From NCBI GenBank assembly GCA_034620365.1, contig JAQGEQ010000071.1, positions 2,108,001-2,172,000 of the forward strand: DNA of 64,000 nt. Direction: 5' to 3'. Positions 1 through 64,000 of this stretch are shown in pieces. A model generated the notes under the pieces. The model saw only the letters and a program-made list of their open reading frames with translations, searched no databases and had not been told where the DNA came from. Both the position numbers and the translations under genes were made by a program. Origin of the DNA: Pegea sp. RAD2-039. Taxonomy: Eukaryota; Chordata; Thaliacea; Salpida; Salpidae. Within the stretch, counting starts at the first letter, position 1. Every line of letters begins with the position of its first letter.

Positions 1-1354
1 TTTTGAATAAATTTTGTTTAGTAAATGAAGTTGAATTTCCTTTTCAGTTTTATTATTTTTTGATGTTTCTGAAAAAATATTTAAAGTAGAAAAATTTAGA
101 TAATCTAAAGTTGTCATCTATCTAAAAAGAAACAAAGCCAAATTCAGATAAAAATAAAATGAATAGAAAATAGGTAGAAATAACTTGATTAGTTTCAACC
201 TAATAATTAAATGAGTATAATCACGTGACAAGCATAACTTCTCGTTAATTAAACATGAAGTAGAAATGCAATCAAAGCTTACACCGGTGATTATCTATTA
301 ACCTGCAATTCCGATAAAAGCTATTTGTATATTACCTTCCACTTTAAACTTCTCAATTTTCTTCAGCAAAGTTAGAACATTACAATTGTCATCAAAACAA
401 TCCAAAGATAACAAATTTTTCTTTATCAAAATTTTTTTTTAATAATACTTAACTTTTTTAGGCACTTTGCAAAAAGTATCAGATTAGAGTAGGCATCAAA
501 TAATTACAAAATCTTTAATTTATTAATTCAACGCGTGGCTGTGGGTTACAAATTCAGCTTTCATAGTAAAGAAGAACCAAGCATTAAGAGATAATTGACA
601 GGTCTTAGGTGTTACAATTTAAAATTAATATAGAAAGAATAAGAAGACTGTAGATACATTTGTAGTAGGAAATAGAATTTAACAAAATGGAATAAGAAAG
701 TGAGGAAACTGGCAGTGTTACGAATCACTTGTTGGCGAAAGTAACTCTTGTCTTTTAAAGAAAATTGTAAAATAAGCGATAGAATTGAGAAGGGGACTCC
801 AAACCTTAGTTAAAAAAGCAGTTGCTCCATTGGCTGTTATTAAAGTTGTTAGTTTTAAATGAAGAGCCTCTGAGGACGTGTTTGAGATTGCGATTTATAA
901 AAAGTATTTCATAAAAATAAGATCGTAAAAACTATCAACTTAAAATGTGCTCGTCTATGATGAAAACTTAATTTGTAAAACAAGCGACCTTTAATTAGGT
1001 TGATTCAGCACCTTAATCTGCAGAAACTCCTCAACCAAAACATCAAGTCATATAAATAAATATTGTATATTATAAGAGTGATTTTTTATATCTAAAAAAG
1101 ATTCTTTCAAATAAAAAAGGGAAAAATTTTTGTAATTTTTAATCAAATGCTTTAAAGTTTAATTTTTTGAAAAGTAAAAAACTAATGGAGTCAGAATGAA
1201 AAAAATTAAAACTCTTGACATATAATTTAATAAATAAATATATTTAGACCGTGTGCAAAAAAATAAATATTTTGAACAAACAGTAGCTGATATAAGCTGT
1301 GAAAATCTGATGTGGCTTTATTGATTGAAAAGTTGAAATTAAACAACTGAAGAA
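1..1354. other. AT-rich intergenic stretch
   Basis: I see no coding region or RNA gene here. The only notable element is at about 205-245, which resembles a dispersed repeat also found near 33.9 kb and 56.4 kb. Confidence 0.5.
205..245 (-). repeat. Dispersed non-coding repeat, short copy 3
   Basis: AATGAGTATAATCACGTGAC followed by AAGC matches the core of the repeats at 33.9 kb and 56.4 kb, in the same orientation as the 56.4 kb copy. The rest of the unit has diverged or is missing. Confidence 0.5.
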
Positions 1355-3467
1355 ATGTTACAGATGTGTATAGTGGGTGATGAGAAACCTTTAAAAGAGT
1401 TTGAAAAAATTCTTCCTGAAACTCCAAATAAAGGACTTATAGTGAAGGTCAGATGTTAGATTTTCTAAGTTCAAAATTAATTTGATTTTTCTAGACTGAA
1501 TTTGCCGGAGTTTGTCATTCAGATGTCAATCAATGGCACAACTCAATAGATACAGGAAAAGGAATCAGGAAGTTTACAGATAATCCATTTTACAACTTCC
1601 CAATATGCCCAGGACATGAAATTTCAGGGATAGTTCACAGTCTCGGAAAAGATGTTGATAAAAGTGAGAGCACCTGAAAATTTAAACTCCTAAAACGTTC
1701 TTCATCTAGCAATATGCAAATTGAAAACTGGGGATCGAGTCATTGTATATCCTTGGATTGGATGCGATGATTGTTGCTATTGTGAAAGTGATGAAAGACA
1801 TCTTTGTTCAAATCGTCATCATGGACTTGGTATTGGTACACCTGGCGGGTTTGTAATCTTCTACATCCTTCAAAATGACTAATTTGTATATTTGATTAGA
1901 TACTCAACTCATGTGGTTGTCAATAATTCTAAATATGCTCTGAAAGTTCCTGAAAACGTCCCTCTAGACGTCGCTTGTATGTTACCTTGTTCTGGTCTCA
2001 CTACTTTCAATGCAGTTCAAACTTTGCTGCCTTCAATCACAAAAATAACAAAACAGAAAGGTGGTACCCTACATAGCGTCATGATGACGTCATAAACGCT
2101 TCTTTCTACAGGTTTTGCGTCAGTGCTTATCGTGGGAGCCGGAGGTTTGGGTCTTTGGTGTGTTCAATTAGCCAGACACGTGTTTCCATCAACCACTAAA
2201 ATCGTTGTTGCTGATATCTCAGTCAGTTGATGACATCATCGTAATTTGTAATAACGTCATCATTTTTTTTAGGAAAAGAGCTTAGAGCAGGCAAAGATGA
2301 GAGGAGCGGATGATACTTTCCTTGCAATAGGATCAGATGAAGATGAATTAAAGAAAGAAATGAAGAGTCGATCTTTGGATAACGGATTTGACGGAGTTAT
2401 TGATCTTGTTGGTAACTCCAAAACAGCTGAAAGAAGTTTTGGTGTCACACACCGGGTTTGTAAATAAGTTTCTAGTGATTTGATTGATTGATTACAAGGA
2501 GGTTTCTTTTTCTCACAAACTTACTTCAAGCTTATGAAAAGCTCCCCGAATATTTGTTTAAAACTTTTAGGTATTCATTTAAAAAATATTATATAACATA
2601 TATATGATTATTTCTTAATATATTATATATTTAGTACGAAAAACATATAAAAGTACAATTTAATAATATTTATAAATTGTTTTGTATAAACAATTTATGT
2701 TTTTAAAAATTCAAAATTTTCAAATCAAGAATGTTACTGAAAGCTATTTTAGTTAATTATTGATTTAACTATTACAAGAACTTTTATCAAAAATTATATT
2801 TTAACAGCAATTTATTTCAAGTATATATAAAGTAGAAACCAAACAGAAATATTTGTGATAAAAACATGCAAAACTCTGAACCAATTTAGCCAATTTAGAA
2901 CCTTACTCAGTCAAACTTCTGCACCAATCAAGTTAAACGATTTTTCTTGAAAACAAATCTTAAGTTATTATCAAAAGTGTTGAGGACTCACATGCAACTT
3001 GACTCTTCTATTGCTTTTAAGAATGATTATTTCAAGAAACATTTGAAGTATACAACTGAATAATTTAAAATATTTCAAAAGCTTAAAAGCGTTGTTTAGG
3101 TAGATAAAAAATATATAAAAAGTAATTTTCTAGTGATGTGATTGGTTAATTTGTCGATGTAGGGATCTCATATTATCATGGTGGGTCTTTATGGAGGAGC
3201 TGCTTCTTTTCCACTAATCGACTTTGTACATGGAGTTCGAACTGTGCAAGGATCTTTAACTGGATCCTTACAACAACTGATTCAGTTGTTAGAACTCTGT
3301 GCAAAGCATGAAGTGAGTTTGAAGGATTTAACTGGATTTTTTTTGTAAACATTCTTTTGCAGCTTCTTCCGCCTCCTTTAAAGAAGTACCAATTAAAAGA
3401 AGCGTATGACGTCATGATGAAGGTAGAAAATCGACAAGTCACTGGAAGATGTTTGTTGAAGTGTTGA
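1355..3467 (+). CDS. Zinc-dependent medium-chain alcohol dehydrogenase, 8 exons
   Basis: Exons are 1355-1447, 1495-1663, 1710-1848, 1900-2060, 2112-2221, 2273-2455, 3163-3312 and 3363-3467, giving 369 residues, a normal length for the family. The catalytic-zinc motif GVCHSD lies at residues 36-41 and the GHE motif at 71-73. The four structural-zinc cysteines are at 106, 109, 112 and 120 with the classic C-x2-C-x2-C-x7-C spacing. The Rossmann fingerprint GAGGLG is at 196-201. Family members oxidise alcohols, or reduce aldehydes and ketones, with NAD(P) in the cytosol; the substrate cannot be read from sequence. The start is the first ATG in frame with the first conserved block. Intron 4 and the last coding exon each contain the palindrome TGACGTCA. 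Intron 6, about 700 bp, is AT-rich and featureless. Confidence 0.93.
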
Positions 3468-5662
3468 GAGGAAATCAATTCTGATAATTGGAACTTATGA
3501 ATATTAAAAACGATTTTTCTGTTTAGTTTCTTGTGAAATACAATTATATTGAAAAAATTATTTGTCTTTTAACATTAAAGATTTTAAAGTGCATCAACAT
3601 TTCTATTTGCAATTTAGTTTTAGTTTACTTTGTTATTTTTATCAGACGAGCTAAAAATTGTGAAAATCAGCAGAAAATTGTTGCTGCATCTGCAATTAAT
3701 CTATTGACAAATATGTGATAATGTAACTTGTTTTCAATTACAAGAAAATAATAACATTTAAATGATTTAACTAAAAACTTAATTAAAAAAACTACAGATA
3801 TTTCCAGTTATTATTAATAATTGATAGAATTTGTAAAGTCAATAAATTTTTAATCAATAAGTTATATAAGTGATGATAAATTAATCAATGATAAGTTAAA
3901 AAAAACTATTTCCAAGTAGAGTTATTGATTTATATTATGTAATGATTTACTTTTAAATTAATTGAAAAATATCTTCAAACCTAATAAGACTCAATTTTTA
4001 AAGTTTAAATTACATTTATTCCACAAAACTTAGTTTAAAATTTAGTTTATTTAATTAGTTCTTAATTCGTTGTAAATGTTTAATTTAATTAATTTTTTTA
4101 GGTTATGGAAAAGATAATTAATTTCTAATCAAATTAAAAGCATTAATTAAAATAAGGAGAAAAAAGTACTTTTTTGGTAATTTTGAAACACATATGGTTT
4201 GATAATAGGTAAGATTTTCACTTCAAATTTCATGAAATATTTAATAGATAATGTTAATTTGACATTTTAAGTAAAAAATTTTCTCTTTGAATAATAAATT
4301 TTATTATTTTTTAAAATTTTAAGCTTTTGTATTAAATAATTCATCACAATTTTATGAACTAAGTTCTAAACATATAAAATAAATTTTACATTGTTTAGAT
4401 TTCAGAATTTCTTAAAATGTAAAAAGTAAACATTTTTATCTAAAATAGTTTTCAAAATTTTTGAGAAATTGAGAAAAAACGTTTTTTTTTAATTTTTGAA
4501 TAGGTTTTTCGCCGTTAAATTTAGAACATTTTTTTTTGAGCTTTAAAGCAGTAAAAGCAAAACCTTCTAGATATTCAGTTATATAACAGATAGAGAAAAC
4601 ATTATTTTACTTTGTATATCTACTTTATAAACAAAACTTTTATTTGTTCTTATTAGCACAGTTAGAAAATTATTACACAAAACTTTGTATGAATCATCAG
4701 CTAATTTAGTAAAAAGGAGTTTATTATATATAGTACAAACTGTAACTACAAAATGTATAAAAATCGCTTTTAAGAAAACTATAGAGCCATTTTTTATGCT
4801 TCAATATCTAAATAGTTTAACATTTTGTTGGCATGAATATTTATAAAAGTTAATAAAATTCTGTAAATATTTATTATTTTTATTATTATGTTTGTGAAAA
4901 TTTTGTAGTTTTATAAAAATTTATTTAAAAATGTTATATTTTTAACTAGTTGAAACCTGACTGAATATTTTATTCTAAATTTAAATGTATATTTTTGTTT
5001 ACAACAAGCGAAAACCTATTTTGACTTTTAAAAAATTAATGACGTAAACATCTTAGCCTTTTTATATTTCGTCACTTACTTGTATTTATAAGCATAGCCA
5101 TTTCTGCGCATAAATGCAAAAACACATTTTAGCCAATCGATAGCATGATATTTTCAGAAGAAAAAAGCATTAGAAATAGATATAGTTTTGTAGCTTGTTT
5201 ACATGTGGTCTACTCAGCAGTTGTTAATTCATCAAGTTTTATCTTTTTATGTAAAGAAGTTATTGTTTTGATATGAGTTTTGGAGATCTTTTGTTTTTAA
5301 AGCTTAATTTAATGTGCTTTTCTTCCTTAATTGTCTTTTTTAGATTAGTTGAATTGATTTAAGGTATTTAGTAATATAAAAACTCAAATTCATTTTTCTA
5401 AGAAATTGATAAAATATTTTTTTAGCCTCTTCTGTCAAATTTTTTATTCATTTTAATTTTTTGTCATTAATCTAATCATTTTTAGTTTTAATTAAATCAA
5501 TTTATGATTAAATAATCAAAATTAACGTTTATTACTATATAAAGTCATTTAATTAGATGAATATTTCATGAAAATCAGTTTAATTTGTTCACAAATTACT
5601 CATTTCAACTTTTCACATTAATCATAAATATTCTTAGAAGAAATTTTTTATGTAAATCAGTC
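3468..5662. other. AT-rich intergenic stretch
   Basis: This is very AT-rich DNA between the dehydrogenase and RHOBTB. I see no supported gene, RNA or repeat. Short open frames here have no recognisable protein features. Confidence 0.5.
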
Positions 5663-8595
5663 ATGTGGGAGACTAATGAAGATCCAAATGAAGAGACAAT
5701 CAAATGTGTGGTTGTTGGTGACAATAATGTTGGAAAAACCAGATTAATATGCTCAAGAGCTTATAATGAAATTGCCCCTAACAAAAGGTAAACTAGTTTT
5801 ACATTTTAACTGTTTTCTAAGTAAAAATTACTTTCTTTTTTTAGATGTATGACTAACTCTTGTCATGTGCCTACAGTCTGGGCAATAGACCAATATCGAA
5901 TGGATAAAGAAGTTTGTTTTATTGAAATATCTTCATAATAATCAATCTTATGGAGTGTTTATAAAATAAATATTTACTTAATCCATTTGTTTTGATTTAG
6001 GTTTTGAAGAATGCAAGATGTAACATTGATGGTGTTGATGTGTCTTTGAGACTTTGGGATACTTTTGGTGATCATCATAAGAACAGAAAGTTTGCTTTTG
6101 GAAAGTAAGACATTTTGACTTTTTACTAAACTGGCATCTGACTATTTGAAAAGTAATTTTAAACTTCTTATAAATGTTTGATGATGTCAAAATAAGATTA
6201 CAACATTAAAAATGAATAAATTTCATTTTTCAAATTGTTTGTTGTCAGAGATGAAATATTACAATTCACTAACCTGTCCATAAAAATTGTCCACTAATTT
6301 ATCTACTTGTCTTTTAGGGCTGATGTGGCCATCATCTGCTTTTCTGTCAGTGACCGTAACTCACTAACCCACGTCATCAATTTTTGGGAGCCAGAAGTCC
6401 GAAAACATTGTCGAAATATCCCGATAATTCTCGTTGCTTGCAAAATCGATTTGCGATTTATTCAAATGAGCAAAATTCGAAGAAATAAAGGAACTCTAAT
6501 CAGGTAAATACCCGAATACAAAAAGCTATTTCTCTTGTGACGTCACTCACGCCTAAACTTATTGACAACTTAAATCAGTTCAAATATTGATCGAAAATTT
6601 CGGATAAAACCCTCAAAATTGAACTAACATCATGAGACGCGTTTAATGACGTCACGACATCGCGTTTACACGCTTCAATTTCTCAGCGAAATTTATTTCA
6701 CTTTTTTTCTTTTTTTGCTCAAAACTTTTGAAAATCAAATCACCTCCTTGTGACATCATCACCAGCTGAAGCGACATCATCAATTTTATCCATTTTCAGA
6801 CCTTTCAGATCAGAAGATGCGATTTTTCCTGAGGAGTGTGCAGTGACAGCACGACGTCTGAATTGTAGTTATTATGAGACGAGTGTCTTCTTAGGATTTG
6901 GAGTTGATGAAGTCTTCATCAATTGTTGTAGAGCTGCTCTTATCTACAGGTGATGATCAAATTTTTATCAATTACTCTTCCAATGACGTCATTTCATTTC
7001 TTATCACTACATTTGCTTGTTTGATGACGTCATTCCGCGTGACCGATTGTCTCGTTTTGCGTCATATTTTGTGATTAATTAAACGAATAAAAGCCAAAAA
7101 TTTTATAAAAAAATCCTAAAAAAAGTTTAAATATGATTTCAGCTCCAGAAAAGTCCCGAATTTGATCTTAGAAATCAAAAATGTTTTTTTTTTACTCTTT
7201 AGAAGGAATATTTCAGTTTGGGTTTCAAATTCAGCGATGAAAAAAGTGAAGAAACCTGAATTTCAACGACCTTTGGAGCCACCAAAACCACCTGCTGTTG
7301 TCATGACAACCAACAACAATAATGACGTTACCAAATCATCTCATTTGCATAATCTGATGTCACTTTACAACTCTTCATCTCTTCATGATATCAACTTCAT
7401 CTGTGATGATGTTAGTTGATCATGTATATTGTGATGACGTCATAATCATGTTTTTGATGACGTAGGAAAAATGTGTTCGCGCTCATCGGACTATCTTATC
7501 TGTGTCTTCGGATTTCTTCCTTCAACTTATACTTGAACAGCGGGAAGTGTTTGAGATCAAGAGAGCTTCAAGAATCGATGACGTCATCATGATCCACCAA
7601 ATCCAATCACAAAATTCAATCCTGAGCTTTTCAATCAATTTGAATTTTGATCTTTTCGAACCTCTCGTCCGTTTCTGTTACTCTGGGATCGAACCGGAAG
7701 ATTTTAAAGACTTTTCGACCTTCGCGAGTTATTTCGGAGTGATGACGTCACATTTTGAAGAAGAGCGCGCTTCTAGAATTTCTCGTTTGTTACTGAAACA
7801 GCGATTGTTTGCTGACGTCATCTTTATTGTCGACGATGGTACTGTCATGGCCCACAAGTTACTTCTCGCTGCTGGCTGTGACGTCATGAACGCGATGTTC
7901 ACTGGAAGTTTTGTTGAAAGTTCTCACAATGAAGTGAATCTTCCCGAGACGACTGAAGCGGTTCTTAATGACGTCATCGGTTTTTTATACACGGGAAACT
8001 TGTTGAGATCTTCCTTTCCGGTTGGAGGACTTCTTCAGATCGCAGATCGTTTGTGTCTTCCTCATTTTACCTCACTTCTCGGTGAGTTTTGATGTAAAAG
8101 AGAAAAAGTTTTATTTTTTTTGTATTTTTTTTAGAATTGGAAATTGTTAAGATGTTTGAGAGTCAGGAAAAAGAGTTTTTAAATGATTCAAATTTGTTGA
8201 GTCAATTATTAGAAGATGTAGTTTCTGTTTTGATGTTATCTCAAATTCATAATGCTGAAAATTTGGTGAAATGGTCTTTGAGGTTTCTTTGTATCCACTA
8301 CAATCAAGTTTGTCGAAGTATTCCTAAGATGTTTAAGGTTTGAAAAGATATTTTTAGTTTTAAAAGATATTTTAATCATTAATCTTCTTCAAGTTCTTCA
8401 TTTGATTTTTTAAATGTTAATTTTATCTCATAGATGCTGCCTCCTTCAATCCAGCTGTTTCTTCAGCAGCAAAGATGGCCTCCTGTTTGGTACATCAAGC
8501 AAAAAGATGTTTATGATAAGGCTCTGTACCTCAAGCAGAAGCAGGAAGTTACAACTCAGCTAAGCAACAACAAAAGTAAAAAGAACAAGAAATAA
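5663..8595 (+). CDS. RHOBTB: RhoBTB: atypical Rho GTPase with two BTB domains
   Basis: Nine exons: 5663-5787, 5845-5911, 6001-6104, 6318-6503, 6800-6949, 7203-7410, 7466-8081, 8135-8337 and 8434-8595, giving 606 residues. The GTPase-like domain (about 1-215) has P-loop GDNNVGKT and the RhoBTB-type switch II DTFGDHH in place of the usual DTAGQ, so it is probably not a classical cycling GTPase. [12 protein letters not shown] is also characteristic. A proline-rich linker (PLEPPKPP) precedes a first, loosely conserved BTB and a second canonical BTB ([23 protein letters not shown]). The tail carries RWPPVWY, a RhoBTB hallmark. Family members act as adaptors for CUL3 ubiquitin ligases. Vertebrate proteins are longer, near 700 residues, mainly in the linker and BTB1 insert. 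TGACGTCA occurs several times in exon 7 and in flanking introns. Confidence 0.97.
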
Positions 8596-9680
8596 CAACC
8601 ATAAAAACCCATCTCTGACATTGTGCAATTGAACTTTTCCTTTTTTACCTGACTGATCTCACTTTCCCATTTTTTTTATTGTGCTTTTTTGTTACTTTCT
8701 TCATTTTAGTATCACTACCGCCAGCTTTTATTCACCAAAGAACAATTTTTATCAACTAAAGTGGCTTTTTGTTGTAATTTTTAATAAAATTTATTAAATA
8801 TTGAGTTGAATACTGATTTAGTAATTTAATAAAACTCCAAAAAGATTGAATCAACTTCATCTCATATGATAATAATGAAAATTACTTTTATTATTTTAAA
8901 TGAAAAATAAACAAAATGATGATTTAGTAATAACGTAATAATAAATAAATTACTCTTATTAATATCAAAATACTCTTTGCAAAAGACTTCTTAAATGAAT
9001 AAAGAAGTTGAATAATTTTTATTTTGTAATTTGATGAAAATGATTTCAATAAACTGTTAAAATTAATTATAAATTTTAATAATGATTATGTCTAATATTT
9101 ATAACTATATCTAAATACGATATTAAACACTTTTAAATGTTATTTCTTTAATCAAAAGCTGAATAAACTGTTAAGTTTGAAATAATTTAATAAATATTAA
9201 AAATTTATGATTGAAGCTGAAAAAGTTGAAATGAATTTTCTTGTAACTGATTTAAAAAAAAAAATATTCAAATATAGTTTCTGCTTTTATTGAAAATGGT
9301 TGAAAGTTTGAAGCTTTTAACTGATAACAAATGTAAGTTGATTTCTTTTAAGTTTTAAAAGAATTATTTCAATTTTCTTTTGAAATTACTTTACAACCTT
9401 AAAAAGTAATCAAAGTTGGCAGCGTATCGTAACCACAGATATAAAAGCTCTGAAATTCAAATTACTTTAAAAGGTTGATTTTAAAAAAATATCTTTTTTA
9501 GCCAATTAATCAATTTTCAACAAGATTCAAATGATTTTCTTATAAATTTCCGTTTTTATCATTTTCATAAATCAATTCTTTGCCAACATAGCGAATAGTC
9601 ACGTGGCAAAGTTTTGTAACTAATAGAAAAGTAGAGTTTTTCGGATGTTTTTTATACGATATCCTCAACACAGAAGATGC
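8596..9680. other. Convergent intergenic region (3' UTRs)
   Basis: RHOBTB (+) and germ cell-less (-) converge here. Apart from the RHOBTB polyadenylation signal I see only AT-rich DNA. Confidence 0.5.
8783..8788 (+). terminator. Polyadenylation signal for RHOBTB
   Basis: A canonical AATAAA lies about 190 bp after the RHOBTB stop codon and is followed by AT-rich DNA. It is the likely 3' end signal. Confidence 0.5.
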
Positions 9681-11803
9681 TTAAGATACTACAGGCCAAG
9701 TTAACGACCAGTTTTCAAACGTTTGTAGATTATCAGAAGGATCTGAAATTGTTTTAAAAGTTGCTGAAACCATTAAAGGAAAATCCAACGTGGAGTCCTC
9801 ATCTGGAAATCAAACAAATTAAAATCGTGTCGATGACGTCATAATCATATCGAATTACCTCCAAGTTTTAAAACTAATCGTTCTTCATCTTTAGAAAAAG
9901 TTTGAAACTTTGATTTTGTATCAAAATGATGAATCACGTGACCTCTATGGTCCAATGAAAACACTCGTAAATGATAAATGATACTTCGTTTGCTTACCAT
10001 ACCAACAGAAGATACACAATGATGTGATTCGACATTTCGTTTCAACATTAAAGAACGTGGCGACTTTAAAAGAAATGATGACGTCACTACCACTTCGATG
10101 ACGTCACCAAAACTTCACAATTACCTTTGAATTATATGAAATAAGCAGATCAACTCCAAAATTATATCCATTCCATCTCCAACAATGATCAACATCACAA
10201 AGTATCTGTCTTCCACATCTCAGACTTTTTACATCAAAACAATCTCCATCATTCGGACCTCTATCATTTCCTTGTTCAACTTTTAACATTTCTAACCAGC
10301 GTTGACGATAAATGGGAATAATCCAATTTAAAGGAATGATTCCATCTACTTCGATCTATAAAAGATGATGATTAGAAGATGTTTATGTCTTTTTAACAAT
10401 CATCAAAGATCTGATGTATGCGATTGTTTACTTATTTGTATTTCAATTCAGAGAAATCATTTAATAAAATTTAAAATCAAAATATTATTAGTGAAGAAAT
10501 ACCAGAAAGATAAAACTGAGAAAATATTCACTTCTCTGCAACAAGCATAATCTCTGACAATATTACAAATTCTAACTGCTCTGAAAACTTCCACAAAGTC
10601 TTTCCCTTCATCACTTTCCAGAAATTTTTTTTGATTTTTTCCATATTTGCTACGAAAATAATTGACAATTTCTTTTGAGAGATTTTTTGAATCACCAGAT
10701 TCTGGTTTATCAACAAGTCGAAAGAAAACCCATTTTCGTAGCATTGTGTAAACATCCATTTCAACTTGGACAACAAACATATTTGGTGAATTAAGGATAC
10801 GACACATTAAAACCGGATCAATATCAATATGATGTCCCTTATTAGATTGAATCATCAAATTATTCTCAAGCCATTCAACACAAATTTTTTCGACATTTTT
10901 TTGCCCATACAATCTGGCGCTTTCATAAAAATCCCAGACATTTTTACTACATACGGATTCAACCATCACCTAAAATAAGATTTGTAAAATGCCTGGAAAT
11001 ATGTTTAGAGTTTGATACCTCTGCACAGTTCTGCATTAAACCCTCTAATTGAATTAAGGATGCTGCAGCTAGGATTGATTTTGCTTCTTCCGGTAAAACT
11101 TCAATATCATCAGTATATAAGAAACCAAAAGCTGTATTTAGAGCTTTTTCATTTACGTTTTTGTCAGGTATCCACAACTTTATATACTGAAAAATAATTT
11201 AAATAAAAACTGTGTTGATAAATTTAATAATTTTTATGCAAAAATTCCGATAAACTTATGTTATATGTCAAAAGAAATAAAAGATTCCACAGTTATTAAA
11301 TCATAAAATAGAGATAATTTTAGAACCAGGTATTTTTATTATCTTATAAAATCGAATTAGGAACATTAGAAAGTTTATAAACAAACAAAATCGCGACAGA
11401 TGAGTATCATTAACAACACCAAGCCATGAAAACTTGCTTTTACTAAACTGTTTATAGTTTATAAGAATTTTAAATGATTTATTTTTCTATAAACAGACAT
11501 TTGTGAAAATACCTTTTGATTACTTTCTTTCCACTGACCATCAAACATTTTGCTAAAAAATTCAGCTTGCTTCAAGTAGACTTTATGTAGTTTCCACTGT
11601 TTATCAAAAGCTTCAACTACAATGTCACTACCTTCACCGGATACAAATAGAGCATCATAAATATATTGAGATGTGCTTTTACTTCTTCTTCTTCTTTTAA
11701 AAAGTAAATCTTGACTATTTTTACTATCTTCATCTTCTACGAATGGTCTTTTTATATTCTTTGAGTTTTTAGTTTTCGTATGACTTGAAAAATGGTTTCC
11801 CAT
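9681..11803 (-). CDS. GMCL1: Germ cell-less homologue (BTB protein)
   Basis: Six exons in transcript order: 11803-11513, 11186-11019, 10969-10532, 10355-10125, 10063-9859 and 9802-9681, giving 484 residues against about 515 in vertebrate GMCL1. The N-terminus MGNHFSS fits an N-myristoylation signal, as expected for a nuclear-envelope-associated protein. A basic stretch KRRRRSK and then STSQYIYDALF lead into the BTB domain (about 55-150). The middle exons carry WLENNLM and FVVQVEMDVYTMLRKW, conserved in the family. The C-terminal exons carry LRCGRQI and CWRWNGYNFGVDLL. Family members are CUL3 substrate adaptors first known from Drosophila germ-cell formation. Two introns near the 3' end are about 55-60 bp and contain TGACGTCA. 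The exon 5 acceptor, ending in AAAG, was chosen because it is the only nearby site that keeps frame. Confidence 0.95.
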
Positions 11804-13528
11804 TTTGAAATCAATTTCTGATAAACTAAAAACTACAAAAAACTTTAAATCAAAAAATTATAAATAAGTTTTCTCAAATATTTATAAGAGTATTTTATCT
11901 TTGATAAAAAATATTTTTTAAATTTCCAAAATACCTTTATATAGAATAAAAATCAACATTTTTTATGAACAATTAAAAAAGTAAATTATGCAACAAATAG
12001 TTAATAAATAAACTTGAAAACTCTCTAAAGTATTTATTTATTCAAAGCATGGCAAGATAACAAATTATATGGATCTACTAATATCATGCATAACATAAAA
12101 TGAGTGAAAAGAAGTAAAACAAAAATGTCTCAAATATTACTTCATGAGTACTAATAAAAAAGAATCAGAATACATCAAAAGTATAACATAGTTAAGAATT
12201 ACACAAAATACAAAGAAAATGGCTCAATAAATTATTTCACTTATTACAAAATTAATAAATTTTAACTTAATCTAAAGAAGTGAAAGAAGTTTTTATAGTG
12301 ATAGTCTAGAAAAGGGTTTCTAACCCTATTTTTATTCAAATATATTTATTATATAAAATAAAACTTTATCATTTTTATTTATTATATATAATAATAAACA
12401 ATTTATATTTCAAATAAAACACTTAAATTTAGGTTTGCAGGTTTAAATTATAATGAAAAAGATGTAAGTTTAAAAAATATATAAATCAATAAAACAACTT
12501 AATCAAATGTTATTATTTAAAAATTCTTAAATTAAAAACGATTAATTATTCAAATAAAAAGAAAATTTTCAAATGTCATTTGTATTTTGAAGATTATATA
12601 CATAACAAGTATATAAATTAGTTAATTACATTATAAAATCTATAGGAAGTGTTTATGTTCTTCATTCATATAAAATTTGATTTTTTAAACAAAATCAATT
12701 TTTGATTTTTCATAAACAACAGACAAAATGGCCTTTGTTACAAAATAATAATTTAGTTAACAATACAAACCATAATATTCTAATAAATGATTACAAAGTT
12801 AAAAATCTATTTTTTTTAATTAATGTTTTGTATTCAAACTTTTTTATCATTATATTTGCAAATTAAGAAACTTACCTTATTTATTTAGGTATCATTTTTG
12901 AGACAATTACAAAAACATAAAATAAACAAATGATAAAATAAAGACGAGTATATTATAAAGTTTTTGACTTTGACAAACAACAATTGAAAGATAATTAGGG
13001 CTAAAGTTTTATACTGTCAAAGGCATGTTACTTTTAAATATTTGTTTATGTTATTTTTGATGCGGATTTAATAAAACTTTAAGCAGTTATTTTATAAATG
13101 ACTGTTTTAAACATCAAGGTATGAATTTTATTTTACTGAAAGTTTCTAAATCTTTTATACTTAAATAAAATATATTTTTCCATAAAAAAACGAGATTAAA
13201 ATATTTTCAATGATTAATAAAAATATACAGCTTAGATCGACTAATACATAAAGACATGATTGAAAAAACAACTAAATTTTCAAAATTTATTACAGTTGTT
13301 TGCTTTTTCTTTATTATTACACGAAAGTTAAGAATTAAAGTAAGCAAATCAAAATCAATATATTGCAAATCAATTAGACATATTAGTTACGGATGATTTA
13401 TAAAATTAATATTTTCTTTTAATCAACCCAAAACTAGGTTAGTTGTGCTTCAGCTGTCATTTTTTTGAAATCCACACCAAAATTTTGACGACTCACCGAA
13501 GTAAGTTTTATCTCTGACGTCGTTTAAA
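11804..13528. other. AT-rich intergenic stretch
   Basis: Upstream of germ cell-less I find no coding region, RNA or repeat that I can support. Confidence 0.45.
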
Positions 13529-13678
13529 ATGAAAAGAAACACAAGAAATGCAAACAGATTAAAAATTTCAACTACCTGGCAGAAAGTAGCAGTCTTTTAT
13601 TCTGTTTTTTTTATTGTTGGAGCTGTTCAGATAGTTACTGGCTTCCCTATTTGTCATGGTCACTCTTACACATTGAAA
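13529..13678 (+). CDS. Possible first exon of an unknown membrane or secreted protein
   Basis: An ATG opens a 50-codon frame ending at a plausible splice donor (AAACAA then GTCAGT). The peptide starts basic (MKRNTRNANRLK) and contains one hydrophobic segment (about residues 19-38, including FFIVGAVQIVTGF), so it would be a signal anchor or a long signal peptide. I do not recognise it and found no convincing downstream exon. A phase-compatible segment after an acceptor near 14106 runs to a stop after about 25 residues. It could be a short gene, a decayed exon or chance. Confidence 0.25.
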
Positions 13679-14576
13679 CAAGTCAGTTGCAAATCTAAAT
13701 TTTTTAAACTTAACATGTGCTTAATAATTTGCTTTACATGTGGACATTATGGGCTTCGGTATTTTGGATTGAGATTTTGACTAATTTCACGATTTTGCTG
13801 CAATATTTTCAGCTTCTCAAATATCTAAATATACTTCAAAATTTTTCTTAACCACAAAGAACATCTCTGAGATAAAAAAAGTTCTTCAATTATTCAACTT
13901 GAAGCTAATTTAGAAACTTTAAATTAAATAGCTGAAAGCTTCAGTAATTTTATCATCAGCAAAATAATCAAAGCATGACGTCATCAAAAGTGACCACATA
14001 AATTAAAGCCATCAACAATCTCAGAAACATAAAACACGTTTTGAAGATTTGTCTCAAAAATTTTCTTAATTTTCGGCTACTAGACAAGTAGCCTTCAAAA
14101 TTTCAGAAAAACCACCCACAGGTTTTTCACATTCTTTATTTCAAGGTTTCATTTCTTGTTTATATCCACACCCTTCAATTTACTATTTGTGGGTTCTGAT
14201 CGTAACTTTGATCTTTTTACTTTCAATTTGTTATCTTCATCATCTGATTTTACCACTTTCTTTACCACATCACTTTCTAATCTTCATAATTTTCTGATTC
14301 TCATAACTTCCTGATAATTTTTTCAATTTATTATCTTTATCATTAAAAGACAATTTGATTGAAAAACTTAACTAAGTAATTTAGTGAGGTGCAAATTTTC
14401 TAAACCAATGTTATGATATTGAAAGTTGGAAATCTTTTTGTTTTTTAGCAAACTTTTGGGTTTTGACTATTTGTAGGATTCAAAGTAGCTAACTACCAAA
14501 TAAGGTAAACTGAAAAATCAAAAATATGATGAACTGAAATTAAACTGAAAAAATTAAATAAAATAAGACACATGCT
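13679..14576. other. Non-coding stretch before the minisatellite
   Basis: One TGACGTCA lies near 13978. There is pyrimidine-rich sequence at 14100-14340 but no supported gene. Confidence 0.4.
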
Positions 14577-15747
14577 GATGAAGATCAAGAATGATGAGGA
14601 TCAAGAATGATGAGATCAAGAATGATGAGGATCAAGAATGATGAGGATCAAGAATGATGAGGATCAAGAATGATGAGGATCAAGAATGATGAGGATCAAG
14701 AATGATGAAGATCAAGAATGATGAAGATCAAGAATGATGAGGATCAAGAATGATGAAGATCAAGAATGATGAGGATCAAGAATGATGAGGATCAGGAATG
14801 ATGAGGATCAAGAATGATGAGGATCAAGAATGATGAGGATCAAGAATGATGAGGATCAAGAATGATGAGGATCAAGAATGATGAAGATCAAGAATGATGA
14901 GGATCAAGAATGATGAGGATCAAGAATGATGAGGATCAAGAATGATGAGGATCAAGAATGATGAGGATCAAGAATGATGAGGATCAAGAATGATGAAGAT
15001 CAAGAATGATGAGGATCAAGAATGATGAGGATCAAGAATGATGAGGGATCAAGAATGATGAGGATCAAGAATGATGAGGATCAAGAATGATGAGGATCAA
15101 GAATGATGAAGATCAAGAATGATGAGGATCAAGAATGATGAGGATCAAGAATGATGAGGGATCAAGAATGATGAGGATCAAGAATGATGAGGATCAAGAA
15201 TGATGAGGATCAAGAATGATGAGGATCAAGAATGATGAAGATCAAGAATGATGAGGATCAAGAATGATGAGGATCAAGAATGATGAGGGATCAAGAATGA
15301 TGAGGATCAAGAATGATGAGGATCAAGAATGATGAGGATCAAGAATGATGAAGATCAAGAATGATGAGGATCAGGAATGATGAAGATCAAGAATGATGAG
15401 GATCAAGAATGATGAGGATCAAGAATGATGAGGATCAAGAATGATGAGGATCAGGAATGATGAAGATCAAGAATGATGAAGATCAAGAATGATGAAGATC
15501 AAGAATGATGAAGATCAAGAATGATGAAGATCAAGAATGATGAGGATCAAGAATGATGAGGATCAAGAATGATGAGGATCAAGAATGATGAGGATCAGGA
15601 ATGATGAGGATCAGGAATGATGAGGATCAAGAATGATGAGGATCAAGAATGATGAAGATCAAGAATGATGAAGATCAAGAATGATGAGGATCAGGAATGA
15701 TGAGGATCAAGAATGATGAGGATCAAGAATGATGAGGATTAGGAATG
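14577..15747. repeat. Minisatellite, 16-bp unit, about 73 copies
   Basis: The unit is GATCAAGAATGATGAG, repeated head to tail for about 1.17 kb. Frequent variants are GATGAAGATC, ATCAGGAATG and one-base expansions (GAGGGATC). Because 16 is not a multiple of 3 it does not form a long open frame. It lies just beyond the 3' end of tankyrase. Its reverse complement, GATCCTCATCATTCTT, resembles the 14-bp units in the RIM introns. Confidence 0.98.
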
Positions 15748-15761
15748 GTAGAAATGATTTT

Positions 15762-15767
15762 TTTATT
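15762..15767 (-). terminator. Polyadenylation signal for tankyrase
   Basis: AATAAA on the minus strand, about 150 bp after the tankyrase stop and immediately before the minisatellite. Confidence 0.5.
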
Positions 15768-15919
15768 CTTTTTTAGCTTTTCAGCGTTTTTCTTCTAATT
15801 AATAAATCTTTTCTATGAATCAAATTTCCTGAAAATCTTTTTCAATTAGAAAGAAAATCACAAAAAAGAAATCTAACAAATTTGTATTCAAACTTCAGAT
15901 AAATTCAAAGAAAAGAACT

Positions 15920-18900
15920 TCAGCTTGGTTTCACTATTTGATACACAATCAAATATTCAGGATAAGCCTGTCGAGAAGAAAATTGTAGCGAATCGATGAC
16001 AGAAGACTTCATTTACCTGTTCACCGCGATATATGACGTACTCAGCATGACACAAACCACCAACACTTGGTCTTCCGATCACTGAATGATGAGCTGGAGG
16101 TGAATGAGACATTTTAATTGCACTAAATTGAACAAATGATTTTCCTAAACAACAAATCAATTTATTGGTTTTTTGGTGAAGATGCTTTTAGTGGAACCTA
16201 ATGTAACCCTGCAGAAGAGAAGTTGGCGGTGACAGATGTAACAAGATCGATCTTTATGAAGAGGACATCCTGATCCACCGTTAATCCCGTAAACATATTG
16301 ATTACTTTTTGATGAATCTTCAGCAAAATAAATTCCAGCTCCAAACATGCCACCGATACATGCATGACGTTCGTCGAAACCTAAACATGTCATGATGACG
16401 TCATCACATCTTATATTGTTACTTAGCAACCTTTTTGTACGATTGAATTAACAAATGGAGAACCGTGAAACAGCATTCGATCGTTACTATGGTGATGATT
16501 CTCTTCACTAACTTCGCGTCTTCGATGATTCCATCTCTCTCGAAGTCGTTTATTTACTACTCGTTGTACCTGAAGTTGTGACGTCAGCAACATCGTGATG
16601 ACGTCATCATTTCACCTTGATAATTTTATATGATTGAAATACACCACCAGTTGAACCTCCATCTTTATGTTCACGGATCGTTGAACTCATCTCTTCGACT
16701 ACAGCTTTATAATCATCATCATCAGAAGATAAGTCAATTAAAATCGACCCTGATTGCGTCATTCTACAAAACAATGACGTCATCACCGCCAGAAGTAGAT
16801 GATGGTTACCTCGGATATGGGACTTGATCAACTTGGCCATCAGCAGCACATAATGCAAACCGTTCAGCAACTTTTAAGATTCGATGTCTATCACCAAAAG
16901 CCTCGATTCCAATTTCTTTTAGTTGGTTGTGATCCATTTCACAAAGTACCTCGAATGTGATTCGTTCTTTACTGAATAAATCGCGGTAACAACTCAACTT
17001 CAATCGATCTAACATTTCCAAAACTTCACAACCTGCTACTGATGACGTCATCAATACACGCGTGTGCAGTGAAGCAGAACAAACCTCGTTCGCTATTAGT
17101 AGCAAGTGGAAACACTGACTTGGTAGCAACAGCTTCGTCACTACGCGTCGCTTCGATTTGGTTGCTTAGCGACGGAACAGACATTTGTTGTAGTAATAGC
17201 GGTGTTGCATCGATCAATAAACTTTTAATGTCATCTTGAGTCGTTAAATCGAAAGCTGTTTGTCCTTCCTAACAACAAATCGGTTGCTAAGAGCGTTCAT
17301 GACGTAATCATCATCTTCAAAACCTGATTCTTCATTAACGGATCAGCTCCGTGAGATAACAGCAAAGTACAAAGTTGTGTTCTTCCTTTTTGACAAGCTT
17401 CGTGAAGCGGTGTAAAAGCCCAGCGATCAGTCGCGTTTACAAGCGCTTTATTTTTAATTAACAAAGACGCGATATCCACATGACCATATGATGACGCATT
17501 GTGTAGCGGAATCAAGCCGCCTTTATCTTGCGCGTTTACGTCTGCTCCTCTTCCAATCAAATATTCAGCTACCTGTCGATGACGTCATAGAATCATCGAA
17601 TGATGACATCATAAGAAAATTGACAACGAGAATGTTTTTTAGCTTGGCAACATTTAAATATAAAGCCCGCCGAGTTTTATAGAACTATTCGATGTTTAAA
17701 AGAATCCTTGTGACGTTTTACAATGATCAAAAAAATTTAATGATGACGTCACGATATTTAATGATGACGTCACTAAATTTTAGATACAATAAAGTTTGCG
17801 AATTTGGTGGTATTTAGAAGCTACAAAGCCGAAAGTTTATTATAAAACAAGATAGAATGATAAAAAGCAAATGACGTCATACAAATATCAAATGATGACG
17901 TCACAAACCTCAAAATTGTTGTAACCAGATGCTAGATGAAGGGGCGTCGAATTACGCCCTTGTTGATCCCTACAATTGATATTTTCATGAGTACAAAGCT
18001 TCTGAACACGCGCTAAACATCCTTTTTTTGCTGCATCCAACAACGCCGCGTCACCGCGTAATAAATCCTGATGACGTCATCATAACTTGATGATCATGTG
18101 ATAGAATCATCAGCTCACTTGTATATCAGTATCTGATTCTTTAACAAGATCCAACGCGGTATTTCCATCGCGATTTCGCTTGCCACAATCGGCGCCATTT
18201 TTCAGAAGTAATTTGCAAATTTCGTATTTTCCTTTTGCTGCAGCTTCGTGTAAGGGAGTAAATTTCCAAATGTCTGTCACATTGACAGCTGCTCCGTGTT
18301 TCACCAACAATTCAGCCACCTAAAGATGCTTGATGACGTCATCATCACCATGACAACACATCTAATACCTCGTAGTGACCATAAGAGCAAGCGTTGTGTA
18401 AGGGTACAAGACCACCTTTGTCTTTAGCATGTACGTCAGCACAATGATTAATCAAATATTCGACGACTGAAACACGGTTGTAGCCCGCCGCAAAGTGTAA
18501 TGGCGTCGATAAACGACCTTCAATATCGCGGCAATTCACGTTTTGTGTTGTACAAAATTTTTTGACAAGGGCTAAGTCACCAGATTTGGCGGCTTCTAAA
18601 AGCTGAAAAGCGGGAAATTATTTTTGAAAAGCTCGATGTTTGAAACAAACTTGTATTTCAATATCTGTTGTCGTGTTTGAACTTTCAACTTGTAGTTGAT
18701 TGTCAGATGGTCTTGAAGCACTTTCTATCGATTCCTATGACGTCAGTATCGGCGTTAAACACAATTTAAGTTTTTCAAAAGGATTATACTGACATGTAAC
18801 ATTTGTTGAATATTTTCTGATGCTAATTGAAGAGTTGTAAAACCTTGAAGAGATATTAAAGTAGGATCTGCTCCATGTGCCAACAAAATTTGACAAACCT

Positions 18901-21257
18901 ACAAAATATCTTCTAAATATCTCTCCATTAAATGATGCAATTTACTTGATTTAAACCATTTTTTGCAGCTCTGTGTAACGCAGTTTGACCGTGACAATCA
19001 GCACTTGAGATATTTGCTCCGTTTTTTAATAACAACTCCAACACATCAACATGACCTTTGTCTGCTGCTACGTGCAAAGGACTCAAAAACTCTTTGTTCT
19101 TCGCATTTATATTGATATCTTTACGGATTAGTAACTCCGTGACCTAAAGTAAATACGAAAAAATCAACATCTGAAGATCAACATCCGAAAATCAACATCT
19201 GAAGATCAACATTTGAAGATCAACATCTGAAGGTCAACATTTGAAGATCAACATCTGAAGATCAACATCTGAAGATCAACATCCGAAAATCAACATCTAA
19301 AGATCAACATTTGAAGATCAACATCCGAAGATCAACATCTGAAGATCAACATCTGAAGATCAACATCCGAAAATCAACATCTGAAGATCAACATCTGAAG
19401 AGCGATATTGTTTTCTAGAAACCTGTTTTCTTTTCGGATGAGGTGAGGCGACTGAACAATGAAGCGCGTTATCAAGCGTGAAAGGATGAATAAAATTGAT
19501 GACGTCACTGGAAAGAAACTTCTTCAGCTTAGTGACGTCAGACTGACGTGCCGAATCCAGCAATGAATGTCCACGAAACTCGTAACTAAGCTTCTCCTGT
19601 AAATGCCTAACAACCAACATTCAAATGATGACGTCATCTGTGGGAAATCACCTGTTCTGAGCGACGTCACAAGCGGTTTTGGAGTGACAGTTGATGATGT
19701 AAGGATCGCCACCATGAGTCAGCAACAAAGTACAAACTTCAACCCGGTTTTTAGACGATGCTTCATGTAAGGGAGTAAATTGCCATAAATCAAGTGCGTT
19801 GACGTTTGCTCCGTGTTTCACCAACAATTCAGCCACCTAAAGATGCTTGATGACGTCATCATCACCATGACAACACATCTAATACCTCGTAGTGACCATA
19901 AGAGCAAGCATTGTGTAAGGGTACAAGACCACCTTTGTCTTTAGCATGTACGTCAGCGCCTTGTTGAAGTAGAAGAGATACTATACGAGTCTAAAAGAAA
20001 AAGATCAGGAGCTGATTAGGATCAGAAAGTGATGAGGATCAGAAAGTGATTAGGACCAGAAAGTGATGAGGATCAGGGTACTTACTCGATTGTAGCCAGC
20101 TGCTAGGTGTAGTGGCGTGGATTTTCTACCGTCTGAGGCGTGACAATTGACATTTAAAGGTGTCAATAACTTCATCATTTGTTCCTCATTTCCACTTCGA
20201 GCTACTTCTAGAAGCTCTTCTTTCTTGTAATCACCAGAAAGAACAATCTGTCAAAGATCAAGAGCTGAAGGTTGGAGATCAAGGGGAAGGAATCAATCTT
20301 ACTTTGACGGATGCTTCAGCAACATCAAACGCGGTTTTATTATCCGAATTACAAATAGAGACATCAGCTTTACTTTGCAACAAAACAATACAAACATCAA
20401 CTTTTCCTTTAATAGCAGCTTCATGTAAAGGAGTAAAGTTCCAATTATCTTGTGAATTAGGATCAGCACCAGCATTTAGTAGTAACTACAACAAACGAGA
20501 TAAACTACAAATTGATAAATTTCTATTCAAAACTCACCAATACTACTTCTGCATGTCCAAATGAACAAGCATTATGTAAAGGAATTAGACCTCCATCATC
20601 TTTTGCATGAACATTTGCACCACATTGTAGTAAATGTTCAACAACATCTTTCCGACCAAAACCAGCAGCAAAATGGAGGGGACTGCTTTTACGACCTTCT
20701 AAATCACGCGCGTTAACATTCTTTGAATTCACACAGAGTTTCACCTAAGAACACAAAATTACGTGATTAGCACAAGATTGCTATGTAGTCCCGTGGTTGC
20801 TATGTAGTCACATGGTTGCTATATAGTCCCGTAATTGCGGTAGTTAGGTGGTTGCTATGCAGTTAGGCGGTTGCTATGTAGTCACTTGGTTGCTATGTAG
20901 TCATGTGGCTGATATGTAGTAACGTGGTTGCTATGCAGTCACGTGGTCACTATATAGTCACGTAGTTGCTATGTAGTTTGATGGTTGCTCTTTAGTTAGG
21001 CAGTTACTATGCAGTCACGTGGTTGCTAAGTAGTTAGATGGTTGCTATGCAGTTAAACGGGTGGCTATGTAGTCACGTGATTGCTATGTGGTTAGGTGGT
21101 TGCTATGTAGTCACGTAGTTGCTATGTAGTTACCTAGTTGCTATATTACCTTAGTGAGATCGCCGTTTCTGCAAGCATCAAATAAATCTCTTTGAGATGA
21201 ACTTGATAATTCATTAAGAAGATTCGATCCTGATAAGGTTCTTCTTCTAGATGACAT
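15920..21257 (-). CDS. TNKS: Tankyrase (ankyrin-SAM-PARP poly-ADP-ribosyltransferase)
   Basis: Twenty-one exons: 21257-21150, 20744-20538, 20485-20303, 20247-20086, 19990-19886, 19836-19652, 19606-19423, 19143-18946, 18898-18794, 18734-18651, 18602-18369, 18319-18119, 18067-17909, 17572-17324, 17268-17085, 17032-16810, 16763-16616, 16569-16431, 16380-16198, 16144-16017 and 15967-15920. The product is 1138 residues, close to vertebrate TNKS2 (1166). Five ankyrin clusters (about 20-850; repeated TPLHEAA and [10 protein letters not shown]) bind target peptides. A SAM domain (about 865-930) allows polymerisation. The PARP domain (from about 945) has the H-Y-E triad at H1008 (LFHGSP), Y1037 (GIYFAE) and E1122 (YRGEQ), plus zinc ligands C1058, H1061, C1066 and C1069. 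The vertebrate TNKS1 His/Pro/Ser-rich N-terminus is absent. Known roles include Axin turnover and telomere and spindle regulation. Most introns are 45-60 bp and carry TGACGTCA. Confidence 0.98.
18291..18440. repeat. 150-bp near-identical block, copy 1 (within tankyrase)
   Basis: It spans the end of exon 11, the 49-bp intron and the start of exon 12. I see one mismatch to the block at 19808-19957. It encodes equivalent parts of two ankyrin clusters. Confidence 0.93.
19162..19402. repeat. Intronic minisatellite, 14-bp unit
   Basis: The unit GATCAACATCTGAA is repeated about 17 times with C/T and G/A variants. It lies in tankyrase intron 7, between exons 7 and 8. Its reverse complement begins GATC and contains a TTCAGATG core, similar to other minisatellites in the window. 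Confidence 0.95.
19808..19957. repeat. 150-bp near-identical block, copy 2 (within tankyrase)
   Basis: It spans part of exon 5, the 49-bp intron and the start of exon 6, and matches 18291-18440 except for one base. The flanking exon sequence diverges at once on both sides. Confidence 0.93.
20002..20077. repeat. Short intronic tandem repeat, about 17-bp unit
   Basis: About four copies of GAGGATCAGAAAGTGAT lie in tankyrase intron 4. The unit resembles the 16-bp minisatellite downstream of the gene. Confidence 0.8.
20776..21145. repeat. Degenerate tandem repeat in tankyrase intron 1
   Basis: Imperfect copies of a roughly 19-20-bp unit, GTTGCTATGTAGTCACGTG, fill most of the first intron. Units vary in length and sequence, so the array looks older than the 16-bp minisatellite. 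Confidence 0.9.
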
Positions 21258-21495
21258 TTTTTTAAAACAAATTTTCACTTATCTATTTGCTGTTGTAATC
21301 TTTAAACTTTTGAATTGAAAATTTATAAAACAAAATGATTTTTTGCAGCAAAAAAAATTTTTACAAATAAAAATGCTAAGTTAGAAAATATTGAATAATA
21401 GAAAAAAATATACAAATAAAAGATGCAATATTTGATGTTAATAGCAGACGGCAAGTTTTTAAAAGGGTGTTGGCAATTAGAAGAATAAAAGAAAA

Positions 21496-23289
21496 TTAAA
21501 AATCGGGAAGGTTTACAATCAATAATTTAATTTCATCCACTGAGTCATGATTTGGGGGAATAACTGGAAGTGAGAGTTCAATTTCGTCATGCAAATTTGG
21601 CGGTTTTACCAATAAATGATTTGTATCATCTATGATGACGTCATCATCATCTTTTGAAGATCTATAATCAGTAATTGCTTTTTGAAAATTTGTTTGAAGT
21701 TTCTGGAACTTCAAAACTAATTTCTTTCCTGGCACAAAAGGTTCTTTATCAACCAAAGTGAAATAAAGTTCATTAAATTGCTCCATTAAAAGAAAATGTC
21801 GATCGATAAGCTTACAAAACCAACATGGAATATCTCTGGCCAGTTTTTCATCGAAATAAACTGATAAAAACTTCTGCTTCTTCACTGTACACTTCAATAA
21901 CTCTGATTTAATTTGAAGAGCAATTGGAATAAATGAAGTTGATTCAACTGATTCTAAAGAATCAAGATTGTTGAGTAACTGAATTGATGATGGTGACCAA
22001 GCTAAAATGAATTTGTCACATGATGATAAAGCTTTCTCAATCCAAACACTCAAACCCTTTTGTATCTCTTCTTCACTCCAAAGTTCAAATATCACATCTA
22101 ATCCAATACTAGTTTGTAAATATTTTGCAAATTCAATCATTAGATTAATAATTTGTGGATTTGTATCATAAAAACCCAGATAAACCTTCGTTTGTTTCAC
22201 TGAAGGCTCTGAGATTGGTTCTTCTTTTAGGTTGCCTTTTATCATTAAACTTGTGGATTGTTTTGAACAAAAACTTTTAATCTTTTTAGTTTTGATGTAA
22301 TATAAAATTAAAGAGGTAAAAAATATGAAAGTAGGAACTAGAAAGATCGTGAATCCAATCAACATCAATCTGCTTGATTGACAAGTTTTCAAATTCAATT
22401 GAACCGATCGTGAAACATGATTAAGTCGATCGTTCATCACTTCAATCACATAATCATCTCTAAAAGTTAGATTTGAGATTGGAATATGCAAATTAGTTTG
22501 TAAAAAATCTTGTGAGATATTTAAATAAGTTTGATAGAAAACTATGTCTTTATTTTCATTAAAATAAATTCTTAAAAGATATTTACGACCCAAACCACTT
22601 GGTATATGAACAAATACTGAAATTGAGCTTTTTAAACAACTAACTGATGAAGTAGAAATGGAAATCTTGTTTTGAAGTTGGCAAAATTTACTTGAATTGA
22701 GTTTTTGGTCTTCTCCACAAAAAGGAATTCTTAAAACTTTCGGTCTTCTGTCAGTTAAACGATCAAATTTATTGCTCCAACCATGACCATCTACTAACCA
22801 CTGTCCATAGTCATTTGAGGGGACAGTTACAACCACAAACCACAAGTAATCACCTGGCTCTAAATCTCTGAGACATGAGTATGCAAATTTGCTGTTTGAA
22901 TGTTTTACAAAATCCAATGTAAAACCATTCAGACAAAAATATTTCGTGAAATTCCTTTTACTGATGTTTTGATAGTTCAAATGATTCACAATTAATTTGA
23001 ATCCTAAAATATCTGATAAAGATGAGTCTCTGGGGGGTCCGAATGTAAAATTAGTAGTGACATCACCTTCATCATTGATATTCCAGAAGCATCTGTAGTA
23101 GGGAAGTGAGATAGATTTGTTGGATTGAGAAGTTGTACAAATTCCATCAGATGTTGAACAATTAACTGAATTTAATGTTTTTGAGTTTGTAGATTTACTA
23201 AATGTGGAACAGTCTGAAGAACATGCTAAGCTTGCTGTTGTTTGTAAAAGTAATAAATTAAAAATTAATAAACATAATTTGGTGGACAT
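21496..23289 (-). CDS. IL-17 receptor-like protein with SEFIR domain, intronless (copy 1)
   Basis: This is a single uninterrupted 597-residue frame. A signal peptide (about 1-22) is followed by a cysteine- and N-glycosylation-rich extracellular region, one transmembrane helix (about 308-332, ending LILYYIK and then basic residues) and a cytoplasmic SEFIR domain (about 368-520) with KVYLGFYD, ELWSEEE, SVWIEKAL and KFILAWSP. The later segment with LLMEQFNELYF and VPGKKL matches the end of IL-17 receptor SEFIR domains. In the known family the SEFIR domain recruits Act1/CIKS. The gene lies 238 bp upstream of tankyrase and 368 bp downstream of a paralogue on the same strand. A good acceptor (GATTTTCAG) sits about 13 nt upstream of the ATG. 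Which receptor subtype it represents cannot be told. Confidence 0.88.
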   Translation of the reverse strand: MSTKLCLLIFNLLLLQTTASLACSSDCSTFSKSTNSKTLNSVNCSTSDGICTTSQSNKSISLPYYRCFWNINDEGDVTTNFTFGPPRDSSLSDILGFKLIVNHLNYQNISKRNFTKYFCLNGFTLDFVKHSNSKFAYSCLRDLEPGDYLWFVVVTVPSNDYGQWLVDGHGWSNKFDRLTDRRPKVLRIPFCGEDQKLNSSKFCQLQNKISISTSSVSCLKSSISVFVHIPSGLGRKYLLRIYFNENKDIVFYQTYLNISQDFLQTNLHIPISNLTFRDDYVIEVMNDRLNHVSRSVQLNLKTCQSSRLMLIGFTIFLVPTFIFFTSLILYYIKTKKIKSFCSKQSTSLMIKGNLKEEPISEPSVKQTKVYLGFYDTNPQIINLMIEFAKYLQTSIGLDVIFELWSEEEIQKGLSVWIEKALSSCDKFILAWSPSSIQLLNNLDSLESVESTSFIPIALQIKSELLKCTVKKQKFLSVYFDEKLARDIPCWFCKLIDRHFLLMEQFNELYFTLVDKEPFVPGKKLVLKFQKLQTNFQKAITDYRSSKDDDDVIIDDTNHLLVKPPNLHDEIELSLPVIPPNHDSVDEIKLLIVNLPDF

Positions 23290-23657
23290 TTTATTAAACC
23301 TGCTGAAAATCCTATTAAATAATTAAATTTATTTTGAATTTAAATGAAGTACGAATTTCTCATAATTTCAATATTTAAATTTTTTATAATTATATTTTAT
23401 ATAGAAAAATTATTTACTATAAAAATAAAATAAATCATTTACTATATAATTATCACATTTTTGACGTATTATCCAACTTAATGCTTAAAAACATAAAACA
23501 AAAAAGTACAATGTTGAATGTAAATCTGTACAAGATGACAGTAAAAGCTTTTTTCAACATACATAGCAATAGAAGTTATCTGAAAACAAAAAATAAAAAA
23601 ATAACAGTTTAAGCTCATATACAATTGATAACACTGATAATAAACAGGTTGACAATT

Positions 23658-25388
23658 CTAGTGTTCAATCTGAAGTAGATTTTCACAGATATCACTTTCA
23701 TCACTTGGTGGAATGATGTTTAAATGATTAATTTTTAAATCAGAACACATTTCTTCTTCTGATTCCATTTTTTCTTCAATCTCTGAGCTTTCAAGTTGTG
23801 AGATTAAATCTTTAAAAGTTTTATCAAAATCACCAAACTGGACAACCAGTTCAACACCAGGATAATATTTATTCTGATTAGTCAAGTGGATATAAAACTC
23901 ATTAAATTGATCCATTAGATAAAAATGTTTATCAATTAATTTGCAAAACCATTCTGGTATCATTTCAGAACAACTCTTATTGAAATAAACTGAAACTAAT
24001 CTGCTTTTGTTCATCATATTTCTTAATAATTCAGCTTTAATTTGCATAAGTACACCAAGAAACGAACTATATTCCTGATATTCATCATTTGATAAATTTT
24101 CAAACAGTTTTACCGACTCTGGTGACCAGATAATGACAAATTTATCAGATTGTTGAAGAATGTTTTCTATCCAAACACTTTTCGATAAATTAACTTTATT
24201 ACTCCATAACTCACATTCAACTTCAAAACCCAGATTTTCTCTAAGATGACGTGAAAAATTGTAAACTAATTCTTGAAAAGTTTTTCTTGAATCCAAAAAA
24301 CCAACATAAATTTTATTAGATTTTTTTATCAGGGTATTTGCATAGACCTTAAGAACTTTTTTGTCATTGTGGTTCTTTTGTTTCAAGACATAATATTTAT
24401 AACAAAACACAAAAGCAAATAATGCTAAAATTGGAAGAATTATAGAAAGAATTATTATATCTGGTTGATATTCTACACAATCATGAAAAGAAAGCTTCCA
24501 GAAAAAATTAGTGAAAGAATAACCATTGATTTCAACCACAACAAAGTATTCCAAATTTTTGTCAAGGTCACAAATAGGAAGTTTTATTGAATGATAAAAC
24601 TGGGATTTTTGAATTGTGTAAAATTTTTTATATTTATTAAATGATATATTTTGGTGTTGAAGTGTTAAATAAGCTTTATTTATTACTGAGTTGTTTACAA
24701 ATAAAATTATTTCAATTATTTCATTGAGACATTTATAAGGATTTATTTGCAAGTTTATTTGCTTTTTTAAAGCACAATAGTCTAAACTAAAATTTCCTTT
24801 TTCACAATTAGGTATTTTTCTAAGTTTGTGGCTTCTAGAATTTAATCCTTTATCACAATTACTTTCAATCTTCTTTTTTCTACTATTACAAAATGCATGT
24901 TGTTTATTTTCAGGAACAGTAAATAAATAAGTGATAAATTGGTCTCCAGGATTTATATTATCAAAAAAAGTAAAGTTAAAATAAGCTTTAACACCCTGTC
25001 GATCAGATATTGTTACATTTTGAAGACAATAATAAACAGAAAATTGGTTTTTCAATAAATTAAGTTCATTGATAACATCAACAGAAATTTTTAAACCATG
25101 TAAATATTTTGAAGTAGCATCATTACGAGGCCTGAAAATAATTACAATTTGAATTTTATCATCAATTAATTTGTAATGACTTTTGTAAGATGGCGGTGAG
25201 GGTGAATGGAAATTAGAAATATTTCTCTGACATGACTCAAATTGAACATTATATCTTAATTTCCTGGGATTTTTTTTTGATTTTTCAAAAGTTGAACAAT
25301 TTTTAAAACAAGAAGTAATATTTAAAGAGTTAGTAAATGACATAAAAAAGGTGATGGTATACAAAATTAAACATACAGAAAATTTCAT
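23658..25388 (-). CDS. IL-17 receptor-like protein with SEFIR domain, intronless (copy 2)
   Basis: Single-exon frame of 576 residues counted from the ATG at 25388; four further upstream codons are open but lack an ATG. A hydrophobic signal peptide (FSVCLILYTITFFMSFTNS) precedes a cysteine- and Asn-glycosite-rich ectodomain. The transmembrane helix is at about 310-332 and the SEFIR domain at about 358-516 (KIYVGFLDS, ELWSNKV, SVWIENIL, FVIIWSPESV, LMDQFNEFY). It is clearly paralogous to the neighbouring gene at 21496-23289 but well diverged, most strongly in the ectodomain, which suggests an old tandem duplication and perhaps different ligands. An acidic tail follows the SEFIR domain. Both copies look intact. 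Confidence 0.87.
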   Translation of the reverse strand: MKFSVCLILYTITFFMSFTNSLNITSCFKNCSTFEKSKKNPRKLRYNVQFESCQRNISNFHSPSPPSYKSHYKLIDDKIQIVIIFRPRNDATSKYLHGLKISVDVINELNLLKNQFSVYYCLQNVTISDRQGVKAYFNFTFFDNINPGDQFITYLFTVPENKQHAFCNSRKKKIESNCDKGLNSRSHKLRKIPNCEKGNFSLDYCALKKQINLQINPYKCLNEIIEIILFVNNSVINKAYLTLQHQNISFNKYKKFYTIQKSQFYHSIKLPICDLDKNLEYFVVVEINGYSFTNFFWKLSFHDCVEYQPDIIILSIILPILALFAFVFCYKYYVLKQKNHNDKKVLKVYANTLIKKSNKIYVGFLDSRKTFQELVYNFSRHLRENLGFEVECELWSNKVNLSKSVWIENILQQSDKFVIIWSPESVKLFENLSNDEYQEYSSFLGVLMQIKAELLRNMMNKSRLVSVYFNKSCSEMIPEWFCKLIDKHFYLMDQFNEFYIHLTNQNKYYPGVELVVQFGDFDKTFKDLISQLESSEIEEKMESEEEMCSDLKINHLNIIPPSDESDICENLLQIEH

Positions 25389-26639
25389 GATTAATTCCAA
25401 ACCTATAGATATTAAGCCATCTAGAAATTAAAAAACAATTTAAGACAAAACAATAATATTAATGATAATAATATATTGAGAAGTTCAAAATAACACTAAT
25501 AATTAACAATAAATTTAAAACTCAATTTCTTTGGAAATGTAAATCATTTAAAAATAATTTTAAAATTAGTAATAAAATTAATAAATTTAAAAATATAATT
25601 TAAAACTTATATTAGAATTAATTATTGTTATAAATAATTATTATATGATATAGAATATAGAAAATTAAATTTTATACAATCATTGATCAAAACATTAAAT
25701 TAAAAATAAGATAAATAAACAAAACAATGCTTTCAAAGTTATCAAATTTTATGTTTATGTTTTGACGAAGAAAAATTTTAAACTTTTCATATCCCAGAAT
25801 ATAATATAAATTATACAAAAATAAAAAGCAAACTTTCGAAAATGATAAAAATTTAATTTATATTTAAAAAAAAACTTTTAAACAAATAACAATTTTGTTA
25901 CAGAACTGATTTTGGAACAGAACCATTTTGTTTATCAAACTTGTTATTAATAAAAAAAAGTTTATAAAATGGTTTATTAAAATTATATATTATATAAAAT
26001 AAAGTTTATACAAGATTATTTGTTTAAGGGATAGTAATTAAATTATTGAAATACATAAAGTGGGGGAAAAATGTTAAATAAACTTTAGTTTTAATCATTA
26101 AAATGTTTAAGATTAATAATGTAGATTTTTTAATAGTTTAAAATATTAAATTCCTCAACACCTATAATTTAGATATTAAGTAAATATTTTCATAAACTAG
26201 TCAATTCAAATATAAATTTTCCTGTTTCCTCAAATATTAATAAATTAAACTTCAACAAATTAAAAGTTAAGTATTTGGTTCACAATTTAGAAAATCTCAG
26301 AACCCAATGGATCTCCTAGAATAGTGTAGTTGGATTTCTGTGTAATGACTGATTTTCTTTTTGTCAAACAAAACCACCATCATCGAACTAATACTACACT
26401 GTATGCTCAGAATCCTTAAATGACAAGGTTAATAAAAGTTGATAAAATGTTGCAGTGCTTAAGGTGTGAAGCATAAAGCTGTTTCAAACGCATTCCAAAG
26501 TTAAAAGTTTTCTTTAACCTTTGGTGCAAGGTAAAAAAGACCATCACTAAACACACCAGTGCTGATCTTACTAGTGTAAGATCTCTACGTGGAGACGGTC
26601 ATAAGCCCAATAGAACTAGTAGAAATAATTCTTCTCTTG
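25389..26639. other. AT-rich intergenic stretch
   Basis: Mostly low-complexity AT-rich sequence upstream of the IL-17 receptor pair. From about 26290 the composition becomes more balanced and may be the 5' part of the retrotransposon relic that follows. Confidence 0.4.
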
Positions 26640-27250
26640 GGTTGATACTGATATTTCTAATATAAATACTATACACCCACTTATTTTACACAATCTTACA
26701 ATTAGTCAAAGTAACATAAGATATGGGGCAAATAAGATAGACGTTGTCTCCTATCATACTTACGCTAACCAAACAACCAATTGTTCCTTACTAAGTCCTG
26801 GCTATATGACAAATTTAGAACAAAATAGTAAGTCCTCCTTACTATGATATCATTGAGCCTCATATTGACACTAGAGAAGGTGGTGTTTGCTTACTTTTAA
26901 AAAGTAACTAAAAAGCTTAACTGTTGCATACAAACTTAAACTCTTTCTAATTTTCCAAAAGTAATTTTGAATCTGTTTGTGTCGACCTTTGTAACTTGAA
27001 AAAATAGTCAGACTCGTTGTATATAAAATCTCTTATAGCCTCTCAAAATATATCAACACTCGCTAATATCTGAAAACTAATTAGAAATACTATGTTTAAT
27101 GATATTTCTTTTCACTTGTTGGGAGATTTTAATCTTTTAATCTATAGTTAGATGATTCGGTTAATGATACTTTACAATTCCCTAACTTAATGTATTCGTG
27201 GACCCATTTACTCAAAAGGTCACTCATTTGCACTTATTTTAATTTACTTT
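26640..27250 (+). mobile_element. Decayed non-LTR retrotransposon, endonuclease region (CR1/L2-like)
   Basis: Broken open frames on the plus strand read like an apurinic endonuclease domain: NIRYGANKIDVV near 26710, REGGVCLLL near 26875, LLGDFNL near 27118 and GPIYSKGHSFALIL near 27200. The order and spacing match CR1/L2-type elements, where GDFN is followed by a PTH..GHTLDL-like motif. Stops and frameshifts interrupt it, and the reverse-transcriptase part is missing, so it is a dead fragment. Confidence 0.6.
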
Positions 27251-28158
27251 CGCACTTTCTATTTATCTTATCACATTTTTACTTTTACCTATGCAGTGTT
27301 CCTATTTTTATACATTAAGTATGTTGACCTGTGACACCTAAGGCTTTTTATTATCCTTTTTAAGGCATATTATTTTATTTTTACTATAACAGCTGTATAA
27401 TTTGTCACTTGCAGTCATTCGTTAGAAAAAAACAAAACTATAAGTATATAAACTTACGAAAGTACAAAACAATTGCTTAAAACGGTTTTTATTACCTCTT
27501 ACAAAACAACATTAGGTAAAACGGTTTTTAAGTCTAAAATTGTTGGGCTTTTTTGCTTTTAATGAAATGTACATTTGTAGTTTTTACATCGTCATTATTT
27601 TTTATTAGATGTCTTCATCATTTTTTATATTTTAGCCATTTTATCATGATGCAACTACAATGTTTACACTCAAACAAAATTAATAACTTTGATACCCCAA
27701 GTTCATCTTTTAATTATTAACACAATTCAATTTTATTTATTACAGCTAAATGAAATATGGATAATTTTTTTAACTAGATTTTATTTGAACTTATAGTTAT
27801 TTTTTGTTAATAAAAGATTTATATAAATTACCAATTGTTTGTATTTGTTAAATTTCAAGTGAAATTATTTATATTTTAGACTTAAATGTTAATTCATTTG
27901 ATAATTTAATTTTTTTTGTTTTATAATTTTCTTAATAACCATTGAAACTTTAAACTTGTTTTAATTGATTTTAATTACCATATATGAAATTTTGAATAGC
28001 TGTTATACATAAAATATATATAGATATAATTTTTTTCTATAAATTAACTAAATCAAGTTTCTATTTTAAAAAGATTTTTAAATAATTCAGCGAATTATAT
28101 GTATCAAAAATTGTTTCAGTGATTTATTTTTTGACACCATTTTGGTTGACTTGTTGTT
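27251..28158. other. AT-rich upstream region of the CROT gene
   Basis: No gene is seen. A splice-acceptor-like TTGTTTCAG lies at 28111-28119, about 40 nt before the CROT start codon, and could mark a 5' UTR intron or a trans-splice site. Confidence 0.4.
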
Positions 28159-29985
28159 ATGGAAATAGAATCAGCCGCTACTTTTTCACTTGAAGATGAA
28201 TTACCTTCACTTCCTGTTCCATCTCTTGAAAGTACAATTTCAAAGTATCTTTTATCATGTGAAGCTATTTTAGATGAAGAAGAATTTAAAAAAACTAAAG
28301 AAATCTGCCAACAATTTCTCAAATCGCCAAAGACCTTAAAACTTCAAAAATTGTTAATTGAAAAAAGCCAAAAAAGTAGAAACTGGCTTGAAGATTGGTG
28401 GTTAGAGTTTGCTTATCTTCAAAATCGTTTCCCGCTGCCTCTTAGTAATTATTCAGGGGCTTCCCCTTATCACGAACATCAATGGATTTCAAAAGACGGC
28501 TCACAACTTGAAAGAGCTGCTTTAAATATTCATATAATCCTTAAATTCTGGAATGCACTTCGAAATGAAACTCTAAAGTGCCAAGTGAAGCGAAACGGAT
28601 CGATTTTAAGCATGAATCAACTTCGATACATGTTTAACACTTGCAGGCGCCCAAGAGCAAATTGTGATCAACTAATCAGCTGTTTTAAGACTTGTCAGGA
28701 AGGGAAAGCCGCTTCTCATGTGATTGTGTTGAAACGTGGTCACATATTCAAGATTAAATGTTTCGATGATGACAAACAAGCGCCTAAAAGCTGTGATGTC
28801 ATATACGCGATGTTATTAGCAATCGACAAGCAAGTAGTTGCAAGAGGAGATGATGTTGCATTGATGACGTCACTACCGCGCGATCATTGGGGAGAACTGA
28901 GACAACATCTTGTGGATTTGAGTAAAACAAATGCGAGGTTGTTAGAAGCAATAGAAAGTAGCGTTATGGTTATGAGTCTTGATGAAACGGTTGCTAATAG
29001 TTACGAAGAAATCAGTAAATTGGTTTCTTTCGGAAATTTCGATAATCGTTGGTATGATAAGAGTTATAATGGTGTGGTGTTTAAAAATGGTATTTTCGGA
29101 TCTAACTGTGACCATACACCATCTGACGCAATGGTGATGGCAGTAATGTCCCATTTTCATGTCCAGGAAATGGCAAAAATTCCACCAAAAATAAAAAATA
29201 AATCGATAAAACTCTGTTTGGGGGATTTACCGGAAAAACTGGACTTTGTATGTGACCAAACTATTCGCGATGGAATCCATGTTGCTAGGCAACAAGCACT
29301 CGCCTTACAACGCAGTATTGAAGTGATTCAACCAGTTTTCAAGCATTTTGGTAAAATTAATTTAAAAAAATCGAAACTTTCACCGAGTTTTATGGTTCAG
29401 CTGACGGCTCAATTAACATATATGCAAATTCATGGAGCCCCTGCTCCTACATACGAAACAGCAACAACGCGCGCGTTTTATCATGGTCGTACCGAGACTT
29501 GTCGAACTTGTACCCCTCAGGTAGTTCGCTTTTGTCGAGAATTGATGAAAAATAAGAAAAATGGAATTTGGAAATATCAAAAATTGAAAGATCTATTGAT
29601 ACTTGCTCATGACAAATATTTGTGGTTGATGAAGGAATGTGAAGAAATGAAAGGTTGTGATCGCCACCTGATGGCGCTGTCGATTCTTGCATCACAGCAT
29701 CAATTAGATCTTCCTATTTTCACTGATTCATCTTTTACTAAAACTGGTGGAAATGGGAACTTCCTGCTTTCAACAAGTTGTCTGGGTTTTTCTTATATTC
29801 AAGGTGTAGTAGCTCCGATGGTTGCCAATGGTTACGGATTCTTTTATCGAATCGATCCCCATAGGATCATCTATGGAGTGACATGTTATAACTCAAACCC
29901 TTCAACTTCTGCTCAGAAGTTTTCTGATCAATTTGAATATAATTTCAATTTGATTCTGACAATTTATAATCGTTCACAATTGTAA
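28159..29985 (+). CDS. CROT: Peroxisomal carnitine O-octanoyltransferase, intronless
   Basis: Single 608-residue frame, the normal length for the family. The N-terminus LPSLPVPSLESTISKYL and the segment RNWLEDWWLEFAYL are typical of carnitine acyltransferases. The catalytic histidine is H319 in NCDHTPSDA. Also present are ETATTRAFYHGRTET, the carnitine/CoA-site region, and GGNGNFLLSTS near the C-terminus. Similarity across the whole length is closest to CROT rather than CPT or CRAT. It would transfer medium-chain acyl groups between CoA and carnitine so that they can leave the peroxisome. It ends in SQL, a plausible type-1 peroxisomal signal at the place where vertebrate CROT has THL. The lack of introns contrasts with multi-exon neighbours and suggests retrocopy origin, though the frame is intact. 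Confidence 0.96.
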   Translation: MEIESAATFSLEDELPSLPVPSLESTISKYLLSCEAILDEEEFKKTKEICQQFLKSPKTLKLQKLLIEKSQKSRNWLEDWWLEFAYLQNRFPLPLSNYSGASPYHEHQWISKDGSQLERAALNIHIILKFWNALRNETLKCQVKRNGSILSMNQLRYMFNTCRRPRANCDQLISCFKTCQEGKAASHVIVLKRGHIFKIKCFDDDKQAPKSCDVIYAMLLAIDKQVVARGDDVALMTSLPRDHWGELRQHLVDLSKTNARLLEAIESSVMVMSLDETVANSYEEISKLVSFGNFDNRWYDKSYNGVVFKNGIFGSNCDHTPSDAMVMAVMSHFHVQEMAKIPPKIKNKSIKLCLGDLPEKLDFVCDQTIRDGIHVARQQALALQRSIEVIQPVFKHFGKINLKKSKLSPSFMVQLTAQLTYMQIHGAPAPTYETATTRAFYHGRTETCRTCTPQVVRFCRELMKNKKNGIWKYQKLKDLLILAHDKYLWLMKECEEMKGCDRHLMALSILASQHQLDLPIFTDSSFTKTGGNGNFLLSTSCLGFSYIQGVVAPMVANGYGFFYRIDPHRIIYGVTCYNSNPSTSAQKFSDQFEYNFNLILTIYNRSQL

Positions 29986-31632
29986 AATTCCTCAAATTAT
30001 TTATTATTTTTTTATTAATTTTAATTTATTATTTAAATAACTTTTATGATTAATTTGATTATTTTGCTGATTTTCATTTATAGCAATTTGTCCTTCAAAA
30101 AATAATTCTGATCAAATTATTTATGAAATATCAAATCTATTTTATCAATAAAAGTTTAGAATTCAAATTCTTTTATGCCTTCCAATTTATTATAATTTTT
30201 GTATAAGTAAGAAATGTGCTTATTTTCAGATAGCTTAAATTTCGTGAATTTAAGAAAATAAATCTAATTGAAGAAATAAAATTATTTTTACAAAATTATT
30301 TTCACATAAACTTAAGAGCTGATCAACTTAACTTATTAATAATTAATTCAGTTAAACTTTCAAACTAGAACAGAATGAGTAAAATATGAAAACTTATCAG
30401 CCATTATTTGCAGATTAATTTTTTTAAATTTTTTTACAAATTGGAACAGATCTTCTGATAAACAAGAATTTTGTAATTAAAGGATAACTTCTTTAATTTT
30501 GATTCTATAAATAAAATAATAAAAATTCTAATTGAATGATAAATTAAATTTAACAAACATTTTTTTTTTGTAAAAGTCAAATTAATTCCCAAAAGCCTTT
30601 GAAGCCTAAAACTTTTGATTTTTTTCAAATAAACCTTTTTAATTTGAACGTTTTTCGAAACAGATTAAATTGTTTTTCTATCAAAACAATTGTTTTCCGT
30701 TATTCTCCGATAAATTAAGCTTAAAAGTTTACTAAGTAAACTTGTATTTACTAATCTTAAACAAATTTTAGTAAATTTATTTTATTTACTTCAAATAGTA
30801 CTTGTATAAAGGTCATTATTTTTATTTCATTGTCATTTCACGTTATATTGGCTATTGTTATTAATATGTTGCAAAATATTTTCTAATTTAGTAAATTGTT
30901 AAAAGCTGAAAGCTAATTGTGTAAAAAAGCAAACTTGGTTAGATATTGATTATTTATTAGTTAATGTAATTTTACGAATAAAAGATTTAGTAAATTTTAA
31001 CTAGTACTTCATGTATCGAATAAAAAGGTAGCTTAGATTAATTTTTGTTTTGAAAATGATATCAACTTTTATAAATTATGATTAAACCTAAATGAATAGT
31101 TTTTTTTGTATTTCTAGAGCTAAATAATTTCTAAGAAATTAGTAATTTCAGTACATCTGAATTATTTTAGAGCTGTTTTAAGTTAAAAATTGAAAACTTC
31201 AAATTTAAAATAACAACTTAACTATGATTTAAAATTTGTAAAAGTTTTTTGTTTTTCGCCAAATTAGTATTCAACCAAAACTGAACACCTGAGGTCAATA
31301 GAGCGTCAAAACACACGCTTATTATAAGCAAAGTTGATTTATTTTGTTTTAAATGTATTTTTTTCACTAAACAAAAAGTAAATTTCTAAAAAAGTTATTA
31401 AACCTTTATTGTAATAAAATATGTTTAGTTAGTTAGTTTTAAAAAGTTTGTTATCAAGTTGAAATTTTTCTAAAAAGAACTTTTTTTAAGTAAAAAAGAA
31501 AAAAAAAATCAATAAAAAAGTTTTTTTTAAACTTGTGTAAACTTTATTGTAGCTGGTGCTTTTAGTCAGTTAAAAACTTTTTGACAACTTTAAAATGTTG
31601 AATTTTTTCAATTTTAATTACTGGGCTTTGTA
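29986..31632. other. AT-rich intergenic stretch
   Basis: Between CROT and RIM I see a likely CROT 3' UTR and then featureless AT-rich DNA. Confidence 0.45.
30147..30152 (+). terminator. Polyadenylation signal for CROT
   Basis: AATAAA about 160 bp after the CROT stop codon. Confidence 0.5.
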
Positions 31633-34600
31633 ATGGAGCTGCCAGATTTGAGTCATTTAACTTCTGAGGAGCAAGAACAAATTCTTTCAGTGATTAAGAG
31701 GCATCAAGAAGAAGAAAAAAAGGAAAAAGCTTTAATTAGGTGAGTTGCTTCATTAAAGTTATGATTTTATTATGTGGGGGTGTGTTTCCTGTGATTTAAA
31801 AAAATTCATAAAATAATTTTAATTTTAACAAATTTTGTCTGAATTGAAATTTTTCAATAAATTAGTTTTTTTTTAAATATTTTAAACTAAAATTTGTTGA
31901 GATAAATTCATTTACTTTTTTCTACCTTTTATAAAAGCTGAAAGTTTTCAAGTTTTTATGGTCTAAACTTTACTCAAAACTTCAATTCACAGAAATTTTA
32001 CAACTGGAAAAAAATCAATAGAGTTAGAAATATCAAAATAAAATTTTTGCTCAAAATTTTTGGTGATTGAAAAAGTCTTTGAAATTTCTCAGAAATTACT
32101 AAAATTCTGTTTTTTTTTATTTTACTTTAAAATGGAAATTTATTAGATGAGTTTTAAAAGATGTTTACAAATTTTTTTGAGAATTAGTTTTCATCTACTT
32201 TTATTGTTGTGTTAATTATTTCAAATTTATGTTGCCTTCCTAAATTTTCAGGTTTTATTTTTAATGTTGAGTATCAAAATAGAGATAAATCTTATAAAAA
32301 TACTTTAAAAGGTATTAAACAGATCAAACAAAGTTTGATTTTATTAAATGGTTTAAAACCTTGAAATAAGTTTGATATTTTCATCTTAGGGGAATTTTTA
32401 GGTAAAAATTTTTATTCATAAAAGTTTTCTGAATGTTTAAAATACACAAAATTTTCTTCAAAATATTAATTTTAACAAATTTAAATAGTTATTTAATTGA
32501 CAAATTTCGCTTTCAGTGATTTACAGAATCAATTTAAAAAATATAAAGAGAATGTTTTACAATCAGCGAAAAGCACTTCAAATGGAGTACAAGAACGTGA
32601 AACAGGAGAAGTAATTTCCTTTTTAATACTTTCCAATTTAACAAATTTATTTTTAGGTTTGTGCGTTATGTTTAAAAACAAAACTAGCTGAAAACTGTGG
32701 TCATAAATGTTCTTATTGTTCCATGAAAATTTGCACCAAGTGTGGATCAAGGATTTTATTAAGATCTAGTAAAGTAAGTTTCCAATAAAAGTATCATTGA
32801 TGATCACGTGATCACCTAAATTGTTTTCTTTTTCATGATTTGACGAAAAGAATGAACGGATGGTGAGTTAAAAATGTTGGTTTTTGTAAATATTTAATAG
32901 ACATGACGTCATCACCAAACAAAAGATTTCATCACTAAGTATATGACGTCATCATTAAGCATATGACGTCATCACTAAGCATATCGATTCGCTTAGCAAA
33001 TTAATTTAAAGTTAAATTTTTAATTTTTGTAAAAAATACTTTTTTTGTTGTTTATCATATTTTGTTTCTTTCTTTAAACTGAATTTAAAACTATTTTTCA
33101 ATTAAATCTTTAAGTAATTTAAATAAAAAGTTAAAAAGTAAATTAGTCTTTACTTGAAAATAATTGAAAGTTATTAGTTGCAAAGAAATCAAAGTTACAA
33201 TTTCAAAGTTGAATCAAAATCAATTGTCTGAAACAAAAAAATGTCGCTTTTCTGTTTTCTTATCGATTTTATAAACTGATAATTTCTTGAAAATTTTTTT
33301 TAAGGTTACAGCTACAAGTTTCTGACGTCATCTTGTTGTTTCAGATTATGTGGATTTGTAATATTTGTCGTAAGCAACAGGAGTCTTTAGTGAAAAGTCG
33401 GAATTTATGGAATAAATCAGTAAACGACAAATTACCGATTTCTCTACATCTAGAATCTTACCCTAATAAAGGTACAAGTAAAGTTTTTTTGCTCATTAAT
33501 TATTGATCAGAAATTTTTGTTGAATCGTTTAAAAATCGAATCTTTAGATTTTAACTAGCTTTCATCTTTTTGATTTTTTTAAGAATATTTGAATTGAGAA
33601 ATTATTTGATGATAAAGTTAAAAAATCAGTTTAAAAGATTGACAAAAGGATTGTAGAAAAATAAACAATTTAATTTAACCGAAAAGTGAACAAAGATAAC
33701 ATTTAAATAACATTTTACTTCTAAATATTGATGGCTTTTTTAAAGTTGATATTTAAGAATTCCATAAACTAAAAACATTTAACAAATTAAAGAGAATTAA
33801 AAAAATCCCCGATTTACATTTTAATTCTATTTCGTCAAATCCAAAGCTAAGTTAGAAATACGAAGATTGGCTCATTGTTGTCACGTGACTATACTCATTT
33901 GCATAAATGCTTCTCGCGTACACTGACATCATCACTGCTTACGTCAGAGGTTTTACTTTGATGGTCTACTTTGAATAATAAAAAAAATATTTAAATTTTG
34001 TTTTCAGTTTAGAAAATTTTTATCTAAAATTTGATTTTCTAGTTGCAGTTTTTAGGGTATAAATTTTTGATTTTAAAAATTATTTATTTGTTTCAGCAAT
34101 TGAAAATGAGCGGGAATGGCTGATGAAGATCTCTAACTCGGAAAATATTTCACATTTAAATACTACATCATCACAACCAACAAGAGAATGTGAATCTTTA
34201 TTTGATGAAGTTAACAACAATTATCAAAAACCAACACAAGAAAGCAACTCATCAGGTTGGTTCAGTTGGTTGAACAATTTGTTGATTTATCAAATCTATA
34301 CAAGTTACTACACAAACATTTTTTACACTTTTTTGATACAATTATTTTTAAGAATTTTTTGAAGCAAATTAATTACAAGAAAAACTTGTTTAGTCGAAAC
34401 TAAGATTTTTTAATTAAACTTTAAATTGGAAGCTTTTGAAAATTATTTTTAGAATTCAGACAAAGCTCAAAATAGCTCAAAACTAAGCTGGTAGGTTTTC
34501 TGTTCTTACTATCGATAAAATTCTGTTGTTAGAAGATTTTGATATAGATTCCAAGATTAAAAAAACCTTTTGGGTGGTGAAAACCAATATTTTGTTCATA

Positions 34601-37600
34601 GAAGAAATATAAATAGCAAAAAAGCTTTTGAACTATTCTTTAAAAATAATTAAAATACATCCGCTAGCTGGCGCTGTTGAAACCAAAATTTGTTTCTAGC
34701 TGTTTAGTTAGTTGTTTAATTGACAAAAAATTAATTTCTAAAGTGTTTAGAACTCAAAAAAATTGTTGAAAGTTTTCTAAGAAATTAAATGAATAAAAGT
34801 TGAGAACTAAGAAGAAATAAGAACGTTCGAAAAATGATTTTTGAAAAGCAGATAAATGTTTAATGATAAAGACAGTTTCAAATTGATTTTAGACATTTTC
34901 TCTCATTATTGATTGGTTTATTTTTTTACTGTTTGGTTTTTTTCTTTTTTTTTTCTATTTATTTGTAACCATTAAAATTTTAGATGAAATCTTTTCAAGA
35001 TTATTTTGTGAAACTTTAGAAGTTATTCAGAAGTCAGAATTTCTCAAAGTTTTTCAGTTTATTTCAATTTTCATCAAAAGTTTTTCAAATTCTTTTTTCA
35101 AGAAAGATTTTTTCGATTCAGTTTTTTTTTTGATGACGTCATAGTGACGAGATCTATTTGTAGTTTCAGAATCTCATCATCAAGCTGTTGAACGTCAAAA
35201 TACTGCTTCTCGTCTTCGACTTCAGCGTCAACCTAAAGTATCTGAAAAATCTTCAACTGATCTTGCAAATCCTTCTTCTGAAGATCAAATCTTCACAAAG
35301 ATCTCAAATCGACCTCTTTCTGATTCTTCAGTAGCTTCCAATCTCATTGTGACGTCATCAAAGATCACAATCGAAGAAAATAATGCGATCGACGAAAAGC
35401 CTTTGATGACGTCACCACATCATCCAAAGATGGAATTGAAGAATGATGACGTCATCAGTGAAGATTTAGTCGAGAATAAGTCGGAAAAAGAAGAAGATTG
35501 GATGACTTCATCAACACGATCGCGCAAATCAGTGATTACGTCATCAAGTAGTAAAGAAGTTCATCAACGCGTTACTCCTTCATATGTAAGCGCGCAATCG
35601 ATGTGTGATGTGACGTCATCACCGCGTCGAAGTATTGCTTCGAAATCATCAAGAAGATCATCAGAAAATCAACATTTCAAAAAAGGTAAAAAAAACTTTT
35701 CTACATCTAAGAAGTCTCAAATTTCAAATCTTCTTCGAGTTTCTTTGAGGGTCTTTAAAAGATCCTGAGTATCCTTAAGAGTCTCTAAGCGGTTCTAAGG
35801 AGTATTTAGATATTTCAAGAGACTTTAAAGATTTCCAATCCTTTCCAGGGGTTTTGGGTGCTCCCAAAGTTCTTCAAAGTGATCTTCAAAGATTCGAAAG
35901 ATGTAAAGATGCAAATATTAGAATAAGTCTCTGAGAAGAACAGTTTTAAGATTTTTCACAAACTTCAGGATGCCTACAAAAGTGGCTAGGATCTTTTATT
36001 AGGGTCTTTAGTTTTAAGCGTTTAAAATCTTCTTAAGGATTTGAATGTCTTCTTTCATCTATATGACCTGATCATCAACTTCTGAAGACATCGAAAATAG
36101 AGATTGAAATTTTTTAGAATTTGAATCTTTAAACATCTGAAGAATCGGTTTTAAGAGGTCCTGAGATTGATTTGATTCACAAAACAGGTCCCAAAGAATC
36201 TCTATGAAACATCTCTAAGAGTCTGCAAAAAGAAAATTGTGGAAGAAGTTTTTGGATTAGGTCTTTCAACTGCCTTCGAGTTCTCATAGATCTTTTAGTG
36301 TTTCCAAAGTCTTTAGAGCTCACTAAAATTTATTTAGAGTCTTTATAGTTTCCATGAGATCCTCTTAATATTGAAGGGTAGTTAGATATTGCGAAGGACT
36401 TCAGATCATCTTAAAGATGTTTGATTCGAGGATTTTAAAGAAGTCTCTTGTAGAAGTGACAAATTGAATTTTACTGTTTCCAGGTTACTGCAGTGATACT
36501 GAAAGTTATGACGTCACTGGAACTCATCTCACTGACGCCTATGATGTTTACGCAACGGAGTGTGAAGACACAAACCGATTAAATCGACAAATCGAAGCAT
36601 CGCGGTTGTCACTAGAGGTCGGCAAAGAGTTAAAAGTTAAAAAATTGAAATTTGAAAACTTCAGGGAAATTCGCGAAATAAAAAGCGCGAACAATTTGAG
36701 GGGAATCCCCGAAGAAATATCGAATCGTTTGCAACTCTTGATTCACGTTTTCGACGTTTTGATAGATCAAATGAATCATCACACAATTCATCTAAGGGTA
36801 ATTCTAAAGTTGGCCGGAAATTAGTGTTTCCAATCCGGCAACATTTTTAGACTTTCTCGATCGACGGCAGCCATCTTTGCAAGAATCAGACGAAAACTTA
36901 TATGGACTTTGTCAACAACCGTTCGAAGGACGCGCGCGTCATATCTCTGATACGAATTATTACAACTCACCTAGGTTAGTGACGTATTTAGTTGCAGTGA
37001 CGTCATTATCGCTGTTTAGATGGAATCGAAGAAGTTTTAGTTTTTATGATCAGAAACCACGAAATGAAAATCCTTCAAAAATACGTCATAAATTATTACA
37101 AAGTAAATGACGTCATAATATGACATCATCTGATCATGTTGATTTTTCAGCTCGTGTCTTTAATAAAAGAGAATTATCTTTGAGTAGTTCAGATGATGAA
37201 TTTCTTCCAACATCAACTCCAGAATGTTCTAGCTGCGAGGAAGAAGGTAAAAAAAATTTCTCCAAAAATTTTCTTTGTTTTTTTATCGAATCCTTAAAAA
37301 CAGTTCCAATCTCCAAATCCAACAGCATCAGATCTTCATCTTTATATTCTTCTCATAATAGAACTTCTCGAAGTCCAGAGGTAAAAACTCACAAAAAAGC
37401 CCAAAAAATCACTGCATGACGTCATTAATTGCTTCTGTTGCTATGGTTTCTGTTGCTACGGCTTCTGTTGCTATGGCTTCTGTTGCTGTGGCTTCTGTTG
37501 CTATGGCTTCTGTTGCTATGGCTTCTGTTGCTATGGCTTCTGTTGCTATGGCTTCTGTTGCTATGGCTTCTGTTGCTATGGCCTTGGTTGCTATAGCTTC

Positions 37601-40600
37601 TGTTGCTATGGCTTCTGTTGCTGTGGCTTCTGTTGCTATGGCTTCTGTTGCTATGGCTTCTGTTGCTATGGCTTCTGTTGCTATGGCTTTGGTTGCTATG
37701 GCTTCTGTTGCTGTGGCTTCTGTTGCTATGGCTTCTGTTGCTATGGCTTCTGTTGCTATGGCTTCTGTTGCTATGGCTTTGGTTGCTATGGCTTCTGTTG
37801 CTGTGGCTTCTGTTGCTATGGCTTCTGTTGCTATGGCTTCTGTTGCTGTGGCTTCTGTTGCTATGGCTTCTGTTGCTATGGCTTTGGTTGCTATGGCTTC
37901 TGTTGCTATGGCTTTGGTTGCTACAGCTCGCGTTGTCATGGCTTGCTCATCATTTTCCTCAACAGACTTTCTGCATGACGACTTCTTACTCAAGAGTTCA
38001 TCACCTTGGAAATCTCATCGCTCTATGTCTTTGAAGTTGACCGAGTTTCAACCCTTAAATTTCTGCCGACGTCACTCAGAAGCGTCGATGTTGTCACAAC
38101 AATGTAGTGAGCAGGTAGTTATCAGAAATAGATTTGGAAACCCTGAAAAACGCTTCAGTGTTGTAAATGGCTGATCTGTTTATCGTCGTCATCTTTAAAA
38201 ATCGTTTCTTCTTTATTGAAATCGATTTCATTTCAGCTGGTTGCCTGGCAACCTTCAACAGATGGAAAATTTCTGATTGGCCGAATGGTTTTAGACAGAA
38301 ACTCATCAAGACGCCAAAACGCTGAAAATATTTTAGGTTTAAAGGTTCGAGACGCGAAAACGCGACTTCAAGAAAGTTAAACATCTCGTGTAGGTGGTCG
38401 GAGGCAAACGAACCGAATCAGGGCGCCTTGGGGCGTTTGTGATCAAAGTGAAAAAAGGAAGTGTGGCTGATACAACAGGGCACCTTAAAAGAGGTGATGA
38501 AGTGATTATGTGGAATCGAAACTGTCTTCAAGATGCCACTTATGATCAAGTCTGTGATGCAATCCTTACATCCAAGTCGGAGCGAATGGTGAGGAGGTCA
38601 TCACTTCGATTAGTCGCTGATTAGTTGCTTTTTAGGTTGAGTTGGTTGTGTCACGTCCAATCGAAGATACGCCGCGAATTCCCGCGACGCGACGTCATCA
38701 GCTTATCAACCAATCAAGTAGCAGTTCATTTGATTCACAAAAACGAGAGGATGAAACGTCCCAAGGTCGTCTTGGACGCTCCAATCAGCTGAAATCGAGT
38801 TCACGTGACTCGATGACGAAATCGTCGCCTCAAATTGCACGTAAATGTGTTGATTGTTGCTCCTCATCATCGGGAGGAGCTGCGCTTCCAGGAAGATTAC
38901 AAGTGAGTCATCTTCATCATCTGATCTTTGTCATCTGATCTTCATCTTCTGACCTTCATCTTCTGTTCTTCATCTTCTGACCTTCATCTTCTGTTCTTCA
39001 TCTTCTGATCTTCATCTTCTGATCTTCATCTTCTGATCTTCATCTTCTGATCTTCATCTTCTGATCTTCATCTTCTGATCTTCATCTTCTGATCTTCATT
39101 TTCTGATCTTCATCTTCTGTTCTTCAACTTCTGATCTTCATCTTCTGATCTTCATCTTCTGATCTTCATCTTCTGTTCTTCATCTTCTGATCTTCATCTT
39201 TTGATCTTCAACTTCTGATCTTCATCACTTCATTGACGTCATCAATACAGCTTGTTTTAGGTGCGATTGAGTTATGAAGGAGAACAACTCTTTGTAACGA
39301 TCCTTAGAGCTTCAGATTTAAGCTTACGTCAAGGAATCTTCAAAAGAAATCCTTATGTGAAGATGTACTTGTTACCAGGTGATTAGAGATTGTGTCTTCG
39401 CTTTTTTAACTTCCGGTTTCAGATCGAAGTGAGATATCAAAGCGACGAACGAAGACAGAGAAGAAAACTTTGAGTCCGAGATGGAATCAATCTTTTGTGT
39501 ATGCCCCTATCAGGCAAGGTGATTTGGAATCCATGTCTCTTGAACTTAGTTTGTGGGACTTGGACCGGAGCGTTGAGACTAATAATCATTTTATCGGAGA
39601 AGTGAGATTAATGATTTTTATCATTTAAGAATTTTATCGATAATTTTTGGGACTTTTTCTTCAACTCGTTTTAAATCAGTTTAAAAAAATCTCTGAAAAA
39701 TTTTGTGAATTTTTTCTGCAAAATTTCTATTTCTTCAAATTTAAATTGAAGGATTTTTTTATTCTTAAAATTATAAAATTTTTATTATTTCAAATTATTT
39801 AAAAATGAAAAGAAATTTAAGAAAATTGTTTCGATCATTTTCAGGCAATTGTAGATCTGGGATTAGTTCCTCTAGATGACCGATCTCAATGGTTTGATTT
39901 ATTACCTTTTGGTGGTGAATTATTATCACGTGATTACACTTCGAGTCCTATGACGTCACGACGACGAAGTTCACCTCATGATAGCGATGGTCACATGATG
40001 ATGTCGCGTTTGTTGCGAACGCGTCAATCAGTTTCAAATATTCCAACAAATCGAAATAATTCCTCTTCTGCCAATCAGAGATCAGATAATTTCAGGTTCG
40101 CATTTCGTGATCTTCATCTTCTGATCTTCATCTTCTGATCTTCATCTTCTGATCTTCATCTTCTGATCTTCATCTTCTGATCTTCGTCTTCTGATCTTCA
40201 TCTTCTGATCTTCATCTTGTGATCTTCATCTTCTGATCTTCATCTTCTGATCTTCATCTTGTGATCTTTATCATGTGATCTTTCAATCCTCATCATTTTA
40301 TCTTGATCTTTTGATGTCTAGAAAACCAAAGTCTTCTTCTGTCATCTGCACATCTTCGAGTGGATCAATCAATCCGGAAGATTCAGAAACAAAATCTCAT
40401 CGCCGGAAATTGCCAACAACTCCGACTTACAGAAGCAGTACGATGACGTCATCACTTACCGATCATCTATTTACTGATTTGTTCAGATCCAAAACTGATG
40501 GAAATCTCGGACTTTTCTTCTCGCTCAAGATCACAAACTGATGACGTCACTAAACCGATGATGACGTCACGGGATAAATCTGATTCACCAGTTATCGACA

Positions 40601-41944
40601 TCGACTCTTCTAAGAACATCCACCGGCCATCAAGCTTCCAATCCCCGCAGAAAGTTCTTTCAAACTCTCGTATACGATTGAATCGAAGAAATGAAAATTG
40701 CTGGGAAGATAGAAGAACTCCCGAATATCAAAATGTGACGTCATCAGCAGAACAGTAAGTCTCGCGTTGTGACTGAGATGAGCTGAAATTGTGGATTTTA
40801 TATCAGAGTTGAACCAATCATCGAAAAAGTTTCATTACGTCATCATCAAACCGAATCTTCGATTCGAAAAAGTGTCAGCCTCACTGCCAGCCTCCGTGAC
40901 GTCAAAGTGCTGAATCATCATCGCGTCAATCGCGCCTAATCGCGTTTTATGTGTCAGGAACGACCTTTGAGCAAAGTCAACTCTCGAAATCGAAATAGAG
41001 GAAGTCCAGGAAGCTCCAATTGGTTTTCAATTTCAAATCTCACAAAAAGAAGTAAAAGCAGTGGGCAGCTTGGTGGGTTGATGACGTCATTGACGTGTTG
41101 ATGACGTCATCGTGTTTGTAGTTACGTCAGATAGCGGAAAGAACTATCGAATGAGAAGTAGTGATTCAGCATCTGGATCCTTTGCAAGTCTCGCCTCAGA
41201 AGAGTCGAGGTGATGACGTCATCGATGGTTTATAGTTTTGACGTCATTTATCGCAGTACAATGGGTAGAATGATAAATGACTTTATCGGGATGATTGGAC
41301 CTGGTCAGATCGCTGGCAGGGACACAGTTACGACCCGGTCACTTGGTCAGATTCTTCTTGGAGTTGTTGATAGAGGTGGAAGACTTGAAGTAAGAGTTGG
41401 ACGAGTTAAGAATCTCTTCTTAAGATCTAACACAAGAAACTTGCCAGGTAAGAATAATAATCGAATAATTTCTAGTTGAAACTTCTTTATTATTTGATTG
41501 AATATTTAAAAGTTCATTTTTGAAGAACCTAAAAACTTTTTGATTTTTTCAGCACCTTATGTGAAGGCTTATTTGATGTGTGGAACGAAATGTTTAGCAA
41601 AAAAGAAAACCAAGTCAGCAGGTCGAACTACAGACCCCATCTTCAACCAAATTCTCACTTTTGATTCAAAACACTCTGCAAGCAATTTACAAGTAAAAAA
41701 AAGATTTTAAATTCTAAATTTGATGTTTTAAATATTTCAGATCACAGTTTGGGGCGATTTTGGTCGTTTAGATCATAAGTCGTTTATGGGATGTGCCCAG
41801 ATTGATTTGAATAATTTTGATTTAAGTCAGATCCAAATGGATTGGTATCGTTTGTTTCAAACTTCTTATTTAATTGAGAGTAGAGATAGTTTTCCAAATT
41901 CATCTTTCATATTAAGTGAAAACGAACAATTTAATTTTAAATAA
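31633..41944 (+). CDS. RIMS: RIM (regulating synaptic membrane exocytosis) active-zone scaffold
   Basis: Twenty-seven exons: 31633-31739, 32517-32610, 32657-32773, 33345-33471, 34097-34255, 35170-35685, 36484-36617, 36665-36797, 36851-36974, 37020-37102, 37151-37246, 37304-37380, 37995-38114, 38237-38344, 38394-38588, 38636-38902, 39261-39378, 39423-39601, 39845-40095, 40322-40437, 40487-40754, 40807-40906, 40958-41072, 41122-41209, 41257-41447, 41553-41692 and 41741-41944 (1408 residues). The N-terminus has the Rab3-binding helix (ELPDLSHLTSEE) and an eight-cysteine zinc finger (CALCLKTKLAENCGHKCSYC onward). A disordered Ser-rich linker precedes the PDZ domain (about 630-735; SGRLGAFVIKVKKGS). 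C2A is at about 820-945 and C2B at about 1240-1390 (VWGDFGRLDHKSFMG). RIM tethers vesicles and calcium channels at the presynaptic active zone. Linker exons 7-13 and 20-24 were set by phase and are less certain than the domain exons. Confidence 0.92.
33874..33960 (+). repeat. Dispersed non-coding repeat, copy in RIM intron 4
   Basis: The segment with TTGTCACGTGACTATACTCA and, further on, GCGTACACTGACATCATCACT matches the reverse complement of the region at about 56418-56505 with scattered substitutions. A shorter match occurs at about 205-245. Confidence 0.75.
37428..37925. repeat. Minisatellite, 15-bp unit, about 33 copies, in RIM intron 12
   Basis: The unit is GCTTCTGTTGCTATG with minor variants (GCTGTG, GCTTTGG). 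As 15 is a multiple of 3 and the unit contains no stop, it stays open in several frames on both strands, giving long artefactual frames of repeated ASVAM, LLLLW or EAIAT. I treat it as intronic because the flanking RIM exons join cleanly without it. Confidence 0.95.
38907..39226. repeat. Minisatellite, 14-bp unit, in RIM intron 16
   Basis: About 21 copies of GATCTTCATCTTCT with variants GTTCTTCATC and GACCTTCATC. It lies between the exon ending at 38902 and the C2A exon at 39261. The same unit recurs in another RIM intron at 40104-40285. Confidence 0.96.
40104..40285. repeat. Minisatellite, 14-bp unit, in RIM intron 19
   Basis: About 13 copies of GATCTTCATCTTCT, the same unit as the array at 38907-39226 in a different intron of the same gene. 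TCATCTTGTGATC variants appear towards the end. Confidence 0.96.
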
Positions 41945-43639
41945 TTTCAATTTTGTTGTTATTTGTTTCTCTATTTATTCATTTTTTTCAATTCTTTTAT
42001 GAGAGCTTTAAAAGTGTACACAGAAATTTTGCATTTGAGTTTTAACTGCATCAAGAAATTTAATTTTATTTTTGGATTAGTGAAATGTTTTTTGTGTAAT
42101 GTTAGAAGTTGAATAAATTTCAAAATATTTTCAGATTTTTTTGAAAAAAGTGTTGCAGGAGAAGTTTTTTAAATTCAAATGAAAAAAAATTTGGGAAAAT
42201 TTGAAATTTTCTTTATGGAATCATTATTTTTCTGCAATTTTAATGATATTCAGTTTCATCAAATATAAAAAAAATTATTGTTATAATTTTTTAAATCAAA
42301 TATTTACTAAATCGCGAATAATATTTCTTAAATATCAGAAAAAGATTTTAAACAAAAATTCAAATGTTTTTTATCTGAATAACATAACTCTTTTTAAAGT
42401 TTTTTAACCCAAAAAAATTATTTTAAAAATTTATTTTAATTAAATCAAATTTGAGATATTTTAAAATCAATAAAAACTGAAAATTTAATTTTAAGCTTTT
42501 GTTTTTAAATATTTTTATTCACTTTAAGCAAAAATATTTCAAAGACATTAAAATAATATCTTTAGAACTTTAAATATTTTGTAGAAATGTTCTCCAATTG
42601 ATTTTGCTTAAATATTTCTCAAACTTTGTGTTTGGTCTAATTTCAAAGTAATCTTGCTAATAATCAATATTGACTTACACCTCAGATACATGCTTCACCT
42701 AATTATTTTCACGTAGATCAAAATATTCAAGTAAAACTTCATTTAGTAGAAAACAACTATTTGTGGGGGGGGGGGGGATTTTTAACATAAAAATGAATGT
42801 TTTGTTTTAGATTTTAACAGAGATTAACAAATATAATATTTTATGAAACTAATCGCTTTGTTTTGATAGAAGCTATTATTTATATTAGTTATTCAAAAGT
42901 TTTCAAGGAAGAGTTGCATAAGAAGAGGTGAAAAATATTTGAATTTTTCTTCTGCATACAAAACTGTAAAGAACTTTGTTAAATTTAAAGATAACAAATT
43001 GTGATGTCAAAACTCAAACATTAACAGGTACAAAGGTTTATATCATTAATTTTTGTTGATTTAAACCATGAGTAAGTCATGAAACTTTTTTAATTTCATT
43101 TAAACAAATTTCACAGAACTATGAAATTCAACTAATTTAATATTTTATAATTTAATTCTAAAAAACAACAAAACCTAGAATTATATAAATATTAAATTTT
43201 GATTGTTCAAAAACAATTATTAAAGAAAAGTAAACAAATTTAAAACCAGTAAACAACCAATTACAAATAGTTAAAAAAGCTAACTGAGAAATTTCTGTTT
43301 GTTTATCTAAATATCTATTTTGAAATTTGTTAAATAGACTTTGAAATTTGTTCAATAGACTTTGAAATTTGTTCAATAGACTTTGAAATTTTTAAAACCA
43401 GAAATTTTTTTGATTTATTTCAAATTTTTCAAGTCAAAAAGTTTTTCAAATTTTATATATTTTTAGTTAAGGTTAGAAAATAAAAAATATTAAAAGTGAA
43501 CCAAAAAAATTAAATTATATTCTTTCTAGCAGCCATTTAATTTATGAAGGTTGAAAATTAGTAAAACTTTTGACGGTGCAAAGACTAACATTTTACGTTT
43601 TCTACAATAATTATCATAAATCAAATAAAAGTCAGCTGA
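41945..43639. other. Convergent intergenic region (3' UTRs of RIM and SLC34)
   Basis: AT-rich with no supported gene. It contains a run of 13 G at 42765-42777, striking in this composition, and a short direct repeat of GACTTTGAAATTTGTT at about 43325-43390. Confidence 0.5.
42112..42117 (+). terminator. Polyadenylation signal for RIM
   Basis: AATAAA about 170 bp after the RIM stop codon. Confidence 0.5.
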
Positions 43640-46469
43640 TTAAAGTCTTGACTTGGGTGTTTCCCCGAAACTGGTTACCATCTCTAATTCTTCTTGATTT
43701 TTTTTCTTTTCCTTAAAAACTTTACAACAAAGCAAAGAAGTAAAAAAATTATCATAAACTTCCAATGATCTCATCGCCAAGGGTAAAAATTTCCATGTCC
43801 TCATCTTTTTTGGCAACCAATTTGGTTTTTTTTCTTGCATGATGTTAATCACTGCAACTATCACTCCTACAAGAACCCCAAATGCAACCAAACCCACTGC
43901 TACCCATTCACTAATAAATGAGACTCCTAAAAGTATGGCAGGGATGAGAAAGAAGACCACGATGAGGTAGATGACCGCAAACCATCTGTAGTTGGCTGCT
44001 GTTGTCCCTAATTTCTTCGCTCCTGCGATAGGGAGTCTGGTGAAGGGGATCGGATACCATAAAAGGATCCCAGAGATGTTAAAGAATAGATGAACTAAAG
44101 AGATTTGAAGAGCCTCAACAAGTCTTTCTGGATCGGATGCAAGAGCTGCAAGGATTGATGTAGTTGTGGTACCAATGTTTGATCCAAGAGTCAACGGATA
44201 CATCCGGTCTAGTCCGATAATTCCCATTCCTACTAGAGGTGTGATTGTTGAAGTGAAAACGGAACTGCTTTGAACCAGAAACGTCAGGCCCGCTCCTGCT
44301 ACCATCGCTAAGTAACCTACAACAAAAAGTTGGAAGATAAAAAGATCTTCTAAACAAAAAAAAGTTTTTGACTTGAGAGAAAGTCATCAGCATCCAAGGA
44401 TTGTTTGCTTGAGTTTACAAGAATTTTTCTACATCAGTAAGTTTTCTTGGACTGGTTTCTTTTGTAAGGGGATTTTTTTACAAATCAGGCCAATTCGATT
44501 TTTTTATTTGTTTGATTGGATTTAAATCAGGTTATCTAGAACCTCAATCTTAAACTAATATCATTTATAACAATACGATTTTGCATTTGGTGGTTAAGAG
44601 CATATACACTATTAGGCTTTTGTTTATTTGCTAAAGACAGACCTTAGCATCAAATATTTGGGTTTAAGTTTACTTGGTGTGGTTTTTTGGCGATAAGTTT
44701 TTACGAGCAGAAAACAAAATATTTTTTATACTAGATAAAATATATAAAAAGCAGTAAGTAGGCCTAAGTATCTTCAATTACTAAGCGCAAGATTTGTTAG
44801 TAAGCTAATAGAATTTGTAAAAGATAAGATAACATCATATATATATCACAAGTTTCTATAAAGTTGTAAAAGTTGAGAAATTAGTTGATTTGAAGTGAAG
44901 TTGGTAGATGGTTACCTGACACCCATCCAAACGGATAGCGAAAGTTAATGTTGATAATTTTCTTGATTAATTTAGCCACAGTCCCCTTCAAAACTGAACT
45001 TAAAGTCTTGACCAATCCAATCAGACACGAACTGAGAACAATCAAGGATACAAGAAGCAAAATCACTCCCACTACCACATCACTTAAAGATGTATTTGCA
45101 AATAAGAAGTCATTGATATCACCTAGCAACGAGAAGATGACGTTATTTGTGCTGATGACGTCATACAAAACTTACATCTAGAACAAACTTTAATCGTTTG
45201 ATTCACTAATGTCCCATTGATACTATCTGACGTCATCACGTCGTCATAGCCACAACAAATCTACAAAAAATAACTCGATGACGTCACAAACACAAGACAT
45301 AAATACATGACAACTTACAACAATCATGCTTGCTTCAGGCTCCAAACCAGAAGATTCGTTTGCAGCAAGTTCAATCACTGATTTGTTAACTTGAATCACG
45401 TGCTTCACTAGCGGGTCAGTTATTACCTATGATGTCATTGATGATGATGTCCTAATTTCGTAAAGATCACCTTTAAGAAGTCTGGAGCGTCAGAAGAGCT
45501 TTGAATTTCTAAAGGCTTGACAATTGCTGAAGTCAAAGCATCTAGATATCCGCTAACAATCTCAAGAGGAAGAAGAACGAGAACAGAAAGAAGATTGAAG
45601 ATATCGTGAATCGTGGCTCCTGCAAATGCCCTAGCAACAGAAAATAACTACTTATAAATCTTTTACAAAACAAAGATCAAGACTCTCTAAGTGATTTAGC
45701 AAAACCAACTTCTTAAACTGATTCCTGTCCATTGATTGGCTGAGAGCTACAATTGTGTTGGTCACAGAAGTTCCAATATTCGCTCCCATAATAATCGGGA
45801 TTGCTTGCTTGACTTGAATGACTGAAATTGAAATTACCTTCTACAGATTTCAAAGGACTTTTTAAGAAGAAGATCTCACTTCCTGCCGCAACCATGGTGA
45901 TAACAATCGATGTCGAAGTCGATGAACTTTGCACTAGAACGGTTACTAAGATACCAATGATCAAACCAGTAATTGGATTGTTGAGGAAAGAGTCGTTACT
46001 AAAAATTTCGCCAGCCGTCTTCCCAGCTACAAACAATGAAAGATGAAAAGACTCTTTTGAGAGCTCTTTTTTTACTGATTCTTACCAAGAACTTGGAACG
46101 AATCTCCAAGGAGACTTATCGAACAGATGAAAACATAAAGAAATGAAAGCGCCAAAATCACCTTGAAGAGATTTAATAAGATTGTTTTGACTTTTTCCGA
46201 TGTCGTTAATTCAATCCAAGGAGTCGTCTCGACTAAAAATCGCTTTTTGTTTTTTGTTTCTAAATTTTTAATCAAATTTCAAACTTTCTTCATCCCATTT
46301 TATCGCCCATTCATCTAAATTCGAATCTGTGTCTTTCTGATGTAACGATAATCTTGAATCCTGGTCAGAAATGAATCCTGGATTTGGTGTTCCATTCTGT
46401 TCTAAAGAAATAAAATTTCAAATAAAAATTTTCTTAAAACTTTTTTCAACCTATTTTATGTTCTTCCAT
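43640..46469 (-). CDS. SLC34A: Type II sodium-phosphate cotransporter (SLC34 family)
   Basis: Ten exons: 46469-46451, 46401-46285, 46232-46086, 46026-45880, 45821-45710, 45630-45471, 45426-45319, 45260-45176, 45122-44916 and 44316-43640, giving 592 residues against about 640-690 in vertebrates. The family's inverted repeat is clear, with VQSSSTSTS near residue 127 and VQSSSVFTS near 383, the substrate/sodium-binding QSSS motifs, each followed by a GANIGTS/[11 protein letters not shown] segment. Between the halves is an extracellular loop with N-glycosylation sites and cysteines. The C-terminal half ([17 protein letters not shown]) is strongly conserved. It would carry phosphate inward with sodium at the plasma membrane. 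The tail ends KSRL, a class I PDZ ligand like the TRL end of vertebrate NaPi-IIa. The first coding exon has only 19 bases; it was chosen because its ATG, donor and phase all fit. Three short introns carry TGACGTCA. Confidence 0.96.
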
Positions 46470-49400
46470 TTTCACTTCAACTTAAAATCTTTAAAAGAAA
46501 TTTTAAAACGATTCTGAAAAAATAAAAATATTTCTAAATCCATCTTTTAACTGAAAGTAAATGATAAAGAACAGCTTCAAGCTTTTTATAAAAGTTTTAA
46601 AAGTAAATAATTTTTGCAAATATTGATCTATACAAAAGGATTTGAAAAGTTACTAGTCTAAATTTCTCTTTTACTTGTCTCAAATAAATTGTTTAAAAAT
46701 CTTTCAACCTAAGAAACAAATTTTAAATATTGATAATAGAGTAAACTTTATTTAAACAAAACTTTTATACAAAAACTTTATTTGTAACAACAAAAAGAAT
46801 TTTTGAAACACTTTTTGCAATTACCTGTTGTAATTTACTTTTCACAAAACTTTACTGAAATTTCAAAGTAAAAAACAAAAGCTATCTACTTATATGACTT
46901 TGAAAATTGATTAAAATGAAATTTTTAATAAAAACAATTCATTTAAATGCTTCTGATTTGTTGCTGAGGTTTTTAACCTACTTTAGAATTTCTTTCAATA
47001 TTTGTTATTTGATTAAGAAATTATTATGTTTAAAAGATTAAAATAATTATTTGATTAGAAAATTGTTTATAAAAGTGCAAAGTAGTTGATTTTTATTGAT
47101 AAATCAAGTTTTAATGTCTTTAATCTATCTCACTCGTAGACAATTATTTAATCTGTTCAAAGTTGATAAAAATTTTTTTGTAAAGCTTTCTGCAATGTTT
47201 GCATTTTTTTAACAATTTTTTTTTATATATTTTTAACAAATACTTTTTCTGTGGAAAAATCTAATAATAGATTTACTTTCAAAAAATGTGTTTTGATTAT
47301 TTGAACAAATTTTATTTTTCTTCTAAGACAACTTATAAACTTCACATCTTAAAATTTTCATTTGATCAGAACCTATTCCCACAATTAGATAACATTTAAT
47401 AGATTTGATTGAATCTTCATCTATTCAGAATCATCTAAAACAATTTTAAATCAAACTTATCTTCATTTTAACATAAAAAAATTTACAGAAACTATTTTAA
47501 TTTAAACCTTGATTTATAAAAAAATCTTAAAATAGCTCAAATAAATAGCCAAGTTATAATTTTTAAGAAACGTTTTAACTTAAAATTTATGCTTCAAAGT
47601 ACTTGAACAGTCACTAACAAGAATGTTAAGGCCGAAGTGGTCTTAAAACTTATTTATATATCAAGTCCTTATTTACTCTTTATCTTCATTGTTTGTATTA
47701 ACTTTTCCTATCATTTTTTGAACATCTTTTTTTGTTGAAAACATTTTAGGGTATAGTTCAAAATTAATTTTGGATAATAAATAAACTATTAGGAAAAATA
47801 GTAATTGATTAATTAATTTCAATACAATGACAAATGGTAAATTAAAGTAGTTTTTACATAAGCAAAAGGTAAACATTTATTTGAGAGAAATGTTTAAAAA
47901 TCATTACATCAAATTTATTGATTGGAATTAATGGATTAATATTATTAAATAATTAGCTTTTATGACAAGTCGTTAACTTGTAAAAAAATTGTTAATCACT
48001 TTTTTTACAATTTAATAGTTATTTGCTTTTAAGGTTTTTCAAGATATTTAAATCAAAATTTGATGGTTCCACAGTTTTAAGTAAACTATTGAAAAGTAAT
48101 AGCTCTCGAGCAAACAAAAGCAATATGATTACAAAAAAGCATGAAAGTATTTTAGTTACTGAGGTAGAAGAATTAGGAACACTTTAGAAGCATAAGTAAA
48201 TATAGGTAATGAGTAAAAATTATAAAGATAAGTTGTGATCTATAAGCGACAAAACTTTTTAAAGGTCAAATTGTAGGCGTAAAAATCAAACATTTAAAGA
48301 ACCAAATTAATGTCTACACTTAATGGTACACGAGTTTATCATGCTTTTGTCATTCGCATTTCACTAAGGTTCAAACAATTTTGATAAAAAATATAACTTA
48401 ATGAAATTAATATTTGAATAACATCTCAACTGTTTTTACAACTGATAGAGAAAAGTAAATAATGTTTGATCAAAAAAGTAAATAAGTTTAAATAATTTAT
48501 TTTATAAATATTTGATAAATAGATACATTTCTCTTATTTATTTTTACAAATTTCCATTTATTTAACTAAACGAAAAATATCAAAATATTTATTTTCTAAA
48601 ATTTGTTATTTCTATAAATTTTCTTTTACTAATACTTTTAAAACTGTCCAAAAACTATTGTAAGTTCAAAATTATGATTTTAATGACTAATTCTGTAACT
48701 TTATTAAAAATCAAAAAACTGAAAAGGTTTTTAAAAAATCCAAAAATTTAATACTAATTAAAAAAAAAATAAAGAAGCTGGCACAAAAATGAAATAAACA
48801 TTTCAATAAATTCCAATTTTGTGTAGGTTTTCAAAAAGATTTCGATTTCTTCTGATAAAAACATTAAAAACGAACAAAAAAATATTGTTTGAAATAGGCA
48901 AAGTTGAAAAAACTTTTAAAACAAATTTATTGATGAAGAAACTTAAAATGACTAATGACTATAAATTTGAAAGCAAATGTAAAATCCAAACTAAACAAAA
49001 TTCTTTTTTCATCAGTTTTTAATTATAAGCTTAAAAAAGTCTTTTTCTTATCTTAAAGTCAAAAGCTAACTCTTTAGTATGATTTCAACCAATTTATTTT
49101 TACTTAGAACTATTTACAAATAAAGATATTTTACTTCAAACATTTCTCAGCTATTTTTTATTTCTGAAAAAAAAACTTTAAACAAATCAATTCAAGATTT
49201 AGTCAAATCAATTTAAGACTTTATTTAAAATCATTTTTTCAAAGATTTTTTCAAGGAGAAACTCATATTTGTAAAAACACAAGATTTATTTTCTCAATGA
49301 TTTTTCAATTTTAGTTAATTTGATTACATAATATGAATTTGTGATCAAGTTGAAAAAGATTAGAAATTGTTTTATTTAATTTTTTATTATTTAAATATCA

Positions 49401-50039
49401 GAAAAAGTTCAAATAACTTTCATCTAAACAATTTTTATTAAGAGTTAATTAGAATTTTAATTGCAGCAAAAATAAAATTTGAATTTAAAATATCTTGAAA
49501 TTTTTCAATTAAATTTAAACCTTTTTTTTAAGAAAAATTTTTTGAAAATAAAAAATTGCACCAAAACAAATTACAAAAAAAGTTCTTTTTGAGGAGATTT
49601 TTTCAAACTTCCAGAGGATTTAAGAATCAGTTTCTTTGAAGACCTTATAAGCTCTAAAACTTTCAACTTTCTGTTAAAAGTTGCTAGAGACCCCCTGAAA
49701 ATCTTTTAATATTTAAAAAATTCGGAAAACTTTGAGACTTGTTGATTAGATTCAAAAGAATCCGTTTCATAGAAACTCTGAATTTTCAGAGAAAAATAAT
49801 TTTGAAGTTTTTCTACCAACTTATTACAGGCTGATATTTATTTTTCAAAATTCAAACTTTTAAATCTTCAAATTTTTGAATTTTTTTGAACTTACTTAAT
49901 TGAAAGCGTGAGCAGATGCAAGAGATCTTTCAAAAAGTTAAAATTTAGAAAACCTTTAATGAAACTGATCATAAGACTTCATTAAAAACTTCCCATTCAC
50001 ATACAACATTTAAATCTTTCAAAATTTCATTTTTTGAGA
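46470..50039. other. AT-rich intergenic stretch
   Basis: About 3.5 kb of very AT-rich DNA upstream of SLC34. Several 60-70-codon open frames occur but are low-complexity Lys/Phe/Asn-rich and look like chance. No RNA or repeat is recognised. Confidence 0.45.
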
Positions 50040-50545
50040 AGATTTTAGACTTAATGAAACACAAAAGTGTCCCTGATAGTTGTTGGACATGGTTGGGTTA
50101 AGGACATGGTCCGTGGTCTTCAACGGGTTTCATACATTTCAAACTTTTTGCATCAGATCTTTAATCATCGAGTTTCCTCTTCCAGCAAGTCAATTCTCGT
50201 TATCTGAATATGACGTATCTCTTCCGGCGCTTTCACAAATTCTTCTAACTTTAAAGATCAGTGAAAGATCAATTTGTCTTTTTTCGATCTGGGCTTCAAT
50301 CTTTTAATCCCGCTTATTCAGGGCTCGTTAAAGTTTGTTTGGGGATTTTCGGTTATTTTCCACAAATGAAAAATTTGCTTCCCAATCAACTCATCATCAT
50401 TAACTTTTGTTGGTTGATCCCTATTACTACGTCGATTATTTATTGTCATGACAACCGATAAAAGGTGACTGAAAAATTCTTGCAAATCAAGAAATCTTCC
50501 TCTTAGGGGTAGCTGGTGCCTTTTCAAGTTATATTCCTTTCTTTT
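50040..50545. other. Unassigned GC-richer island
   Basis: This 500-bp segment has visibly higher GC and codon-like texture than its surroundings. Overlapping frames of 65-75 codons occur on both strands (plus at 50080-50307 and 50261-50461, minus at 50318-50527), none recognisable. It could be an exon of an unknown gene, a pseudogene or an old transposon fragment. Confidence 0.3.
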
Positions 50546-52349
50546 ATCGCTAAATTCGGAATTTACGAAAAAGAGTTTTCAGAAGTTTCAACTTTTAAAT
50601 CAATTTTTTGGATATCAAACTATAGATGAAATCAAAATTAGAGTTATTTTTCAAATTCAGCTTAAATTTTTTTATTTCTGTATTAATGAAAACAACAAAA
50701 TCTAAAATAAATTGATCATTCATCAGTTTTTGAAAACGATTTCCTTTCTAACGAGTTGAGGTAATTTAACTATTTATCGGCAAACATTTTTAACGTCTTA
50801 AACTAAAAAACAACTAAAATTTATTTTCAAATTTTTATCCAAACGTTTAAGTTAGAAATGTTTTAGTTTATGTCATTTTGATATCTAACTTTAACCAAAA
50901 ATACAACTTACTAGATTCAAAAACTTTGAATAAACAAAAGAATACTTTTCACGGCGATAATTTCTATCTTCTGTGAAATGAACATCGAAATAAACTAAAA
51001 ATAACCAGTTTGTGCCTAAAGGCAAAGAGAACGTGAAAAACAGAATTTCTTGAACGACTGGTTTCTCAAATATTGTGATTAAACTTCAACAGTGCAGCAG
51101 TGTTGATTCTGAGATTAAAATTGTGGATATTATTTAAGCATTTGTGTTTTAATGAATCTAGAAAATAATTTAAGTAAATTTGATTAATGCTTTTAACTGA
51201 AGCTATTGTAATCCTACTTTACTGAAAATTAGGGTATTAGTAATTTTTACTGTTCATGTGTTGATGCTTAATTTGTAAATTGAGCAAATTAGTTTTATTT
51301 CTGAATTAATTTTTTAATTCTGAAATTTATTATTGAAATGAAAATTGGCTAGAAAATTTTTTATTGATTTGTACATCTTTATATTTTTTAACATTTACTA
51401 ATATCTTTTAATCATTTCAAATGTATTTAAGTCTTACAACGCTTATAATTTGTTAAATTCTTTGTAAGAAGCAAGCTCAGCATTAAATTAGATTAAGTTT
51501 ATTAGTTGTTTTCTTTTACTACAAAATGTTTGAAACTTCTGTCTAGAAAAGAGCTACAAGCAGATGATTTTTAAGCGCATTCAACAATTAATCGCTTTTA
51601 TCGAATGGTTTTTATAAAAAAAGTTTTTCTGGAGTTTGTATTGTTGGTTTTTATTATTAGGACAATAAAGTTTTTAGTACTTTTTCAGATAAGAGCAGTT
51701 ATAGAAGTAATCAATTAAACTAGAGTCATCAGTTCTTTTGAAAAACTTGGTAGAGGAGTGAGCCTAAAAGCGAGTTTGAAAGACCACAACCAATAGTTTG
51801 TTTATTATTAGTATTCATATATGTATAAGAAGCTTAAACCAAATTAAAATTAAAGTAATATCTAGAGGGAGTTGTTTTCATATCTAGTTCGATATTTTTC
51901 TTTTTGTGGATTATAAGCAGCAGAAAACTTTGTTTAGTATCGCCCATTTTATGAAAGCTTTAATACAAATCTTAAACTAGTGTGAGTTCAACAAATTGAT
52001 TTCTAAGATTTTAGAATATATCAAAAATATAATTTTTAGCAAAGAAGTTTTAAATTATTTTAATGTTAAGTGCAGATATAACGTTGTAGTAAATATTATT
52101 TTTCTTTCTTTGTTTAAATTTTCAAAACAATTTTAAAGTGAAAAATTTAGTTACAAATATTAACAAATTATCTTTAAAATAAAAAAATATCCAATGATTA
52201 TTTAATATGATCATAATTTTTAATTTTTAAGATTTTTTTTTATAATTTTAAGATTTTCTCATTTGCGAAAGAAACGTAAAAATCCACTCTTACCGCTTAT
52301 TGTGTTTACAAATTAAGGTTTCTTGGCGATAGTATAAATTTAGTTTGTA
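50546..52349. other. AT-rich upstream region of the SLC35C1 gene
   Basis: No supported gene or repeat. Confidence 0.45.
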
Positions 52350-54649
52350 ATGGAAACTGAAAGCAAACAAGAGGAGATAGATAATTCTTCTCAGGATAAA
52401 ACTCCGTTAATAGAAAATACTAACGATATGAAAAGACAAAGCTCTTTAATATCGAAATATCTTCGAGTTTTTGGTGTTGTGGCTCTATATTGGTCCGTTA
52501 GTATCTCTATGGTTTTTCTCAACAAGTATTTACTTAAAGTAAGTGACATTTAAATTAATTTCGATCTAAAATCTATTTAATAATTTAAAATATTTTTTGT
52601 GTCTTCAATGTTTGTTTTTATTTGTTTAGATATTTGTCTTCATAATTTCTATTTTAAGTTATTTTTTAGATTTTTAAAATGATACTTTATAATTAATATA
52701 TAATTAATAAATATTAGTTAAGTCACATGTGACATTCTTAAATTTGTCTTTATAATGTAAATAGTTTATATAAAACTTCTTTAAATCATTTAGAAAAAGT
52801 TTAAATATTTGCTTATTATTATAAAAAATGCTTATTTTTTTTACAATATTTGAAAAATTTGTTATTTTGTAAGCCAAAACTTATTGGTTAAAAAATATAT
52901 ATTTTAATGATTTCTAAGATAATTTTCTTAAAACATATTTTGTTTTAAATGAATAATTGATTTTGTTTTTATTTATAGTTTACATTTTTTAGTTTAATAA
53001 GTTTTTCAGCAAATTAGTTAATAAAAGGTTGAAGTAGTTTTTTAAATTAGAATTTAAAATTCAATAAAAACTTTTAGTTTAATTATTCTCAGTATTTTAA
53101 TTTTCTTTCTTATTAAAAAAACTTTTATTAAATTTTGATGTAAATTTTATTTTATTTTTACAGAGTGACTCCTTACAATTAAATGCCCCTCTGTTTGTTA
53201 CTTGGTATCAATGTATTGTCACTGTAGCTCTTAGCTTGCTTTTTAGTTACATCTCAAAAAAGTAAATTAATTTTAAACATAAACAAAATTATTTCCCAAA
53301 ACTTTGCAAACAGGAATCCAAATTTGGTGAAATTTCCATCTTTGGGGACTTTTGATGCCAAACTATCCAGAGAAGTTTTATCTTTGAGTGTTGTGTTTGT
53401 AGCGATGATCACTTTTAATAATTTATGTCTCCGTGAAGTCGGAGTTGCTTTCTATACAGTCTCGCGTTCTCTTGTCACCATATTCTCTCTCATCTTCACA
53501 TTTTTAATTCTTGGTGAGTTTTAACCACATACAAACTTCCAGGAATATGATTAGATGTTTTTTGAAACAGGTAAAACAACAACATTTAGAGCTGTCTGCT
53601 GCTGTGCTGTTGTTCTTGGTGGTTTCTTTCTTGGTGTAAAACAAGAATCACTTGGTTAGTCATTTGATGATGTTTCATTTTTTTGAGCATTTTCTTTTAA
53701 GGTGAAATGTCTGTCATTGGAGTTATTTATGGAGTTATTGCGAGCGCTTGTGTTGCTTTAAATGCAATTTATATCAAGAAATTTCTTCCTTTAATGGATG
53801 GAGACGTTTGGAAACTGGCTTATTACAACAACCTCAACGCTTCGTTTATATTTCTTCCAATGATTCTTATCACTGAGGTTTTTCTTTTTTGAATTGAATT
53901 TCTTATAAACAAAAGTCAGTTATGCTGTAAATAGCATCTTCCTTTCTTTAACTACTATCAAAATATGTGTTAGAGGCAGCCTTTGACCATCAAATATAAT
54001 AGATATCAAAACAAGCTTTATTTTTGTTAGTCAAAAAGGTTTTTATAAAAATTGGTTGTAAACTGATAAATTAATTGTTTTTCAAATGAATCTTTTGATG
54101 ATCTTGTTTTACATATTGCTAGAATCAACTTAAACCATTAAATATATAAACTTTCTACATCTTATTCAAACCAAAGTTGTTGGTTTACAAGTCAAAGTTC
54201 TTATAACATCAATAGGAGAGCAGTTTGTATTTTCAATCTGATAAATTGATTTGTTTTTCAGGTTGGTGAATTGATGAGTTTTGACAAATTGTTCGAATTC
54301 TATTTTTGGATTTCAATGACTGTTACTGGTTGCATGGGTTTTTGTATGGGATTTGTGGTTGGTTTAGAAATCAAATTTACAACTCCAGTCACTCACACTA
54401 TTAGTGGAGTTGCTAAAGCTTGTTTTCAAACTGTCATCGCTGTTCTTTGGTATTCTGAAGTTAGTTTCATTTGTTATTAGCATATAGAAATATTTATTAT
54501 ATTTCTATTCGTAGATCAAAACTACTTTATGGTGGTTTGCAAATTTGATGGTTTTGTTCGGAACTGGGGCTTATTCGGTTGTTAAAAGCCTTGATATGAA
54601 AATTGAACATAATAAGACTGAAGTTGAAACCAAAAAGCCTTTGGTATGA
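52350..54649 (+). CDS. SLC35C1: GDP-fucose transporter (SLC35C1-like)
   Basis: Seven exons: 52350-52538, 53164-53261, 53314-53513, 53571-53654, 53702-53877, 54262-54459 and 54515-54649, giving 359 residues (human 364). After a polar N-terminus the protein has about ten hydrophobic helices. Diagnostic blocks include SISMVFLNKYLL, LSVVFVAMITFNNLCL, VGVAFYTVSRSL, LNAIYIKKFLP, YYNNLNA, and GLEIKFTTPVTH followed by SGVAKAC. These match SLC35C1, which imports GDP-fucose into the Golgi in exchange for GMP. The lysine-rich cytosolic tail ends TKKPLV. It stands alone between two long non-coding stretches. SLC35C2, the closest alternative family, lacks this set of motifs, so the call is firm. Confidence 0.95.
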
Positions 54650-55889
54650 AGCAAAGAAATTTGAAGTTGTAGACTTTTCTGATATTTATCAAACCTTTCC
54701 AAATAGTTTTAATATTTAAAGATTTTAAACTTGAAATTTGAAATTCTGTTTTATTCCATCATTTTTCAACTCAAATTTTCGGTTGTAAAATTCTTTTCTT
54801 TTTCTTTAGAAATCGAACAATTTTAATGAAAAGATGAAATAAGATGGAAAGAATTTCTGCAATGTATCTCTTATTTATTTGCATATAAATTTAGAAGCTT
54901 TTTTTCGTTTGCACTTCATTTACATTTAGTTTAATAACAAATATATTCAAATATTCCCAGATTTTGCAATTGAACTAGAAAATATATTCTTAAATATTAT
55001 TGTCGGAATTCTTTAATATTACGCTCTAATGGTTTTATTTAGAATATATTTTTCGGGGATTTAAACCTTTAGTTAAATTTTCAGAAATTTGTTAAAAAAC
55101 TTTTTATTCTCAAATTTCTTTAATCGATTTTCTAGTATTGAGCAAATCTTCTATATCTCATTCTAGTGAGTGTTTAGTTGATTATCATCTGATGAAGATA
55201 TCTCTTTTAGACTTCTATGACGCTATTTGATTTTTGTTTGAAGTCTTCTAAATTATTTCAACTTTTTAAATAATAATTAAAAACAATTTTCTTGAATCGT
55301 ACAAACTAATCAAGTACAAATTTTAGTTGTAAATATAAAATTGAATACTTCTATAAACATAAAAACTTGAAGTTAAATCTTCGAAATCTTTCAAAGAACT
55401 AATAAGAGAGAAGTAGTTTTGATGACGTCACTTTTTTATCGTTATTTTTTAATGAATAAGAATAACCAGGAAATGGTTTGTATACGATGAAATAACAAAT
55501 GAGTAAAAAAAATAAATCTTTAATTTTCTCAGATGAATTATGCAATCTTTCAAAAAATATTTCACACAAAGTAAAAGTTTGGCTTTCTCCTTGCATAAAG
55601 CTATATAACTGACAAAACTCTTGTGGAAGTCAAAGATAGTTTTCAAAAAGATTTGTTGATCAAATTATTAAAAATACTGAATTTTTGATGTTACTAGCTT
55701 TAACTTTTTTTAAGAATCAATGAAGTACTGTTAGTAATTGAAGTTACAGAATTTTTGTAGGAGGATTAAAAAAGAGCTAAGATTTCTAAACTAGATATCA
55801 ATAAACCAAATAGTTAGTTCTTGGTAACTTTGACGTAAATTAAACACATGCGAAGGAGTGTGCCTGAAATCTTTGGCTAACGAACAAGC
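54650..55889. other. AT-rich intergenic stretch
   Basis: Probable SLC35C1 3' UTR followed by AT-rich DNA. There is a single TGACGTCA near 55422 and no supported gene. Confidence 0.45.
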
Positions 55890-56240
55890 TCAAAAATAGT
55901 ATATCATTATATAAATTAAGTTAGAAATATAGAAAGAAATAGACACAAGGCATTTTAGGAGTTCTTGTGCCATATAGCAGTTAATAATTACATAGAATTT
56001 TAATAAAGTAAAAAAGAGAAAAATAAGTTTAGAAATGACGATTGCAGCAATATTAAAGCGATTCAACTTCTGCTTGAATAACACGAGTGATTTTGATATG
56101 ACAAAGTCTGATGGCAGCTGGTTCCAAGTGTTAATTGTGGTATGAGAAAAAGTTTGCTCTGATTGAAGTACCAGATGGTATGGGCTTATTAAGGTGTAAA
56201 GTGTGTCGTTTAATACATAAAGTAAAATCATAAAAATATA
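55890..56240 (-). mobile_element. 3' fragment of a non-LTR retrotransposon (reverse transcriptase C-terminus)
   Basis: A minus-strand open frame reads FSHTTINTWNQLPSDFV followed by ISKSLVLFKQKLNRF. This is the conserved closing motif of CR1/Jockey-type elements (WN.LP, then a serine-rich gap and FK..L). Only the 3' end survives, as is usual for 5'-truncated insertions. Confidence 0.65.
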
Positions 56241-56399
56241 GTTTTAAAAGCAGTTTCCGAATAAACTATTTCATTTCAAATTTGTCACTCTTGGAATGAC
56301 GATCAGAATTCTGAACTTTCGACTATTCCAATTTTGTTAAAAACTTGTTAGGTTTTACAGATCAAACAATCAAGTGAGAAGACACGTTGAGATTTTCAC

Positions 56400-56515
56400 G
56401 TCGGCATCATAAAAATGAAACTTCTGACGTCAGCAGTAGTGATGTCAGTATACGCGAAAATCATTCATGTAAATGAGTATAGTCATGTGACAAGAATGGT
56501 TCAGTAGCAGACTTG
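56400..56515 (-). repeat. Dispersed non-coding repeat, copy 2
   Basis: The reverse complement of this segment matches 33874-33960 over roughly 80 bp: TTGTCACATGACTATACTCA, then CGCGTATACTGACATCACTA and TGACGTCAGAAG. Protein coding is not apparent. Confidence 0.75.
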
Positions 56516-56765
56516 AAATGTGGTACTTTCTTTTTAATTTAGCAGGAGGTGGAGTTCACAAAATACAATAAAAGTGTAAATCAGTGGTTAAAAAACTTTA
56601 TTTAAAAAAAAAATTGCTTTTTAAGCTTATTTTACGTTTATTACTTTTCATTATATCAAAGAAAATTTTTCTGTTTTGATAAATAATGAAAAGATTAATT
56701 AAGTCATCTCTTCACCAAAAACTCCTCGTCAAACTAAAAACTAAGTAAAATCTCACAGACAAATC

Positions 56766-58040
56766 TTGCATCCGGTAATCAAAGGTGCTGAAAATTTGTC
56801 TTTTATTAGCAAATGGACCAAAGCACCAACCTGGACTGCATACAGGACGAATAAGCAGCTGTATTTAGGGCAGCGCTGCTTGCTTCACAGAGAGAATAGT
56901 TTTAAAAAAGCTTCTTACCGCAGCCAATGGATATCCCTTTTAATCGGTAGAAAAATACAGAATAAAAAGCCCATAAAAGTACTAAACACGAAAATGTAAA
57001 ACTGGTATGTTGGAATTTGCAGCAATCGCCTACTTCGGCCACCTGATCTAGTTGCTTTGTGAACCAAAACGCGAGATGATTTTAAAACTTTAAGAACCTC
57101 CGTCAGTTGAAGAGACCGCTAATGCAACCAACGTAAAGCTCCATAGATCACATCAATACCAGCAGAGTTGTGTAAATATAAAAAGCTGATAATACTTTGT
57201 TGAGAAATAGGAAGTCTTCCGACCAATGTTTTTGATATTGCAAATAAATAAGACCTGATGAGGATTATAAAATATCTTGGAACCAAAGTTTACCAGCGTA
57301 TTGATAAACTTCCACTTAGGTAAACTAGAGCAAGCAAGATACGAAGGTGACCTTTGTACAGCGTCTGTAATGGCAAATGGTGTGAAACAAGGATTTCTTC
57401 TTGCATCATCCCTTTTCACTATATTCTTCAACGTAATGCTTAACCATGTAACCTTAGACATTGATGACAAGGACGCAGTCTGTATTAAGTACCACCTTGT
57501 AAGCTGCCTATTCAGCCTGGGACATCTAAGGTCTAAACTGTCCACTGCATGATTCGTCAACTTTCTTTTGCTGATGATGCTACTTTAGTGAAACTCTCTA
57601 CATGGAACGTTGCTACAAAGGAAAGCATTTTGTTCTCGGAAGTCAAACACTCGACTTAGACATGAAGTGAGATTAAAAAGACAGAAGTTCTTACCTGTTC
57701 CGTGTGACAAATACCATCATCTTCACACTACAATCAACAGCTTAAAGCTTAGGCCCGTCTAGGACTTAAAATATCTGAAAGTATAATGTAATTTGATGCT
57801 AACATCGATAAGGATGAAGTTGACAGATTAACAATTGTAAACAGAGCCTTTGGTCGACTCCATAAAAGAGTTTGAAGTAGCGACAACTCAAAACCAAGAC
57901 AAAGATCGAACTGTACAGAGCTGCCGTTCTAACCACACTTCTGAACTGAATCCTGGGCCTTACACGGTCACCACTTGCGACTTTTGGTCGTTTTTGCCAA
58001 CGCTGTCTTCAAAAGATCGTTCATATCAATTGGGTTAGGG
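56766..58040 (+). mobile_element. Decayed endonuclease/reverse-transcriptase retrotransposon
   Basis: Plus-strand fragments occur in the expected order of a non-LTR element: an endonuclease-end-like segment near 56900, a reverse-transcriptase block with NGVKQGF and LFTIFFNVMLNH at 57340-57450, the catalytic FADDATLV near 57570, DKDEVDRLTIVNRAFGRLHK near 57810-57870, and a closing RFCQRCLQKIVHINW-like segment near 57985-58030. Frameshifts and stops separate these pieces, and the region between endonuclease and RT is deleted. It is inactive. Exact clade (RTE-like or a related group) is uncertain. Confidence 0.7.
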
Positions 58041-58785
58041 TTTTATCCATTTTTTCATTACTTTATTTTATCTTTAGATTCGTTTTCAGATTCCTCAATG
58101 TTCAGACGATTCAATTTTCAATTTTACAACTTTAATTTTCTAATAAAATATATAAATTCTCTTCAATTAATTCTTCCTCTCTTTCACCTCCCAAAATTTT
58201 GTTATCTCTTTCAAGTTCAGTTAAATTTATCTATAAGTTTCCTCAATGGTGATATAGCCTATTCTATCTTCTATAGAGGTAACTTCGAAAAGATTAACAC
58301 TTATCTATCCTCCTCTTTGGCAACGATGCCAAACTTATTCCTTCTAAATTATTCGTTGCTTTTCAACCTTACTTAAAGTCTATCATATGAATTTATGGCT
58401 TTAGTATAGGTAACTTAAGCTAGCTACCGATAAATATTGTTACTTGTCAGTAAATAAACCTTAAAACTCAACATTATCTGACTTTTATATAAACAACAAT
58501 AAAATTTCCCAATGTCAGTTCATTAAACACTTGGGTATCTTCATCTATAGTGATTTAAAATAGACTCACCGCGTGTATCATTTGTTTAGAATTAATTCAT
58601 CTACTTCATACTAGAATCACAAATTTTTTAAAATCAGGAATATTTGAGCACTGTTATGACTTTTTACTTCATTTATCCGTCCTATGTTAGAGTTTCATTT
58701 TTTTCGCTTCTTGAGCTTTTTAATTTGTTATTTGCAACTATACTTCGAATAAAGCAATTAGATAGATAGATAAATAATAATTTAG
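58041..58785 (+). mobile_element. Second decayed non-LTR element with TAGA-type tail
   Basis: Near 58515-58560 the plus strand reads QFIKHLGIFI then SDLK, the LG...D...L region of CR1/L2 reverse transcriptases. The relic ends at about 58755-58785 with AATAAAGCAATTAGATAGAT and further TAGATA units, a typical short tandem 3' tail. Earlier parts are too decayed to read. It abuts the element at 56766-58040. Confidence 0.5.
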
Positions 58786-60003
58786 AATTTAAGTAATCTA
58801 TTAGTATTAAATGAATTAAAACACTACTTTCGATTTATGACAATTTTTTTTAGTTTGATAATTTTTGTTTAGAAACACTGTTTTGGGCTGGTCTGGCTAA
58901 TTTTCCGGGTTATTACTAACTCCAAAAAAGTAGAAGACCTTTTCTCTTAACTTTACTTCGTTTTAAAGGTGACGCCTTCAAATTTTAAATCAGAAATTTA
59001 GACCAATTTTAAAGTTTCTGTTTTTAATAGATAAAATTTTCTTTTTAAATTATTGCTGCTTCTTAGAATACTTGTAAATAGTTTTTCTACATGATTGTTA
59101 TTGATGATATTTTGTCATAAAAACTGTTAAAGTTTTGTTGACATAATTTCAAGTTCAAATTTATTGTTTTTCAGCAAGTTTATTTTATATATTTTTATCT
59201 TGAAGTTTTTATTTTTTTTTAACTTTATTAAGATTAGAAGATATATTTCTCCCATTTTAAATAGCCTAAAACTGATTTTTAATTGATACTTACACAGTTT
59301 TGTTTATAAACAAAAATATTCAGTTTTCATAAAATTTTATTAAATATATTATAATTTTCAGATATTTGGCAATAGAAGTTATTCTTTATATATTTTTGTT
59401 TAGCCTATATTGTTTTTTTTATTTTTCTACCATATTTATGTAACATTTTTTGCAACATTGTAAAGTTTTTTGTTTGGCCTTTTTTGGAAAAAAATAATTT
59501 TTTGTTTTTCAAGTTTTTTGAAAGAGCAAAAAGATAAATGTTCATTGTTGCTTACTATATTTTTATGGGAATCAATTTGAATATTGAATTTCTTTTTTAC
59601 AGATGAGTTTTTTTGCTTCTTGAATATACTTAAGAATATCTTTTTGGAATTTTTTTTCACTTCCTTCTTCCTTGTTAAAAAATCTCAATTTCTTTTCCTT
59701 AAAACTTTTCATAATTTTTTTAAAGTTTTGAAATGTTTTTTACTTTAGAGTTAGTAGAATTGAACTTTGATTTATTCAATTGTGTATGTAGTATATAAAA
59801 CAACCTTATTTTAACATTTATGTTAATACATTAAAGTTTTAACCATAAAAGAATTATAATGTTGTTTTCTTTAATTAACAAATTCTATTATTTTTGATTT
59901 TTCTTAATAATTCTTAACAATTATTTTGTATAAAATTTATTTATATTTTATACAATTTAAAAAAATTTTTTGAAATTTTTAGTATATTTGATAAGATTTA
60001 AAT
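58786..60003. other. AT-rich upstream region of the CAP gene
   Basis: No gene is recognised. An acceptor-like TTTTTAG lies about 21 nt before the CAP start codon. Confidence 0.4.
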
Positions 60004-63000
60004 ATGAGCGCTGAAAAGTTGGAAAGTTTAATTGCTAGACTTGAAAAGTCAGTTATAAAACTAGAAAAAGTTGGGGGTGGGAGTGATTCATCTGCATCTG
60101 GAGGTTGTATCAGGAGATTTTTGTTGATTAACATCATTAAGTTTCATTATTTTAGATTCCTTGCCAGCTTCAGTTGCTGCTTATGATGAATTTGTTGAGG
60201 AGTTTTTGAATCCTTATTTTTCAGCTTCTTCTGTTCTTGGTGGAATAATTGATAAACAGGTTTAGTTTTGTTGCTACAAACTTTATTAATTATTTATCAG
60301 ACTTCAAATATTTGTAAACCTTTATTTATTTTTATTGATATTTTTTAGACTTCAAATCTTTTTGAAAAATTTTTCTTCAATAAATTTTATATTTTATTCA
60401 AAATACTTGAAATATCTGAATATAAAAAGAAGTTTAAATATTTTATGAAATATTTTCATTTATATAAACATATTTTTTTTAGATCTAAAATATTAATTTG
60501 ATTTTACAATTGATAAATTTTATTGAAATTTTATTTCTAAATTTCCATCTTTTCACAAACTTTTCAACTTATTTTTATATATTTAAAAATTTTCAACTTT
60601 TGATATTCAGGCAAAACTTTTTCAAGCTGTGTCAACTGAGCACCGTAACTTTCTTCTTTTAGTCGCCAAGCACTCAGAACCATCAGTAAGTTCCCCAAAA
60701 AAGTATCCAAACATCAAACTAATCTCAAACTCTATAAGAAACCAGAAGTTTTCACTGAGCTTCTAAAACCACTAAGTGATGCAATGAGCAAAGTTGGAAC
60801 TCTTCGAGATTTGGACCACAAAAACCACTGCTCAGCTCTTAACGAGGGTACAATGGCGTTTAGCTGGATGGGGTACCCAAAAGCCCCAATGAAGTTTGTC
60901 GAAGGCATCCGGGACTCCGTCAAGTTCTACACTAACAAAGTTTTAGTTGAAACTAAGAACGGGTGAGCTCTTCAGCTCTACCTAGTGGTTAGATGATAAA
61001 ATTGATAAATTTATAGAGATCAGAAAGAAGAGAATCGGAATTGGGTGAAGACTTTCACAGAAGTCTTTACAGGACTCATCTCTTACATCAAAGATCACCA
61101 TCGAACTGGACCCTCATGGAATCTATCTGTAAGTCCTCTTCCTGCGCTTCCTTCTTCTATTCCTCCACCTCCTGTTCTTCCTTCTGATCTTCCTGATCCT
61201 CCTCAATCTTCGATCCTTAATTTTGAAGCGTCTGATCGCGCCAAGCGCGCTTTGATGGAAGATCTCAACCAAGGGGTTGACATCCTAAAGGGTGAGAACC
61301 ACACACGCCCTCAATACGCTTCACATCACTTTTCACCGCTTCTAATGACGTCATCGCTTCACGTGTGTTTCAATCATCACCTTACAGGCTCCTCCAGCAT
61401 CAAAACCATCATCAGGGGTCCCTGCCCCGCCTCCAGGAGTCCCTCCACCCCCACCACCGCCCCCAGCATCTTCAACAGTCTCGAAGAAGTCCCAAGAGCC
61501 AGACGCAATGTCAAAGCTGCTCAGCGAAATTAATCGTGGATGTGACGTCACTAAGGGTTTGCTTCATGAGTGTTGCTACGCCATCACGTCGCGATTTGGT
61601 CTTCATCTTTTCATTTGGGATTTTTTTAGGATTGAGGAAAGTTTCGAACGCTGAGAAGACTCACAAAAACCCCGAGTTGCGAAACCACGCCCCAGTACCT
61701 TTCAAAGCAAAATCGACCACTTACAAGCCAGTTGGGGCACCAAAAAAAGCTTTAAAATTTCCCCCTAAAAAGGTCCTGGAAGATGGAAAGAAATGGGTCG
61801 TGGTAAGTTGAGATTTTGAGGCGTTTTTCAGGTAATTTTGTGTCTTTTCTGTAGGAGTATCAAGAAGGTGCAAGCCTTGTAATTGATGATACAAACATGA
61901 AGCAGGTTGCTTACGTCTACAAATGCAACAACACTACCATCCAGATCAAGGGGAAGATCAATTCTGTGATCTTGGATAGTTGTAAGAAAGTTGGATTAGT
62001 TTTTGAAGCTGTAATCTCTGGATGTGAAGTTGTTAATTGCCAAAGTGTGAAAGTTCAGGTTTGTCTTCAACTCTTTCAAATTTTATATTTATCCATTCGA
62101 CTTTTCATCAAATTTACATTTTTGAAAAATTGTTTTAAATTTCAACTTTGAAAAACTGACAATTTTATTCTTGTTGTTTGAGATCTAATCTTAAAATCTT
62201 TTGATTTGTAGTTTGATTTGAAATCATTTATAGAACACAAAAGTTGAATGAATCTCAATGTATAACTTTCTTTCTTCAAATAGTAATAATTAAAAATATA
62301 TATTAAAATATTATTTTTCTAAATTTGAAAACTGAAATTGTTTGTTTGTAAAAATACGTTTGTAAATATGTTGAAGGTTTTCTGGTTTGTTTCTTCCTCA
62401 AAATGTTTCAATTCTTCAAAATTAAAAGTCTTTTTTGTTTTTTTTTAGTTGATAAACAATTCTAAAAATAAGATTCTAATTTGAAATATTTATTAAGAAA
62501 TAAACAAAAAATATTTGTGAACTTGTTTTGATATAAAGACAAGAATTTTGTGCTGCATTTGCAGTGATCTTGGTTTAAATCTCATGTAGAAAATTTAATT
62601 AACATATGTACTTTTTTAGATAGTAGATAATCTAACTCAACCATACCCTAGTGGTAATTGCTGATAAGTAGATAAATAAAAACTCTATTGAGGGTACAAG
62701 AGCTTGCTTATAGCATCTAATTCTTGGTCTTTGTACCTCTGTGTAGTACAAAATTTAATTGAAATATATATATATTTATAAATATATATTTTTAGTATTT
62801 TCTGGCTCCTAATTGGCTAGTTTCCTGAGTTTTTCTAAACTAATTCACAACTCATCTGTCTATATATAATATATCTATTATTTTGTATATCAATTTCTTT
62901 TATTAAATTTTAATTCTCATCAATTAAAATTGTCCAGGCACAAGGTCAATGCCCAACTGTTTCAATTGATAAAACTGACGGATGTATCGTGTACCTGAGC

Positions 63001-63224
63001 AAGGAATGTCTTAACTGTCAGATTGTGACTGCTAAATCTTCTGAAATGAACGTCTCCATCCCAAGAGACGACGGAGATTATGTAAGTTGATCCCAAAATC
63101 TCCCAACAGATTTTTTTTAAATCTTCAATTTCAGGATGAACATCCAATCGTTGAACAATTCCGATCCTTCTGGGATGCAACTAAAAAGTCTTTTGTTACT
63201 GAATGTGTTGATTCATTGGGTTAA
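60004..63224 (+). CDS. CAP1: Adenylyl cyclase-associated protein (CAP), actin regulator, with alternative exons
   Basis: Exons: 60004-60103, 60156-60259, 60611-60685, 60739-60962, then either 61017-61291 (form A) or 61017-61128 plus 61388-61556 (form B), then 61630-61802, 61855-62058, 62938-63081 and 63135-63224. Form A is 462 residues, form B 464. The N-terminus ([17 protein letters not shown]) is the CAP coiled-coil/oligomerisation segment. The helical folded domain includes [11 protein letters not shown]. The middle is proline-rich (profilin binding) and WH2-like (actin binding). The C-terminal beta-helix CARP domain has [20 protein letters not shown] and [14 protein letters not shown] recycles ADP-actin and cofilin at filament ends. 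Phase excludes joining 61017-61291 to 61388-61556, so the two variants cannot be combined in one message. Confidence 0.96.
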
Positions 63225-64000
63225 ATCTTCATCTGATCATTTGATAAATCTTCATTAGCTTTTAGATGATATTTCTTATATCTTGTATAAACCAGATTAT
63301 ACTTTTCAGATAATTTCTTGCTTGATTCTAAGTGCCTTATCAGGCACATTTCCATCTTTCATGTAATCAATAAATTTCAATTTATGTAAGTGGAAACCTT
63401 CTCATCCTTTGACGTGGTCAATTGTTAGTCACGTGGTTACATCAACGAATTATATTTCTGGACTAGACTATTTGATGAAAATTCTTTATAAACTTTTCTG
63501 GATATAAAATTTTAACTTTAAATATATTTGTTTCATTCTCATTTACTCAACCGTACTAGTATAAAAGTTGAGATAAAATGTTAAGAGACACTTTCGTTTG
63601 TAAAATTACAACCCTGGTTTGACCAATGTAAAGTAGAAATTTTAATAAAAAGCCTCTTCTAGCACCTTGACTCGTAATAATCTCCTCAACCAACAACACC
63701 AAGTAAATAACAACTTATCTTACAAACAATTCTTGTGCTTTGATTTTTCAAAAACATTGCTGCTAGCAGCACCCTACAAAAAATCACTGATTAAAAAATA
63801 GCAGAATTTATACTCCTAAAAATCGAATTTTCTATTTTCCAAGTTCTAAAGAATTATTTTCTGTTTCAACAAATATTTTAGCAGAAAAATCTAGTTGAAA
63901 AGATCCTAACCTAAATCTTCAACAGTCTTGACTAGTTTTTAGTTGTTTCTTACACTCAGTTTTCAATCTTATCTACAAAAAGGTAAAGAAAAGTCGAGAT
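63225..64000. other. CAP 3' UTR and downstream DNA
   Basis: Beyond the CAP polyadenylation signal I see no further gene before the window ends. Confidence 0.45.
63369..63374 (+). terminator. Polyadenylation signal for CAP
   Basis: AATAAA about 145 bp after the CAP stop codon. Confidence 0.5.

What the first reader, a model, noticed from the sequence alone, without database searches (positions are those of the whole stretch)
2085..61550. Massive over-representation of the palindrome TGACGTCA
By eye I count about 66 exact copies of TGACGTCA in 64 kb. With about 70-72% AT the chance expectation is roughly one or fewer. Most copies sit in the longer palindrome TGATGACGTCATCA or a close variant. 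They are dense in gene regions (6.5-8, 16-20, 32.9-41.3 and 45.1-45.3 kb) and almost absent from long AT-rich intergenic DNA (about 46-55 kb and 22-28 kb). The octamer is the CREB/ATF site, but this density is far beyond promoter use. It could be a genome-wide signature: a structural or chromatin motif, a protected or methylated CpG palindrome, or the footprint of short insertions.
Basis: partly seen in the sequence, partly recalled or inferred. Interest (0 to 1): 0.75.

Follow-up and report, generated by a model that had tools for sequence, protein, structure and literature searches.

The report
Animal genome peppered with CRE palindromes
The short mirror-symmetric DNA word TGACGTCA, a docking site for common gene-switch proteins, occurs tens of thousands of times in this unnamed animal's genome, often inside genes and their tiny introns, and where it could be checked it arose letter by letter rather than by inserted DNA.

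Summary
The window holds exactly 66 TGACGTCA; motif-masked background predicts about one. It is a genome-wide signature: 27,792 copies in the 105.7-Mb assembly against 969 of the reversed word, and 1,972 TGATGACGTCATCA against 0. The word is sharp: its 24 one-letter variants average about 1,550 copies. A second palindrome, TCACGTGA, is also in excess (4,614 against 237). Copies are patchy and gene-linked. In two spliced gene models (tankyrase, adenylate cyclase 9-like; both chosen as motif-rich) 35 copies lie in 3,196 nt of intron and 6 in 4,724 nt of exon. Five coding copies tested lie in gap-free alignments to solved relatives, and motif-bearing tiny introns are not longer than others, so insertion is unlikely. 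Both words are known transcription-factor sites (CRE, E-box), and the genome encodes CREB-, Jun- and Fos-type bZIP proteins. Best explanation: DNA-level selection for exact bZIP sites through gene territory, at a density otherwise known from the cyanobacterial palindrome HIP1. Binding, selection and function are inferred.

The parts
2085..3414 (.). 2 copies (2085, 3407)
6538..7976 (.). 10 copies; 5 of them (7579, 7743, 7813, 7879, 7969) inside one 208-codon open frame with a BTB domain
   Evidence: three (7813, 7879, 7969) lie in a gap-free alignment to Kelch-like protein 22
9834..10106 (.). 3 copies, two in a 20-nt tandem pair
13976..13983 (.). single copy
16001..20300 (-). tankyrase gene (ankyrin, SAM, PARP): 16 introns, 17 copies; 15 in 10 of 16 introns, 2 in exons (19500, 19533)
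21636..21643 (.). single copy in a SEFIR open frame
28865..28872 (+). single copy in the carnitine octanoyltransferase-like open frame, read as LMTSL
32904..33330 (.). 4 copies, three in a degenerate 20-nt tandem array
35134..41246 (+). RIM (regulating synaptic membrane exocytosis)-like gene: 20 copies; 10 of them fall in the open frames listed, as MTS/VTS or DV peptides
   Evidence: PDZ; C2 piece, best match regulating synaptic membrane exocytosis protein 2
45156..45286 (.). 3 copies between two exon pieces of a Na/Pi cotransporter gene
55423..56432 (.). 2 copies
61346..61550 (+). 2 copies in the cyclase-associated protein (CAP) gene region

Best explanation
TGACGTCA is the canonical CRE, the exact palindromic site of CREB/ATF/Jun-type bZIP dimers. 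In this animal lineage it appears to have been multiplied by point substitution (with some local tandem duplication) across transcribed gene territory: tiny introns first, then 3' flanks, then codons that tolerate Asp-Val or Met-Thr-Ser. It is kept as an exact palindrome by selection on DNA, most likely because many redundant bZIP sites act as intragenic enhancers or keep the gene body open. A second factor site, the E-box TCACGTGA, is also in excess at lower numbers. Shown: the excess, its genome-wide extent, its sharpness, its intron bias in two genes, its origin by substitution in the coding copies tested, and the presence of candidate binders. Inferred: binding in the cell, selection, and the gene-body function.
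For: Genome-wide 27,792 vs 969 reversed. Twelve one-letter variants total 18,470 on one strand (VGACGTCA 1,532, THACGTCA 4,490, TGBCGTCA 1,913, TGADGTCA 10,535), so the exact word outnumbers the average variant about 18-fold. Flanks R..Y (125 of 150) and the 14-mer TGATGACGTCATCA (1,972 vs 0) fit a symmetric dimer. In a tandem-masked set of 267 kb, iterative word masking first removes this word family, the E-box family and partial sites; later words score z below 7. Of the 16 NNACGTNN palindromes only TGACGTCA (150 vs 3.5) and TCACGTGA (22 vs 2.2) stand out clearly. The hybrid TCACGTCA shows no large excess (it is part of THACGTCA, 4,490 vs 4,039 control). 35 copies in 3,196 nt of intron against 6 in 4,724 nt of exon; 22 of 31 introns carry one. 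The genome has 12 bZIP hits over the Pfam cut-off, among them CREB-type (L020), Jun-type (L019) and Fos-type (L022) basic regions; these subfamily names are by eye.
Against: Copies also sit in coding sequence, where ordinary factor sites are rarely this dense. The AP-1 word TGACTCA is not enriched in the window (5 vs 5.9-7.8) although Jun and Fos types are present, so the binder would have to be CRE-specific. Real factor sites usually tolerate variants; here only the fourth-position variants clearly exceed their control. 11 of the 35 intron copies lie in tandem arrays (4 in tankyrase; 7 in the cyclase), leaving 24 outside them. No TSS map, binding data, expression data or related genome was available. 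The excess is absent from half of the arbitrarily placed 10-kb pieces (7 of 14). The two gene models and the dense loci were chosen because they are motif-rich.
Confidence: 0.45

Rival explanations
1. A HIP1-like iterated palindrome kept by a repair or modification bias: an enzyme that acts at the exact palindrome favours mutations that create it, so copies accumulate without a transcriptional role.
For: Octamer palindrome, sharp, in coding and non-coding DNA, gained by substitution in the coding copies tested; local density about 1 per 970 nt in the window. PMC4390886 (abstract and part 1 of section 3.4 read) reports HIP1 near one per 1000 nt and proposes methylation-directed mismatch repair as its cause.
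Against: HIP1 belongs to cyanobacteria with matching methyltransferases, and no such enzyme was sought here. Here copies cluster in genes and introns, and two palindromes (CRE and E-box), both known animal factor sites, are enriched.
Confidence: 0.2
2. A meiotic recombination or gene-conversion motif like fission-yeast M26 (ATGACGT, bound by Atf1-Pcr1): sites open chromatin in meiosis, raise local GC and breed minisatellites.
For: Most copies contain ATGACGT on one strand or both (134 of 150 in the tandem-masked set, flank table). Several minisatellites lie in or near the dense blocks. 151 bp at 99.3% identity between two ankyrin units, including a motif-bearing intron, suggests recent conversion. 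The M26 link and open chromatin are from PMC9775316 (passages read).
Against: A break-inducing motif should be lost by conversion, not gained (general knowledge). The same review says a full CRE inside ade6 was not bound by Atf1-Pcr1 and did not promote recombination. GC and minisatellites may only mark genes.
Confidence: 0.12
3. An RNA-level signal, such as a splicing enhancer, branch-point or hairpin in the tiny introns.
For: Strong intron bias. In tankyrase short introns 8 of 10 copies start in the 3' half.
Against: In the adenylate cyclase gene positions are spread (starts 10 to 35 in introns of 48-55 nt). Copies also lie in exons and 3' flanks. Fold z-scores of motif-bearing short tankyrase introns run from -2.4 to +0.5 with no common hairpin. 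Perfect palindromy is a DNA-dimer property.
Confidence: 0.08
4. The footprint of short mobile insertions or introner-like elements.
For: Some copies lie in short tandem arrays; one tandem unit of about 1.3 kb carries the motif (L018).
Against: Gap-free alignment of the five coding copies tested. Short introns with the motif measure 45-59 nt in tankyrase, those without 47-63. No shared sequence seen beyond the core and nearest flanks.
Confidence: 0.04

Closest known systems
cAMP response element (CRE), CREB/ATF binding site
   Same: Identical octamer; flanks and 14-mer fit bZIP dimers (that ATF/JDP2/BATF3 matrices resemble the 14-mer is recalled, not from a call); a CREB-type protein is encoded.
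   Different: In vertebrates CREs cluster next to transcription starts; a survey found no such bias in sea squirt, fly and worm (PMC1796609, passages). Here copies run through introns, exons and 3' flanks at up to 45 per 9 kb (L033, a chosen dense stretch).
HIP1 (GCGATCGC) of cyanobacteria
   Same: Highly iterated exact palindromic octamer, about one per kb where dense.
   Different: Animal genome, gene-clustered, a known factor site; no cognate methyltransferase was sought.
M26 recombination hotspot of fission yeast
   Same: Shares the core ATGACGT and a bZIP binder.
   Different: No recombination evidence here; the full CRE was reported inactive at ade6 (PMC9775316, passages).
E-box TCACGTGA (USF/MITF/TFE-type site; factor names recalled)
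   Same: The second over-represented palindrome.
   Different: A different factor family; about 6 times fewer copies.

Membership tests
CRE (CREB/ATF site) | exact TGACGTCA | tested here: met
   66 in window; 27,792 genome-wide
CRE (CREB/ATF site) | a CREB/ATF-type bZIP protein in the genome | tested here: met
   L020 basic region and zipper piece; assignment to CREB by eye
CRE (CREB/ATF site) | bound in the cell and acting on transcription | not testable with these tools
   no ChIP or expression data
CRE (CREB/ATF site) | promoter-proximal position (vertebrate CREs) | tested here: inconclusive
   no TSS map; many copies lie inside gene bodies
HIP1-type iterated palindrome | exact palindrome in great excess over its one-letter variants | tested here: met
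HIP1-type iterated palindrome | cyanobacterial genome with cognate methyltransferase | tested here: not met
   animal genes; the methyltransferase itself was not sought
M26 hotspot | ATGACGT heptamer | tested here: met
   ATGACGT 108 vs 17.8 expected in the tandem-masked window
M26 hotspot | raises meiotic recombination | not testable with these tools
   no genetic map
Short insertion / introner element | adds length at the site | tested here: not met
   gap-free alignments of five coding copies and unchanged short-intron length in tankyrase

The most novel reading that the evidence does not exclude
An animal genome has evolved its own highly iterated palindrome system: a DNA-level pressure, acting through a sequence-reading protein, has driven tens of thousands of exact TGACGTCA (and thousands of TCACGTGA) into gene territory by point substitution, even recoding proteins, to set a gene-body chromatin, germline or repair state.
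Probability: 0.3. Interest if true: 0.85.

Novelty: new variant of a known kind. Interest (0 to 1): 0.62.

Why it matters
Factor sites are normally thought of as sparse, degenerate and promoter- or enhancer-bound. A genome in which one exact palindrome is written into introns and codons of whole genes would be a natural test of what drives site gain (selection, drive or repair bias), and would give an animal counterpart to the still debated HIP1 palindrome.

Tried and rejected
Helical phasing: in the window 9 pair distances are 20, 21 or 40-42 against 1.2 expected after jitter (0 of 5000 jitters reach 9), but many such pairs are TRF tandem arrays. The 13 neighbour pairs up to 32 nt outside arrays, sorted by eye, show 12, 16, 17, 20, 20, 20, 21, 23, 24, 25, 26, 26, 31, so no phase is claimed.

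RNA hairpin and branch-point: rejected as general. Other promoter words (CCAAT, ETS, X-box) in the 267-kb set: at most about 2-fold over expectation except a few rare words (TTGCTAGG 8 vs 2.8, CCTAGCAAC 4 vs 0.5). Rfam and tRNA scans of the window: nothing. COX1 search for a mitochondrial contig: none. Protein search for one SEFIR protein: no hit at E 0.001. Xenoturbella bocki unlikely as source, as it has 43% GC (PMC11521371, passages) and the fetched pieces have 21-40%. Haplotype test: the only allelic-looking pair fetched (L029/L030, 99.2% identical over 3,075 bp) has 3 copies in each, too few to test constraint; the global alignment in that script was meaningless because the two lie in opposite orientation, so the BLAST line is used.

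Literature: searches (lists capped at 10-25 titles; 11, 25, 52 and 93 matched far more papers than were listed). No listed title or abstract start described a genome-wide TGACGTCA excess in an animal; the papers behind those lists were not read through. Papers seen: PMC9775316, PMC1796609 and PMC11521371, passages only; PMC4390886, abstract and part 1 of section 3.4.
Full report
Observation. TGACGTCA occurs exactly 66 times in the window. With tandem arrays and the motif itself masked, a first-order model expects 0.4 and a third-order model 1.1. Only 8 copies are the full TGATGACGTCATCA. Density rises with GC: Spearman 0.51 over 128 half-kb bins, 0 copies in 23 bins under 22% GC, 33 in 27 bins above 37%.

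Genome-wide. The window lies in an unnamed 105.7-Mb assembly of 387 contigs. There TGACGTCA occurs 27,792 times; the same letters read backwards occur 969 times. The 14-mer occurs 1,972 times against 0. The one-letter variants, one strand with reversed control in brackets, are: first letter changed 1,532 [2,581], second 4,490 [4,039], third 1,913 [1,669], fourth 10,535 [5,534]. Only the fourth position, which includes the CpG decay word TGATGTCA, exceeds its control clearly. The word is therefore very sharp: over both strands the 24 variants average about 1,550 copies. It is also patchy: 14 arbitrarily placed 10-kb pieces hold 14 copies and 7 hold none, while one chosen 9-kb stretch holds 45 (L033).

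A second palindrome. After tandem arrays are masked in 267 kb of window and fetched sequence, iterative word counting first finds the TGACGTCA family, a (G/A)TCACGTGA family and partial CRE sites such as ATGACGTA (23 vs 4); the words after that score z below 7 and are mostly low-complexity, minisatellite-like or rare words. Of the 16 NNACGTNN palindromes only TGACGTCA (150 vs 3.5 expected) and TCACGTGA (22 vs 2.2) stand out clearly. Genome-wide TCACGTGA occurs 4,614 times against 237. The overlapping composite TGACGTCACGTGA occurs 141 times over both strands against 1; no independence expectation was computed for it. The 267-kb set includes loci chosen for the motif, so its counts show specificity, not unbiased abundance.

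Where copies lie. The genes are animal genes: tankyrase, RIM, a BTB protein, two SEFIR proteins, a carnitine octanoyltransferase-like protein and a Na/Pi cotransporter, CAP, and in fetched loci a formin and an adenylate cyclase closest to type 9. Tankyrase has 16 introns, 13 of them 45-63 nt; removing them leaves a continuous frame apart from two stops at the 5' end, upstream of the ankyrin part, and a frame slip after the last intron. The adenylate cyclase piece gives a continuous frame to its stop after removal of 15 introns. Together 35 copies lie in 3,196 nt of intron and 6 in 4,724 nt of exon (the tankyrase exon length includes its unresolved ends), and 22 of 31 introns hold at least one. 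Eleven of the 35 intron copies lie in tandem arrays. Eight further copies follow the cyclase stop codon between L033 4520 and 4839. Both genes were picked because they are motif-rich; the intron-to-exon contrast is within those genes.

How copies arose. In tankyrase the coding copies read SDVT and SDVI inside a 160-residue gap-free alignment with tankyrase-1. In the BTB protein three copies read ADVI, CDVM and NDVI inside a 90-residue gap-free alignment with Kelch-like protein 22. Coding copies use the two frames without a stop, as DV or as (M/V)TS. Motif-bearing short introns in tankyrase measure 45-59 nt and motif-free ones 47-63. So these copies came by substitution, not insertion. Tandem duplication then multiplies some: 19-, 20- and 23-nt arrays carry the motif in L033 and 20- to 23-nt units in the window. 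In tankyrase 3 of 7 Asp-Val pairs are GACGTC although GAC and GTC are minority codons (18 of 57 and 13 of 56), a small sample in a chosen gene.

Mechanism. The word is the canonical CRE. The genome encodes bZIP proteins (12 hits over the cut-off) of which I read five by eye as CREB (L020), Jun (L019), Fos-like (L022), XBP1 (L023) and C/EBP (L024). The symmetric flanks, the need for all eight letters and the presence of a second, unrelated factor palindrome point to protein dimers reading DNA. I therefore favour selection for CREB/ATF-type sites through gene bodies (0.45). Against it: coding density, the lack of AP-1 enrichment (TGACTCA 5 vs 5.9-7.8 in the window), near-background variants, patchiness, and no functional data. 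A HIP1-like repair or modification drive (0.2) and an M26-like recombination role (0.12) remain open. RNA-level roles (0.08) and insertion footprints (0.04) are less likely.

Methylation. CpG observed/expected, motif excluded, is 1.12 in tankyrase exons, 0.76 in its introns, 0.93 in the RIM region, 0.89 in the formin, 0.36 in the SEFIR genes and 0.65 in 13 arbitrarily placed pieces. This fits motif-rich genes being little methylated in the germline, but is indirect, and the tankyrase introns, where most of its copies lie, are close to the window average (0.76).

Novelty. No paper listed in the searches named under Tried and rejected describes, in title or abstract start, such an excess in an animal; the species is unknown, so an unread genome paper may mention it. 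The element is a known site; its abundance, exactness and placement make it a new variant of a known kind, nearest in form to HIP1 (PMC4390886, abstract and part of section 3.4).

Noticed in passing
genome-wide; window copies include 9934 and 39926: TCACGTGA is a second palindrome in great excess (4,614 vs 237 reversed).
   Followed up: partly
window 19163-19401, 20013-20076, 14576-15747, 38910-39226, 40108-40282: 14- to 17-nt minisatellites, several in introns. The tankyrase-intron array at 19163-19401 has relatives of 79-91% identity on at least eight other contigs: dispersed minisatellite families.
   Followed up: no
window 18290-18440 and 19807-19957: 151 bp at 99.3% identity between two ankyrin units of one gene, including an intron: a likely recent gene conversion.
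   Followed up: partly
window 21496-25427: Two adjacent SEFIR-domain genes in long uninterrupted frames, with one motif copy between them and low CpG (0.36), unlike the neighbouring intron-rich genes.
   Followed up: no
window 37431-37923: 15-nt minisatellite GCTTCTGTTGCTATG of about 33 copies inside the RIM-like gene region.
   Followed up: no
L018 3721-10000: Tandem array with a unit of about 1.3 kb; four of its units carry the motif in the same place.
   Followed up: no
L029 and L030: Two contigs 99.2% identical in opposite orientation over 3 kb, probably the two haplotypes.
   Followed up: partly
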